Source: Rhabditophanes sp. KR3021
Lineage: Eukaryota; Nematoda; Chromadorea; Rhabditida; Alloionematidae
Length of the DNA stretch: 64,000 nt
Direction of reading: 5' to 3'
Assembly (NCBI GenBank): GCA_963281155.1
Contig: CAUJLY010000004.1
Coordinates: 4,278,001-4,342,000, forward strand
Positions 1 to 64,000 of this stretch are shown in pieces (the first letter of the stretch is position 1; each line of letters opens with the position of its first letter). A model generated the notes under the pieces. It made no database searches and was not told where the DNA came from. It saw only the letters and a list, made by a program, of their open reading frames with translations. The translations under genes and the position numbers were made by a program.

Positions 1-2928
<2,928 letters not shown>

Positions 2929-5060
2929 ATTTATTCTATAAAGTTCAAAAAGTTTAAAAACAATGCTAAAAAAGTTATGAACAATTTTAAACAAATTAAT
3001 GATGCGACGACACGTAGTTGATTCGATTTAAAAGTGCTTACAATACAATGTATTGCACAGAATGAATAATAATATAGCTTTTTTACTATTTGCAAATGTC
3101 AATCAAAATGCTTAATTCTATACTCCAAAATGGGATCAAGTTAACGCTAAATGTCAACAAATAACCTTTGAGATATAATATTGAGGAACCATTAATAAGT
3201 GATCACATCAACAAGAATCACTATTTGAATGAAACAATTGGATAAATAGTGAAAACTATTTAAAGGAAGCATTTGGTTAAATAGTGGAAATAATTTATAT
3301 GAGCATTTGGATAAATGATGAAAAATCATTGAAGTGAAAAATCATTTAGATGAAACAACTGGATAAATAATAGAAGGAAAGCATTGAGTATGGTATCCAT
3401 ATTGTATAGGAAATATTAATATACAGCGAGAACAATATTGAACATGGAGATAAAAACAAATGGAGGCCAAAGTTAGGAGTATATAACATTTAAATGGTTT
3501 GCGGGAGTTTTAAAATAAATAAACTGCAACTTGAGTATGGGTATATCATTACACATATGACAAATGAGTTGTCTTTTTTAAGGAACTTTATAAATTCAAA
3601 TTGGATTAAAAAATAGAAAGCAGTAATTAGATTAAGAGAGATTTGAGTGAAAAATATAATGGTGATCAATGTTTATTGAAGCAGCATAGATCACGAATTA
3701 TAGTGAACAAAATTTTACTTGTGATGCGGTTAAATATTATTAGAATAAGACCTAACCACATTGATTACAGGGACTATCTAGCTAGGTAGGCTAGAATGAA
3801 GAAAGACGAGGTAAAATATTAACGATCGAGATTAAAATAGATGTGATAAAAAGGAAAATAATATGTTATAATAAGATTTGTCAAAAATGTCTGTGCTACT
3901 TGAAATAAGCGTTACCAGATAAAAAGAGTTTGTTTTATAAGACATGTTATAAATAAAAAAGATAGATGTCTGTAATAACATTAAAGAGAACTTAAATTGG
4001 AGGAAATTATCGCTTTTATTAATATCAATTTAGACAATTAAAAGAAATAAAATAAAAGACTTAAAGTATACATATTATATGCATTACACAATTGCACACA
4101 ACAAACTGACTCAGCACATCACTTGTTTGCCGCCAAAAATGTAAAGTGTTAACATTTAACTACTTGGTCAAAGTGTTGTTAAGAACTAGCTTATACAATT
4201 TTAGAACATGATGGCATAAACATACTATACTAACAGTATTCTAGTATTGTTGCATTTTATAAAGAGAACGATGAGTCAAAGAGACCAGCTACCAATATGT
4301 TAAACAATCGTAACGAGATTTGAGGGTCTTTTTAAACTTTAATCGACTTTTGGGACATTACTGAGCCTGGGAAGACATTTTGTTCCAGAATTAAAAGTAA
4401 ACAAAAGATTAACATTTAGTTTGTATTTAATGCTTTCACATTAATTGATAAAGAATAAGACATTTGGCTTAAGTTTAAATTAAATAACTTTCTCTTTATA
4501 GTTATTTTTAAAAATGAAACTTTAAATGAGTGTTAGCTTTTTCTCTTGGTGCATATTCTTCCTTAAAAAATGGTGGATGTACTTAAATAGAGTCGCACTA
4601 GAAATATGTATTCTTTAATTGACTGCATTTCGCAATAATTCAACTTTTAACTTATTTATAGAGACAAATATAAAGATTTCACCACCACTAAATGTTTCTT
4701 GCCTTATATTGGCAGCATATAAATTTTAAATTCAATCAGATGAACTGAGATATAATTTAATTAGTTACATACGAAAGCATTTTTTCAAAAAATGGCTTTG
4801 AAAACCCTATGCAAATCCTATATGAACATAAACGGTTCAATGTTCAAGCACCCTTTTAATCCAACTTAAATATGTATATCATCATAAATTTTATACAAAA
4901 CTTATAAGACTATATAAAATACGTTAATGAAGGTGTGACACGAAAAGAACGCTATCATATTTATGATAGTAGACATTTTGATATAAAGTGGTGGGGAAGT
5001 TTCATAAAATATGGTAAACAAAAAGAAAATTAGCAACATTTATGTGATATTTTCATTCGT
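2929..5060. other. 2.1 kb gene-poor stretch
   Basis: Lies between the start of PKN and the 3' end of PIX. Very AT-rich, no convincing open frame on either strand and no family recognised. It holds the degenerate repeats at 3225-3385 and presumably the PKN promoter near 2929-3100. A minor or highly diverged gene cannot be excluded. Confidence 0.5.
3225..3385. repeat. Degenerate short tandem repeats
   Basis: A core like TTGGATAAATAGTGAAAA recurs about four times at roughly 40-50 bp spacing (ATTGGATAAATAGTG, TTTGGTTAAATAGTGG, TTTGGATAAATGATG, ACTGGATAAATAATAG), each followed by a copy of an ATCATT/ACTATT-like arm. The copies are diverged, so this is an old minisatellite-like tract. Confidence 0.55.
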
Positions 5061-7466
5061 TTATTTGACAACATTTTTCATTTGTGCCAATTCCTTTTCC
5101 ATTCTCGAAATAGTGTCTTTAAGAGAATAGACGGTATCAACTAAACTTTTTTCTTTCAAAACAATATTCCCAGTCTCATCCGTTTCTTCGATCAGAATTT
5201 TCTCTTGTTCGGCTACAATTAATTGAGGTTGGTTGTCATTTAATTGAATAACAGCCTGAGACGAAGATGCTGATAAATCTCCACCACTGTTTGAACGAAA
5301 AGCATTGTAAAAGTCGTTGATTAAATCAAGAAGTAAAGTGTCGGCTAAATCGTTTGAATTTACTTGCTTTCTCAAACGGACATTAGGTGGTTGGTCGCTA
5401 TCAATTCCATACTTTTGCATGACAATGCTAGGTGGTAATGGTCTACTAAGAAACGATTTTCGCTGTTCATTATTAGTTTTTGATAAAAAAGGTGTGTTGC
5501 CTGGATCTTCTCTTACACTTCGATTCAAGAGAGGTGTAATTGGTGGTTCACAATAATCGTCTTCACTGTCAAGGCATATCATTCCAATGTCATGATTCAC
5601 TCGAATTCCACCAATAAAGTCAGATCCTGATTTTTTTTTACTATCACTGTTTGCTTTTTCTCTTCTAGAAGATTCAGTCGTGTCTTTGGGAGTTTGATTT
5701 CTAGGTTGTCTTAATATGACATCGTTGATACTAGTTAGTTCTGAACAGACACCACCTTGGTCACCATCACTTTTCCTAAATAGAGTCTTATGTTGTGGAA
5801 TTGGACTCGTTGGATTTGATAAAACTCCTTCTTCAATAGTTACATTTTTATTAACCTTAATTTGATCAAAGGCGTCACATAAAATTTCAAAATCATTATT
5901 ATTGTTGAGGTAGACGATAAATTTGTTAGTGTTTTCATCCCCAATTCCCAAACTAAACTTCTTGTCAATATTTTTACGTATAAAAGTATTTTTAACTTCC
6001 ATACAATTGAGCAAAGAATAGGATGCTTTTTGAACGGAAAGCTCCATAAACAACATTTTGTCCTCAAATAAAGCAAAATGGATGTGCTGTAAATTCAATG
6101 AATCATCATTCGAATTTTCTCTTTTCCAACCAACTAGTCCAATCCATTTTAAAGGTCCTGGGTATTTAGCGCTTTTATCAAACTTGGATAAAAAGTTGCC
6201 GCCAACAAAATCCAGTTCAGCTTCTTTTTCCTTTCTTACAGCTAAAATAAAACTTGCTAGACTTCTGTATACTGCATTCCCTCTACGCAAATCTCCCAAA
6301 TCTGAATGGTTGCTTTGGGAGTTTCTCTCGATTTCTGCTAAATGATTGGAGTAAGTTTCTATGTTTCGGAAAAAAGAACTCAATGCAATAACAATATCCT
6401 TTAAAGGCGTATTGCATACTTGTTCTACGATTTTCGATTTGTGCAAGTTTACTTGAGTTATTTTTTGAATAATTGTGGGATGTAAGGCACAGTATTTTTT
6501 GAGCAAATTTTTGTATTCTTGTGCATTTTTAAGCATCACACCGCCAATTCGTTGTTCAATTAATGGAAGACTATTAACCAATTGTAATTGTTGTAGAAAA
6601 TTAGTATCTAAAAATAATGATATCTGAGTTGCAATATCTACAAAACTCATTATATCATCATCTTTTTGAAAATCTTCAACGTCTTTTAATCGCATTACTA
6701 TGTCATTGATGAGAGACTTAGCTTCTTCATTAATTTTTGCTATATATTCAATAAATTCTGTAATAGCCTGCTCCCTAAACTGTCTATCATATCCTTTCCC
6801 AGAACTATTACCACTTCCTTTATTATTTAAATTTACGCTCATCGGATTTATCTCCTCGTAAATGTCTTCTTCTATTAATGACACATAATTTTCGGGAAAC
6901 CAACCAACATGGTCATTAAACGTTTCTGAAAAAAATAATTAAAATGCATGAGTAAATATCTACAGTGTCAAAGCAAAGAATTATAGCTTCTTACTATTTT
7001 TATGTATTCTTCAAATGGATAATTAGACACTCTTAATAGTTATCTAGATGCACCAAGTATAATGAAACTCACTTTCATATTTGCCGTCAACACAAGTTGC
7101 TTCCCACATTCCTTCCCACCAACCTTCTTTCTCCATTTGAGTAACCTAAACAGATTATTTAAAGTAATGCCAAAGTTTAAATGCAACAACTTAATAATAA
7201 CTATAAAAGTTGATTCAAATTCACATTTTAAAACTATTATAAAAATGTTGTCAATCATTTTTCTGTTTAGTAATATTTACCTTGATAATTGCATCTTTTG
7301 TAAAGGAAAGCTGAAAAGAAATAAGATAAAAAGCAACAAATTAACTCAAATTTACCTCATCATTTTTTTTCCCTTCAAAATCAAATTTGGCAATAGCCCG
7401 ATATACGACATTAATATCAACTGGAATGTTTTTATCAACTTCAGGAACTAGATTTGTTTCGGACAT
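5061..7466 (-). CDS. ARHGEF7: PIX-type Rac/Cdc42 guanine nucleotide exchange factor
   Basis: About 692 residues from four exons: 7466-7356, 7310-7281, 7145-7073 and 6925-5061; the frame is kept at every junction. Residues about 20-78 form an SH3 domain (VYRAIAKFDFEG, EGWWEG, GWFPENYV), followed by a DH domain with the PIX-like segment LPLIEQRIGGVMLKN and YCALHP, then a PH domain (KYPGPLKWIGLVGW), a low-complexity Ser-rich linker, and a C-terminal coiled coil beginning SLVDTVYSLKDTI, the trimerisation helix that defines PIX. Such proteins link PAK and GIT to focal adhesions and activate Rac/Cdc42. Upstream DNA is 0.7 kb of non-coding sequence shared with the divergent eIF4A gene. Confidence 0.87.
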
Positions 7467-8151
7467 CTTTTTATAATTACTTATGAAAAACTATAAATAA
7501 CGGCCAGAAACTACTTCAAAATAGCGCAAAAATGTGGCAACTTTTTTTGATCCCAATTTACAATGATCAACAGACGCTGTTGTTTTAAACTAAAAAGTAT
7601 TCGATAATTGTGGTGCGTTGTAAAACTTGACCGATACCAATCTTTTATACATTTTTATAAAATAACATTGTTACCGTCAATGTCATAATCTTGGTAAGTT
7701 AAGAAGGTATAAAACAAACATTTATCGAGGGAATCATATTTATTTAAGTTGTTGCATCCTTTTATTATTTGATCTCCATATCGTGTGGTTTCAATTATCA
7801 AAGTGGCGTTGTGTAATGATGTGTTTAACTGCATGCCTGTTTATTAAAGGTGATTAATTACGCATAAATCAAAGCTTAAGCTGCAATTTAAACAATACTT
7901 TGTCGCATGTACGGATATATTTTGAATGCAACTCATATGTCTAGCTTCCAAAAAAGCGTTAAGACAAATTTGGAATGGCTTAAAATCGTGGTGAGAGAAA
8001 TGAGAGCATTAGACCACATTTTAAAGCAGTCAATTTCTGTATTGTAACCAACTTATATAGTTTGTTCCTGCCAAAATCGTGTAAATACAACACATTTGGC
8101 TATCTATTTACTTTTACAAAAGTTAAATCAAAAGAATCTATTTTGCAAGTT
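7467..8151. other. Shared promoter region between PIX and eIF4A
   Basis: Divergent intergenic stretch of 685 bp. No open frame of interest. It must hold the start signals of both genes. An AG sits directly before the PIX ATG, and TTTTGCAAG lies 2 bases before the eIF4A ATG; both could be leader acceptors but neither is a strong match. Confidence 0.4.
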
Positions 8152-11120
8152 ATGTCTGACAACAGAGGAGAGTAAGTTTTTATTTTTTTAAATATCAATA
8201 ATATTTTCAGAGATAATGAAGCGAAGAACGGACAACAAGATGAAGTCCAACGTTCTGAAACTTACGGTGAATCAACCATCATTGAAGTTAGTTTATAGTT
8301 AAAAAACAAAGTCTAAATTATTTTCAGGGAAACTACGATGAAGTTGTTGAAAGCTTCGAAGACATGGGCTTGAAAGACGAACTTCTCCGCGGGATTTTCT
8401 CCTTCGGTTTTGAACGCCCATCAATTATCCAACAACGTGCTATTGTTCCATGTTGCGGAAAGCGTGATGTCATTGCTCAAGCTCAATCAGGAACTGGTAA
8501 AACCGGTACCTTTTCAGTCTCTGTTCTTCAAACCGTTGATGAAACCATACCTGAAGTCCAAGCTCTTATCATGGCCCCAACTCGTGAATTGGCTCAACAA
8601 ATCCATCACGTCATCTCAAATTTAGGAAATTATTTGAATATCAAGATTCACGCTTGTATTGGAGGAACCAATGTTCGTGATGATCAGCGTCTTCTTGCTT
8701 CAGGAGTTCACATCGTCGTCGGAACACCAGGACGTGTCAACGACATGATTTCTCGTGGGTATTTGAAGACTGAATTCATCAAGATGTTTGTCTTGGATGA
8801 GGCCGATGAAATGCTGTCTATGGGATTCAAGGACCAAATCTACAGCGTCTTCAAAGCTCTCCCAACCGACGTTCAAGTCGTTCTCTTGTCCGCTACCATG
8901 GCTCAGGAAGTATTAGAAGTTACTAAAAAATTCATGGTGAGTTTGAGTTAATTACGCAAAAGTGAAAATATTAGGTTATCTATAATCTTTTGATTAATAC
9001 TTACTACTAAATCAAAATTATTTTGCTTCTTGTTAAAATGATGTTGTGATCTTCGCCATGAAACATAGTTTGAGTTATCCACAACCTTTTAATTAATATA
9101 AGTACTTTACTACTGAATTATTATGCTTTTTGTTAGTGAAGGTCAGTTTATTTAGATTATTATTTTCAAGTAAAATACAAAGAATTAAGCTTTTTATTAA
9201 AATGGTACAAAAAATACAACTAGTGAGATTGTGATCCTTTGTCAACATCTCGCCTTCTCTAAGCCCATCACTCCATCTTTGTAAAACGTTTTCCACGATG
9301 GTCTTCATATCTTTTGCTCTTGAGTGAAAAATCCTGATTAAGTAGAGCCCATTTTGGTTTAAATCATAATTTTTTCGATCAAACGTATACGACTTAAAAT
9401 AGCGCTAAAAGTGAGGCGTTTAAAAACTCATAATTTATTTATATTCTGTATAATAATTATTGTACTATTTCAGGACAACCCAATCAGAATTTTGATCCGT
9501 GAAGAAGAAGTTACCTTGGAAGGTAAAAATTTGTTAATCACAAAAACTTTATTAAAAACAAAATATTAATATTTGAGATCGTATTCTGCACGTCCTTCAA
9601 GGTCATTAAATGGAAATTCTTTTAAGATTAGTTAGGCCACTTCTCTGTTTCTTACTGATTCATTTGACTGGCAAAATCGAAGGAAGGTTTTACATTGTCA
9701 GAGTTAGTTAATTGCCCACGAAGAGCATTAATTAAGATTGCTTCTACATTTTCGGCAATTTCTTTTGATGGATAGTTTTCTTCGCAACAATTAACTCTTT
9801 ACCCGTCTTAGTTGCTTCGTGAAAGAATCGTTCTTTGTCGCTAAAGAGATGTAGTCATTCAAGATAAAGTTGAAATCTGATCTATGCTCACATATTCTTT
9901 GATGAGTCTCGTAGCTGTTCCCAATATAGTCAATTTCTTCTACAGTCAGATCAAAGTTCCACTCAGATGTGAATTTAAGAATAGGTGGGTCGAATTGCAA
10001 GTAGACATCGCAAGTCCTTTCATCTTTAGCATTTTTGATTTTTCCATAATACTAGTAGCATCATTATTAGCATTGAATTGTTTGCATATCTCTACCAATC
10101 GTTCGCAAGCTCTTTCTTTTTTGTGAGTAGCTAAAACAGTGGCAGTCTTAAAGTAATTTACACATGCGATACATTTGAAATCAGTTGGAATTTGTTCAAA
10201 TGCTTGACATGCCTCATGCTTTTGTTCTTTGATCTTCAAAGGTTTCCAAGAGATATCAATTGTCTAAAATTTCGAACCACTCATGAGTAAACAGACTTAA
10301 TAAGTGATTGGAAGTATTTCCCATAGATACAGCGGTTGTTCCTCTATGACTAAGAGTTAAACACCGCTCCCAAATTAAGGACATTGCTTCAGAAAATCCG
10401 CCAAGACTTATGGCATTAATCACACCATTATTTGAGACAAATTCTTGAAATATTCTTGCAATTGTCTTAGTGAACTATTGAAGGCATCAAAATTATTTTA
10501 ATATCATCATATTAATAACATTCAACCAAAATTTAAAAATCAAAGGTCTTAAAGTACTGTTGGTACATAGCATCTTTGATTAATAAAAAATGATTTATTT
10601 AATACTTTTATTAATTGTAATTTGATTGGCAGGTATCAGACAATTCTTTATCAACGTTGAAAATGAAAACTTCAAATTCGATACTTTATGCGATTTGTAC
10701 GATTTAGTCAGCATTACTCAGTCAGTAATCTTCTGCAACACCAGGAGGAAGGTCGAGGAACTTGCCAGCCAAATGACTGAGAAGTCATTCACAGTCTCCT
10801 TCATGCACGGAGATATGGACCAAAATGAGCGTAACATTATTATGCGCGAATTCCGTTCTGGATCCTCCCGTGTTCTTATTACCACCGATCTTTTGGCTCG
10901 TGGTATTGACGTTCAACAAGTTTCTCTTGTCATCAACTATGATCTCCCAGTCAAGAGAGAAAATTATGTACATCGTATTGGACGTACTGGACGTTTCGGT
11001 AGAAAGGGAGTTGCTATTAATTTTGTTAGTGACATCGATGCAAGACAATTGAAGGACATTGAGAAATTCTACAGCACCAAGATTGATGAGATGCCAACTG
11101 ATATTGTAAACTACTTTTAA
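8152..11120 (+). CDS. EIF4A: Eukaryotic initiation factor 4A (DEAD-box RNA helicase)
   Basis: ATP-dependent RNA helicase of the eIF4F cap-binding complex. Five exons (8152-8171, 8211-8286, 8328-8936, 9474-9522, 10633-11120) give 413 residues, the usual eIF4A length. All helicase motifs are intact: Q motif [12 protein letters not shown], Walker [45 protein letters not shown] and HRIGRTGR. The exon 4-5 junction gives [15 protein letters not shown], the conserved eIF4A linker. Codon use is C-rich at third positions compared with neighbours, as expected of a highly expressed gene. Introns 3 (537 bp) and 4 (1110 bp) are unusually long and carry antisense coding-like sequence. Confidence 0.95.
9215..9335 (-). 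other. Antisense coding-like relic in eIF4A intron 3
   Basis: On the minus strand a short open stretch reads [20 protein letters not shown] and [10 protein letters not shown], which looks more like protein than the surrounding AT-rich intron. It is opposite to eIF4A. No direct match to the ILINALR family was seen, so membership is only suggested by position and orientation. Confidence 0.3.
9640..10490 (-). mobile_element. Intronic antisense element relic (ILINALR family), eIF4A intron 4
   Basis: On the minus strand, inside eIF4A intron 4, a broken coding sequence runs from about 10490 to 9640. In order it shows a helical segment with HEWFEIL, a zinc-knuckle [19 protein letters not shown] (CxxC...H...C), a block ending [11 protein letters not shown], and the C-terminal motif [20 protein letters not shown] at 9703-9762. 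At least two frameshifts and one stop separate the blocks, so it is not functional as it stands. The same blocks in the same order occur in the long introns of PDIA6, and in part in PCCB and SYF2. Function unknown; a transposase or accessory protein of a mobile element is only a guess. Confidence 0.65.
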
Positions 11121-11643
11121 ATAATCCCCAAAATATTTAAATACTTGGCTATTCTATTTCGATATACTTCTTTGTAGTTCCATTTTGTCATCATTTAATT
11201 GTTTTTGTCTGGTGATAATATCCTCAAAGTCATGTTTTTATTGACAATTGATTTTGTTATTGTTACTAAGATTTTTATTTTTGATATATTATTCGTAATA
11301 ATTAAAAACTTTATCTTAATTATTTATTCGCACTTTAGCATATCCAAGTAGTTTCCAAATTGAACTTTTGCGACTTGTTTTGCGTTGATATTTTATATTA
11401 TCAACAACCATCACATAATAATTATCTATAAATAAAAATCATTCAATAAAAAGTACATTTAATCATACACGCAGTACTTGTATAATATTTTATTCATAAT
11501 AAATAAATAACTTCAAAAGTTCATTTAATATTTTAATTCAGCGAATATTTCAATTCAATAAACATTCCAAATTCAATCATCAATTTATTAAAATAAACAT
11601 TTTAATTTTCAATTCAAGGGACATTTAATTTTGTAATAGGAGA
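11121..11643. other. Convergent 3' intergenic region
   Basis: The eIF4A and PCCB genes end towards each other across 523 bp of very AT-rich DNA with several AATAAA-like polyadenylation signals on both strands (for example near 11430-11505). No gene seen. Confidence 0.5.
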
Positions 11644-14600
11644 TTAGAGTGGGATATTACTGTGCTTTTTAGCAGGCATGTGACTTTCCTTCTTCTCCAA
11701 AACCTTTAAATCTTCGCAGATTCTTCTTCTAGTTGTTGAGGGCTCAATCAAAGTGTCAATGAATCCCTTACCAGCTGCCGTGAAGGGATTGGAAAACTTT
11801 TCGATATAATGAGCTTCATGCTCAGCCACTCCATTCTTGGCATCGCTTTTGTATAAAATTTGGACGGCTCCTTTGGCACCCATCACAGCAATCTCCGCTG
11901 TTGGCCAAGCATAATTGATATCAGTTCCAAGATGCTTCGATCCCATAACATCGTAAGCTCCGCCAAAAGCTTTTCTTGTGATAACTGTAATCTTCGGAAC
12001 AGTAGCTTCGGCGTAAGCATACAACAACTTTGCTCCATGTCTAATTATGCCTGGAGCACCATATAACGTTAATATTAGAATTAAAAAGAGTTGTTAATTT
12101 TGGTACTTTTATGTTTTTCACCCCCAACTAAAAACTTTTGTCAACGATTTAATTCATTAGACCCTAAGGATTAAAAATATCATAAAATTAATAACAAATT
12201 GTTTAATCGAGGGATGTAAAAAGATCTTAATTTTTAGGTTTAAATGCTCAGTTAAGACACCCTATCAACTCTCTTTTAAAACCATGTCATTTTAAGTGTG
12301 AATGCTGCCACAAGATATGTACGTGTCGTCATGTCTATTTTTAAGATTAAAAACAGCTTCACTAATATTGTGTTGTTTATTTTTAGTCCATAAGAACGCC
12401 TATTAATCGGCATTACTAAACTACTATGGCTGATAAGAAGAAAGTAGTGTTAGGCAAAAGGAGAGATGTAGATATTTCTCGAGGAACTGATGTCTTTCTC
12501 AATCACTTGCAAAGAGTGCAAGTATACATGTGGAGGAAAAAGTCGCTTGTTCTGACGATAGAAAGCCTACCTTAACAAGAAGTAAGAATTTTGTGGACGA
12601 AAGTAAGTTCTAAAACTAATTGTTTGTAATAATTCCTTCTGATGAACAAGTCTAAGATGGTATGTTTAAAAGCATATGTTATTGTAATAAGTATTTTAAT
12701 CTATCTAAGCGTGGAAATAATGAGTTTATTAAACTCATTCAATTAGCCCAAATGCTCTATATAAGTTCAGCAAAATCAGAAGTAAACGACGATAAAGTGT
12801 ATGAAATAGTTGAATTCAAATCGATGCAGTGTTTAGGGCTCTTGCCATAGAATTTAAAACTGAACTAAATAACAAAACAAATAAATGTTGCTGCGTTAGG
12901 CCCAATTTATCTTCCTGAAATGGACAAGGACACATCATCAAAGACGATTATGAACATGACAAATGGCAAAATGAGTAACGATTCACTGGTTGCAACAATT
13001 AAAAGAAATTCAATTGTCTGGCCGCTTGATGATAAATGTGTTTCTGAACCTAACAGGAAATGTCTCTACCAAAAAGCTGACTTGTTTTGCACACATTGTC
13101 ATACGAAAATCAAAGAAACGATCAAGGGATATTATTATGGTGAAACATCCTTGAAAGTTGATGCAAAGTCTGAACAGCATTCACGCAATGTACATCACAA
13201 TTGGGTCTTAGCTGGAGTCAAGAAGGCCATTAGATATGCAGGGGAAACTGATGTTTATGGAAAAAGAATGTGGCATCACAGAATAGACTTCAAGCATGCT
13301 ATTCGGCAAAAGAGAAAATTGGATTAAAGAAGTTATTTGGGGTGAAGCATTTGGTGAGAAAGATGTGATACCGATCAAAAAGTCGCTAAAAATATTGAGT
13401 GTATCCTAATTAATGCTTTAAGGCCTCAACTGATAGATTCCGGCAAGCCATCCTTGATGAAGTAGATCATATGTTTCCACGAATGAATGCAGAAGTCGCA
13501 GATCTTATTCTTGAAGAATTTTTCAAAAAAATAATACTTCTAAACATATTCAATATTGTTAAAGTGTTCCCTTTTTTTGATTCTCACAGTTTTAATAAAT
13601 TTTGTCAACTTTACTAAAAAGAAAATTATAAGTTAAAATAAAAGAGAAAGGTTGTCCTTACCCTCCATATTCTTGAGCAGTTCCTGGCAAAAATCCTAAA
13701 AGAACAAATTTGATAAGACTTTTTAGTGTTTAATTGACTACCTGGTACGTCAACAAAAGTGATGATTGGAATGTTAAAGGCATCACAGAATCGGACAAAA
13801 CGAGCTCCTTTGACTGAACTGTTGATATCCTAAAATATTGTGACGTAAAACTGACTGAGTAATAAGTTATCTAACTTACCAAACAACCTGCGGCGAATTT
13901 AGGGTTGTTACCAACAATTCCAACACTTCTCCCATTCATGCGGGCGAATCCGATTACGATATTCTTAGCATAGTCGGGCATGATTTCGAAAAATTCAGCT
14001 TCATCAATGACAGATGTAATTACTAAAAATGGAATTATTAGAATATCTCAACAAAATATTTAATTATATGGCAGTCAGATGAATCAATTGTTCATATAAT
14101 ATGTTAGTACAAACACGGAGTGTTGAATAATCTGTTCAAAACTTACCATCTTTCATGTTGTAGGCTGCTGTTGATTCAAGTGGAATGACAGAGTTCAAAT
14201 TTGGAACATCACGGTCCCATGGGTCATCGCATTTTCTAATGGGAGCCGATTCCTTGAATGATAATGGCAAGAAATTGTACAATTGACGCATACTTAGAAG
14301 TGCCTCGATATCGTTGTCGTATGCGCCGTGGGCTACACCCGAAACAGTAGTGTGGGTTTTTGATCCTCCGAGTTCTTCTTGAGTAACATCTTCGTTGGTA
14401 ACGGCTTTAACTACTGCAGGCCCTGTAATAGCCATGAAAGAGGTATCACGAACCATGAATGTGAAGTCAGTTAGTGCCTGAAAATATAATAGAAGAACTT
14501 TAAAATGTATGAATTAATCTTTTACGGACCGGCGAGTACACTGCTCCTCCGGCTGAAGGTCCCGCGATGACAGATATTTGAGGAACTACTCCAGACGACT

Positions 14601-15292
14601 TGACATTTCTCAGGAAAATATCAGCATACCCAGCTAATGAATCAACTCTGAAAGAACAAAAAATAACAATACAAAATTTCGTCATAATTTAAGTAGTCAC
14701 ATCTATAAACAATAGTTTCACCTTTGGAAACAACTGCTATTAGTTTTTGCTGCCCGAACTTTGGTATGCAACTAACCCTTCTTGAATTCTAGCGCCACCT
14801 ATAATACATAAGTTGAATCTCCATAATGACTAATTTAGTGTTACCTGAATCATTAATTCCAATAACTGGTACCCCCAAAAGAGCTGCCTGGTCCATGATT
14901 TTACAAATCTTCTTTGCGTGAGCACTAGATAAAGACCCTCCAAAGACAGTAAAGTCTTGTGAGAATACGAATACTGGCCTTCCTGAAATGGTCCCACGAC
15001 CGGTTACCACAGAATCTCCGAGATATTTTTCCTTTTCCATTCCAAAATCAGTGCACGTATGTTCCATAAACATATCATACTCGCGGAATGAATTTGGATC
15101 GCATAAGACATCGATTCTTTCTCTCGCAGACAATTTTCCTCTTTTGTGTTGCGCTTCTTGACGCTTAATACCACCTCCTAAAAGTGCCTCAGCTTGCTTA
15201 TCTTTGATTTGTTGCTGGACTTTCAAGGTATGACCAATAGTCGATGTAGATCGAACAAACCTCGAAGCAGAGCCGAACTTTGACAAAATCAT
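11644..15292 (-). CDS. PCCB: Propionyl-CoA carboxylase beta subunit
   Basis: Mitochondrial carboxyltransferase subunit that makes methylmalonyl-CoA from propionyl-CoA. Eight exons on the minus strand: 15292-14845, 14798-14777, 14647-14530, 14477-14147, 14022-13880, 13829-13742, 13695-13662 and about 12050-11644, giving near 529 residues, close to the family length. Landmarks are [26 protein letters not shown]-type loop [74 protein letters not shown] and the C-terminal KHSNIPL. The first residues ([17 protein letters not shown]) look like a mitochondrial presequence. The joint of exons 7 and 8 is one base out of frame with plain GT-AG splicing (see findings). Intron 7 (1.6 kb) holds an antisense element relic. 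Confidence 0.92.
12427..13470 (+). mobile_element. Intronic antisense element relic (ILINALR family), PCCB intron 7
   Basis: Plus-strand reading frames inside a minus-strand gene. They start at an ATG (12427, [20 protein letters not shown]), break several times, and include a 135-residue open frame at 12920-13327 with a zinc-knuckle candidate [13 protein letters not shown]...H and a block [12 protein letters not shown] equivalent to HRSDFNFIL of the eIF4A copy. After a frameshift the C-terminal motif [20 protein letters not shown] appears at 13379-13440. Same block order as the other copies; not intact. Confidence 0.62.
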
Positions 15293-15878
15293 TTCTGAAA
15301 ATAAAGGGTAATTGTATATATTAATCGGTAGATGCATACAAGGTACAAGATACTTTAATTACGCGACACCAAATGTTATCGATAAGCTAAAGGTTGTCAT
15401 TTAGTTTAATAGAGTTGGTTGGATGTACTTTGATGTTAACATTATCGGTTATTTCTCACGTAACCGGCATCAAAAATGTGATCTAAATAACTAGAAGTTA
15501 AAACGATCAACGCTTTACAAAGCGTAAAATAATTAGTTATTATTGACGCAATAATCAAAATTAGGAAGTGTTTAAGAATCGTACGGATTTTGGAAAAACG
15601 ACAATCATACAAGATGCTCCAATTAAAAAGACAAGACACGTTTGATCTAATTCAGAAAACTCATAAATAAAATAATGCGCAAATTGATACCAATTAACGT
15701 TCATATAAATATTAAAGAATGTATACGCAATAATAATATTGAATAATGTGTTCGCATTTAAAGCATTTTTCTAAGAACCTTAATTTAAATATTTGTTTAT
15801 GGCGGAAACATCATTTGCATATCCAAAATTCAAAATATGATGGTTAGCAATGTAGCAAATAAAACGAAGCTAAAATAA
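15293..15878. other. Intergenic region upstream of PCCB
   Basis: 586 bp between the PCCB start and the transporter pseudogene. A TTTTCAG acceptor lies two bases before the PCCB ATG on the minus strand, the arrangement expected of a spliced-leader acceptor or of a 5'-UTR intron. No open frame of interest. Confidence 0.45.
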
Positions 15879-16980
15879 TTGTTCGAGTGCCTCCAAGATG
15901 AGGGTCTGAAACCAACACGTTTTTACGTCATTGCAATTATAGCTTGGCAACTTACAATTTATGCACAATTCAGAACATATTTGGAATATTCTCTAACTAC
16001 GTTTCCCCTTTTAGATGTAAAAATAGTAATGAAGAATATGAGGAAGATTGTGCGGTTTTTAATTCTGGGTGTGACATTCAATTTTCTGATCCCTACTTCA
16101 CTCGGCTGCAAAAGGTTTTAAATGGATCTGTTCAGAGAAAAATTGCAAAATAAATTGAAATAATCGTTTCCAATTTGTAGGAGTATTAATTGGAACTGTG
16201 ATTTTCGGTTGTTTAAGTGACACTTTGGGAAGGAAAAAGACTGTTATGCTTGCTTTCGCCATTGGAATTTGTTCAATGCCTTAATTGGTAATTTATCAAC
16301 TAAATATCAACTCTTATTCGGTTTTTCAGGCTTAACAAGAAATAAATACGTATTCTTAGGTATGAGGTAAAAGAGATAGCCTAATAATAATAACTTAATG
16401 TTTTAGATTTGTAATCGAAGCCTCAGTGGGAGGGAGTAACATATCGTAAGTAATTTTTAGTTCAATTAACAATAGGTACATGCTTATTTTATACAAATTA
16501 GTGGCATCTATTTCAGATGCTGGACACATATTATGGAAATTGTTGAACCAAGACAGCGATTTACTGTAAGAGTCATTTCCAACATCGGATTCAGTAGAGT
16601 CTCACTAAACATTGTAGCTATTTCTGTAGGGAATACGGAAACACCTTAATTGCATGTTCTTGGCTAATTTCAATACCCCTTATTTTATTTATATTTTCCC
16701 TGCCCGAATCTCCTACATGGTTGTTACGTAAAGTGAAAAGAGAATTGCAGCCGTTTTAAAGATCAAATATCTTTCCCGTGAAATTTCTCCTCCAGTCAAA
16801 ATCAAAGTCTTTGGTAGTATTTTAGCTAATCTTGTGGCTAATGTGGTATACAGCAAGTCTTTCCGCGTTCTCTGTTGATCCTTATAGTAACAATCTCAAT
16901 GAAAATTTATTCGTAAACCAATTCGTTTTTGAGACAACTATTTGGACATCCAAACTTGCTTTACCATAGAACTTGATTTC
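15879..16980 (+). pseudogene. Broken SLC22-like organic ion transporter (major facilitator family)
   Basis: Fragments of one major facilitator protein appear in order but in different frames: a hydrophobic start FYVIAIIAWQLTIYAQF, an extracellular Cys-containing loop SPFRCKNSNEEYEEDCAVF, the MFS motif GVLIGTVIFGCLSDTLGRKK (16180-16240), NLSTKYQLLFGFSG, the segment RFVIEASVGGSNIS, EIVEPRQRFTVRVI, and SWLISIPLILFIFSLPESPT with the SLC22-like PESPTWLL. At least three frameshifts and several stops separate them, and the C-terminal half of the transporter is missing. The order matches SLC22/OCT proteins. Treated as a decayed gene; a few breaks might be introns, but not all. Confidence 0.7.
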
Positions 16981-17244
16981 CCAACACTACAGTTTCAACA
17001 AACTATCAAACTACTCCTAACGTATAAACATATAATATCATTTGGATGTATTTAATATTGCATTCTCATTTGTGTATATTCTAAAAATAAAGTTTATTTT
17101 ATTTCATATCATTTTATTGTATTTGTTTGAGACTCATTAATTTTAAAAAGTTGTTGTCTTACACGGAAATAAAGTATATAGATTGGGAAAGTGACATAGA
17201 TCAACAAACGTGCTATCAAAATATTTTGCATCATTTATATTAAA

Positions 17245-19496
17245 ATGGCTGATGAAGATAAAGTAGAATCTGTTGATTCAACTAATAAAGGGTTTGATTT
17301 AAATGCCCTTAAAGAGAAAATGCGTTTATTGCACTCAAAAAGGGTAAGTTTTAAAATATTATTACAACTATAAATGCACATTTTAGATTGAAACGGAAAA
17401 GAAAAATTATGATATAGCTGTTCAGGAGGACCAACTTAAACGGAATAATTCGCAATTAGTCACAATGAAGCGCAAGAGAGAAGGCCAAGTCGTGAAGAAG
17501 TTTGAAGATGAAATGAAGGCTGAGGAAATGGGCATTGATTATGATAGATTAAAGTCCCTTGAAACATCAGCGGAGTATGCAAATAAGGTTGGAGATCATT
17601 TTAAAAGAAAAAAGCAGGATCGCGATACAGGATTTGCTAGTTTTGACGAGGCTGGTCTGAAGCAATATAAGCGAGTCTCTTCTGCGATAAAACCAAACTT
17701 TGAAAGTTACAATAAAATGAAGGAAGTCATTGGTGATTCAAACTTCTATCCAACCGCAGATACTATTACCAATGGAACATATTATCCATCAGCATTAGGT
17801 TTTTCATTTAGTTGATGTCCTTTACTAATTTTATTTTATTTTTAGGTAATTTTTATAGGAAACATGGATGATCAAATTAAAATATTTATTAAAAGGGGGG
17901 ACATATTAAAAGTTGGCACAATACTATTCAATACTATTAATTAGATTGCCATGCATGTTGCTCAGAACAATATGTCAGCTTTTTTACGATTGCTGAATGA
18001 TTCTTGTTTATAATACATTAAGTTGACTAAAGGAGTCAATGTTTGTCAAGACATCTTTGAAGTCCATTATAACTGAGTATCCAAGGGCAAGAGCTTCGTT
18101 TGTAGTCAAGTCTTCAGTTGACGACCACCATCTTTCTTATATTTTTAAAGGTGTCTAAAATAATCATGTCCTTAGCATTTAAAGAATATGTCTTGAGTAG
18201 CGACGTTTGGCATTCGCATTATGACCATCGAATCTCCTTTGGACGTCGGCAGATCCACCACAGCAAAAGATTAAGCTCGTAAATTGATCAAATGTCAAGC
18301 AAGATATAAACACTTTGTTAAACCATTGCAGGACTTTGCATCCTTTAATTCATTCTTAATCTTTAGCCTCAACTCAGCATGAGATGACTTCATTTCTTCC
18401 TCAAAAGTTATGGCTATTTCATTTCTAACTCTGAACATTTTCGTTTCTTCAAATGATACGAAGAACTATTAAAGTCATTGAATATGGTGGTGCAGCTTTC
18501 ACATTTGAGCTTGAGTCCTTTGACAATAACAAATTGAGTGTTTGGATGTGGAGTTGGCATTTTGTCATAATTCTCCACAATATCATACTTCGCTTCCTTG
18601 TAATTAACTTGTCCTAAGACAGTCTTTTCGAGATCTTGAATCAACAATAGGTTAAACCATTCTTTGAGCTTCTTATCAAAATCAACATTTTCGTAGTATT
18701 CTCGAATCAACCCAAAATGCCGACCATAATCACGCGAAACAGAGACAGACGTTTGCCAGGGTATTATGACCCAGAAAATTACTAACATCACACGAAGATT
18801 CAAAGAAATAACTTCTAAGTATACCAAAATCATTCTCCTCCAATATATCTTCTACACCTTCAACTACTAAAAAATACTCCTCTTGTAAAGTTAATTCCGG
18901 TGCTTCTAAGATTAAGACTCATGACAAGGATTGACTAAGCACTTCCGAGTCTGGAAGATTGATGATTATGTTTGATAGAGCTACCTTCTGCGACAACTTC
19001 TGGTCTGATTGTGACACTTCTTACTAACGGGCTCTTTTTTCACAGATAAACCTTTTCTTGGGGCCTCCGTAGCCGTCAGCGTCATTATTTTCACGTTCAT
19101 AGTTCACTTATCAAATTGAGTGAGGTATAAATGTGTATTTATATTAAGAAGCTAATTTAGTATCGAGTAAAAAAACCTCCTACCAATTAACATCTTCTAG
19201 AAGTATATTTCATTCTAATAAATATAAAAAATTGAGTTGTCATGTGTGATATAAGTCTACTTGAAATCAAATAATACGTACATTTAAAATTATTAGGCAT
19301 GCAAAAGTTGGTTGAGACAGTGGATCAACAAGAGAAGAAACGCAGAGAATATCACAGAAGAAGAATATTCGATCCTGATGCTACAGTTGACTACATCAAT
19401 GAAAAAAATAGAAAATTCAACGAAAAACTGGAGAAGTATTACGGAGAATACACGAGGGAAACCAAGGAAAGTATTGAAAGAGGTACTGCTCTCTAA
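17245..19496 (+). CDS. SYF2: Pre-mRNA splicing factor SYF2
   Basis: Spliceosome component of the NineTeen/XAB2-type complex. Three exons (17245-17343, 17387-17798, 19297-19496) give 236 residues, the family length. The middle exon reads [40 protein letters not shown] and GTYYPSA; the last exon reads [20 protein letters not shown] and ends ESIERGTAL, the conserved SYF2 C-terminus. The last exon lies 1.5 kb away and is easily mistaken for a separate small gene; the phase-1 junction (G plus GC) joins the two exactly. The intervening intron holds an antisense relic. Confidence 0.93.
18000..19105 (-). mobile_element. Intronic antisense element relic, SYF2 intron 2
   Basis: Minus-strand coding-like sequence opposite to SYF2. 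An ATG near 19100 ([17 protein letters not shown]) is followed by broken blocks, then a 139-residue open frame (18833-18414) with [10 protein letters not shown], and a zinc-knuckle [20 protein letters not shown], matching the HEWFEIL plus CxxC arrangement of the eIF4A copy in the same order. A further stretch [20 protein letters not shown] follows after a stop. The ILINALR end is not recognisable here, so this copy is assigned by the N-terminal blocks, intron position and orientation. Confidence 0.55.
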
Positions 19497-19634
19497 TCCA
19501 TTATTTTTTATTATTTTCAAAATAAACAATTGTCTCGAAGTATGTACATAATAAAACAATCTAATTAAACGAAGACTACTCAATTTTATTTTATAATATA
19601 CTTCATTTATATGGTTAGTCATAAACAAATAAAA

Positions 19635-20053
19635 TTACTTGTGTGTGTTATCAGTCTCACAATCTTTAGCTTCCATTTGTATGGCATCCTTTAACTCTTC
19701 TTCGTTGTTTAAAAAAAATAATTCGCGAGAAACTATGACTGGAGTGACTATTTCACAATTGACACGTCCAAGTTTCTTAAGCAATTCATTCTTACTCATG
19801 CATTTTCCATTATGAAAGTTGATAATCCTCAAATCAGCAGTGCTATCTTTCTCAAACAAGTTCGTTGTAACTATTCCATCAGTTTCAGATGTTTCAGATT
19901 GGAAAGCATAGACAGAGGTTTTTGATTTTATAGTGTTTGAACCTTAAAAGATACCCCATCACTTATTGTTCAGTATCCTAACTTACATTTTGTTGGAGTC
20001 AAATCAGAAAGACAATACTCCCTTGGTACAACTATATCCTTCCCCACTGCACA
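19635..20053 (-). CDS. Two exons of an unidentified protein, no start codon found
   Basis: Exons 20053-19987 and 19942-19635 join in frame (T plus GT) to read CAVGKDIVVPREYCLSDLTP and on through RIINFHNGKCMSKNELLKKL, ending ETDNTHK and a stop. Coding look is good and the splice sites are clear, but no ATG is in frame upstream before the acceptor at 20054. The exons sit just downstream of the multi-VWA gene on the same strand. They could be alternative 3' exons of that gene, or the rest of a small gene with an unseen first exon. No family recognised. Confidence 0.4.
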
Positions 20054-20139
20054 CTAAAATTATTTGTCACTTCTTGACACTTATATCGTTATTTGTATAA
20101 ATTTTTAAATGCAAATTTTACGTAGTAATTAAATTTTAT

Positions 20140-23100
20140 TTAGCATTGAATAGAATTGACAAAATAGTTAATTAAAGTAGAATTAACTGAAAATGAGTCC
20201 CATAAAATTACATTACTTGGTGATAAAGGTTTCAACTGGTCCACTGAACTATTGTCCCCGATTAAAATGAAATTGATAGATCCTAATTGTTTTAGTTGGT
20301 TAGCATATGGAATCGAAGCCTTAATATCACCATCATCTAATGAAGACACAAATATGAAGGTACTTAATTTGGGACTGATATTTGTATTAAGGGGTATCTT
20401 TAGGATAGCTTTTAAGATATTTGCCAAGTTGCTACCTGGTCTCTGTTCAATAAAGTCAACAAACAAATCAAAATCTGACTTAGTTGTAATTTCCCCGAAC
20501 CCATAAAATGTAGTTGGTTTTCCATCATACCAGGTAATTCCTATACGTTCGTAGTTGTTCCAGTTGCTATCTATAACATTATTCTTTACGAGATTGATTT
20601 CATCTGTGAATTGTATAGGAGATAAATTGGTAGAAGAATCAAATGTAAACATAATGTTTGAGGAACATGGGTAGATAGCCGGATAAGTACCAGTGCTTGT
20701 TGACATTTGCATAGTAGTAACAGGATTAGACATTGTGGATGAACTACCGATAGTTGTTTGAATCGATGAAATTGGCATATTTTGAGTTGTCATTTCCAAA
20801 CTGGAAGTAGTTAATTGAGAAGGTGTTGGTTGCATACTAGTTTGGGTGTTGTCAGAAACCATTGACCCAATTATAGCAGCAGCCAAATCTGGAGGAATTA
20901 CACTTAAATCTGACCATACAATTATATTACTGTGTGGAATGGACGATAAATCTACTTGATTGACCGTCAAACCTAGTGAAATGAAAGTCAAGGAGCCTTG
21001 ATTCATCAAAGTTTGAGCGAACTTGACGCAATTAGGCAAATCACTATGGTCCAAGGATGATACGAAAACGTATGTATTTACCTTCATCAAAGGTTGATTA
21101 AGGGTAATTAAACTACTTAATAATGCGCCTAAATTGCTTCCGTCATATTGCTTGATTTGGTTTACAAAGGCAGTGAATTCATTTTCTGTATTTATTGTTC
21201 CAAAAGCATAACTAGCATCCGGAAATTGATTGTAATTGACTAAAGCGATTCGTTCGTAATGATTCCACTGATTTGTTACAAGGTCATTTGAGACAAACTT
21301 CAATTGAGTCAAAAACTGAGTGGCTGTCAATGTTGTGCTTGAATCAATGGCAATTATGATACCACTTTTTACGGGGTAATAAGAAGGTTGAGTTGTAACT
21401 GCTAATGATGAAGATGGTACAAATGATGCTGTTGTATGCATGTTGCAAGCCATTGCATTCATCAGTTTGATGCTAAATGTATCAGAAATTTGTCTTAGAT
21501 CAGGAATCATAAACAAGTTGGTAGGTTTGAGTGCTTGCAACAGAGCCGACTTTATTTTTGTTCCCATTACGATGATATTCAAGTTACCCAAAGCAAGTAG
21601 TTTTTCGGCAAGTGGAATTGCATTGTTAATATCGAGTTGATCTGTTTCACTTACAAATACGAAAGTACTCAAAGTAGTAGGGATTGATCTTTGCAAGTTT
21701 AATATTGTATCCAACAGATTAGCCAATCCAAAACCCGGTGATTGCTTAATTGTATTAATGTTGTTCTGCACATCGGCGTAAGAATGCATAGTGTTGAATG
21801 TATAAAACGGTGTAGTAACTGCTGAAAATACAGGTACTGCTAATCTTTCAAAATGAGTCCAACGTTGGTTTATAAAGACGTTGTATATAAAGTTGATCTG
21901 ATCATTAAAGTCGTCAGCGTTTAAAACATCCGAAGAACTATCTATCGCGATTACAACGTCTCCTTTGCATGGATAATAAGGTTGTTCAGGCTTCAAGGTA
22001 GTAGTAGGCATTATTGTTGTAGATGGGGGTAATGTTGTCTGTTTTGAAGTTATAGGTGTGCTTGAAGCGGAAATGTGTGTTGTTATACTTCTTGGAGTGG
22101 TAGTCAAAGGTGTCTCTGTTGGTGGAAGTGGGAAGTTGCACATTAAAGATCCCAGAGTACTAGCGATGTCATCATCATTTGTTTGTGGATTCCACACCAG
22201 GACATTTCTAGATAATTGAAGCAAATCCTTTTTGGTATTAGTTCCAAGCGAAACAATTATTAATTGTCCCATTTCTAAAATAAATAAAATAAAAGATACA
22301 AATAAATAGACCGACCTTGCAAATAGACTGAGTCAGGAATGGCGGCTATGATGTCCTTTCTTAAATATGCATCACTTGTTGTGAATAAAATGGTCTGCAT
22401 TAATGGATATGGTCTTATTCTAGTAAATTGCTCCCTGATCTTGTATAATCCGTTTGTAATTGAAGCAGATCCTGCTAATAATTTGAACGACTGGATTTCC
22501 TTGAGTAAATCGTCGATCGAAATAAAGCTATTAAATGCTGAAATTTGTGGATTGGCAGTATTGTCATAACCAATTGCGCCGATTCTTCTTACATCACTAT
22601 AATTTTGAGCCAAAACTTTATTTGTAATGAATTGTTTAGTTAATGTGTAAAATTGGTGATTGTTGCCCAAACTGCTATCTATTGCAAAAACTATTGAAGT
22701 TTGTGGGGCACAAAGGGGTAGAGATGGTATTATTGTAGTAGCAGTTTGTGGTGTTGTTTTTGGAACTGCTGTTGTAGATTTAATACAAAATGCCGAGTTG
22801 ATTTGTGGGACTGAGTTGTCCACATCATTAGTATAGTGGAAAAATTGGACAACATTGGGTAACATTGAGAGGAAGTTCTTGTCGGGTGTAATTCCTAAGA
22901 TCACAATAATTATATCAATTTCACTATGTTGCTTTAACAGAGAGGAACTCAAGGCAATATCAGCAGGATCTGAAGAAGCTGTGAATAATAGAATTTTCTT
23001 ATTGGCATCCTGTCTTCCTAATGCCAATTGGTGTATCGCTTGCTGAATACCATTTGTAATGTTTGATGATATATCTGGATTATATAATTGGTTAGCATTT

Positions 23101-24283
23101 AGAATATCGAAAGCCAATGGAGTTTTGTTTGGGCCATAATTAAAGGGAGTTCCAGAAATTACAGCGTTCACATTACTTGAATAAGCAACGACTGAAGCTT
23201 CAATAGCATCTAATTCCACTTGCCAGTGAGGAAGAGATCTTATCGTTAACGAGAACAAATAATTTTTCATAAACTGGTAGTTTTGTATGCTTTTCGAAAC
23301 GTCTAGAAGAATTACAACGTCTTCAACGCATAATATTGGTACATGAGTTGTAGTAATTGGATTAAAGGTCGTAGTTGCTACAGGTCCTATGGTTCTCTTG
23401 GTTGTTGTAGGTAGAATTGAGCTAATTGTGGAGGGTACATTTGATTTAGTTGTTGTAGATATAGTTGTTGTAGATATAGTTGTTGTAGATATAATTGTTG
23501 TTGGTATCGTGGTTGTGATAGGAATAGAAGTTGCTGGAACAGCATTTGAAACCTGGCAGATCTGACTTGCTTGAGATGGTATGTAATTGTTTTGCATTTC
23601 ATTATTTTGAACAATTTTAATCTTTTTAGATTTTTGAAGTGCAACATTAATGTCTGCTGAAGATGGGGTATCGACGGAATTATATGTTAATAATACCACA
23701 GCACCAACGGAAGGATTTTTGGCCAATTTCTCATCAATTAAAAAAGTTTGCTTCACGTCATTCAAAGCAATTACTGCTAAAGACGATGGGATTTTTTTGG
23801 ACAGTGATGATTGAATCTAAATTTTAAAATAAATAATATTAATTTACTTGATACTCAGTATTCTAAGATTAAACAACATTTATGCGGGTAATTTTATATG
23901 ATAAGAATGACTTGTTTGAGCAATTTTGAACAAATTTAGAATACATGATATACCAATTTAGAGGTTAAACAGAAGTCTTTTGAAGATTTTGCACACTTCA
24001 AAATCACATAATAACTTACCTCTCTCAATAACTCCTTTACTTTTTTATCGTAATTGTCATCCTTATTATTTATAATCATGTCTAAATTGATTAGGTAATT
24101 TGTAATGTTTCTGACCGGTGGTGAAGTAGGACATGCTGCTGGGGGAGAAACAATGTTCGAAGAAGCGTCAGTTGATTTGTTAAGTTGGACAATCCCAATA
24201 ACCAAGCATGTTAGACCCCCAATGAATAATAAAGCGCTAATAGCATTAAAAATTAGCTCAAATTTTGTTAATTTAAGTTTCAT
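20140..24283 (-). CDS. Large membrane-anchored protein with five or more VWA domains and Thr-rich linkers
   Basis: Three exons (24283-24020, 23816-22316, 22274-20140) give 1299 residues with every junction in frame. The N-terminus is a signal anchor (LIFNAISALLFIGGLTCLVI), so the rest should be extracellular. Then follow VWA-like domains, starting near VVILLDVSKSIQNYQ, TSIVFAIDSSLG, DVVIAIDSSSDV, GIIIAIDSSTTL and NIMFTFDSSTNL, separated by linkers of Thr, Ser, Ile and Pro that are probably O-glycosylated. Only the first has a full DxSxS metal site (DVSKS); the others keep DSS but lose the last Ser, so metal-dependent binding may be reduced. A diverged domain may precede these. Such Thr-linked VWA proteins are common in nematodes; ligand unknown. 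Confidence 0.85.
23447..23505 (-). repeat. 15-bp tandem repeat in a Thr-rich linker
   Basis: The plus-strand unit GTTGTTGTAGATATA occurs about three and a half times and encodes repeated ISTTT on the minus strand within the multi-VWA gene. It is coding, and likely variable in length between individuals. Confidence 0.8.
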
Positions 24284-24623
24284 TTTAGAGACACTAATTA
24301 ATTATCCAAAACAATTATAACACTTTATAAACTACTTTAATAGTCTTTAGTAGTAATGTTGTTAAGTGCTTAATCAGTATTTTATTATCTTTGTGACAAT
24401 TTATTAAGAGTGCTTCCGAGTTCCTAATTATAATCTTCCTTATACTTGGAAAAATATTCTTTTAACGCACATAATTATAACACCTTATCAACTACCTTAT
24501 TCAAGTAGAAAAGGTAATCAGCAAGTAAAGTTATATGTCATTGTTTGCATAATATGATTATTAATATAAAGTGAATTAATCTTTGCTTCTTGTAACTTTC
24601 ATCGCGTTTAATAATTAAATTTT

Positions 24624-25321
24624 ATGGAAAAACTGTTTCTAGACATTGAAATGATTTTGAAGAGTTTACATTACTGCCCATTACTTAAACGGAATTTCCT
24701 TTCAAATAAAGTTTTTGGCAAACAATGTCTGATGGAGTTAAAATACATTGAAAAAAAAGCATTCTGTACAGGTATAAATTATTTATTGTCCACATCAAAT
24801 AACAAAATTACGAGCGTAGTCAATTTTACCACAAAAGAACAAGTGGATAAAGGAATAAGAGAAGTGTTAAAACAGCTCGGAATTGAGCAAAGCCACCAGA
24901 CCTTAAAATTGCATCCTGAGAAAGAAGCAGTCCACTTAGAAGAAGTATTTGATACAGAAGGTGTGGAAGAAGTATGTGATAAGGAAGTTACAGCAGAAAT
25001 ACCTGGTCGTACGGATATAATTAATGAACTCAATAAGTATGAATGTTCTCATACAATTTCTGTAATTTCAATTTCTTCGGACTTAATGTCAATTAAATTA
25101 TTTTTAGAAATATACGTGTCAAATTCAAATTAAATGCGTTTCATGCGACACACTTGCTTCTTTATACATATCAACAATAAATGGGAAGTCGAGTTGTGTT
25201 GATTGTGGAGTTGAAATGAGTTATAGTGATTTAAAAAGAAATGTAAGTTGCAAAATTATTTTGAATCCATTATTTGGTATAATAGTATGTACTACAAATG
25301 ATGGAAGGCTTTCGGAAGTAG
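24624..25321 (+). CDS. Uncharacterised protein with a C-terminal zinc-ribbon-like motif
   Basis: Three exons (24624-25061, 25108-25242, 25286-25321) all join in phase 0 to give about 202 residues. The N-terminal part is basic and then acidic (HLEEVFDTEGVEEVCDKEV). The C-terminal exons read YECSHTISKYTCQIQIKCVS and CVDCGVEMSYSDLK, placing CxxC pairs (KCVSC, SCVDC) 20 residues apart, as in a zinc ribbon. Without splicing the 46-bp first intron the frame would run to an early stop and miss both cysteine pairs. I do not recognise the family. Confidence 0.6.
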
Positions 25322-25770
25322 GCAAGAATTGTTAGCTTAAATTTAAAAGTAGGCTATAAATGGCCAGGTGTAATTATGTAACTTTTTTAAAATATGAAAG
25401 TGAGCATTTAAGTATAAAATACCAAAATCAAAAGCCGGATCTTGAGGTATTATAAAGTAAATTATATAGTAGTAAAGTTTATTGATACTTTGTCTGTAAT
25501 TATACGCATTGAGTCGTTTTTGAAATGGAAAAAAAGAAATGAAATTTAAATGGCACTATTAATTTTGGGTATTATATTGAAAACATTGTTTATGGTGAAG
25601 TTACCACTTTTTACTTAATAGCCTTCCAAATCCGTTTGTAATTTAAAATACTTGCAATTACAGTAGATAATGTAGAAGGTTTTACTATATTTAAGAATGG
25701 CATACAAATATACCTTTTAACGTGTCAAATACATCGCTTCTTCCGCATCCGATAACAAATTGTAGGTAAA
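25322..25770. other. Intergenic, nothing recognised
   Basis: 449 bp of AT-rich DNA between two plus-strand genes. No open frame or repeat stands out. Confidence 0.4.
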
Positions 25771-26117
25771 ATGGGGTGGGTTTGAAAATATTTTGGACTC
25801 TTGTCATAGTTACTTTGCCATTAACTAAATATTTTTAATACTTCAAACTTCTTTTTAGTTATCTCTAATCCCGGTATCTCAAGAAAGAACCGAGGAATAT
25901 CTTTCTTACTCAGCCAACAAGATGACTCACTATGCTGATGTAAGTTTTGTATTGTTTTTAGCATTATTATAATAAAATACCTTTCCAGCTTGACTCTGAT
26001 TTGTATGACCGTGTTAGCTACTTAGACTTAATGTCTATGTATGAAGAAAGAGAACGTCAAAAGAAAGTGGAACAGCTTGAAAAGAAAAAAAAATTACGAA
26101 ATGAGCAAGTTTTTTGA
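25771..26117 (+). CDS. Small charged protein of about 72 residues
   Basis: Three tiny exons (25771-25779, 25859-25939, 25989-26117), all phase 0, read MGWLSLIPVSQERTEEYLSY, then DSDLYDRVSYLDLMSMYEER and a Lys/Glu-rich helix (QKKVEQLEKKKKLRNEQVF). The first exon has only nine bases, so the start is less certain than the rest. The C-terminal half looks like one long amphipathic, highly charged helix. Length and hydrophobic N-terminus recall small mitochondrial assembly proteins, but I cannot assign a family. Confidence 0.5.
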
Positions 26118-26215
26118 CACAAATTATTAATAAAAATGGAGTCATGGAGTTTTGCTTAGTAGTTAAATTTTAAACAAAGCAAAAATGTAGTGTGAATTGT
26201 CCAGACACAAATAAA

Positions 26216-26389
26216 GGCTCCCCCACTCATTATGCTCATTCAATAACGGCCCCACTACTTATTATACCCATTTAAGAAAGGCTATAGTACTCATTAAATA
26301 TTGAGAAAATTATTTTATTTATCCTAGGTATATTTATTTAGTGCTTTCACCAGTTGCCTAATTATTTAGTGCTTTCATCAATTGCTTGA
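26216..26389. repeat. Two short tandem duplications upstream of the 26.4 kb gene
   Basis: At 26216-26280 a roughly 32-bp unit occurs twice (GCTCCCCCACTCATTATGC then CGGCCCCACTACTTATTATA). At 26334-26389 a 28-bp unit occurs twice with four differences (TTATTTAGTGCTTTCACCAG then TTATTTAGTGCTTTCATCAA). The second pair ends seven bases before the ATG of the next gene, so it is part of its 5' region. Confidence 0.7.
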
Positions 26390-26395
26390 TCATAT

Positions 26396-27211
26396 ATGTC
26401 TTCGCTTTTTGTGCCTCTGCCGTTATCTTCTTCCTCATCTTCATCTTCATCTATAGACTATGATGTTGAATTTGGGCATGAATTAGAGCATTCCGAGCAT
26501 CATCTAGATAGAGCATGGGAAAGATATCAGCGTAGAAAAAATAAACCGCAAGGTATAAAAAAGGAACCTATGCTTGTCGAAAACCCTAGAGGTACTGACA
26601 TTTCTAACTATTCAGCTAAAATATGCCCTCTAGAAAAGTATGATTTGCAACTAGGAAGTGCAAATACTCACACTGACAATCATGAACAGTGTATTTGTAT
26701 TCATGTTACATTTAAAGGGTATACAAAATTAAATCTTTTATTAATTGGTTCTAATTTGTTTTATTTTAGAGCAGATAGATTATCAGCCCGCGGAACACCC
26801 CGTGATGAAGAATCACAATTTGAACAGTCTGCAAGTAGGTCAGAAGTTGCTCCACTCACCAAATCAACTTCTGTCAATGATTTGGGTTCTTTTGCAGCTG
26901 CAGATCCTGAAATACGACTTTTGTGGAATGAATCTATGGAATTGTCTGACATACCTATTAATATTGCCCCATTGTTCCGTGTCCTTAGAGCCCAATTAGG
27001 AATTGACACTATTTCGGCTGAAACACTTCGCATCTACAATATCAGAGCCCACTTTGATTCTTATGATCACACTGCAATTTTTTACCCCCGCTATCGTAAG
27101 TTTGCATTAAAATATCCACATTTAAGACGTTTCTTGATATACCTCGAGTTTGCTGTTGGAGCATCTACATTATCAGGAGCCTTCTCTTGTCTATTACTAC
27201 CTGAAACATAG
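26396..27211 (+). CDS. Uncharacterised protein with Ser-rich start and hydrophobic C-terminus
   Basis: An ATG at 26396 starts MSSLFVPLPLSSSS and a run of nine serines, then an acidic, His-rich segment (FGHELEHSEHHLDRAWERYQ) with KNKPQG. The frame stays open to 27211, but a likely intron at 26719-26769 (51 bp, GTATAC to TTTTAG) is a multiple of three, so spliced and unspliced forms are both open. The C-terminal 100 residues are better ordered (PLFRVLRAQLGIDTISAETL, YDHTAIFYPRYRKF) and end in a short hydrophobic stretch LSGAFSCLLLPET. No family recognised. Confidence 0.55.
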   Translation: MSSLFVPLPLSSSSSSSSSIDYDVEFGHELEHSEHHLDRAWERYQRRKNKPQGIKKEPMLVENPRGTDISNYSAKICPLEKYDLQLGSANTHTDNHEQCICIHVTFKGYTKLNLLLIGSNLFYFRADRLSARGTPRDEESQFEQSASRSEVAPLTKSTSVNDLGSFAAADPEIRLLWNESMELSDIPINIAPLFRVLRAQLGIDTISAETLRIYNIRAHFDSYDHTAIFYPRYRKFALKYPHLRRFLIYLEFAVGASTLSGAFSCLLLPET

Positions 27212-27498
27212 GCTAAAATAATAAATAGGATCATCCTAGTAGCACTTAAAAATATTAAATGGTCTTTAAAAGATAAAAGTCGGCATTTAAAGATAGACAT
27301 AATTTCCTGGAGAATTAGCAATGAAGTCGTTTTGAGATATGTTAGTCGTCAAGATTGGCCGACAAAATACAATTAAACGATGTTTTAATCGAGACTTTAT
27401 TCTGATAAAAATAGTAATCAGATTTTAATTAACAAAGCTTTTATGTAAAAGAATCGTTTTGTTTTAACCAATGTATAACTAATTAAATTTGCATTCAG

Positions 27499-29196
27499 GA
27501 AAACCAACGAATGCATCACGCCCACCAGAAGGTTTAAAAGTCGTTCGTCAAATTAAGGACAACAAAATGGAAAAGGAAAACTTCCCTAATAGTAGTAAGG
27601 AAAAGAAATTTTCCGGCATCTTCGGCTTCCACTTAGCTAGTCCATCTGATACAACTATTATGATTACAACGAACGAAAGAGATGCACTGGCTGTTTATGA
27701 CGCCACTGATGGAATGCTGGCAATTTCTTTGCCGCAAGGAGAGAAAATGGATTATTCTATTTTACCATACCTTGAACGCTTCGAGACCATCTACATCTGG
27801 TTCCCTTCAGTAAGATTACAGTATCTAAATATGATAAACTCTTCTAGGTACACCATAAATTCGCTAAAGACTACGCAGTTGTGCTAAACACATCCAGATG
27901 TTTTGTAGTTTTGGCCCAAGAAAGACCAATTGAATTGATGCGTGACAATCGTTCCAAGGCAATTTTGCATGCTATCCATGATGATTCACTTCATGTGCGC
28001 CACAGAGCTTTCAAATCATTGGTCGATATAAGAGACGACGTCAAGTCAGAACTTCTAAATAATACTAAGAAAGCAATTGGTTTCGCCCAGTGGAAACGTT
28101 TTGAAGCATTGAACCCATACTTGGGCGGATTAAGACCAGGAGAGTTAACAGTCTTTACCGGAGGATCTGGATATGGCAAAACAACATTCTTATGCGAATA
28201 TTCCATGGATTTATTCACCCAAGGAGTCCGAACCTTATTCTGCAGCTTTGAAATGCCCGAAGAGAAGATCCTTAAATGGATGCTTGTGCAGTATGCAGGG
28301 TAAGTCAATTCATAAAATGCATTCAAAACTTATTTAATTTCATAACTTAATCACAAATTTACAGCCCTGCGCATATTAAAAGTTTGTCACGCTGCAAAAC
28401 TTATAATAATGGCATAAAGTAAGGTTTATAGTCTAAATATTGTTGTGTGTTGTGATTATGTGCGATGAGAATATATTTGATGTAATTAAATATGTGCCTA
28501 TAACTTATTTTGACAAAACCTAATTATGTAATTTTAGAATTCCAATCTACCGTGTTGAAAATCACCCCTCAGTTGACCAATGGATAGATCGTTTTGAAAA
28601 GTTAAAATCAGACATTATGTTTTTATCAAACGATCAAATCCGAAACAAAACAATTTCGGAAATTTTTCGCACAATTGGTAAGGGACAAAATATATTTCAT
28701 GTTAATTAGTCGATTTTCCTCATATTTACTTCATATAATTTAATTATTTTTAGAAGAACATATTTTACGATGTGGCTTTCAACATATCGTAATTGACAAT
28801 TTGCAATTCATGATGGGAATGGCAACACTTTCAAACGATAAATCAAATTCTTACGATCAGTATCAAACTCAAGATCGTTTTGTGGGACTTTTGCGTTCAT
28901 TAGCTACAAACTATAATGTTCATGTTACCTTAGTTGTTCATCCTAGAAAGCATTCGAGTGATGCTACTCTTGAATTGGCCGATGTTGGAGGAACTGGGAG
29001 AGTAACCCAAGAAGCTGACAACGTTTATGCGATCACAAGAAAAAGAACTGGAGATGGGAAGGTCAAAAAGTACCTGACGATTCTTAAAAGTCGGTATGGT
29101 GGTTCAAAAAGATGCAGCAGTGATCATCAATTAGAATTGGTTTTCCAACAACCAACTTATACTCACATAATATATGATTCTAGTTTACCTGAGTAG
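27499..29196 (+). CDS. TWNK: Twinkle mitochondrial replicative DNA helicase (5' exon unresolved)
   Basis: Hexameric T7 gp4-like helicase of mitochondrial DNA replication. Exons: 27499-27809, 27848-28299, 28365-28418, 28538-28677 and 28754-29196. Segments match Twinkle in order: FGFHLASPSD, ERDALAVYDA, SLPQGEKMDY, LNPYLGGLRPGELTVFTGG, Walker A GGSGYGKTT, FCSFEMPEEK, then Walker B region IVIDNLQFMMGMATLS, VTLVVHPRK, TQEADNVYAI and KSRYGG. The first exon listed starts in phase 1, so an upstream exon is missing. An ATG at 27339 opens a basic, presequence-like stretch (MLVVKIGRQNTIKRCFNRDF), but its candidate donor is out of phase, so the true start is unknown. Roughly 490 residues are seen here. 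Confidence 0.9.
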
Positions 29197-29474
29197 TGCT
29201 TATGTCTTTCAAAACATATTTTTTTCGTAATCTTAATGTCATCATTTTTAATATTTAGCTTTATTCACTGATTTGTATCTCAATATTTTTACTCTGCTTA
29301 TAAAAACCTTATGCTAGATGATCATCAATTTACTAATACATATCCTTCCAATTTGTTGACCAAACAGTCTCATTTTCAACGGTTGTAACCGTTTACGCAT
29401 AAATTGGCCAGACATACTTCCTAACTTCTTTATAAAGGGCTGTTTTTTAGAACAGAAGTAAAATATTTCTAAAA

Positions 29475-32100
29475 ATGAACCCTAAGGTAGACATGGATGC
29501 CGAACGCAAGGTTTTAGTCGCGGAAAGTCCTCCACATGAGGATATGGATATAGATAGAAACCAAACTCCAGACATTAAAGTGTAAGTCAAAAGTTTGTCA
29601 TCATTTATTATTGTGCTTTTTTATAGAAAAGCTGTAGACAAATTATGGTGGATTAGATATGTCGAGATGTACACAACTCATAAATATTACTTGATTAGTC
29701 CTGTACAATATTGGAACCACAAGCATGGATGTGAGGGTTTTGATTACATATTCATTCCTGTACGTATTGCAAACGAACTAGAAAAGCAATTTACAACTGA
29801 CAGTACAATTAGAACAAGTCCCTTTATGAATGATGCATTGCCAGATGATAACGCATGTACTGCATTAATGTGTTTCCAACCACCCATCAAAAGGAAAATG
29901 CGCCCCGACGATTCTTATCTGAAAGAAGCTTTCCATCACCCATGCGGACTGAAGAATTCTGGCAACTCTTGCTACATCAATTGTAGCCTGCAATTATTCT
30001 ATTCTATACCAGGAATAGGAGATTTGCTAGATTCTCTCGCCAATACAAAGGGCCAGGATATGGAAGAAAGAAAAAATAACAAATTAACAAGTGCCTTGCA
30101 TTCGTATTATATTTATTTTCAACAAGGAATTAATTTGAAAGAATCCATTGATACTAGAGATTTCAAAAAAGTAGTTGATGAAGTTAGCAATTTATATCAA
30201 CTTGGTGGTCAACAGGATATTGACGAATTTCTCGGTTTTCTTCTGGATCAACTTGAAGAAGAAAGCAAGGAAATTGAAGGAGGACAAGATTTGGTGCAAA
30301 AAAAGTTTGGAAATATGCAGGTAATATTTTACTCAAATTAGGCTAGTTAAACGAGGGAATCAAAAACATATTAAAATTAATCGTCACTAGTTATATTGAG
30401 TTTAAGCATCTTTTCGGTCAAGATGTCAGCGACTACACATGTATTGATGGCATTAAGCAAGTAGACACCTGGCATGGAGCAGTTTCCGTAATCGGATGCT
30501 TGCATCTTTCCACTAAGATAAACTCAAGATTCTGAGTTAACTCTTTATTAGGTGCCGGAAGCTTGAGACGGAGAGTTTCAGCCGGGTAAGTTCTAATTCC
30601 GCCCATTCTGTCCAATAAATCACCGTTCTTAAGAACACGATTGCATTGTTAAAAGTGTTCATTAATCCTGCCATCCTTTCTTGAAACTTTGATAGTTAGA
30701 GAGAATGTCATCGGCTTCTCTTGGATCAAGGAGGAAATAGGCATAGACTTGATGCTCACTAGAAGCAGCTTTCCAACCTGGCCAAACTTTGTCCAATCAT
30801 TTAGAGGCATTAAACTCGGGGTTGTGATTTAGTTCCTTGCACCGACGTAAATTGGTGTGCCGAGCTAATGCATTGATAACCATCCTGCAGTGTGTACAAT
30901 GGACTTCATCTGCGCATTTTGCTGCTTCAGTATGAGATTGCATGATGATTCAGTTTTAAATTTGGAAGACATCTCTCAATTTTTGACCTATTCTTAAATT
31001 ATTGGCAAAGACTGAAGACACGTTTCTTTTTTATTTCACCAGTAGTTTCTACAATAAAAAGATCCACCAATTGAGCAACCCTAAAATTCTTAGTCGCTTC
31101 TCTGGCCTTTTTCTTTGAGCTTTCAATACTTTCCAAGTAGCATTGATGAAGTGATCAAGGCCAGCAAGATACCATTTACAGTGAGCACAATAGATATCTC
31201 TCTCACGTCTTTTCTTCCTACAGATAAGGTCCTTCATCGATCATTGATGCTTCCTTCCCATAGCATTCGTAGGATAACTGTCTCATTCCAATGGTCAAAG
31301 CCATTTCCTCCTTGTTTCTTCTGAAAGGCTTTTTTACACAATTATTGACATCGCTTTCCCCATAGTTTCCTCCTGTTTGAGTGAGCGGACAATTAAAAAT
31401 ATAGAAACAACAATTGGTGAGGGTTACAACTTAATAAGAATATAAATACATTAAAAACAACAATAACTTTGGAACTAACTATTTTTAAAAAGAAACCTTA
31501 GTTATATAATTTCCTTAAATGTACAATATTAATTCGAATATGCAGGTTAATCATATCAAATGCCCTGAATGCCACTTCCGATCATCAATAAAGGAGCCTT
31601 TTAAAATTCTGAAGTTGTCATTAAATGAAACTGCTACATCGGATAAAATTGAAAATTTGTTGGATTATTATTGCGAAGCCCATTTTTTAAACGAGGGAAA
31701 TGAATGGGAGTGCAGCAATTGTAACAGATTAGTGTTAGCAGAGATCTGTACAGAATTTACTGAATTGAGCGATGTCTTGTTTATCACAGTCAAAAGGTAC
31801 ATCCAAACTGGCGTTGATAGAAGAAAGTCTTTTACAAAGATTGAATATCCGCTGGACAATTTGTGTATTAATGTTAGAGATAGTGCGGGAAATGTGATTG
31901 GAGATACATCGTCGTATCAACTTGTTGGTCTTGCCAAACATAAGAGTTCACTAATCACTTCAGGCCATTATACAACTCTCGTAAAATATGATAAACGTTT
32001 TTGGTATTGCAATGATGAAGATATACATTATGACAAGATGGATAACCATATATCTAAAAATGTATATGCCTTAATGTATGTTCGTGAAACTAAGAAATAA
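29475..32100 (+). CDS. Ubiquitin-specific protease (USP family, peptidase C19)
   Basis: Deubiquitinating cysteine protease. Exons 29475-29581, 29627-30320 and 31546-32100 give 451 residues in frame. The Cys box CGLKNSGNSCYINCSLQLFY holds the likely catalytic Cys; QQDIDEFLGFLLDQLEEE is the second conserved block. Exon 3 begins with a zinc site (IKCPECHFRS and WECSNCNRL) and ends with the His box TSGHYTTLVKYDKRFWYCND. The N-terminus holds an extra domain (WWIRYVEMYTTHKYYLISPV) that I do not recognise for certain. The subfamily cannot be set by eye. The 1225-bp intron 2 is flanked by an 11-bp direct repeat and holds an antisense relic. Confidence 0.85.
30400..31240 (-). mobile_element. Intronic antisense element relic, USP intron 2
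   Basis: Minus-strand broken coding sequence opposite to the USP gene. From high to low coordinates it shows two zinc-knuckle candidates, IYCAHCKWYLAGLDHFIN near 31170-31200 and VHCTHCRMVINALARHTNLR near 30890-30940, then SSEHQVYAYFLLDPREADDI, and GGIRTYPAETLRLKLPAPNK, with stops and frame changes between. The zinc-knuckle pattern (CxxC, H, C) resembles the other intronic relics; the ILINALR motif itself is not found, so this may be a distant member. Confidence 0.5.
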
Positions 32101-32156
32101 TATTTATGCACCTATCATTTATTTTATACTTCTCCCAAATAAACTTTTGATTTGAC

Positions 32157-32603
32157 TTAAAATTGAAAATACTTTAATAATAATAATGATAAGACACAAT
32201 AATTTAAACTAGTTAACAAATTGCTTGAGTTCACACAGTAGTTCGATGGACAGCAGCATAGTTTTCCATCAAATTTAAGAATTTCGGAGTCAATTGTTCT
32301 ACAACCTGGAGACTATAAATCTAGTATTTTAAAATTTAATAATTGACTTACCGAGCACATACTCGAGTTGCTGAATAACTTATTAAAAACGGAAGTGTCT
32401 GATGCACATCCGCTAGCATGAATTTTAAAGACAATTGCTTTTACGGTTGTATTGAAGCAATATTCGTCCTTTTCAGGACAGACGGTTTCAACAGATTTAA
32501 TTCTTGTTTGGAAGATCGGTATACCTGAATAATATCTCGTGCAGTTCAGGCTTAAGACTAGCTCGAAATTAACTATTAATATAAATATGCAAAATTTGAA
32601 CAT
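32157..32603 (-). CDS. Secreted cysteine-rich protein, ET-module-like
   Basis: Two exons (32603-32352, 32312-32157) joined in phase 0 give 135 residues. A signal peptide (FKFCIFILIVNFELVLS) is followed by LNCTRYYSG, ETVCPEKDEYCFNTTVKA, and ends in a double-cysteine motif CCCPSNYCVNSS. The order C-x-G, VCP, YC, GC, CC..xC..N is that of the nematode ET-module family, whose function is unknown. The last residues (LNYCVLSLLLLKYF) are hydrophobic, so a lipid or membrane anchor is possible. A sister gene lies 0.5 kb upstream on the same strand. Confidence 0.72.
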
Positions 32604-33036
32604 TTTTCAAGTTATATTTGAAAGAAATATATTTTTTGATTTTTACAAACCCTTTTATACGCATCTCTATGGTTACATATTTAAACTATCTTTTATGTGA
32701 ATAATTAAAGCATCACTTATTTTAATAAATATGGTTCCTAAGGTTGTAAAGAACCGAAAAATACATCGTTTGAATTCTTTTCAAAATATCTATCACCAAA
32801 TTCTATTCAAAATGCGTATTATCAAAGCTTATTCAAAATATCTAGCATCAACTCCATTCAAAAATATATCATCAAAGTATATACATAATATGAATCATCC
32901 ATGCAATTCTTTTCAAAATATGTATTAGGATGTTTCCTAAGATTTATTTATAAAATTAGGCTTTTTTAATAATCGAAAGATAATAAAATGATGGAGATAG
33001 TGATTACAACAAATGATTAAACAGCATCTCCAGATG
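32604..33036. other. Spacer between the two secreted-protein genes, with degenerate tandem repeats
   Basis: About 32745-32935 is made of irregular copies of a 28-33 bp unit such as ATTCAAAATATCTATCATCA (for example CTATTCAAAATGCGTATTATC, TTATTCAAAATATCTAGCATC, CCATTCAAAAATATATCATC). The open frame across it is a by-product of the repeat. No gene seen. Confidence 0.6.
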
Positions 33037-33403
33037 TTAGTTGTTGCATAAATCTGCTGTACTGCAGCAACGGAAGATGAAATAATCACCACTAAATGCA
33101 TCAATTTTAGTTACATCCGCTATAAATTACAAATTAAATATTGAATTAACATAGATCAGCACAAGAATAAGGTACTTTGTACATATCAATATTAGATTCG
33201 CATCCAAATATTTTGCCTTTGTTGTTTTTAAGTGTTTCTTTTAAAGAGAAACAAGCTTTGTCGCCACCAGAGCAAGGTTCTGAAACATCCTTAGTATGAT
33301 TTTCAACCTCGGCTACACCAATAACTAAATTATGATATTTCAATGATTGACAAAAGCAAACAAGTGAAAGAATAGCTAAAAGTGTTAAAATGTACTTTTG
33401 CAT
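33037..33403 (-). CDS. Secreted cysteine-rich protein, ET-module-like (second copy)
   Basis: Exon 1 (33403-33151) starts with a signal peptide (QKYILTLLAILSLVCFCQS), then EPCSGGDKACFSLKETLKNN and GCESNIDMYKVPYSCADL. Exon 2 (33119-33037) reads DYFIFRCCSTADLCNN and stop, the classic CCxxDxCN ending. Two donors keep the frame (at 33150 GTTAAT, giving 111 residues, or an upstream GTGCTG); neither is a strong consensus. Without splicing the frame stops at CADLC and loses the diagnostic ending. Same family and strand as the gene at 32157-32603. Confidence 0.68.
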
Positions 33404-33705
33404 TTTTAGTTGAATTGCTCAAGTTAGCAAGACAAATAACACTAAATTGAAAATACATGTTTTAACAGTCGTATAGAGATAGTCCTAATAATAATTAGAT
33501 AATCTAGAATTTGGCTACATGCAAATTAGCGTGTTCTGCGTTTGTATAACTTGGTAAAGAAGCCATAAATGCTTAATTAGTATGATTATAATTTTGTAGT
33601 ATCCTTATTCAGATTCATTAAAAAACAAATGACTAGTTAATAGTCTTTGATTTCAATTTAAAATAGTTTATTGAGGAATTAAAATAAATACATAACGATA
33701 AAATA

Positions 33706-34516
33706 TCATTTCTTTTTACCAAAAGTACTAGGACCGGCCATGAAGTCGAAGTCTTCATCACTGCTTTCATCATCTGATCCTTCTTTATTATCTTCCTTGA
33801 TGTCATGTTCGGCAATATGAAGATTTTCGTCGCAGAGATCATTATGATCATCTCCACTCTTAACTTCTGCTAATTCATCCAAAAGCTCACATTCATCAAG
33901 TGCAGAAGACAATTCTTTTTCGATTAAAGCTTTGACATTGAAATACTGCTCATCAGTGATTTTGTGCTCGACAACTCCTTTTAATGAATTTTTGCATTTG
34001 ATATATTTGTCAAGTTTTTGTTTTGCAGCCAATAATTCACGCTTGCTTTGCCCTAAAAAGTACAAATATGAATAAAATATTTTGTAATTTGTATTTACAG
34101 AATAATATTAATTAATAAATGGCTGACTGATGTTTTTAAAGGGGCTAAGTATCAACATTAGTCCTATTTGGCTTGTTTAATTAATTAATTTCCTTACCTT
34201 CAATCCATTTTTTTAGTCGCTTTTCTTCTTCAATATCAGCTAAGCGACGTCCATTTAAGTCACGCGAATCCCTTTGATTTGATGATTTACCAATACGGAA
34301 AGCTTTTAATAATGATTGAAAACCCCCTTTGCCTCCCCTAACACGGTAATGGACAGTTAGTGGCGTCAGATTATTCTTTAGTATACCATTAACTCCATTT
34401 TCTATTGTAACTCCGTTCACTTGCAAGTAGAAACAATCTTGAGGTAGAGATTTTAAAAAAGAAATTTTATCCTTTTCAAATGAGTACAATAAGGACGGCA
34501 AATTATTAGAAAACAT
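33706..34516 (-). CDS. SDE2: SDE2, ubiquitin-like-fold splicing and genome-maintenance factor
   Basis: Two exons (34516-34198, 34052-33706) give 221 residues. The N-terminal ubiquitin-like part ends at the processing site RVRGG/KGGFQSLLKAF; in the family a deubiquitinase cuts after GG to release the K-starting SDE2 protein that enters the spliceosome. Downstream come DSRDLNGRRLADIEEEKRLK, matching the family core, then an acidic tail (DDESSDEDFDFMAGPSTFG). I start at the ATG at 34516 rather than an alternative start 45 bases upstream because it gives a ubiquitin-like fold of the right length. Confidence 0.85.
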
Positions 34517-34832
34517 TGTTGCTGCAATATGTATATAGTGATATAATAATGGCCAAAACAATTCTTTCTTCTTCTACAAAGAAAAGCAACTTAAACTAAT
34601 TGGAATATGATGTCTTTTAAAAATGTCACTTCCGACTTGAAAGAAAAGAACATAAGTACATTCAAATCAACATGAGTATAATAAAACATGCATATAAGTT
34701 AATGAATAGTGTGTATATAAATAAACGTATTGTTTAAAGCATCCTTGTTTTTATTAAATAAATAAAAAATAAAAAACTTAATATAATTCAAAATATATGA
34801 ATTTAAAATAAAAATGCTTTTTGATGATAAAT
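34517..34832. other. Intergenic between SDE2 and PDIA6
   Basis: 316 bp, AT-rich, with AATAAA-like signals for the minus-strand PDIA6 message at 34757-34815. No gene seen. Confidence 0.45.
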
Positions 34833-37800
34833 TTAAAGATCAGTCTTGATATCATCCAATTCAACATCACTTAGATCAATTTCTTCTTCTACTGGCATTT
34901 CACCGTCTTTACCATCCCAGGCGGCGACCTTTTGAATAACTGGGAATTTATTTCCAGCCAGAGTTTGAGTGTTTCCTCTTCCGTAAGAAAGATCTCTCAA
35001 AAATTCACTGATTCCATCTTCGGCAAATGATCCCTTCAACATAGAGAACTTTTGCTTGCGAGTATTGACAGCAACCATTGCTGGGTATCCAAAACCTCCG
35101 ATTTCAAAAGCTTCTTCCATTTGGTATTGTTTTCCAGCTTCAGTCCAAGCCCATCCCCAGATGTTTTTCTTGTATTTGTCAGCAAGCTTTTGAAGCATGG
35201 CGACATAGTCGTTTCTGCACTTTGATTGACAATCAAGAATGTGTGGGAGGACAGCAATAATACAGAGTTGTTTATCCTTGCAGACCTTATTCTCAGTTTG
35301 CTCTTGGTCCAAAACTTCAACAACTTCTGGAGCAGGTAAATTTTCAGCGACCTTCTTGCTAGCCCAGGAGACAATATCATTTGCAGTTCTTCCACCATCA
35401 TACTCTTGTGCATCAGAAGATTTCATTGAACCGGCTGGGAAGTATTTGATAGTTGGATAACCTTGAAAAAGGCAAAATTGTTAGTTTTGTAAATCAGAAA
35501 TATATTTATTAAGTTTGTGTAAATATTACTGCAAGATAATTATTTATATGTCATGATATTTTAAATCTGTTTTTAAGAGATTTATACCGTAGACTTAACC
35601 TCAAATAAGAATCTCGAAGTTGTTGTGATTGAAGGTGAACTTATGGAAGTTATTTTTGCTTAATATGCGAATAATTCAATATTTTTAGATTGAAGTGGAT
35701 GAAAGAAAAAAGACTGCATCAAAGTTGATACTGGAGTTGCTGTAGTTCAAGACGTTAAAGAGAAGAATAGGGAAGAGGAAATCAAGGTTCTGTATCCCGT
35801 TCAAACAGAGGGTTATGCTAGACCGTCAAAAATTCAATCTTAGAAGGCAAAAGTATTTATATGAGCAATTATAAAGTACTCAAAGATGCGGAGCCGTTTG
35901 GCTGGAATTTGTATGCGACTTGTTTGATAAATGTTTCGATTTATTAATTAAACATCTGTATGAAGCTCCAACAACTCGAAAACCAAAAGATAAGGACACA
36001 TTATTAACTGACATAATAGATTCAGTTGCAAGACAGGATTAACTGACAATGCATTTATTTTCTTTGGAACCGGTCGTCTTGGCGTGCAACGACACTACAA
36101 AGAATTCTTCAGCAAGCTTAGTTTTCCAAATAGAACATATAATATGTTAAGGAATATATCCTATACTTTTAAAGAAAACATGACTTTTAGAAATGAATTT
36201 TTGGTAATATTGATGGGTCTCAAATGTAAATTTTGCCGAATACCTACGCCTGAAGATGATGAAACAGAAGTAACTGCTGCTAAAAGAGAACTATTAGAAA
36301 TAGTAGAAGCTGTGGAAAGAATACCATCAGCAGATGAATCAATTCATTTGGGAATGACTTTAAAGGTAGAAAAATTGGGATTGATCCCTCTAAAACTACT
36401 AGGCAGGAAAAATCTAAAGTCATCAAAAAGAAATTAGATCAACTTAAAGGTGCCAAAGAAGATGCAAAATGTTGGGTCTATTTATTTATTGGACCTATAT
36501 TTCTTGAGAAGGATTGGAAATTGGCTAACGAGGAAGATAGAATTAAGTACATTGGGAAATCCATTAATATGTAAAAAAGAATTTATCCTCACATAATAGA
36601 TTTTACTTATTCTATTAAATGGGAATTTAGATTTTCTAAAAAAGGGAGGTTCTTAAACAAACTACGTATTGGCAAAAGAAGTTAATTGTTATCAAGAAGG
36701 AATACGAATCATCAAAGATATGCGAGAACGTAAAGCAATTCTCGCCAATGCTCTTTGTGATCAAGTCTTTAATTCAGACTCTGGTAACAAGTCTCTTGAC
36801 TTTCTTTCACAAATGAATCCTGAAAAATTTTTGAAGGAGCAAGACTCATTTTAAGAATTTTGCAGTATGCAAACATTCAGAGCATGCTATTTTTGTAAAT
36901 TTTTCGCGACTTTTAATTGTCCTTTAAACCATACCTAAAAATAAAAAATATAAGCTAGAGCAAACATAGATTCAAATACCTTGAACGCCGAATTTTTGGG
37001 CAAGTGCGCCATGAACTGTGGCATCAACTGATCCAAGCTTGAATTTTCCCTTAAGTTGAGAAGAAGCGGCAACCCAGTTTGGATGAAGTTGCTTGCAGTG
37101 ACCACACCAAGGAGCAGTGTAGGCGACCTAAAGTATGTATTAAGGTCATGATAAACAAATCTAGTGACTTACCAACCATGCAGAATCAGAATTGTAGACA
37201 AGTTCATCAAAATTAGACTCGGTCAAATCAACGACTTCAGATTTGCCATTGTTTCCACCAGATTTTCCGTTATTTCCAGATGATCCACTTGATTTTCCTC
37301 CAAGTCTTGCTTTGGCAGTAGCTGATACTTCCTTTATGCAACTTTCTACAAAACTGGCGGCAGTTCTTTGTCCATTGAAATCAAGTGGCTTTTTCTTATT
37401 AGCTCCGAAAATCTTAATTGTTGGGAATCCTGAATGTTAAATAATATAATATAAATTATTTAGTATTTTAGTTAACAAGCGATTTAATTACACTTTTTAA
37501 CTTAAATTTAAAGAGACTGTGTGTCTGCAGTTAGTTCTTTAAGAGTTTGTACTTTGAAATTTGAATAAGCTACAAGCTATTACGTGCCTATTTAACATCA
37601 AATGTGATGTATTTAACCATTCTTATTATTCTTAGTGCCAAAATAACGCTTTAGCCTGGTTTATTATTTTAAAATGGAAGAAACTAAGAAGAACGAGGAA
37701 AAGAGGAGAAAAGTTGCAACTACCGCGACTAATTATTCCTCGGATATTTTCCATGCGGACTGGATCCCAATTTTAGGATTCGGAATGACCAGACAACTCT

Positions 37801-38861
37801 TAAATGGTCGCAGCTTTGAGATATAAGGACACGATACCCCTAACTCTTATGAATTGCAGTGTAATGCAATTAAAACTAACTTCAAGTGTTTTGATTGTGG
37901 AAATTATTTGAATAACTCGAATCCGCTTGCTACACATAAAAGAATAGATCATGTGGGAAACAAATTGACTCAATAAAGGAATTCAACCTCATCAATGATG
38001 TAGCTGCCATTAAGAGATAATTAGGTGGATTGACTGCAGCTGAAGAGACAAGCCATGTGATGTAAATCTGGTAATTGATTCATTAGCTGTTGAATCTACA
38101 TTGGCTTTGCTAAGGCAATGAGCCGGATATTTTAAGTCGTAGAATGGCTTTACACCGATGCGACTACAATTTCGCTATTAAGTGGGATATGTCTTCGACA
38201 AAAAGGAAAAAATCTTTCCTAAGTTAGTCAAGGCAGGAAAGCAATTGGCTATTATCAAAAAGACTTATCCCTCTAAAAATATCGCTGAAAACATTGAATG
38301 TATTTTGATTAATGCTCTACGTGATCAAGTCATCAATTTCGACTCAGGCGAGCCTTCTCTACAATTTGTTGGTTACATGGATCGGAAGAAGAACAGACGA
38401 GTCGATAAATGATCTTGAATGACTTTTCTGTATGTGCAACTATTGAATATCCTTTAAAGTATTAGTTCCCATTTTGTTTAATTAATAAAAAACCCATTTT
38501 TAAGTTACTGTGCAAAATGGTAAATACCTTGGATGTTATATGGTCCTCCAACAGAACGATGTTGCGTCATATCAACAGCTCCAACTTTAGCTAGTCCCTT
38601 AAGGGCTTTAGCCGCTTTCAAAAAATCCTCTGTCATAGCAACACAGTGTCCACAATTTGGACTGTAGAACTTCACTGAAAGAGGAGGAAGGTTACTAGGA
38701 TATAAATTAATTAAAAAATTACCTATCCATACGGCATCAGATTTAATGACTTGTTGTTCAAAATTGGCTTCAGTCAATTCGACAACATCTCCCTTTGTTC
38801 CATATGAACCAGCAGAAACAGAGGCAACCAATAAGGTTAATGCAATTAATTTGGCAAGCAT
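34833..38861 (-). CDS. PDIA6: Protein disulfide-isomerase A6 (P5)
   Basis: Endoplasmic reticulum oxidoreductase. Five exons (38861-38723, 38674-38528, 37429-37173, 37127-36980, 35461-34833) give 439 residues, equal to the family length. Signal peptide [15 protein letters not shown]; first thioredoxin domain with active site SPNCGHC (Asn replaces the usual Trp before CGHC); [16 protein letters not shown]; Gly/Ser/Asn-rich linker; second domain with [18 protein letters not shown]; then the redox-inactive third part ([37 protein letters not shown]) and the acidic tail [15 protein letters not shown]. The C-terminus is KTDL in place of KDEL. Introns 2 and 4 (each over 1 kb) contain antisense element relics; the exons can be mistaken for three separate genes. 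Confidence 0.95.
35690..36860 (+). mobile_element. Intronic antisense element relic (ILINALR family), PDIA6 intron 4
   Basis: Plus-strand broken coding sequence inside a minus-strand gene. Blocks in order: [40 protein letters not shown], a knuckle [18 protein letters not shown], then after a frameshift [20 protein letters not shown] (like [15 protein letters not shown] in the eIF4A copy), [12 protein letters not shown], and the C-terminal [20 protein letters not shown] followed by SLDFLSQMN (36719-36810), equal to SFDFASQMN of the eIF4A copy. Several frameshifts and stops. This copy gives the longest upstream coding-like region, so the intact protein would probably exceed 350 residues. Confidence 0.65.
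37675..38412 (+). mobile_element. Intronic antisense element relic (ILINALR family), PDIA6 intron 2
   Basis: Plus-strand sequence opposite to PDIA6. An ATG at 37675 gives [20 protein letters not shown], then [10 protein letters not shown], a zinc knuckle [20 protein letters not shown], frame changes, [20 protein letters not shown], and an open frame (38182-38412) ending [20 protein letters not shown], then DSGEPSLQF. This is the best preserved C-terminal block of the family. The ATG context, also seen in the PCCB copy ([13 protein letters not shown]), suggests that the element protein starts with a short Lys/Glu-rich segment. Confidence 0.66.
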
Positions 38862-39829
38862 ATTATCAATAATATACCTAAAAGGAATAATATAATTAGT
38901 AAAAAATATCTAAAAAGTGACACGTGTAGATATCTTTTTGTCCAAGAATGAGTATGTAAATAGGACACAGTCTTGTCTATCGTCTAACTCAAAAAGTAAA
39001 ATGAAGACAAGTGATCTCATATAAATATTTGTAGAGTCAAATGGACACATCATCACTATAACTGAGATAGTAAAAGTCGACAAATACAGGCTTAAACAAA
39101 GATATGACTGTTTGTTAATATGGGAGTTTCTTTTTAAATAGCAGCGGTCATTGATGACGTGGCAATTTTTGATTTGAAGGGTACAAAATGCTTTTAGATA
39201 GTATCCATTTAAACAAATGATGGATATTTGAAATGCTAACAATTTTGAAAGCAGTTATTTTGATCCTCAAAAATGAAATCTTACCATCAAATACAAAATT
39301 ATTTAAAATACAGTCCTTACATACATAGTGTGAATTATAAAATACAATCTTTGCAGCACGTATGAAATAAACTAAGGTTATATATTAATTTGTTTTGTTC
39401 TAATTTTTTTAAAAATCTTCATGATTGGAATACCATAATGGGAATGATGAACATGTACGCATGCACATATCTTTTAATAGCCTATTATAATGTATATTTC
39501 CACTTTATCTATAACTTTCCCATTGAACGGCAAATTCGTCTGACTCTCACAACGACTTTTCATATCAATGTAACACCCAGTGGAAACATATTACTATGCC
39601 CATTTTTTAAAATTGAAGTTGTTTAGAGGCCACAAATTCTAATTTTTCAACAGCAGGCACCAAATAATTAATTTTAAATGTCTAATATAAAAAATATAAA
39701 TTTTTTACTATCATAATATGTAATTTTTGTCGTCTTTTCAACCAAAATTGTGCAGACATTTTCGGACCAATTTATCTATTATTTTGCGAATTTAAATAAT
39801 ATTTTTGTTTAATTTGCAGGTTAAAAAAT
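38862..39829. other. Divergent region between PDIA6 and RPS5
   Basis: 968 bp. A CCTTTTAG acceptor 18 bases before the PDIA6 ATG and TTTGCAG at 39813-39819, ten bases before the RPS5 ATG, suggest leader trans-splicing or 5'-UTR introns for both genes. At about 38930-39220 the plus strand reads KNEYVNRTQSCLSSNSKSKM and ITEIVKVDKYRLKQRYDC with stops between, which may be another decayed antisense relic (antisense to PDIA6), but this is weak. No other gene seen. Confidence 0.4.
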
Positions 39830-40504
<675 letters not shown>

Positions 40505-40763
40505 TTTTCTATTACAATTGTCATCTTCACATGAAATATTGTTATATGGTTTTTCTGTCAAAGAAATGTTTTTGTTGAAAAAAATTTAAAATTATCTCGT
40601 TTCTTTATTTAATTCCAAAAATTACATACAAATTATTATAACGCAGTAGTTTAAGTATAATTCTCAAATAAGAGGAATACTAAACACACTTTCTTCATGT
40701 CACTTAAACAATTAATTTAAATAGTTTAAAAATAGCTCATTTAATTAGCTTATCAAAATTTTA

Positions 40764-41522
40764 TTAAGTAGTATTTTGGACGCTTTTAAGGTTTTGAGTT
40801 CCTAGAAGGAAGCAAGTTTCCAAGGTTTGAATACTGCGATTGTGACGGGCATATCTGAGTTTATTGTGCTCAAGCCACGAGTTTCTAACCCTAGACCAGT
40901 GTTTCTGATAATCACTGACTTTTATGGAGTCTTGTGGTATTCCCTTAGGAAGGAATTTGAAAGGCTTTGGACAGGAATCAGGCTTTTTCAAGTGTTTTCT
41001 GATAGATGGCAATTCGGTTATTTTCTTACTAGTTAGCAAGTCTATAGATTCTATATCAGGGCTTTCAGATCGCTCTCTTTTATGTTGAGTATTGTCACTT
41101 TCTTCGATGACATGCTTCTTATTACTCCCCAACATCCAATGACGTCCTAATTGATACATCGTTTTGGAGGCAAATTGTGGTATTTCCGGAACTTGCAATA
41201 TTTTTGCTCGGATATCAGCCATATTAGCATTTGGCTCTTTTCTTGGGCGTCCACGATGTATTGGTAGTGTCGCATTTTTTAAACTCATCGGGTCATTCTT
41301 TTGAAGTGAATTACTGCAAAATAGATATAATGTACTTAGTTATGAAATTACCTTCTACTATGATCTCCACCACTTACTTTCGAAGGACTTTTTAGTTGTT
41401 TTTTGGTCTTATGCGATTCGGTCACTGAAAATGCTGTAAATTAATCTTTTTACCATAAAACAATTGTATTAATGTGTATATTAATGAATAATTAACTTAC
41501 AGTTGTCACGTAAGCCATCCAT
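40764..41522 (-). CDS. LIN37: LIN37-like DREAM/MuvB complex subunit
   Basis: Three exons (41522-41501, 41424-41352, 41313-40764) give 214 residues. The N-terminal half is basic (KTKKQLKSPSK, HRGRPRKEPN); the middle reads SKTMYQLGRHWMLGSNKK, resembling the LIN37 segment around 'LYPICRAWM'; the C-terminal VSDYQKHWSRVRNSWLEHNK and LRYARHNRSIQTL match the LIN37 end ([20 protein letters not shown] type). LIN37 is a core subunit of the cell-cycle repressor DREAM. Exon 2 has two acceptors nine bases apart that both keep the frame. Head-to-head with WDR6, 187 bp between start codons. Confidence 0.72.
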
Positions 41523-41709
41523 TTTGATTAATTTGTAATGCTTTTTCAAGTAGTAAAGATAATTGTTTTCCCTTTCAGGTTTGTATCATAAAATGTCTCT
41601 TCAAATGGCAATTCAAAAATTGGTAAAATGCGTCTTTCAACAAATTTGAACTTTCTTGCTGGGATTTTATCTTTATCAATTCCTTTCATTTTTTGAAATT
41701 ATTGCAATT

Positions 41710-44700
41710 ATGAGTATAATTGGACCCAGATTAGCTTTATATCACAATGATCAAACTTTGTTATCCGGTATGTAATTGCTGTTAATCTTTGAAAATAATT
41801 GTTTTAGGAAATACATCGCATTTAGAAGTTTATGCAAGGGAAGGAGACAAGTATAAAATTGTGAACGATGTACCGATATTTGATGAACGTGGCTACAATA
41901 TTCATGGAATCCTGAGTTTCAAAAGCAAATATTTTATTGTTTATGGTGAAAAGGGTATAGCAATTTTGAACGATCATTATAAGGTATTGAAGATTAAGTA
42001 TTTTTGTGATTGGATTTTGAATGGATACGTCACTAAAGAGCACTTGGTTATTTTCCATTTTGCAACCAATTCGATTCAGACATTCAATTTAGAAATGACA
42101 AATGAATGTGTTGATATAAGCATCAAGAATAATCAGTATCTAAACTTTTCAACACTGGCTTTATCTTCCATCTTTTGTGAAGATGAAGATAGTAAGGTTG
42201 TGCTGTATGTTGGAACTTGTTTTGGACCAATTTTGAAATTCTATCCACTACATAGTAGTGATTTAGAAATGTCTTTATCGGGACACCATGGAATGGTATG
42301 TCAGAAAATAAAACTTTATTATATCTTTTTTATAGGTATTTGCGTTGTCGGTTGTCAAAAATATTATCTTTTCAATTGGAGATGATAGATCGTTCCGTTC
42401 TTGGGATACAATTACTGGCAAAGAATTGTCCTGCTCCTATGGCCATGATTTTAGACCATTTTCCATAACTTATTGCAAAGATCTTGATGTTCATATAACA
42501 AGTGGGGCTGATGAAAATATCTGTTTTTGGAAATTCGATAAAGATAATAATAATCCTAGATTGATAAAAAAGTTGAAAAACGAAGGAGGTACGACATACT
42601 CAATGATTTGCAGTGGTTTGGATTTGTTTATTGGAACTTATAATGGTACAGATGGGGTCACATTTATTAAAAGGGCAAAGATATTAAGATGGGATAATAT
42701 TTGACATATTTTTATTAATTTTGTTTAGAGCAATATTTGAGATTCTCTTTTTAACGCTTGTTAAGATATTTTGGGAGCCCATTAGTACATCATATACAAG
42801 GACAAAAGTTTCATTAATAAACAACTCATTAGGCATAAGGAAACATTCTTACTATGACGCTTAAATTTCTTAATAGGGCCTTTGTCGACAAGCCCGATGG
42901 TGCTAAAAACTAATAGATAGTTTGATTCTTTTTATCTTCTGCAATGTAGAAGTGACTTGTTTGAGACGAACGATCTAGCGTCTAAAAGAAATACTTATTC
43001 GATTAGAATTGATCAATAGATTCACTTCTTGGACCAGTTATTTTCTTATTTGACTTTGCAGCTCCAATTCTCATGTGTCGACAACTTCTGTTGAGGACGT
43101 GACAAATTGAAAACAATACTTTGCATAGCTAGCCCATTTAGATATTCGACAAAAAACGCTCTACGGATTAATGTCCTCTTAAAATTACATTTTATTCAAA
43201 GTTTTTTAATACCTCAGAAATGATTTCGTTATATTAAGGGACATTTTTCAGGTAATGTTGTACATTTGAAAGTACATTACAGAAACTTGTACGGAGAAAC
43301 GATTGAATATCAACTTCCAAATAACAACAAGATACGCGTGTTTAGTAAAGCTGTTGATGAGAATCGGTTTCTTTTGATTGACTCTAAAGGGAATCTATCA
43401 ATGTATAACAAATCTACAAATTCTCAAAAAGTACTGGTGACCAACAAAAGTTTTAGAAGCGACACTCTTTATTTGAGCCCTTCAAACAAAGTCTCACTAT
43501 GTACTAAAGATCAAGTTTACTTTGTGGACATTGTTAATAATGTCGTTTCTGTGCAAGCATTTGAAAACACAATTATTTCTACCATTTGGGGCGGGGATGT
43601 GTTTTTCGTATCCTTTTCTAGTGGAATAGTGATTGTTTGTGATTTTGACAAAAACAAGGTTTGCAAAATTCAAATGAGAGCACCTGTTCAATTATCATCA
43701 GCTGCAGTCGTTGATAATAATGTTTTCATTGGTTTGAAAAATGGGTGTTTCTTCTATGTTATGAATGTCAACGAAAATGAAATCACCTCACCGACTCAAA
43801 CATTCATTTATGCCCATGGAAAGGAAGCGATATTGGATATTTTCGTTGATAAAAGTAATGTTTATACAGTTGGAAAAGATAGTTTGGTTCATAAGTGGAG
43901 TTACGACACGTCAAAATGTGAACAAAGATTGACCCTTTCCAAAACATACCCCTCATCGATGGAATGGCCGTGCAAAATTTCTATTTTTAATAATAAGTTA
44001 TATTTGTTGGGATTCCATGCCAAATATTTCAAAGTTTTTAATCTTGAAAGTCAGAGCAAAGTATGTGAATATGATTGTGGTGGTGGGCATAGATGTTGGA
44101 GTTTTGATTTTAAACAAATTGAAAGTAATGATGGAGGCCAATCAGATAAAGTATTAGAATTTAATTTTATCAATAAAGGAACCATCAAAAGTGTCAAGCT
44201 AGTATGTAACTTTCTGAACAATGTTAGTACTTACCTCCACCGTCTTCAAATTAATTTTATACACAGTATTAATGAAAGCTATTTCATTACGGGAAGCGTT
44301 GACACCCAAATGGTGTTGTCAAAAAGAATATCCAATAAAAATGGGTATAAAAATGATGTTTTACAAAGAATGAGTAAGCATTCATCTACTGTTTACGATA
44401 TGCTTATGTTTTACAAAAATGGACAAAAACATATGATTTCGAGCGGTGGTAAAGGAGAAATTAACTTATGGAGTTGGAATAAGAATAAGCCAGATATTCT
44501 TAAACATCTCAAACTCTACAAATTTGATGAAGACTTGAGGGTTATAAGTATTGCTATATGCCCTAATTATTCAGGGGATGAATCGACAGTTAGACCAATT
44601 TTATGTGTTTTGTCGGATGGATCTATTTATTCTTTGACTATTAAAGACTCCCATTTTAGTGTTATGGACAAATTCGTAGAAGATGTTAAATGGATGTTCA

Positions 44701-45179
44701 CGAAAATTGTTGGAATCGGATGTAATAAGTTTGCTTCGATTACTACTCATGGATATTTGTATATTTTCGAAGTATCAGATTGTGGAGTTATATTTCATGC
44801 ACAGACAATTCATATTGAATCATGTGGTTTATCAGCATTGGCTTTTTCCCAAGATAATTGTATCATAGTAGGTAGTGAATCGGGAAGAATCCACATAGTT
44901 TCGGATTATGTTAAAGTTGCCGAAGCCCGCTATCATACATCTACGTGTACAGGCATTTGTGCAAAAAGATGTGAAAAAGGAGAAATTAATATCTTTTCTG
45001 TCTCACTGGATTGCAGAATATCACATTATAGCTTCAATGGGAAAAGAAAGGAATTAATTTTTCAAAAAGGAAAAGTCTTGTCCATTTCCGATCCAGCATG
45101 TGTGACCGAAAGCTATGGCAAAATCTTAATCTCTGGTGCAGGAATAGAGCAATTAGACAGAAAAATATTCGAAATATAA
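41710..45179 (+). CDS. WDR6: WD-repeat protein WDR6 (tRNA 34 ribose methylation cofactor)
   Basis: Four exons (41710-41767, 41808-42295, 42336-42645, 43252-45179) give 927 residues in frame. The protein is made of irregular WD repeats. The signature SGHHGMVFALSVV then IFSIGDDRSFRSWD and ITSGADENICFWKFD marks the WDR6/Trm734 family, which together with FTSJ1/Trm7 2'-O-methylates position 34 of certain tRNAs. Later repeats include SSTVYDMLMF, MISSGGKGEINLWSWN and GLSALAFSQDNCIIVGSESG. Length is somewhat below that of the vertebrate protein. Intron 3 (606 bp) is the only long one and has weak antisense coding-like sequence. Confidence 0.85.
42760..43140 (-). other. Weak antisense coding-like relic in WDR6 intron 3
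   Basis: Minus-strand fragments CRHMRIGAAKSNKKITGPRS, LDRSSQTSHFYIAEDKKNQT and APSGLSTKALLRNLSVIVRM are separated by stops. They look more protein-like than random intron, and are antisense to the gene like the other relics, but no shared motif was found. Low confidence. Confidence 0.28.
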
Positions 45180-45507
45180 AAATTGTTATAGATAATGTTA
45201 TTATTTTATTAGTAAAAAAATTAGTTAATGTTTAAATGCATAGTTGCAAATTCACCAATTTTACAATATCAATTTCCTTACGTGGATTACCTTTTTTAGT
45301 TTGATACTAGCTCCTTCATTTTTAACTAAATTGTTAGGAAGTTGTTGTTTATATGTAAAGTTAAAAATTGAATGATGGTGTTATATTTTACAGAAATTAA
45401 AGATTGAATAAAATAATTGTATCTACATTATAAACATTTTTATTCATAATACATATTTAGTCAATTAGAAATATATAAAAAGGCCCAATAGCCATTCATA
45501 ATCCCGC
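45180..45507. other. Convergent 3' intergenic region
   Basis: 328 bp between the 3' ends of WDR6 (plus) and the membrane-protein gene (minus). AT-rich with AATAAA-like signals on both strands. No gene seen. Confidence 0.45.
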
Positions 45508-46009
45508 TTATATCGTCTCAAAGGGTCCAGGTAGACATTCATAAGCACGGTGTTTACGTCCTAGATGGTGACACATTTCCGTGCCGCTTCCAGTGCAGGT
45601 TAAATCAAAGTACTATAACTATGGCAATAAATGAATATTCACAATAGGTAAAACTTACATTTGTTTCTTGATCGGAAGATTCTGTTGTGGATATAAGGGA
45701 AGTCATTGGCAGCAGAGAATCTGACAACAAGCCATCGCTTTCTTCATTGCACAGCTTACTCGAATCATCCAGACTTGAAGCATCTCTAGCCATTTCTATT
45801 GTTACATTGTTCAAATCAGATGATTCGAGAGGGTAAACTTTTCTTTTTTGGCTATCAGGGACGTGAGTCTGTCTAAAGGGCGATACTCTGTATGTTCTTC
45901 GGATTTTCTGCAGATATTTGTTATTCATACACAAAATCACGAAGATAAGCATGAAACATACAAATGTTCCAGCCAGGCATTTAGCATAAAGTACAAGTAG
46001 AGATGACAT
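45508..46009 (-). CDS. Small type II membrane protein with Cys-containing C-terminus
   Basis: Exons 46009-45659 and 45612-45508 join in phase 0 to give 151 residues. I start at MSSLLVLYAK (46009) rather than an alternative start 24 codons upstream. A membrane helix (CLAGTFVCFMLIFVILCM) near the N-terminus is followed by Lys/Arg (KIRRTYRVSPFRQ), a Ser/Asp-rich stretch, and, in exon 2, DLTCTGSGTEMCHHLGRKHR then AYECLPGPFETI. The second exon reads very like real protein, with three spaced cysteines that could pair. Positive residues after the helix could equally make the C-terminus cytoplasmic. Family not recognised. Confidence 0.58.
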
Positions 46010-46487
46010 TTTAATGGTTAGTGATGAGAATTCAATTAATGTGTACCTTTTATAGTTGTTCTTTTGATGTAACAAAACCATTACATTGCCAACACAAATT
46101 GTACTTTGATATAACTTTTAGTATGTTTGATGTTTAAAGATGTAATACATCTCATAAAAATTGGTGTACATATGGGATAAAGCATCATCATAGGCATAAA
46201 TTTTGAGGATACAATTCAATATCTAAAGATGATGACATATATCATTTTGATTAGGTTATGGGAGTGCACCATATTGTACCTATGTTTGATGATTTAAGGA
46301 AAACCAGATGACTTGTATTAATAAAAAAGTATTATCCCGCACGTGTGTCTGATGATTTAGCAAAAATAGTGTGGCTTTGTTCCAATAAAAAAGAATCATC
46401 AGAAAACTTGACAGTTTCAAATTATAATTCATTTGAATAAACATACTAACTAAAGTTTTGTAATCTGTGATCTGTTTATTGGTCAAA
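46010..46487. other. Divergent intergenic region upstream of the AAA ATPase
   Basis: 478 bp between divergent starts. It contains two imperfect copies of a segment with GATGATTTA and AATAAAAAAG (about 46285-46330 and 46345-46400). Minus-strand open frame across it is low-complexity and judged chance. No gene seen. Confidence 0.4.
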
Positions 46488-47949
46488 ATGGAGAAATTGT
46501 TGCAAACAATTCAGGCTGACAAAAATGGGCAACATCCTTCTGTCTTATTCGCTAGTGGTAGAAGTATACTCGCTTCTATTGATGCGGAAATAGAAAAAGC
46601 GCCTGACATGAAAGGAAGAAACAAATTTATAAAGGTATGCTTTGAAAGATATTTGACTTAACATCATCATTTTTAGCCAAGGAAGATTGCTGAAGGAATC
46701 ATCAAGGTTGCGAAGGTGACGATGGACAAGAACAAGCAGTTGGGGGCGCTCGTAAAAAACTGCCGGGAGGAGCCTGATTCTGTGGAGAAAGCTGAGTGTG
46801 TGGACAAAGACAAGTGGTCTCCTCCACGGGGAATAATTCCTTCTAAGATCCCACCGAGACAAGCTCTTGTCAGGAAGGCTAAGACTGGGAACACTGTTTC
46901 GCGTCGATCAGAAAAGACGAGCAGGAGGAGCAAATCTGTAAAAGGCCAAAAAGGTAAAGAAGTTGGTGAGGAAAAGAGTAATGCCCCAATCGCAGTGACG
47001 AAACCTTCTGTTGAATCAGGGTTGGCGGATCTGATTAGGTCAAGCATTCCTGCCGAAAGTCCTGATGTTGAATGGGATGATGTGATTGGGTTAAGTGAGT
47101 TGAAACGATCATTGCTAACGTCTGTAGTCGTTTCGCAACGACGAGTTAAGCTGTTCGTGGGTTTGCGGAAACCTAAGAAGTCCTTTCTTCTCTATGGACC
47201 CCCCGGGACTGGCAAGACTTTGGTTGTGAAGGCCATTGCTAAGGCAAGTGGGTTTGTCTTCTTTAATGTACTACCGTCAGTAGTTACATCGAAGTTCCGT
47301 GGTGAATCGGAAAAGCTGATCAGCTCCCTGTTTGAAGTTGCCAAATCGTATGAAAAGGCGATTATCTTCTTTGATGAGATTGATAGCTTGGCAATGAAGC
47401 GAGGTGGGCAAAGTGAGCATGAGGCATCACGAAGATTCATGAGTGAATTTCTAGTTCGACTTCAAGGTTAGTCCTTTCAATTCTTAATTTATAATCACTT
47501 TGTCTATTTTAGAATGTAGTGAAGGACACAACAACGTCTACATTTTTGCTGCGACAAACCGTCCATGGGACATCGACAGTGCCGTTCTAAGGCGATTCCA
47601 GGTTAAAAGCTATGTCCCACTACCAACTAGGGAGGATAGATGCCTCATTTTGAAGAGACTCCTTGTCGAGCACACTTTGACGCCAACTTTTGATTTCGAG
47701 GAGATCTCCGGACATTTGGAAGGATATTCACCAAGCGACATTCGGAACATTTGTTCTAGTGCTGCAAACTACCCCCTCGATGAGTATCTTGGCGGGTTCA
47801 ATGATTCTGTTTTGAACAAATCATCATTCTTAGATGTGTCTGTAGACTTGCCTATTGGAGAAACTCACTTCCTAAAGGCTATTGGGATGACCCCTAAGTC
47901 AGTAACAAAGGATGAGTTGAAGGAGTTCGAGAAGTACATGGAACACTAG
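46488..47949 (+). CDS. AAA ATPase of the katanin/spastin/VPS4 (meiotic) clade
   Basis: Three exons (46488-46634, 46677-47466, 47513-47949) give 457 residues. N-terminal helical region (LLQTIQADKNGQHPSVLFAS) could be a diverged MIT- or katanin-type domain, followed by a basic linker (RRSEKTSRRSKSVKGQKGKE). The single AAA module starts at DVEWDDVIGLSELKRSLLTS, with Walker A GPPGTGKT near residue 222, Walker B IIFFDEIDSL, ATNRPWDIDSAVLRRF with the arginine finger pair, and the C-terminal KSVTKDELKEFEKYME typical of the clade. Such enzymes sever microtubules or disassemble ESCRT-III; which of these applies cannot be set by eye. The coding sequence is visibly richer in G than its neighbours. Confidence 0.82.
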
Positions 47950-48026
47950 GATATTTCTTTCTATCATATAAACTAACAAATAAAACCTATATGCCAACTT
48001 AATTAGAAATAAAATTTATTTGTAAA

Positions 48027-48101
48027 ACTTGTGTAATTTTTTGTGTCTTCATCTTATAATAATACTTGTGTAATTTATTTGTGTCTTCATCTTATAATAA
48101 T
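48027..48101. repeat. Tandem duplication of a 37-38 bp unit
   Basis: ACTTGTGTAATTTTTTGTGT plus CTTCATCTTATAATAAT at 48027-48063 is repeated with one substitution and one insertion at 48064-48101. It lies in the convergent 372-bp region between the AAA ATPase and the zinc-finger gene, which shows no other feature. Confidence 0.85.
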
Positions 48102-48321
48102 ACTTATTCAAATAAATTTGTACAAGCTAAATATTTTATACTCATTAATTTAAGACATCTAAGTTACATATGATTTGATTATTTCAAAAATGTATTGATT
48201 AAAAGGCATATTTTATATAATTCAAATATCTAAATAAATATAGGTTGAATGTTTGATCAAAAGCTACATGTATGCTCTCCAAATGGTAATAAGTAGTTTA
48301 TATTGTAGCCTTCAATGACTT

Positions 48322-48753
48322 TCACTTCTTCTTGGTACTACAAGCGATACAATAAACAAAGTCGGGAATGTTCAACACAGTACATTTGCAACATTCCCAG
48401 GTTTCTTGTTCGTAACAATTTTGAGGTAGAGTGGTTTGGTGGGACGCTTCATCAATTGAACTTTGAAACCACGCACCATTAATTGGGCATCGATGTGGCG
48501 CATCTATAATGCTCTTAGATGATGTCTCACCAATTGAGCTGATTTCCGAATCACTTAACCCATTTAACGTCTCCAAGTAGTCTTCTTCCCCACTGCTGAT
48601 AGTGTCATTTTCTAGCCATGCATCATAGTCTTCATCGTTCCCACATTCTACATCAGTCTCACAATCAGTTGTATTAATGTCATCAGCTAAGTCATTATCC
48701 GAATCGCTTAAAAAGTCTGTGTCGCTCAAAATATCTTCATCACTAACATTCAT
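48322..48753 (-). CDS. Acidic protein with C-terminal RanBP2-type zinc finger
   Basis: Single-exon frame of 143 residues. The first two thirds are Asp/Glu/Ser-rich (SDTDFLSDSDNDLADDINTT). The end reads ETWECCKCTVLNIPDFVYCI then ACSTKKK, fitting the RanBP2 zinc finger pattern W-x-C-x2-C-x10-C-x2-C with N before the second half. Such fingers bind ubiquitin or RNA. The family beyond the finger is not recognised. The upstream 323 bp (48754-49076) is AT-rich and shared with the divergent DIX-like gene. Confidence 0.7.
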   Translation of the reverse strand: MNVSDEDILSDTDFLSDSDNDLADDINTTDCETDVECGNDEDYDAWLENDTISSGEEDYLETLNGLSDSEISSIGETSSKSIIDAPHRCPINGAWFQSSIDEASHQTTLPQNCYEQETWECCKCTVLNIPDFVYCIACSTKKK

Positions 48754-49076
48754 TTTCGTTGGATTTCACTGAAATTAAAAATAACATAAGTTTGATGTGA
48801 TTGAGTAGTTTCTAATTAGTGTTTATTTGCTAAGAAGCATTCATTAAAGTTAGTAAAAAATGGAGCTTCATCTTGAGATTTACTGTTTACTCATGCTTGG
48901 CAGGGCGTTGATTTTATTCGGTACAAGATATAGTTTTAAAAATGCTTCCTTCCAATCTTTAATGTAATACAACAAATATTTCAACAAACATTACCACAAA
49001 TATTACCAATACCACAGATTTGTGTTGTTTATGCTGGCTGGATATTTTAAATACTCATAATATTTAAATAACTAAA

Positions 49077-49473
49077 ATGTCTAGTAACACTACTGTTGAT
49101 GAGATTAATTGCTCAATGGGTAGATTAGATAATGATAGTTTTGTTGTAATTGATAAGAATGACTCAAAGGACAAAGTTTCAGTTGGTGGCTATAATCTTA
49201 AGGTTGTTTTAAACATCTATTATTTATTTTCAGTTCTTATACTATATTAACCAACTTCCTGTTCCGTACATCAAACAATTGTACGTTAGTAATGATGGCC
49301 CGATAACTTTAAGAGACATTCGACAACTTATCAACTTACCCAATTTTAAATACTACGCAATGGTTTTTGATACTGACTTTAGAACAACTGCAAAGTATGA
49401 ATTGCTTGATACCGACAAATTTTTCAAAGAACAAGCTACATCGTGTGTATTCTATCTTCAAAACACTTACTAA
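49077..49473 (+). CDS. Small protein with a DIX-like domain
   Basis: Exons 49077-49202 and 49234-49473 join in phase 0 to give 121 residues. Exon 2 reads FLYYINQLPVPYIKQLYVSN, GPITLRDIRQLINLPNFKYY and TAKYELLDTDKFFKEQ, matching the DIX pattern: Y, x-PIPY, T-L-x-x-F/I-K, YR-x-Y/F, acidic end. DIX domains of Dishevelled, Axin and Coiled-coil-DIX polymerise head-to-tail in Wnt signalling. Here the DIX-like domain makes up almost the whole protein; no DEP, PDZ, RGS or coiled coil is seen in the neighbourhood. Could be a stand-alone regulator that caps polymers, or a remnant. Confidence 0.55.
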
Positions 49474-49508
49474 ATAAAACATTTTAAAAATAATTTATTC
49501 AACACTAA

Positions 49509-49846
49509 TTATATTATCTTGGACACCTGGCTCTTGATTTGTAGTCTTCTCTTAAAGATATCTCCTTCGCCATTTTTATTCATATTTCTTAGTCTAAGCG
49601 GCTTTGTCTTTGCAGCATTAACTTGACCCTCATTATAAGCTGGCATTACTTTTCTTGAAATGGAATCTTGACGCTTTCCATTCCACAATACAATTTATCA
49701 AATTGATAGTGAGTAGGATCGCCTAAACTACTACTAGAAGCATGTGTTTGTTCAAATCTGGTAAAATTCCTTTTTAACAATTGAATACTTTTGCAAACTA
49801 TCAAAGCTGACAACTGGAGAACAAATGATAGACTCCTAATAAACAT
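49509..49846 (-). CDS. Small secreted, basic peptide precursor-like protein
   Basis: Two exons (49846-49692, 49653-49509) joined by a 38-bp intron give 99 residues. The start MFIRSLSFVLQLSALIVCKS looks like a signal peptide. The mature part has no cysteines and several dibasic or basic sites (QLLKRNFTRF, KTKPLRLRNMNKNGEGD, FKRRLQIK), as in neuropeptide precursors, but no repeated peptide is present. Without splicing, the frame ends early at IPFQEK. Divergent partner of the gene at 50331, 484 bp away. Confidence 0.45.
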
Positions 49847-50299
49847 TTGTTATGAGTCAGTAGTTGAAACAAATGACGGGATTTTGCATATTGGTGGATG
49901 TACAACAAGATTTACGACTACATAAAAAATTTACATTTGCAGAAAGGAGAAACTGTGATATGAATTTGAAGTAAAGTTTCCAAAAGCTAATTATGCAAGT
50001 TCAGAAATCGTCTCGTAAAACTATTATTAACAAGTGTGAAAAAATATAAATCATTCTATCGTGTTTGCATATTTAAGCAAGATAATGCTTTAAACTCTAA
50101 AAAAATACGCGTAAATTAAACAAACATATGATGTTTTTGTTTGGCTGACAACTTTATAATTTAGACTACGTCTGAATGTGTCAAATTGTAACTTTTTATG
50201 TACTTCTAAAATGACGACTCACATGAAGCAATTTAATTAGATGATAATACTATTGTTTTCGCTTCAAAGTATTTTAAAATAAACACGTTTGACTTTGGG

Positions 50300-50307
50300 T
50301 ATATAAG
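50300..50307 (+). promoter_or_regulatory. TATA-box-like element
   Basis: TATATAAG starts 31 bases upstream of the ATG of the small secreted-protein gene at 50331. Distance would place transcription start at or near the ATG, so the real 5' end may be set by trans-splicing. In AT-rich DNA such strings occur by chance. Confidence 0.3.
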
Positions 50308-50330
50308 ATAGAAAAGATTGTTATTTTCAA

Positions 50331-50634
50331 ATGCGTATTCTAAATCTAATAATATATTTTTTTTGTTTTGCTATGAAAGTTGATACCGCACCGTAAGTTA
50401 AATTTATATTTACTAATAAGTTACTACTAATTGTTTATTATTGGTTACAATTTATTTTTACTAAAAACAAATTATTATTAGTCACAATGTATTTTCAGAT
50501 ATTTTGTAAAGGAGCAAATGCAGCATTTTGATCAGTTGCTTAGTAAATCAGATGTTTCATTTATTAATATTGAAAATAAAGTACCTCATCTTGAATTGGC
50601 TGACGAACGATTAATAATGTCAATTATGTATTAA
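50331..50634 (+). CDS. Small secreted protein, 65 residues
   Basis: Exons 50331-50392 and 50499-50634 join in phase 2 (CC plus A) to give MRILNLIIYFFCFAMKVDTA as a signal peptide, then YFVKEQMQHFDQLLSKSDVS and NKVPHLELADERLIMSIMY. No cysteines. Both splice sites are good (GTAAGT, ATTTTCAG). Too small for routine open-frame calls. Family not recognised; the size and composition fit a secreted peptide. Confidence 0.5.
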
Positions 50635-51521
50635 CTTGCAATGATATCGAATATGGCAGCGTATTGTTAATTGATATGTTAATTGTATATTTATTTTGTA
50701 TATTAATAAAAAAATTTATTCTAAGAGTTGGTGTAAATATGTTTTAAGATTATTCTATTTATACAACTCCCGTTTAATTAGAGGAAAGGCGAAAAGTTGT
50801 CTTTGTGTAATGATAATTGTAACTATTAATGAGAGGGATGTTTAAGTTTTAAAGACTAAATATCTCTTATAATAATTATTTTTACTCAATAAACAATTGA
50901 TTACGGCAAGATCTTGATTTGCCAAAACCCACACAATCACACGTTAGTGTACAGTGGTCCTATATTTACCTCATCCATTAAATATCTGATTCCTTAGATT
51001 TGATATAGAAACACAGATTTGTGATTAAAATCACCTCGCTAGTAATTGGCACTTATTCGTCCTCAACCATCTTTAATCTCTCTGGACACTCTAATAGCAT
51101 TGCTGCCAGTACAAAGACGTTATTAATTCTGAAAGTTTACACACAGCTGGCTATGATTTGAATCACTGTGCACCCACCCTAAATATCTTAAAAACAACCG
51201 AATTTATTGTGCCAATACTCCTGTGCCTATTAAATCCTGAAATGTTGGTGAGCGATGTATTTATAATAATAAAGTTAAGCGACTCACTCATTTTTGTGTC
51301 TGTTATTGCGAATTCGATCAAGTTAAATATTATTAAGATGCCATTGTTTAATATAGGAGTGAACGAGCTACGAATCACTAAAGTTAACTTATCCTTCATT
51401 CCTTCTTATTATAGTTTCGCTCTTCCTTTATTTAACTTAACATTTAATTAAATTTGTTCCTATTTCTAGTAAATCCTGTGGTTATAAACAATACTCAAAC
51501 CGTTATATTTATTGCGACAAA
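50635..51521. other. Upstream region of the myosin gene
   Basis: 887 bp. Open frames here (51158-51451 plus, 51163-51399 minus) overlap each other on opposite strands, are low in complexity and match nothing; treated as chance. Probably holds the muscle promoter of the myosin gene. CACAATCACACG near 50930-50945 and a CAGCTG at 51143-51148 (an E-box) were noticed. Confidence 0.4.
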
Positions 51522-54500
51522 ATGAATACCGAATTTGAAAGCGATCCCGGATATGAATTTCTCGGCATATCAAAAGAGGAAAGAATTGCCTTATCCTCCA
51601 AGCCTTATGATTCCAAGAAGAATTGCTGGGTAATTGATGCCGAAGAGGGTGAGCAATCATTAAATTAATTAAGATAGACGATATTTATTAAAAATAGAAA
51701 AATATGATTAGTGTTTTAGGAGTTTTTTTGTTTGACGTGTTGCAGCAACTACTACCTTGTTATGTTGCTCCTTATCATAAAAGATTTTCAGCTCATCTGA
51801 CAACTCATCCCTTCTTTCCCTTAATTGCTTTTCTATTTTCAGATTTTTTCGAGACCCTTGACTTTCTTGTTTTAACTACTCTTACAGAAGCTTCTCTTTA
51901 TCAGTTAACGTAGATGGATCAGCATTTAATTTTTCTTTTCCGACTCTAAGATGTTCCACATTTCTAGCTTTCTGTGTCGAAGACAAATTGTCAAACCATT
52001 CTTGATCTGCTTTACTAACTGGAAGACTGTTTTTAATATTGTAGGTAATTGCAGTCCTTTTGCATCTCTTATTCCATTAGATCTTAAATTATGCTTTAAA
52101 ACGATTTCGTGTCTAATAGAGAAGAAACTATGGTGACACAGTCTTTCAGATGGCTTCATTTCATAAGACGCTTTGTAAATAGCTCTTTTTCAATATCATT
52201 CTTTCCTTTGATAAACGCATAAGTATTATAGTAAAATTGCCATCTTCATTCTTATTAACACCGTTTTCAAAGACCAATTTTTTGACAATTCATATAATTA
52301 TTGTAACTATTGTAATAATGAAATACTCAGATTCATTTGTCAATTGCAAATAGCATTATTAATTCATCTTGCTCTTTATTCGTGATGTCTAAAGAAATAA
52401 CAGATTACTTATTTGATTATATATTTTTGATTAGAAGCGCTTATGCCAACAATATTTTGTGTAGGCGTATTGCGTAGGCGAGTGATATATAATCAAATTA
52501 ATGACTTTGTTTATAATTTATTCTAATGGCATAATAAAAAAATAATGCACTAAAGTTCACGGTGAAAAATAAATAAACAAGTAATTTTCAGGTTTCATCG
52601 ATGGAGAAATCACAGAATCCCAAGGTGATAATGTAACCGTAGTTACTAGCAAGGGAAATCAAGTTATCGTCAAAAAAGAAGCCATCCAAGAAAAAAATCC
52701 ACCTAAGTTCTTTGCTGCTGAAGAAATGAGTGATTTAACATTTTTGAATGAAGCTTCAGTTTTGGCCAATTTGAAGGAGCGTTATGCAAAATTGATGATT
52801 TATACCTACTCAGGTCTTTTCTGTGTCGTCATCAATCCTTACAAAAGATTGCCAATTTACACTGAATCTGTAATCAGTGCCTACAGAGGAAAAAGACGTA
52901 ACGAAATGCCACCTCATTTGTTTGCCACTGCTGATGAAGCTTACCGCAACATGATTCAAGGTAAATAAAATAATTATAAAAATTAATACATCCTTTAAAG
53001 ATCGTGAGAATCAATCAATGTTGATTACCGGCGAATCCGGAGCTGGAAAGACAGAGAACACCAAAAAAGTCATTTCATATTTCGCAGGTACATTTTTGCT
53101 TTTATAAATCCGTAACCTATTTTTCAGTCGTTGGCGCGGGGCTTAATGAACCTACCGCAACGGAAACTGGAGAGAAGAAGGTAAGTAAACGATATTAGAT
53201 TGGCCGTGTCCAACAACGTGATCTGCTTTCTAATATTTTCTAATAATTTATCAACTAGCCGAATTACATAATACCTTTCATTATTAGATCCAACAAATTA
53301 AATAACAAAGGCTAATAGTAATCACCTTATTTTTTGATCTTCCCTCCCTTAAAAAATGGCTACCCTTACTTCTCCTTCTAAGTATCCCGATCTTTCTTTG
53401 TAACCACTTATATTACCTTTTTTCTAGATCCTTTCCAAATCAACTATATTTTCACTTTTTTAATTTTGTAACCTTTTTTTATTTTCGCCTCCCCATCTTT
53501 AATGATATGCCCATAGATGTCTGTAAAAGATTGTTTGCATTATATTTTTTGTTGTGACTAAGATAATGTTCCATGATTATGGACAGACATTTTTGTCAAT
53601 AGAATGTAGACCGTCTTAGTGAAATCAGTATTTAGTTTTAATTCATCATATTTCATAAAAATATCAACAAACGATTGAGAGTTATCTTGGACGAATACCA
53701 ATAAGTCGTCAACGTCTTCCAGAGTATCTTCTATGCAATAAAGTTTTAATGCACAAATGAAGTATTTTTGATATTAAACACACTAAATACTATGAGCAAT
53801 TATTTTATGGCATTTCAGATCGGCCTTGAAGAACAAATTGTTCAAACAAATCCAGTTCTAGAAGCCTTCGGAAATGCCAAGACCGTTAGAAATAACAACT
53901 CCTCTCGGTTCGGAAAGTTCATCAGAACACATTTCAACTTTAAAGGAAGATTGGCTGGAGGAGACATCGAACATTATCTTTTGGAGAAATCTCGTGTTGT
54001 TCGTCAAGCCCCTGGAGAAAGATGTTATCATATTTTCTATCAAATCATGTCTGGAGCTATTCCTGGATTGAAAGAAAAACTCCAATTGACGAAAGATATT
54101 CATGGATATTATTTTGTTTCACAAGCTGAAGTTACCATTGATGGAATGGACGATGCCGAAGAAATGCGGTTGACTCAAGAAGCTTTTGAGATCATGAATT
54201 TCGATCCTGAAGAAGTAACAGATCTTTACAAGATTTGTGCGGCTATTATGCATTGCGGAAACATGAAATTCAAGCAAAGACCTCGTGAAGAACAAGCTGA
54301 ACCTGACGGAACCGAAGATGCTCAATCAGCTGGCCACAATTTCGGGGTTTCGGCCGATAACTTCTTGAACGCCATTGTCAAGCCCCGCGTCCGCGTAGGA
54401 GGGGAATGGGTCAATAAGGGCCAGAACCTTGAACAAGTTGCATGGGCAGTAATGGGAATCAGTAAGGCTGTTTACGCTAGAATGTTCAAATGGATCATTA

Positions 54501-57500
54501 ACCGCTGTAACAAGACCCTTGGATCCAGAACTGATATTATGAAAGATCTATTCATTGGAGTACTTGATATTGCTGGATTTGAAATTTTCGATTTCAATTC
54601 TTTCGAACAACTCTGGATCAATTTCGTTAACGAGCGTCTCCAACAATTTTTCAATCATCACATGTTCGTCCTCGAACAAGAGGAATATGCTCGTGAAGGA
54701 ATTGCATGGGAATTCATTGACTTTGGACTTGATCTCCAGGCTTGTATTGAACTTATCGAACGTCCGATGGGTATAATCTCGATGTTGGGTGAGTTAACAG
54801 AATTCAGATATTAGTCGGATTCATACAAATGAATAAAGTAGTCACATCCGACAATTAATAGCACAGTTATGCAACTTTTAGAAAAAGGCATTTTTTTAAA
54901 GAGGCTAAAACACATTTGGTTTAAAGATATTATTAATCATTGGAACGAGATTAGTTCTAGGTCACCATTTTAAGATACAAAAAAGAAGACTAGTTTTAAA
55001 AAAAATTTATTATATTAAGCATAATGTAATTAGATATGATTAAATAGAACTAGATATATACAATTATTGGTGAGAGTTATATGATGGCTGCTTGTACTCC
55101 TTGCCATAGAATTTATATTGGATTATTCCCTTTTTATCATTTTCAAAAACTTCTTTGATAATTGATCCGAGACTGTCAATTTCGGGGTTGCTGATTCTTA
55201 CAAGACTGATGTTATTCTTCTTAAAATAGTGGCTTTTCCTCAAATAATTTTGGATCCTTAGTTTTTAATGAAACACATTTGCAGGTTGCCCTTTTCCATA
55301 GCATAGTGTGCACATATTGACTTCACCACTTTCAACAAATTTACTTGTTCTTGTATGACAATTTGAACTTGTGTGCCGGCCAAGTACATGTTTGAGTGCT
55401 ACATTTAAACATTATAAAAGCATTATCCCCATAAGTCAAAGTATCAACATTAATTCCTTAATTGCTTTTGGAAAAAGAGGATATCTTTAACCAAGTTGCT
55501 GTCAAGGAATTTCAAATAGTTTGTCTATCAGCTTTAGTTACAATTTTTGTGTCATCATATTCATTTGTGAATTTCTTAAGTACTCACTGTTCTCAAAGAT
55601 GTATTCTTCTGCAACATTTGCACGCCTTAATTTAGTTTCATGTTCTAATTTACCAGCTAAAAGATGTTTGTAATAGTCTGTCACCACCTTTTAACAAAAT
55701 ATCATCCTTATATGTAAGATCTTTTACAAATTTGACTCTAGGAACAAACTTTCTAAATCTTTCAATATCATTAGCAACTTTTGTTAACTTTTTAAATACC
55801 GGCTTAACAATAACTTCTTCTTGATTAATAACTTTCTCAACAATAATGTCATCATTAATGGTCTTATTTTCCCCTTCTTCAACCATAGTAACTACATCTT
55901 TCTTAAGCCATCATACAACCACACCCAACATTTGAAATATTTTTTCAAAACTTTATTCTGGAGCATCAGTTGTATTATCTTGGATTTTTCTACTCCCAAA
56001 AAAGTATTTAATCAATTCCAAGAGATAATATACCAAGGCGTTTTTCTTATTACTCAAAAGTGCCTTATTCTTCGAAAGGTAGATAAATATCAAGGGGTAC
56101 AAGGGTGGGAGGCACCACAATGACGACCCTTATATAGGGGAAAAGGAGTGAGATGCATCATCGATATGCGTACTCTGAGCACAAATATCGAAACATTATC
56201 TAAATTATTGAAAAAAATACTTAATCCCCCAAAAGGTGTAATATCAATCACCCAAATATACCTCTAGTCACCCAATATACTAGTTCTAAATGCACCTTAG
56301 ATAACATGACAGCATTTTAAATTTTACGATAATCACTAATCTCTCATTAATTTAATTACATAAATACAAAATAATAATGATTCGCTTTTTCGATGAGGAA
56401 TGTATTGTTCCTAAGGCAACTGATTTGACTTATGCTTCGAAGTTGAGTGACCAACATTTGGGCAAACATCCAAATTTCCAAAAACCCAAGCCTCCAAAGG
56501 GAAAACAAGCCGATGCCCACTTTGCTATCGTTCATTATGCAGGAACCGTCAGATATTCTGCCATAGGATTGCTTGAGAAAAATAAGGATCCATTGAATGA
56601 TACCGCCGTCGCCGTTTTGAAGCACACTGAAGGCAACGCGCTTTTATTGAACTTATGGGAAGATTACGTTACACAAGAAGAAAAAATTGAACTAGACAAA
56701 CAATCGGCCGGAGCCGCCGCCGGTGGAAAGAGAGGAAAATCATCTTCTTTCTTGACCGTTTCCATGATCTACAGAGAATCGTTGAATAACCTGATGAACA
56801 TGCTCTACAAAACTCATCCTCATTTCATTCGTTGTATCATTCCCAATGAAAAGAAACAATGTGGTGTTATAGATTCCGCTCTTGTCCTCAATCAGCTTAC
56901 ATGCAATGGTGTACTTGAAGGAATTAGAATCTGTAGAAAGGGTAAGCAATACAGCGCACATTAGTTGTTACATTTACGTTTTAGGTTTCCCAAATAGACT
57001 TTTGCACGCAGATTTTGTCTTCAGATATAAAATATTAGCAACATCTGTTCCAAAGGATTCGGATGCCAACAAAGTAGCGATCGGTGTGTTAGAAGCTTTG
57101 AAAAAAGAAGGAAATTTGACTCCTGAGGAATACAAGGCTGGTAAGACTAAGATCTTCTTCAAAAGTGGCATCTTGGCCCGTATGGAAGATTTAAGAGATG
57201 CTAAATTATCAGCTATTATGGTTGGATTCCAAGCTCAAATTAGATGGTATCTTGCCCAATGCGAAGTCAAAAGACTCCATCAAATCAAGAAGACCGTTAC
57301 AATTATCCAAGAAAACATCCGTTCATGGTGTACTCTTAGAACTTGGGACTGGTTCAAGCTTTACGGATTGGTGCGTCCTATGATTAAGGGAGATAAGGAA
57401 AAGGAGAAGGAACTTGCTGCTGTGGCCGAATTGACCGAGAAAATAACTGTTTTGCAAGCATCTTTAGCTGTTGAAGAAGCTGCCAGAATTAACTTGGAAT

Positions 57501-60500
57501 TGAAAGTTAATGATATAAGCAAGGAAAGAGATCAAATCGCCGAAAGTCTTGAAAAGGAAAAGGCGCTTTTGGAAGAAGCTGAACAACAAAAGAAGAAACT
57601 CGAGTCAATAAAAGCTGAATTGGATCGCGAGGTTAATAACTTGAATGAGCGCGTTGGTGACATGGAAGCTAAAAATACCGAGCTTCAAAGACAAAAGAAG
57701 AAGTGTGATCAAGATATTGAAGATTTCAAGAAAAATGTCCAAAATCTCGACTTGAATATCAGAAAATTGGAGTCAGAGAAAGCTAGCAAGGACCAAACTA
57801 TTAGGTAATTGGATTCTTTAATTATGTATAGTAAAAACTTTATTTGATTTAGATCTCTTCAAGACGAAATGAATGTACAAGATGAAACTATCGCCAAGTT
57901 GAACAAAGATAAGAGAATCCAAGAGGAGCAAAACAGAAAATTAGCTGATGAAATGACCTTGATGGAAGAAAAGATCATCCACATGGAAAAACTGAGAGAC
58001 AGACTCGAGAATCAATCTAACGAAGTTGAAACTAATTTAGATTATGAAAAGAATCAAAGAAATGCTCTTGAGAAAGCCAGAAGAAAGCTCGAATCCGATC
58101 TTAAGATTGCCCAAGAAACAATCGACGAGCTTTCAATCCAGAAACACGATCTTGAACAAACTTTGAAGAGAAAAGAAACAGATCTTCATGTTGCTTTAGG
58201 CAAGATTCAAGATGAAGCCATTAACGTAGCTAAATTGAATCGCCAAATCCAAGACTTACAAGGGCGCATTCAAGAACTCGTTGATGAATTAGAAAATGAA
58301 CGCTCTAGTCGCAATAAGAGTGAGAGAAACCGCGCACAAATGGTTTGTTAAACGCCCCTTATACCATAGGGCGCAAAAATATGTATTTAAAAAGCAAAGG
58401 AGTAATTATTTAGGACAACGAAGTATTTATTTAAAATATTAAGAAAAAGTATCTAATTGATAGGCAAAATTGAAGACAATACTAAATATTTGTTAATGCA
58501 TATATTACATATTGTGACTTGCACTGTTCATGGAAGTGCATAGCACCCTGTACGGACCATATTTAATATCAGATGCTCTTTGATTATACACCACATTAGT
58601 TAAATTAGGAAACAACTTTGAATTTAAGAGATACGTTTCGATATTTAGTGCATCAGCGAAGATTTTGACCCTTCTTGTGACAGAAGTAGCTTCGTCATTC
58701 AACCCACATATGCTAGAATAAGTTCTTTTACTGTGAAATCAAAAATGTAAATGCCATAGTTTCTATAGGTCGTTTATTGGAATCTAAATTTTGATAAAAA
58801 CTTAAGACAAAGAACCAAACTTGCAACATGTACCCTTTAAATGGACAGTAGAGTTACATATTAGAAATTTAAAAAATTAACCTTGTTCATTATCCATCTA
58901 ATGTACTTTTCTATTTAGCAACAAGAATTAGAAGCCCTTTCTGAAAAACTCGAAGCCGCCGGTATGTCACCAATACATTATTTCTTTATTTTTATCACTT
59001 TGGAATTCACTATTTAAATTTTTACTCTTTCAGGTGGAATGTCAGCTGCTCAGTTTGAAATGAACAGAAGACGTGAAGCTGAACTTACTAGACTAAAGAG
59101 AGATATTGAAACATTGTCAGTTAACCATGAAAACCAATTAGCTGCCATGAAAAAGAGAAACAGTGATTCGGTTGCCGAATTAGCTGATCAACTCGAGAAC
59201 ATGTGCAAACTTAAGGTTAGAACTGAGGGAGAGAAAAACAAACTTCAACGTGACCTCGATGAAGCAAATTATAATGTTGATTCTACCAATAGAGCCAAGA
59301 TTGAAATGGAAAAACAATACAAAACTATGGAGGTTCAATACAGTGAAATTTGTAGCAAGGCTGAAGAGCAAAGTCGTCAAATTAATGATTATGCAAATGT
59401 CAAGGCAAGACTAATTAACGAAAACAACGAACTCACTATCACAGTTGGTGATCTTGAGAACCAACTTGGAAACACCCATAGGCTTAAGGCCCAATTGTTT
59501 GCTAACCTTGATGAAGTCAAGCATAGCCTTGAAGACGAAACTCGTGAAAAACATAACTTGGCTGCTCAATTTAAGGGGGCTGTTCATGAAAATGATAACT
59601 TACGGCATACCATCGAAGAAGAAAGAGCCGCTAAGAATGAGTGCATGAGAATCATTTCCAAACTGTACGTTCTTTCCTTCTACATAAAATGAAACATTCA
59701 TATTTGATACAAATATGATAGGTTTTCATTATTTAAGAAATATTTTTCCAACTTCTTATAATTTATATTTTTAGTAATGCCGAAATTCAACAATGGAAAG
59801 CAAAGTGTGAAAACGATGCATTGAATAAGGCTGAAGAAATTGAGGAAGCCAAGGTTAGTTTTTTACTATAATTTTTCGAATATGAAGTTTCTCTATTATT
59901 TACGGAGTTATGTTTTGTAAATGAAAATAATACAACGTCCTATTTCAGAGAACATTGCAAGAGAAAGTAAACGAACTTAATGAATTCAATGAAACTATGG
60001 TTCTTAAGGTCTCCAATTTAGAAAAAATCAGAGCAAAGTTGATGCAAGACTTGGAAGACGCCCAATTAGATGTAGAAAAAGCTACGCAATATGCCGCTGC
60101 CCTAGAATCTAAGCAGAGAAGTTTCGATCGCATTATCGAAGAATGGAGAAAGAGATGCGACGATCTAGGAGCCGAGTTATTATCTGCTCAAAATGCAAAC
60201 CGTACTTTGTCTTCCGATTTGTTCAAGGTAAAATCATCCCTTGATGAAGCTGAGGAACAATTAGAATCTTACAAACGCGAAAACAAAAATATGTCATTGG
60301 AAATCAAGGATTTGTTGGATCAATCTCTTGAGTCGAATCGCACTATTAGTGAATTACAAAAACTTCTTAGAAAAGTAGAAACAGAAAAGGAAGATTTACT
60401 AGTCGAGGTATGCCAATACATGTGAATAAGAAACATAATAAAATATTTTTAGTTGACCAATGCCGAAAGCGCACTTGAAGCCGAAGAAGCTAAAGTTTTG

Positions 60501-61957
60501 AGAGCACAAATTGAATGCAGTCAAATCAGAGCTGAAATTGAAAAGAGACTTCAGGAGAAGGAAGCCGAATTTGAACAAACCCGTCGTAATCACCAAAAGG
60601 TTATGGAAAGCATGCAAGCATCTCTTGAGGCTGAGCAAAAGGTCAAAGAAGAGGCACTTCGTATCAAGAAAAAACTCGAATCTGACATCAATGAACTTGA
60701 AATCGCCTTAGATCACGCACAAAGGGCTTACGGTGACGCACAAATTGTTATCAAACAATATCAAACTCAAATTTCCGAATTACAATTCCAAGTTGAGGAG
60801 GAGCAAAGAATCAGAGAAGATATTCAAGGTAAGTAATATAAAATACCAGGGTTTCCCATCTGATACTTAGGAGTTTTAATAAAATTGCCCAAACAGATTA
60901 TTAGAGTCAGTATCAGAAAAAGGGGATCCATGGTAAAATACACTTCATTAAAGTGTAAATTTTTATGAAATGTGTGACCAATATTTTATTATTTCAGACC
61001 AATTAAATGTTAGTGAGAAGAAGGTCTTAACTCTAACTTCCGAAAAGGATGAACTCGTCAGACTTGCTGATGCTTCAGAAAGAGCCCGTAGAAATGCCGA
61101 ACACGAAAACCTTGAGTTGAGAGAATGTGTTAATGATCTGAACAATCAATTGTGCTCCCAACTTGCCATTAGAAAGAAGATTGAAGGAGACTTCATTGCC
61201 CTTCAAACTGAGTATGATGAAGCCGTTGTTGAATTGAGAAACTCAGAAGAAAATTTGAAAAAAGCTAGTGCCGATTGCGCAAAAATTGCCGAAGAACTCC
61301 GTCAAGAACAAGAACATTCCAGTCATATCGAAAGAATGCGTAAGGCATTGGAACAACAGATCAGAGAAATGCAAGTACGTCTCGATGAAGCCGAACAAGC
61401 TGCACTCAGAGGTGGAAGAAAGATTATTGCCAGTCTTGAATCAAGAATAAACTCCCTTGAGCAAGAAATTGACCTCGAATGCAAGCGTCACCAAGACACA
61501 AATAAAATTCTTGCTAAATCAGAACGTAGACTAAAAGAAGCCGAGTTCCAAATTGGAGAAGATCGCAAGACCAGTGATCGATTGACTGATATGGTTGATA
61601 AACTTCAATGTAAATTGAAGCTATTCAAAAGACAAGTAGATGACGCAGAGGAATTAGCAGCTACAAACTTGAGTAAATATAAGGTGAGTAATAATTACAA
61701 TTCGCATTTCTAATTGTTTTTAGCAATTACAAGCGTCTGTTGAAATGGCCGAAGAAAGGGCGGAAGTCGCTGAGAATTGCCTTAGTAAACTTCGCCTGAG
61801 ATCTCGTTCCAGTGCCCAGATCATGCCACGTATGGAGCTTGGTATTGCCATGAGTGCTTCTCATTTGGCAATTCCTCATTCCATGAGTTTTATGGATACT
61901 ACTCAACTGGAAAAAAGTCTTGGACCAGCAAGAAGTGAAAGTCAAGCCAATTTCTAA
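51522..61957 (+). CDS. Muscle-type myosin heavy chain (class II)
   Basis: Fifteen exons: 51522-51648, 52592-52960, 53001-53087, 53128-53180, 53819-54788, 56393-56941, 56985-57804, 57853-58342, 58919-58961, 59034-59664, 59775-59853, 59949-60407, 60453-60828, 60998-61683, 61724-61957. They total 1990 residues in one frame, close to the class II size. Motor: SH3-like start, P-loop [13 protein letters not shown], switch [11 protein letters not shown], switch [18 protein letters not shown], actin loop [17 protein letters not shown] helix [32 protein letters not shown], one clear IQ motif. Then a long heptad coiled coil and a short non-helical tail ([13 protein letters not shown]). It forms thick filaments in muscle. 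Introns 1, 4, 5 and 8 are long and carry antisense coding-like sequence; intron 5 lacks an in-frame AG acceptor. Confidence 0.95.
51700..52190 (-). other. Antisense coding-like relic in myosin intron 1
   Basis: Minus-strand blocks read [20 protein letters not shown], then [20 protein letters not shown] and [10 protein letters not shown], a stop, and [20 protein letters not shown] followed by [17 protein letters not shown]. The EWFDNL segment recalls HEWFEIL and KEWFNLL of the eIF4A and SYF2 intron relics. Antisense to the myosin gene. The charged block near the 5' side of the intron reads convincingly as former protein. Confidence 0.45.
53560..53790 (-). other. Antisense coding-like relic in myosin intron 4
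   Basis: A minus-strand open stretch reads [40 protein letters not shown] and [20 protein letters not shown] before a stop. It reads like a globular protein fragment and is antisense to the gene. No shared motif with the ILINALR family was identified. Confidence 0.38.
55080..55890 (-). other. Antisense coding-like relic in myosin intron 5
   Basis: Starts with an ATG at 55886 ([20 protein letters not shown]) and runs through [20 protein letters not shown], then by frame change to [20 protein letters not shown], a region with paired cysteines ([16 protein letters not shown] and [12 protein letters not shown]), and [20 protein letters not shown] with [12 protein letters not shown]. The CxxC...CxxC arrangement suggests a zinc-binding part. 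Antisense to myosin. It does not show ILINALR and may be a second element type. Confidence 0.45.
58510..58735 (-). other. Antisense coding-like relic in myosin intron 8
   Basis: An unbroken minus-strand stretch reads [40 protein letters not shown] and [20 protein letters not shown], ending [15 protein letters not shown] and a stop. It is antisense to myosin and has the look of real coding sequence. No family recognised. Confidence 0.38.
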
Positions 61958-62222
61958 TTATCAACTTTCCAATTATATAACAATATTCGTTTTATACCAC
62001 ATTAATATCTACCAAATTTTGATAACTTTTAAAACATTAACACGGAAGTTTATATTCATAATAAAATGTTATTTAATCTTGCTTTAATAATTATCAATAG
62101 CTACAATTGCATACTTTTAATATCCTTTAAAACTAGTAAGAAATTTTATATATTCACAAAAAAAATATGTAATAGAGTAAAACATGTTTTTCTAAGGTAC
62201 ATACAAATTTTATCTACAATCC

Positions 62223-63332
62223 TCAAACTTCCTCCCGCTTCGAATCCTGGGTTATTTTTACAAAGAATCTCTGCTCATTTAAAACTTTGTCTTCTTCATC
62301 CATTTCATTTTTGTCAACATAATAACGGCAAGCAACTTCAGCTAATTCGTTTGTGGGAAGTCCAGTAAGTTTGACAACAACATATGGTTTTTGGATTTGA
62401 GTTCCATTTTTTGAATACTTGAATGGGCAATAATCAAAGTCATTTGTTTTGTCTTCATCCAGTACATTTGTTGAACTACATCCTCGTTTTTCAAATACAA
62501 ATTCAATGAATCCAGGTAGAAATAAGTCGACATTTTGCAGAAACTGTGCATGACGTGTTGCATCTATTGAAGGTATCTAATAGATCATCATCATACTGAA
62601 CAGTATTACAATTTGTGTAATCTGACTACGAGTTCCATATAGATTGTTGTAGATAGCTACCAAGTTACAAACGTGGATCATGGGAAGTGCACGATAGAGT
62701 ATGTTTACATGCTTTCCCCTGAAATGCCGAATTGATTAGCCAACTTTTGGTAGAAAGATGTTTGCAGTCAAAGAAGTTACTACTACTGGTTTTCAATTAT
62801 ATTTTTTGTCTATCTTATATATTTTGCCCCAATAAACGTACCCGCATAACCTGGAATTAAACTCATCCCTGGTAATCCAAGAAAAGATCCTTGCCCACTG
62901 AGATAGGGTTTATCCGTTGAATTACGCATGAAAATGAACATCATTGAAAAGAACAAAGCTGCATAGATGGCATACAAAACTCCATAGAAAACAAGGCATT
63001 TCGCTATATACCCAGCAGTAAGTCTTTTTTTTTACCACACTCCTTACGATCTTGTTCCTGTCTTCTTTTTTAAGAGGAACATTTGAGCGGCATTTTGGTT
63101 CGAAGACAATGTCGTCGTAAATTTCATTAGCATTAGTTTGAATACCAGACAAGTGCGATATTTTTGGATTAGTAGTTGATTCGATTGGGTTAGATTCAAA
63201 ATTGACTGGCTTTTGAGAATGTACAACCTTGTGCCAAGTATCATCTAGGGTTGTCTTAGGAACCATAGTCTGAATGGATTGCTCTTTCCTAGTCTCCGCT
63301 GCAGATGGGTTATTGTTAGTAGAGTCTGACAT
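62223..63332 (-). CDS. Na,K-ATPase beta-subunit-like protein, frame-disrupted
   Basis: Exon 1 (63332-62842) encodes a cytoplasmic N-terminus (TTLDDTWHKVVHSQKPVNFE) and then, only after a one-base frame change in a run of nine A at about 63023-63031, a membrane helix (LVFYGVLYAIYAALFFSMMF) and STDKPYLSGQGSFLGLPGMS. A distal exon starting near 62576 reads FLPGFIEFVFEKRGC, NDFDYCPFKYSKNGT, KPYVVVKLTGLPTNELAEVA and a conserved Cys in CRYY, ending REEV at 62223. This topology and the C-terminal fold are those of the beta subunit, which is needed for pump assembly. The middle of the ectodomain is not found. Either a damaged copy, or an assembly error plus unrecognised exons. Confidence 0.55.
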
Positions 63333-63518
63333 TTCTTGAAATAGCTTTGATAAGTCAAATGCTCGAGTTTCAAAAATTTACTTTTATATATCAAGAAAAT
63401 TTGAATACAATTTTATTATATTCAAAAAAAACTATTGCCGATTAAAATTATCATTTATTTTAAGTAAAACGAAAAAGATTTAAATAAAAACTCACGATTA
63501 AAATAAGCAAAAATACCA

Positions 63519-64000
63519 TTACTTATAATATTGGGAAAAATCATCTGGCCGTGATTTCTTAAATTGATGCTGCTGATCATCTTGAAAGTCCCAATATCTT
63601 CGTTTTATCCGGTCGCCTTCGAGCGGGTAACTTGTCTGACTTCTTTTCAAGTCACGAATTTCCGCTGCACTTTTTACTTTTACATGACCACTCATAATGA
63701 ACTTCTCTTCGATGCAATATATCGAATTTGCAGAATTTGATACTACTGACGTAGATTGTGAAATTAGATCTTCTTGTTCCGAATAATTTGGTAACACGTG
63801 AGAGTCTTGCGGAAGTTGCATGACAGGAGGTGCGTTGAGAATCGGCGGTCTTGGTATGTTGCCATTGAGGCCAGGAATATTTGTTGAAAATGCACCAATA
63901 TTGGGAACAGCAGACAAACCAACTGGAAGTTTTACAGGTCCTCTGTTATCGAATGATGGAGGAGGTTGTTGGTTAAATTGGGGTGGCATTGAATGTGGTG
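63519..64000 (-). CDS. C-terminal part of a proline-rich protein, runs off the window end
   Basis: The minus-strand frame is open to the window edge. It is Pro/Asn/Gly-rich (MPPQFNQQPPPSFDNRGPVK, IPGLNGNIPRPPILNAPPVM) and ends with a charged segment VKSAAEIRDLKRSQTSYPLE and RIKRRYWDFQDDQQ. The ATG at 63989 has in-frame codons before it, so the true start is probably outside. Composition fits an RNA-associated protein, but no domain is visible here. Confidence 0.55.
   Translation of the reverse strand, partial: PHSMPPQFNQQPPPSFDNRGPVKLPVGLSAVPNIGAFSTNIPGLNGNIPRPPILNAPPVMQLPQDSHVLPNYSEQEDLISQSTSVVSNSANSIYCIEEKFIMSGHVKVKSAAEIRDLKRSQTSYPLEGDRIKRRYWDFQDDQQHQFKKSRPDDFSQYYK

Follow-up and report, generated by a model that had tools for sequence, protein, structure and literature searches.

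Putative autonomous introners coding for a predicted GIY-YIG nuclease in chromosomal genes of Rhabditophanes sp. KR3021

The origin of new spliceosomal introns is an old open question, and most introners described to date do not carry the enzyme responsible for their mobility. In the available text of Gozashti et al. 2022 (PMC9860276), introners are mostly non-autonomous, with family median lengths of 30-654 nt, and no nuclease ORF is described, the word 'endonuclease' occurring 0 times. Nuclease-coding spliceosomal introns were described in 2025 as the shintrons, or spliceosomal homing introns, of mirusviruses (PMC12768974); the available text of that report states that such nucleases had not been seen with spliceosomal introns before, and contains 0 occurrences of 'antisense' or 'opposite strand'. 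Penelope-like retroelements, of which parts of PMC3846280 give an account, are animal mobile elements with a GIY-YIG domain and an 8-bp target-site duplication.

The introns described here are best interpreted, at a probability of about 0.7, as a family of autonomous introners, mobile elements of about 1-1.5 kb that become introns. As judged from sequence comparison, introners and mirusvirus shintrons would be the nearest known kinds, the present family corresponding to a nuclease-coding introner in chromosomal genes. With the introners, as far as the available text of PMC9860276 describes them, it shares repeated intron families in unrelated genes and, at one or both ends in subfamilies A, B and C described below, similarity that seems to reach the splice sites; with some introner families it also shares a short duplication (3-9 bp in those families) that supplies one splice site, and a lack of inverted repeats. 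Unlike those introners, the intron itself codes for a predicted nuclease, which in this sample always lies on the strand opposite to the host gene. The shintrons of PMC12768974 are likewise GT-AG introns without signs of group I or II introns that code for GIY-YIG (132 cases in the text available) or other homing-type nucleases; they sit in virus genes with a gene preference, whereas here chromosomal housekeeping genes are occupied at many unrelated sites by an antisense ORF with two GIY-YIG domains. The nuclease superfamily is also that of the GIY-YIG homing endonucleases of group I introns (I-TevI, PDB 1mk0), from which these introns differ in their GT-AG ends and in the absence of any Rfam group I or II match at E ≤ 1 in five element stretches. 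Penelope-like elements share the GIY-YIG nuclease, but no reverse transcriptase was present in the element ORF. In the literature searched, which excluded most subscription papers and preprints, no account was found of comparable introns in the genome of a cellular organism. An element in chromosomal genes that combined splice signals on one strand with a nuclease of its own on the other would connect introners to homing introns, and such a family would make intron birth testable with one protein and one target.

Members of the family in the window

The window, the whole stretch of DNA analysed, comprises 64,000 nucleotides (C4:4278001-4342000); the genome, 44.8 Mb in size, is assembled in six contigs. 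A muscle-type myosin recognised by eye and a MIR-domain receptor gene point to an animal; a spliced-leader search gave no signal, as was also the case in the control genomes. When a profile (64 rows, 443 positions) was derived exclusively from copies elsewhere in the genome, 19 ORFs of the window matched it at E ≤ 0.0065, every one of them antisense to its host gene and confined to eight introns; reversed window ORFs, used as a control, gave 0 matches at E ≤ 1. A further nine ORFs fell between E 0.09 and 1 and were mixed, three being collinear pieces of USP intron 2 and some others falling within exons of the host gene or sharing its strand. Comparison of all window ORFs of at least 35 aa with one another revealed a motif that recurs in intron pieces antisense to eIF4A, PDIA6, PCCB and a kinase-like gene, the best pair being PDIA6 intron 4 and eIF4A intron 4 (E 8e-13). 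The first-pass annotation had reported antisense protein-like frames in 12 long introns. As one protein family these stood up for exactly the six introns it had called strong (eIF4A intron 4, PCCB intron 7, SYF2 intron 2, USP intron 2 and PDIA6 introns 2 and 4) and not for the remaining six, the weaker eIF4A intron 3, WDR6 intron 3 and myosin introns 1, 4, 5 and 8, none of which contained a match to the non-window profile at E ≤ 1. Two antisense members, in introns at 1728-2078 and about 62577-62841, were absent from the earlier list.

One member is PDIA6 intron 4 (37430-38527, 1098 nt), where the host is on the minus strand, the relic occupies 37827-38409 on the plus strand with a best E of 7.5e-31, and the join across the intron is open. 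Intron 4 of eIF4A (9523-10632, about 1110 nt), in a plus-strand host, carries on the minus strand five ORF pieces covering profile positions 129-412 (best E 3.8e-18); its join is also open, and its donor end is of the type designated subfamily C, in common with the genome stretches L023, L031 and L028. In PCCB intron 7 (approximately 12051-13661, host minus) three plus-strand ORF pieces at 12869-13527 matched at E 5.8e-7 to 2.3e-4. Inspection of 12051-13661 by eye revealed no GT-AG junction that kept the frame cleanly, and a sequence error or altered splicing may be responsible. The relic of USP intron 2 (30321-31545, host plus, relic minus) was recognised by a match at E 0.006, three weaker collinear pieces and tblastn with family fragments; the host exon matches the UCH domain and the intron is flanked by a perfect 9-nt repeat, AATATGCAG.

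Two members adjoin a second, short intron. PDIA6 intron 2 (35462-36979, host minus) consists of a 45-nt short intron at 36935-36979 followed by the element at 35462-36934, in which four plus-strand ORF pieces (36338-36851, best E 1.3e-11) were found; the exon join is open. SYF2 intron 2 (17799-19296, host plus) similarly comprises a 47-nt short intron at 17799-17845 and an element at 17846-19296 with a minus-strand relic at 18417-18851, its membership resting on one profile match at E 0.001 and on a repeat subfamily of its own; here too the join across the intron is open. Both elements adjoin the AG of the short intron with no exon between, and the same layout was seen by eye in the genome copies L036b, L047b and L029a. 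The AG|GT junction of the short old intron with the element donor (17799-17845; 36935-36979) may represent a recursive splice site.

The two additional members are shorter. In the intron at 1728-2078 of the kinase-like gene, named by eye, a plus-strand relic at 1873-1980 matched profile positions 378-403 (E 1.3e-6) between segments coding on the minus strand of the host. The intron at 62577-62841, with its acceptor set by eye, lies in a minus-strand gene resembling the Na/K-ATPase beta subunit, the host exon of which matches PF00287 at E 6e-4, under the cut-off of that model; the plus-strand relic is at 62643-62732 (E 0.0044).

Myosin intron 5 was rejected as a member. A short piece of it resembled PDIA6 intron 2 in blastp (E 4e-4), but it had no profile match and its best antisense ORF no second copy in the genome. 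That ORF (55677-55904, minus strand) has a good coding score of 17 yet is single-copy. As a separate observation, two minus-strand pieces of the kinase-like gene, 2062-2526 and 2543-2851, share 92% protein identity over 100 residues, which indicates a recent internal duplication.

Copies in the genome and their orientation

With a 76-aa piece of PDIA6 intron 4 as query, the best 150 of 477 candidates all had E ≤ 4.5e-7; three overlapping pairs were seen by eye among them, which places the family at no fewer than about 147 sites in the 44.8 Mb genome. The similarity of the intronic blocks beyond chance, on which the introner reading of the first-pass annotation depended, is thus present both mutually and towards at least about 147 places. 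A 289-aa ORF returned 143 matches of 744 candidates, another ORF the best 150 of 561 and the intact protein described below 99 matches among 759 candidates; the match lists of these four queries overlap and were not merged. The subfamily of the SYF2 relic yielded 98 genome matches, of which one place may hold two or more. Elements measure about 1-1.5 kb, and similar introns recur at many positions in unrelated genes that have no exon sequence in common. Contig C6 accounts for a quarter of the bases but, as counted by eye, for only 6 of the 150 matches listed for the PDIA6 piece.

Orientation was assessed in the window and in 30 genome stretches (ranks 2-30 of the list obtained with the PDIA6 intron 4 piece, plus L052), a sample drawn from the top ranks and hence made up of well-preserved rather than random copies. 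Coding segments were assigned with a codon model for which long ORFs had served as training set, profile matches were used to group the copies and the tally was made by reading the rows. Of the 53 copies or fragments, 33 were flanked on each side by host coding sequence antisense to the element: 32 by the codon model, together with L023, the flanks of which encode consecutive parts of a kinase domain (profile positions 1-40 and 44-91) on the antisense strand. A further 18 of the 53 had antisense host coding on at least one side: 15 by the codon model, L052 (host with a MIR domain) and two of the three L029 pieces (host gamma-glutamyltranspeptidase), both of these hosts being antisense to the element. 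No call was possible for two of the 53, the first pieces of L029 and L047. Neither a sense nor a clearly intergenic copy was shown among the 53 copies or fragments, in agreement with the antisense pattern described in the first-pass annotation. If orientation were random and copies independent, a result of 33 of 33 one way would have a chance of about 1e-10. Same-strand segments occurred in several rows, most of them resembling an N-terminal part of the element that had escaped masking; in L033, L036b, L041, L050b and L051b they lay on the far side from the element. In an independent check, 18 of 30 flanking ORFs received a Pfam name at E ≤ 0.001, each opposite its element, one of the 18 (PH) scoring under its cut-off; five of eight were named in a further set.

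Element ends, splice sites and the host exon duplication

Splice boundaries were set by eye beside conserved blocks. Same-subfamily copies in different genes were compared over the final 35 nt of the intron, YAG excluded, and over the first 35 nt of the exon. Identity in intron and exon respectively was 0.80 and 0.53 for subfamily A (15 pairs), 0.75 and 0.59 for B (6 pairs) and 0.66 and 0.52 for P (10 pairs), against 0.57 for unrelated short introns over 231 pairs (maximum 0.77). At the donor the values were 0.72 and 0.57 for A (10 pairs), 0.71 and 0.56 for C (6 pairs) and 0.54 and 0.55 for P (6 pairs), with 0.54 for unrelated introns. With the boundaries set in this way the shared sequence reaches the splice sites, which would make both ends part of the element in A, the acceptor end in B and the donor end in C. 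Subfamily P shares no sequence at the donor end in the six pairs compared, and its acceptor sharing is modest. The acceptor end of subfamily A contains a branch-point-like CTAAT, which by its position would act as the branch point, followed by AAAAAAGACGAATAAAA.

When the host exons were joined in silico, the frame was open in 10 of 11 cases, the exception being L042. In all four cases compared with PDB chains (citrate synthase, ARPC4, OPA1 and phosphatidylserine synthase 1) the alignment passed through the junction free of gaps. The element thus appears to be the intron itself.

The end of the upstream exon matches the end of the same intron in the manner of a short target-site duplication. 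Of the 26 boundary pairs entered, 25 were compared, L027 having defied placement and L042 being retained despite its lack of an open join; 61 matches were counted over 6 nt, as opposed to 46.8 with the ends of other introns (p 0.0018). Several lengths were tried: 7, 8, 10 and 12 nt gave p values of 0.0018, 0.0096, 0.013 and 0.007, and 4 nt was not significant (p 0.19, 25 introns). With gaps allowed, p was 0.003 from 6 nt onwards, the floor of 300 shuffles. The start of the intron and the next exon gave no duplication signal in the same 25 introns (p 0.54-0.96). Only USP intron 2 has a perfect 9-nt repeat among the introns in this test, and 20 of 25 upstream exon ends finish in AG. The duplicated AG therefore seems to supply the acceptor, as occurs in some introner families according to the available text of PMC9860276. 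No terminal inverted repeats that would pair the two ends were detected in four regions. A hairpin in the 5' region was dropped as a candidate, its z score being -2.1 in L052 but +0.56 in L006.

An intron of 165 nt in the phosphatidylserine synthase 1 gene (L053) has both subfamily-A ends and no ORF, and represents an internally deleted copy. It was found through the closeness of the two end motifs, one such case having been fetched; the donor motif occurred 99 times and a backward control 26 times, and the acceptor motif 6 times against 1.

The alternative that fares best is that an ordinary transposon lands in existing introns, its sense copies being purged for their promoters, poly(A) or splice signals. 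Antisense bias is common among intronic elements, and this explanation would also accommodate the donor end of subfamily P and the old introns of 45-47 nt beside the elements of PDIA6 intron 2 and SYF2 intron 2. Against it stand ends that in A, B and C are shared as far as the splice sites, the apparent duplication at the end of the host exon and an intron built of the two ends alone, and none of the 53 copies or fragments was shown to be in sense or clearly intergenic; it is considered unlikely. An autonomous protein-coding introner, weighed in the first-pass annotation against plain purging of sense insertions, is the better supported of the two, since neither an equal share of sense copies nor an absence of similarity between the blocks was found. 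Further backing comes from element ends that appear to fall on splice sites in three of the four subfamilies, from the AG-ending duplication and from the short copy composed of ends only.

The encoded protein and the proposed mechanism

The intact copy sought after the first-pass annotation was located at L052, as an ORF of 443 aa from its ATG; the stretch was taken without its left flank, and "intact" refers to the ORF. Open frames of 509 aa were listed at two places, C1:5777240 (L052) and C1:7293804. The L052 ORF matches PF01541 (GIY-YIG) in two stretches with 26.3 bits against a cut-off of 22.6, and its C-terminal half matches PF19239 (21.8, cut-off 21.4); matches to zinc-finger models were all under the Pfam cut-offs, as was PF01541 on the ORF fragments. 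Among Pfam matches at E ≤ 1 there was no reverse transcriptase or transposase. PADLOC PD-T4-3 (E 1e-5) and a PHROG of unknown function (E 7e-6) matched at a position that agrees with the second nuclease domain. Matches to PDB were weak (E 0.097-0.24) and comprised I-TevI ('Intron-associated endonuclease 1', 1mk0), T4 endonuclease II and a GIY-YIG protein; I-TevI was also the best, though weak, PDB match of the family profile (E 0.097). No homologues were found outside the genome with single pieces, the intact protein or a 16-row alignment, in a database whose cover of such organisms is uncertain, and a search of viral_contigs with the intact protein gave 5 pattern matches and no relative. A 5' piece of another copy lies at 2121-2270 of L052, between the intact ORF and the MIR-domain exon, so that this intron holds more than one copy.

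Changes between copies were distributed as 30, 22 and 48% over codon positions 1, 2 and 3. Omega was defined for 116 of 369 pairs and had a median of 0.21 among these, many pairs being saturated and the pairs not independent of one another. These values point to past purifying selection on the coding lineage, as distinct from the decayed copies.

A more specific form of the introner reading, towards which the evidence leans, is that an animal nucleus harbours autonomous nuclease-coding spliceosomal introns, cellular 'shintrons' that transpose. A tandem GIY-YIG enzyme would make a staggered cut at AG-ending sites, one duplicated AG would become the acceptor and antisense placement would be obligate, the process having created hundreds of introns as well as small non-autonomous copies. 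One strand of the element would provide the donor GT and a branch-point-like sequence, with the acceptor AG obtained through the target-site duplication; the other would encode the predicted nuclease, which would combine two GIY-YIG domains with C2H2-like zinc fingers. The two nuclease domains may nick the two strands roughly 6-10 nt apart next to an AG, and the element, having no reverse transcriptase or transposase of its own in the ORF, would be copied into the break by repair. Because ORF and splice signals would occupy opposite strands of the element, a spliceable transcript would arise only from insertions antisense to the gene, and these alone would be kept in exons. The ORF would decay after insertion.

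A further alternative is RNA-mediated intron transposition by reverse splicing and reverse transcription, with the antisense nuclease ORF as a passenger or as a mere opener of the target. The copies seen to date lie in genes and share one orientation, as expected of reverse splicing, and reverse transcriptases are encoded elsewhere in the genome as separate genes (37 PF00078 matches, 31 above cut-off). The target-site duplication signal and the past purifying selection on the ORF argue against it, and it is regarded as quite improbable. Classical homing only, in which the intron passes from allele to allele through the nuclease and its multiple loci stem from rare ectopic events or gene duplication, would suit GIY-YIG enzymes as typical homing endonucleases and is the explanation given for the mirusvirus shintrons in the available text of PMC12768974, but the copies sit in unrelated genes with no exon sequence in common, which makes it very improbable.

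Nine of the reverse transcriptase matches (e.g. C1:4236014 and C2:2810314) have one identical score, which suggests a young family of reverse transcriptase elements.
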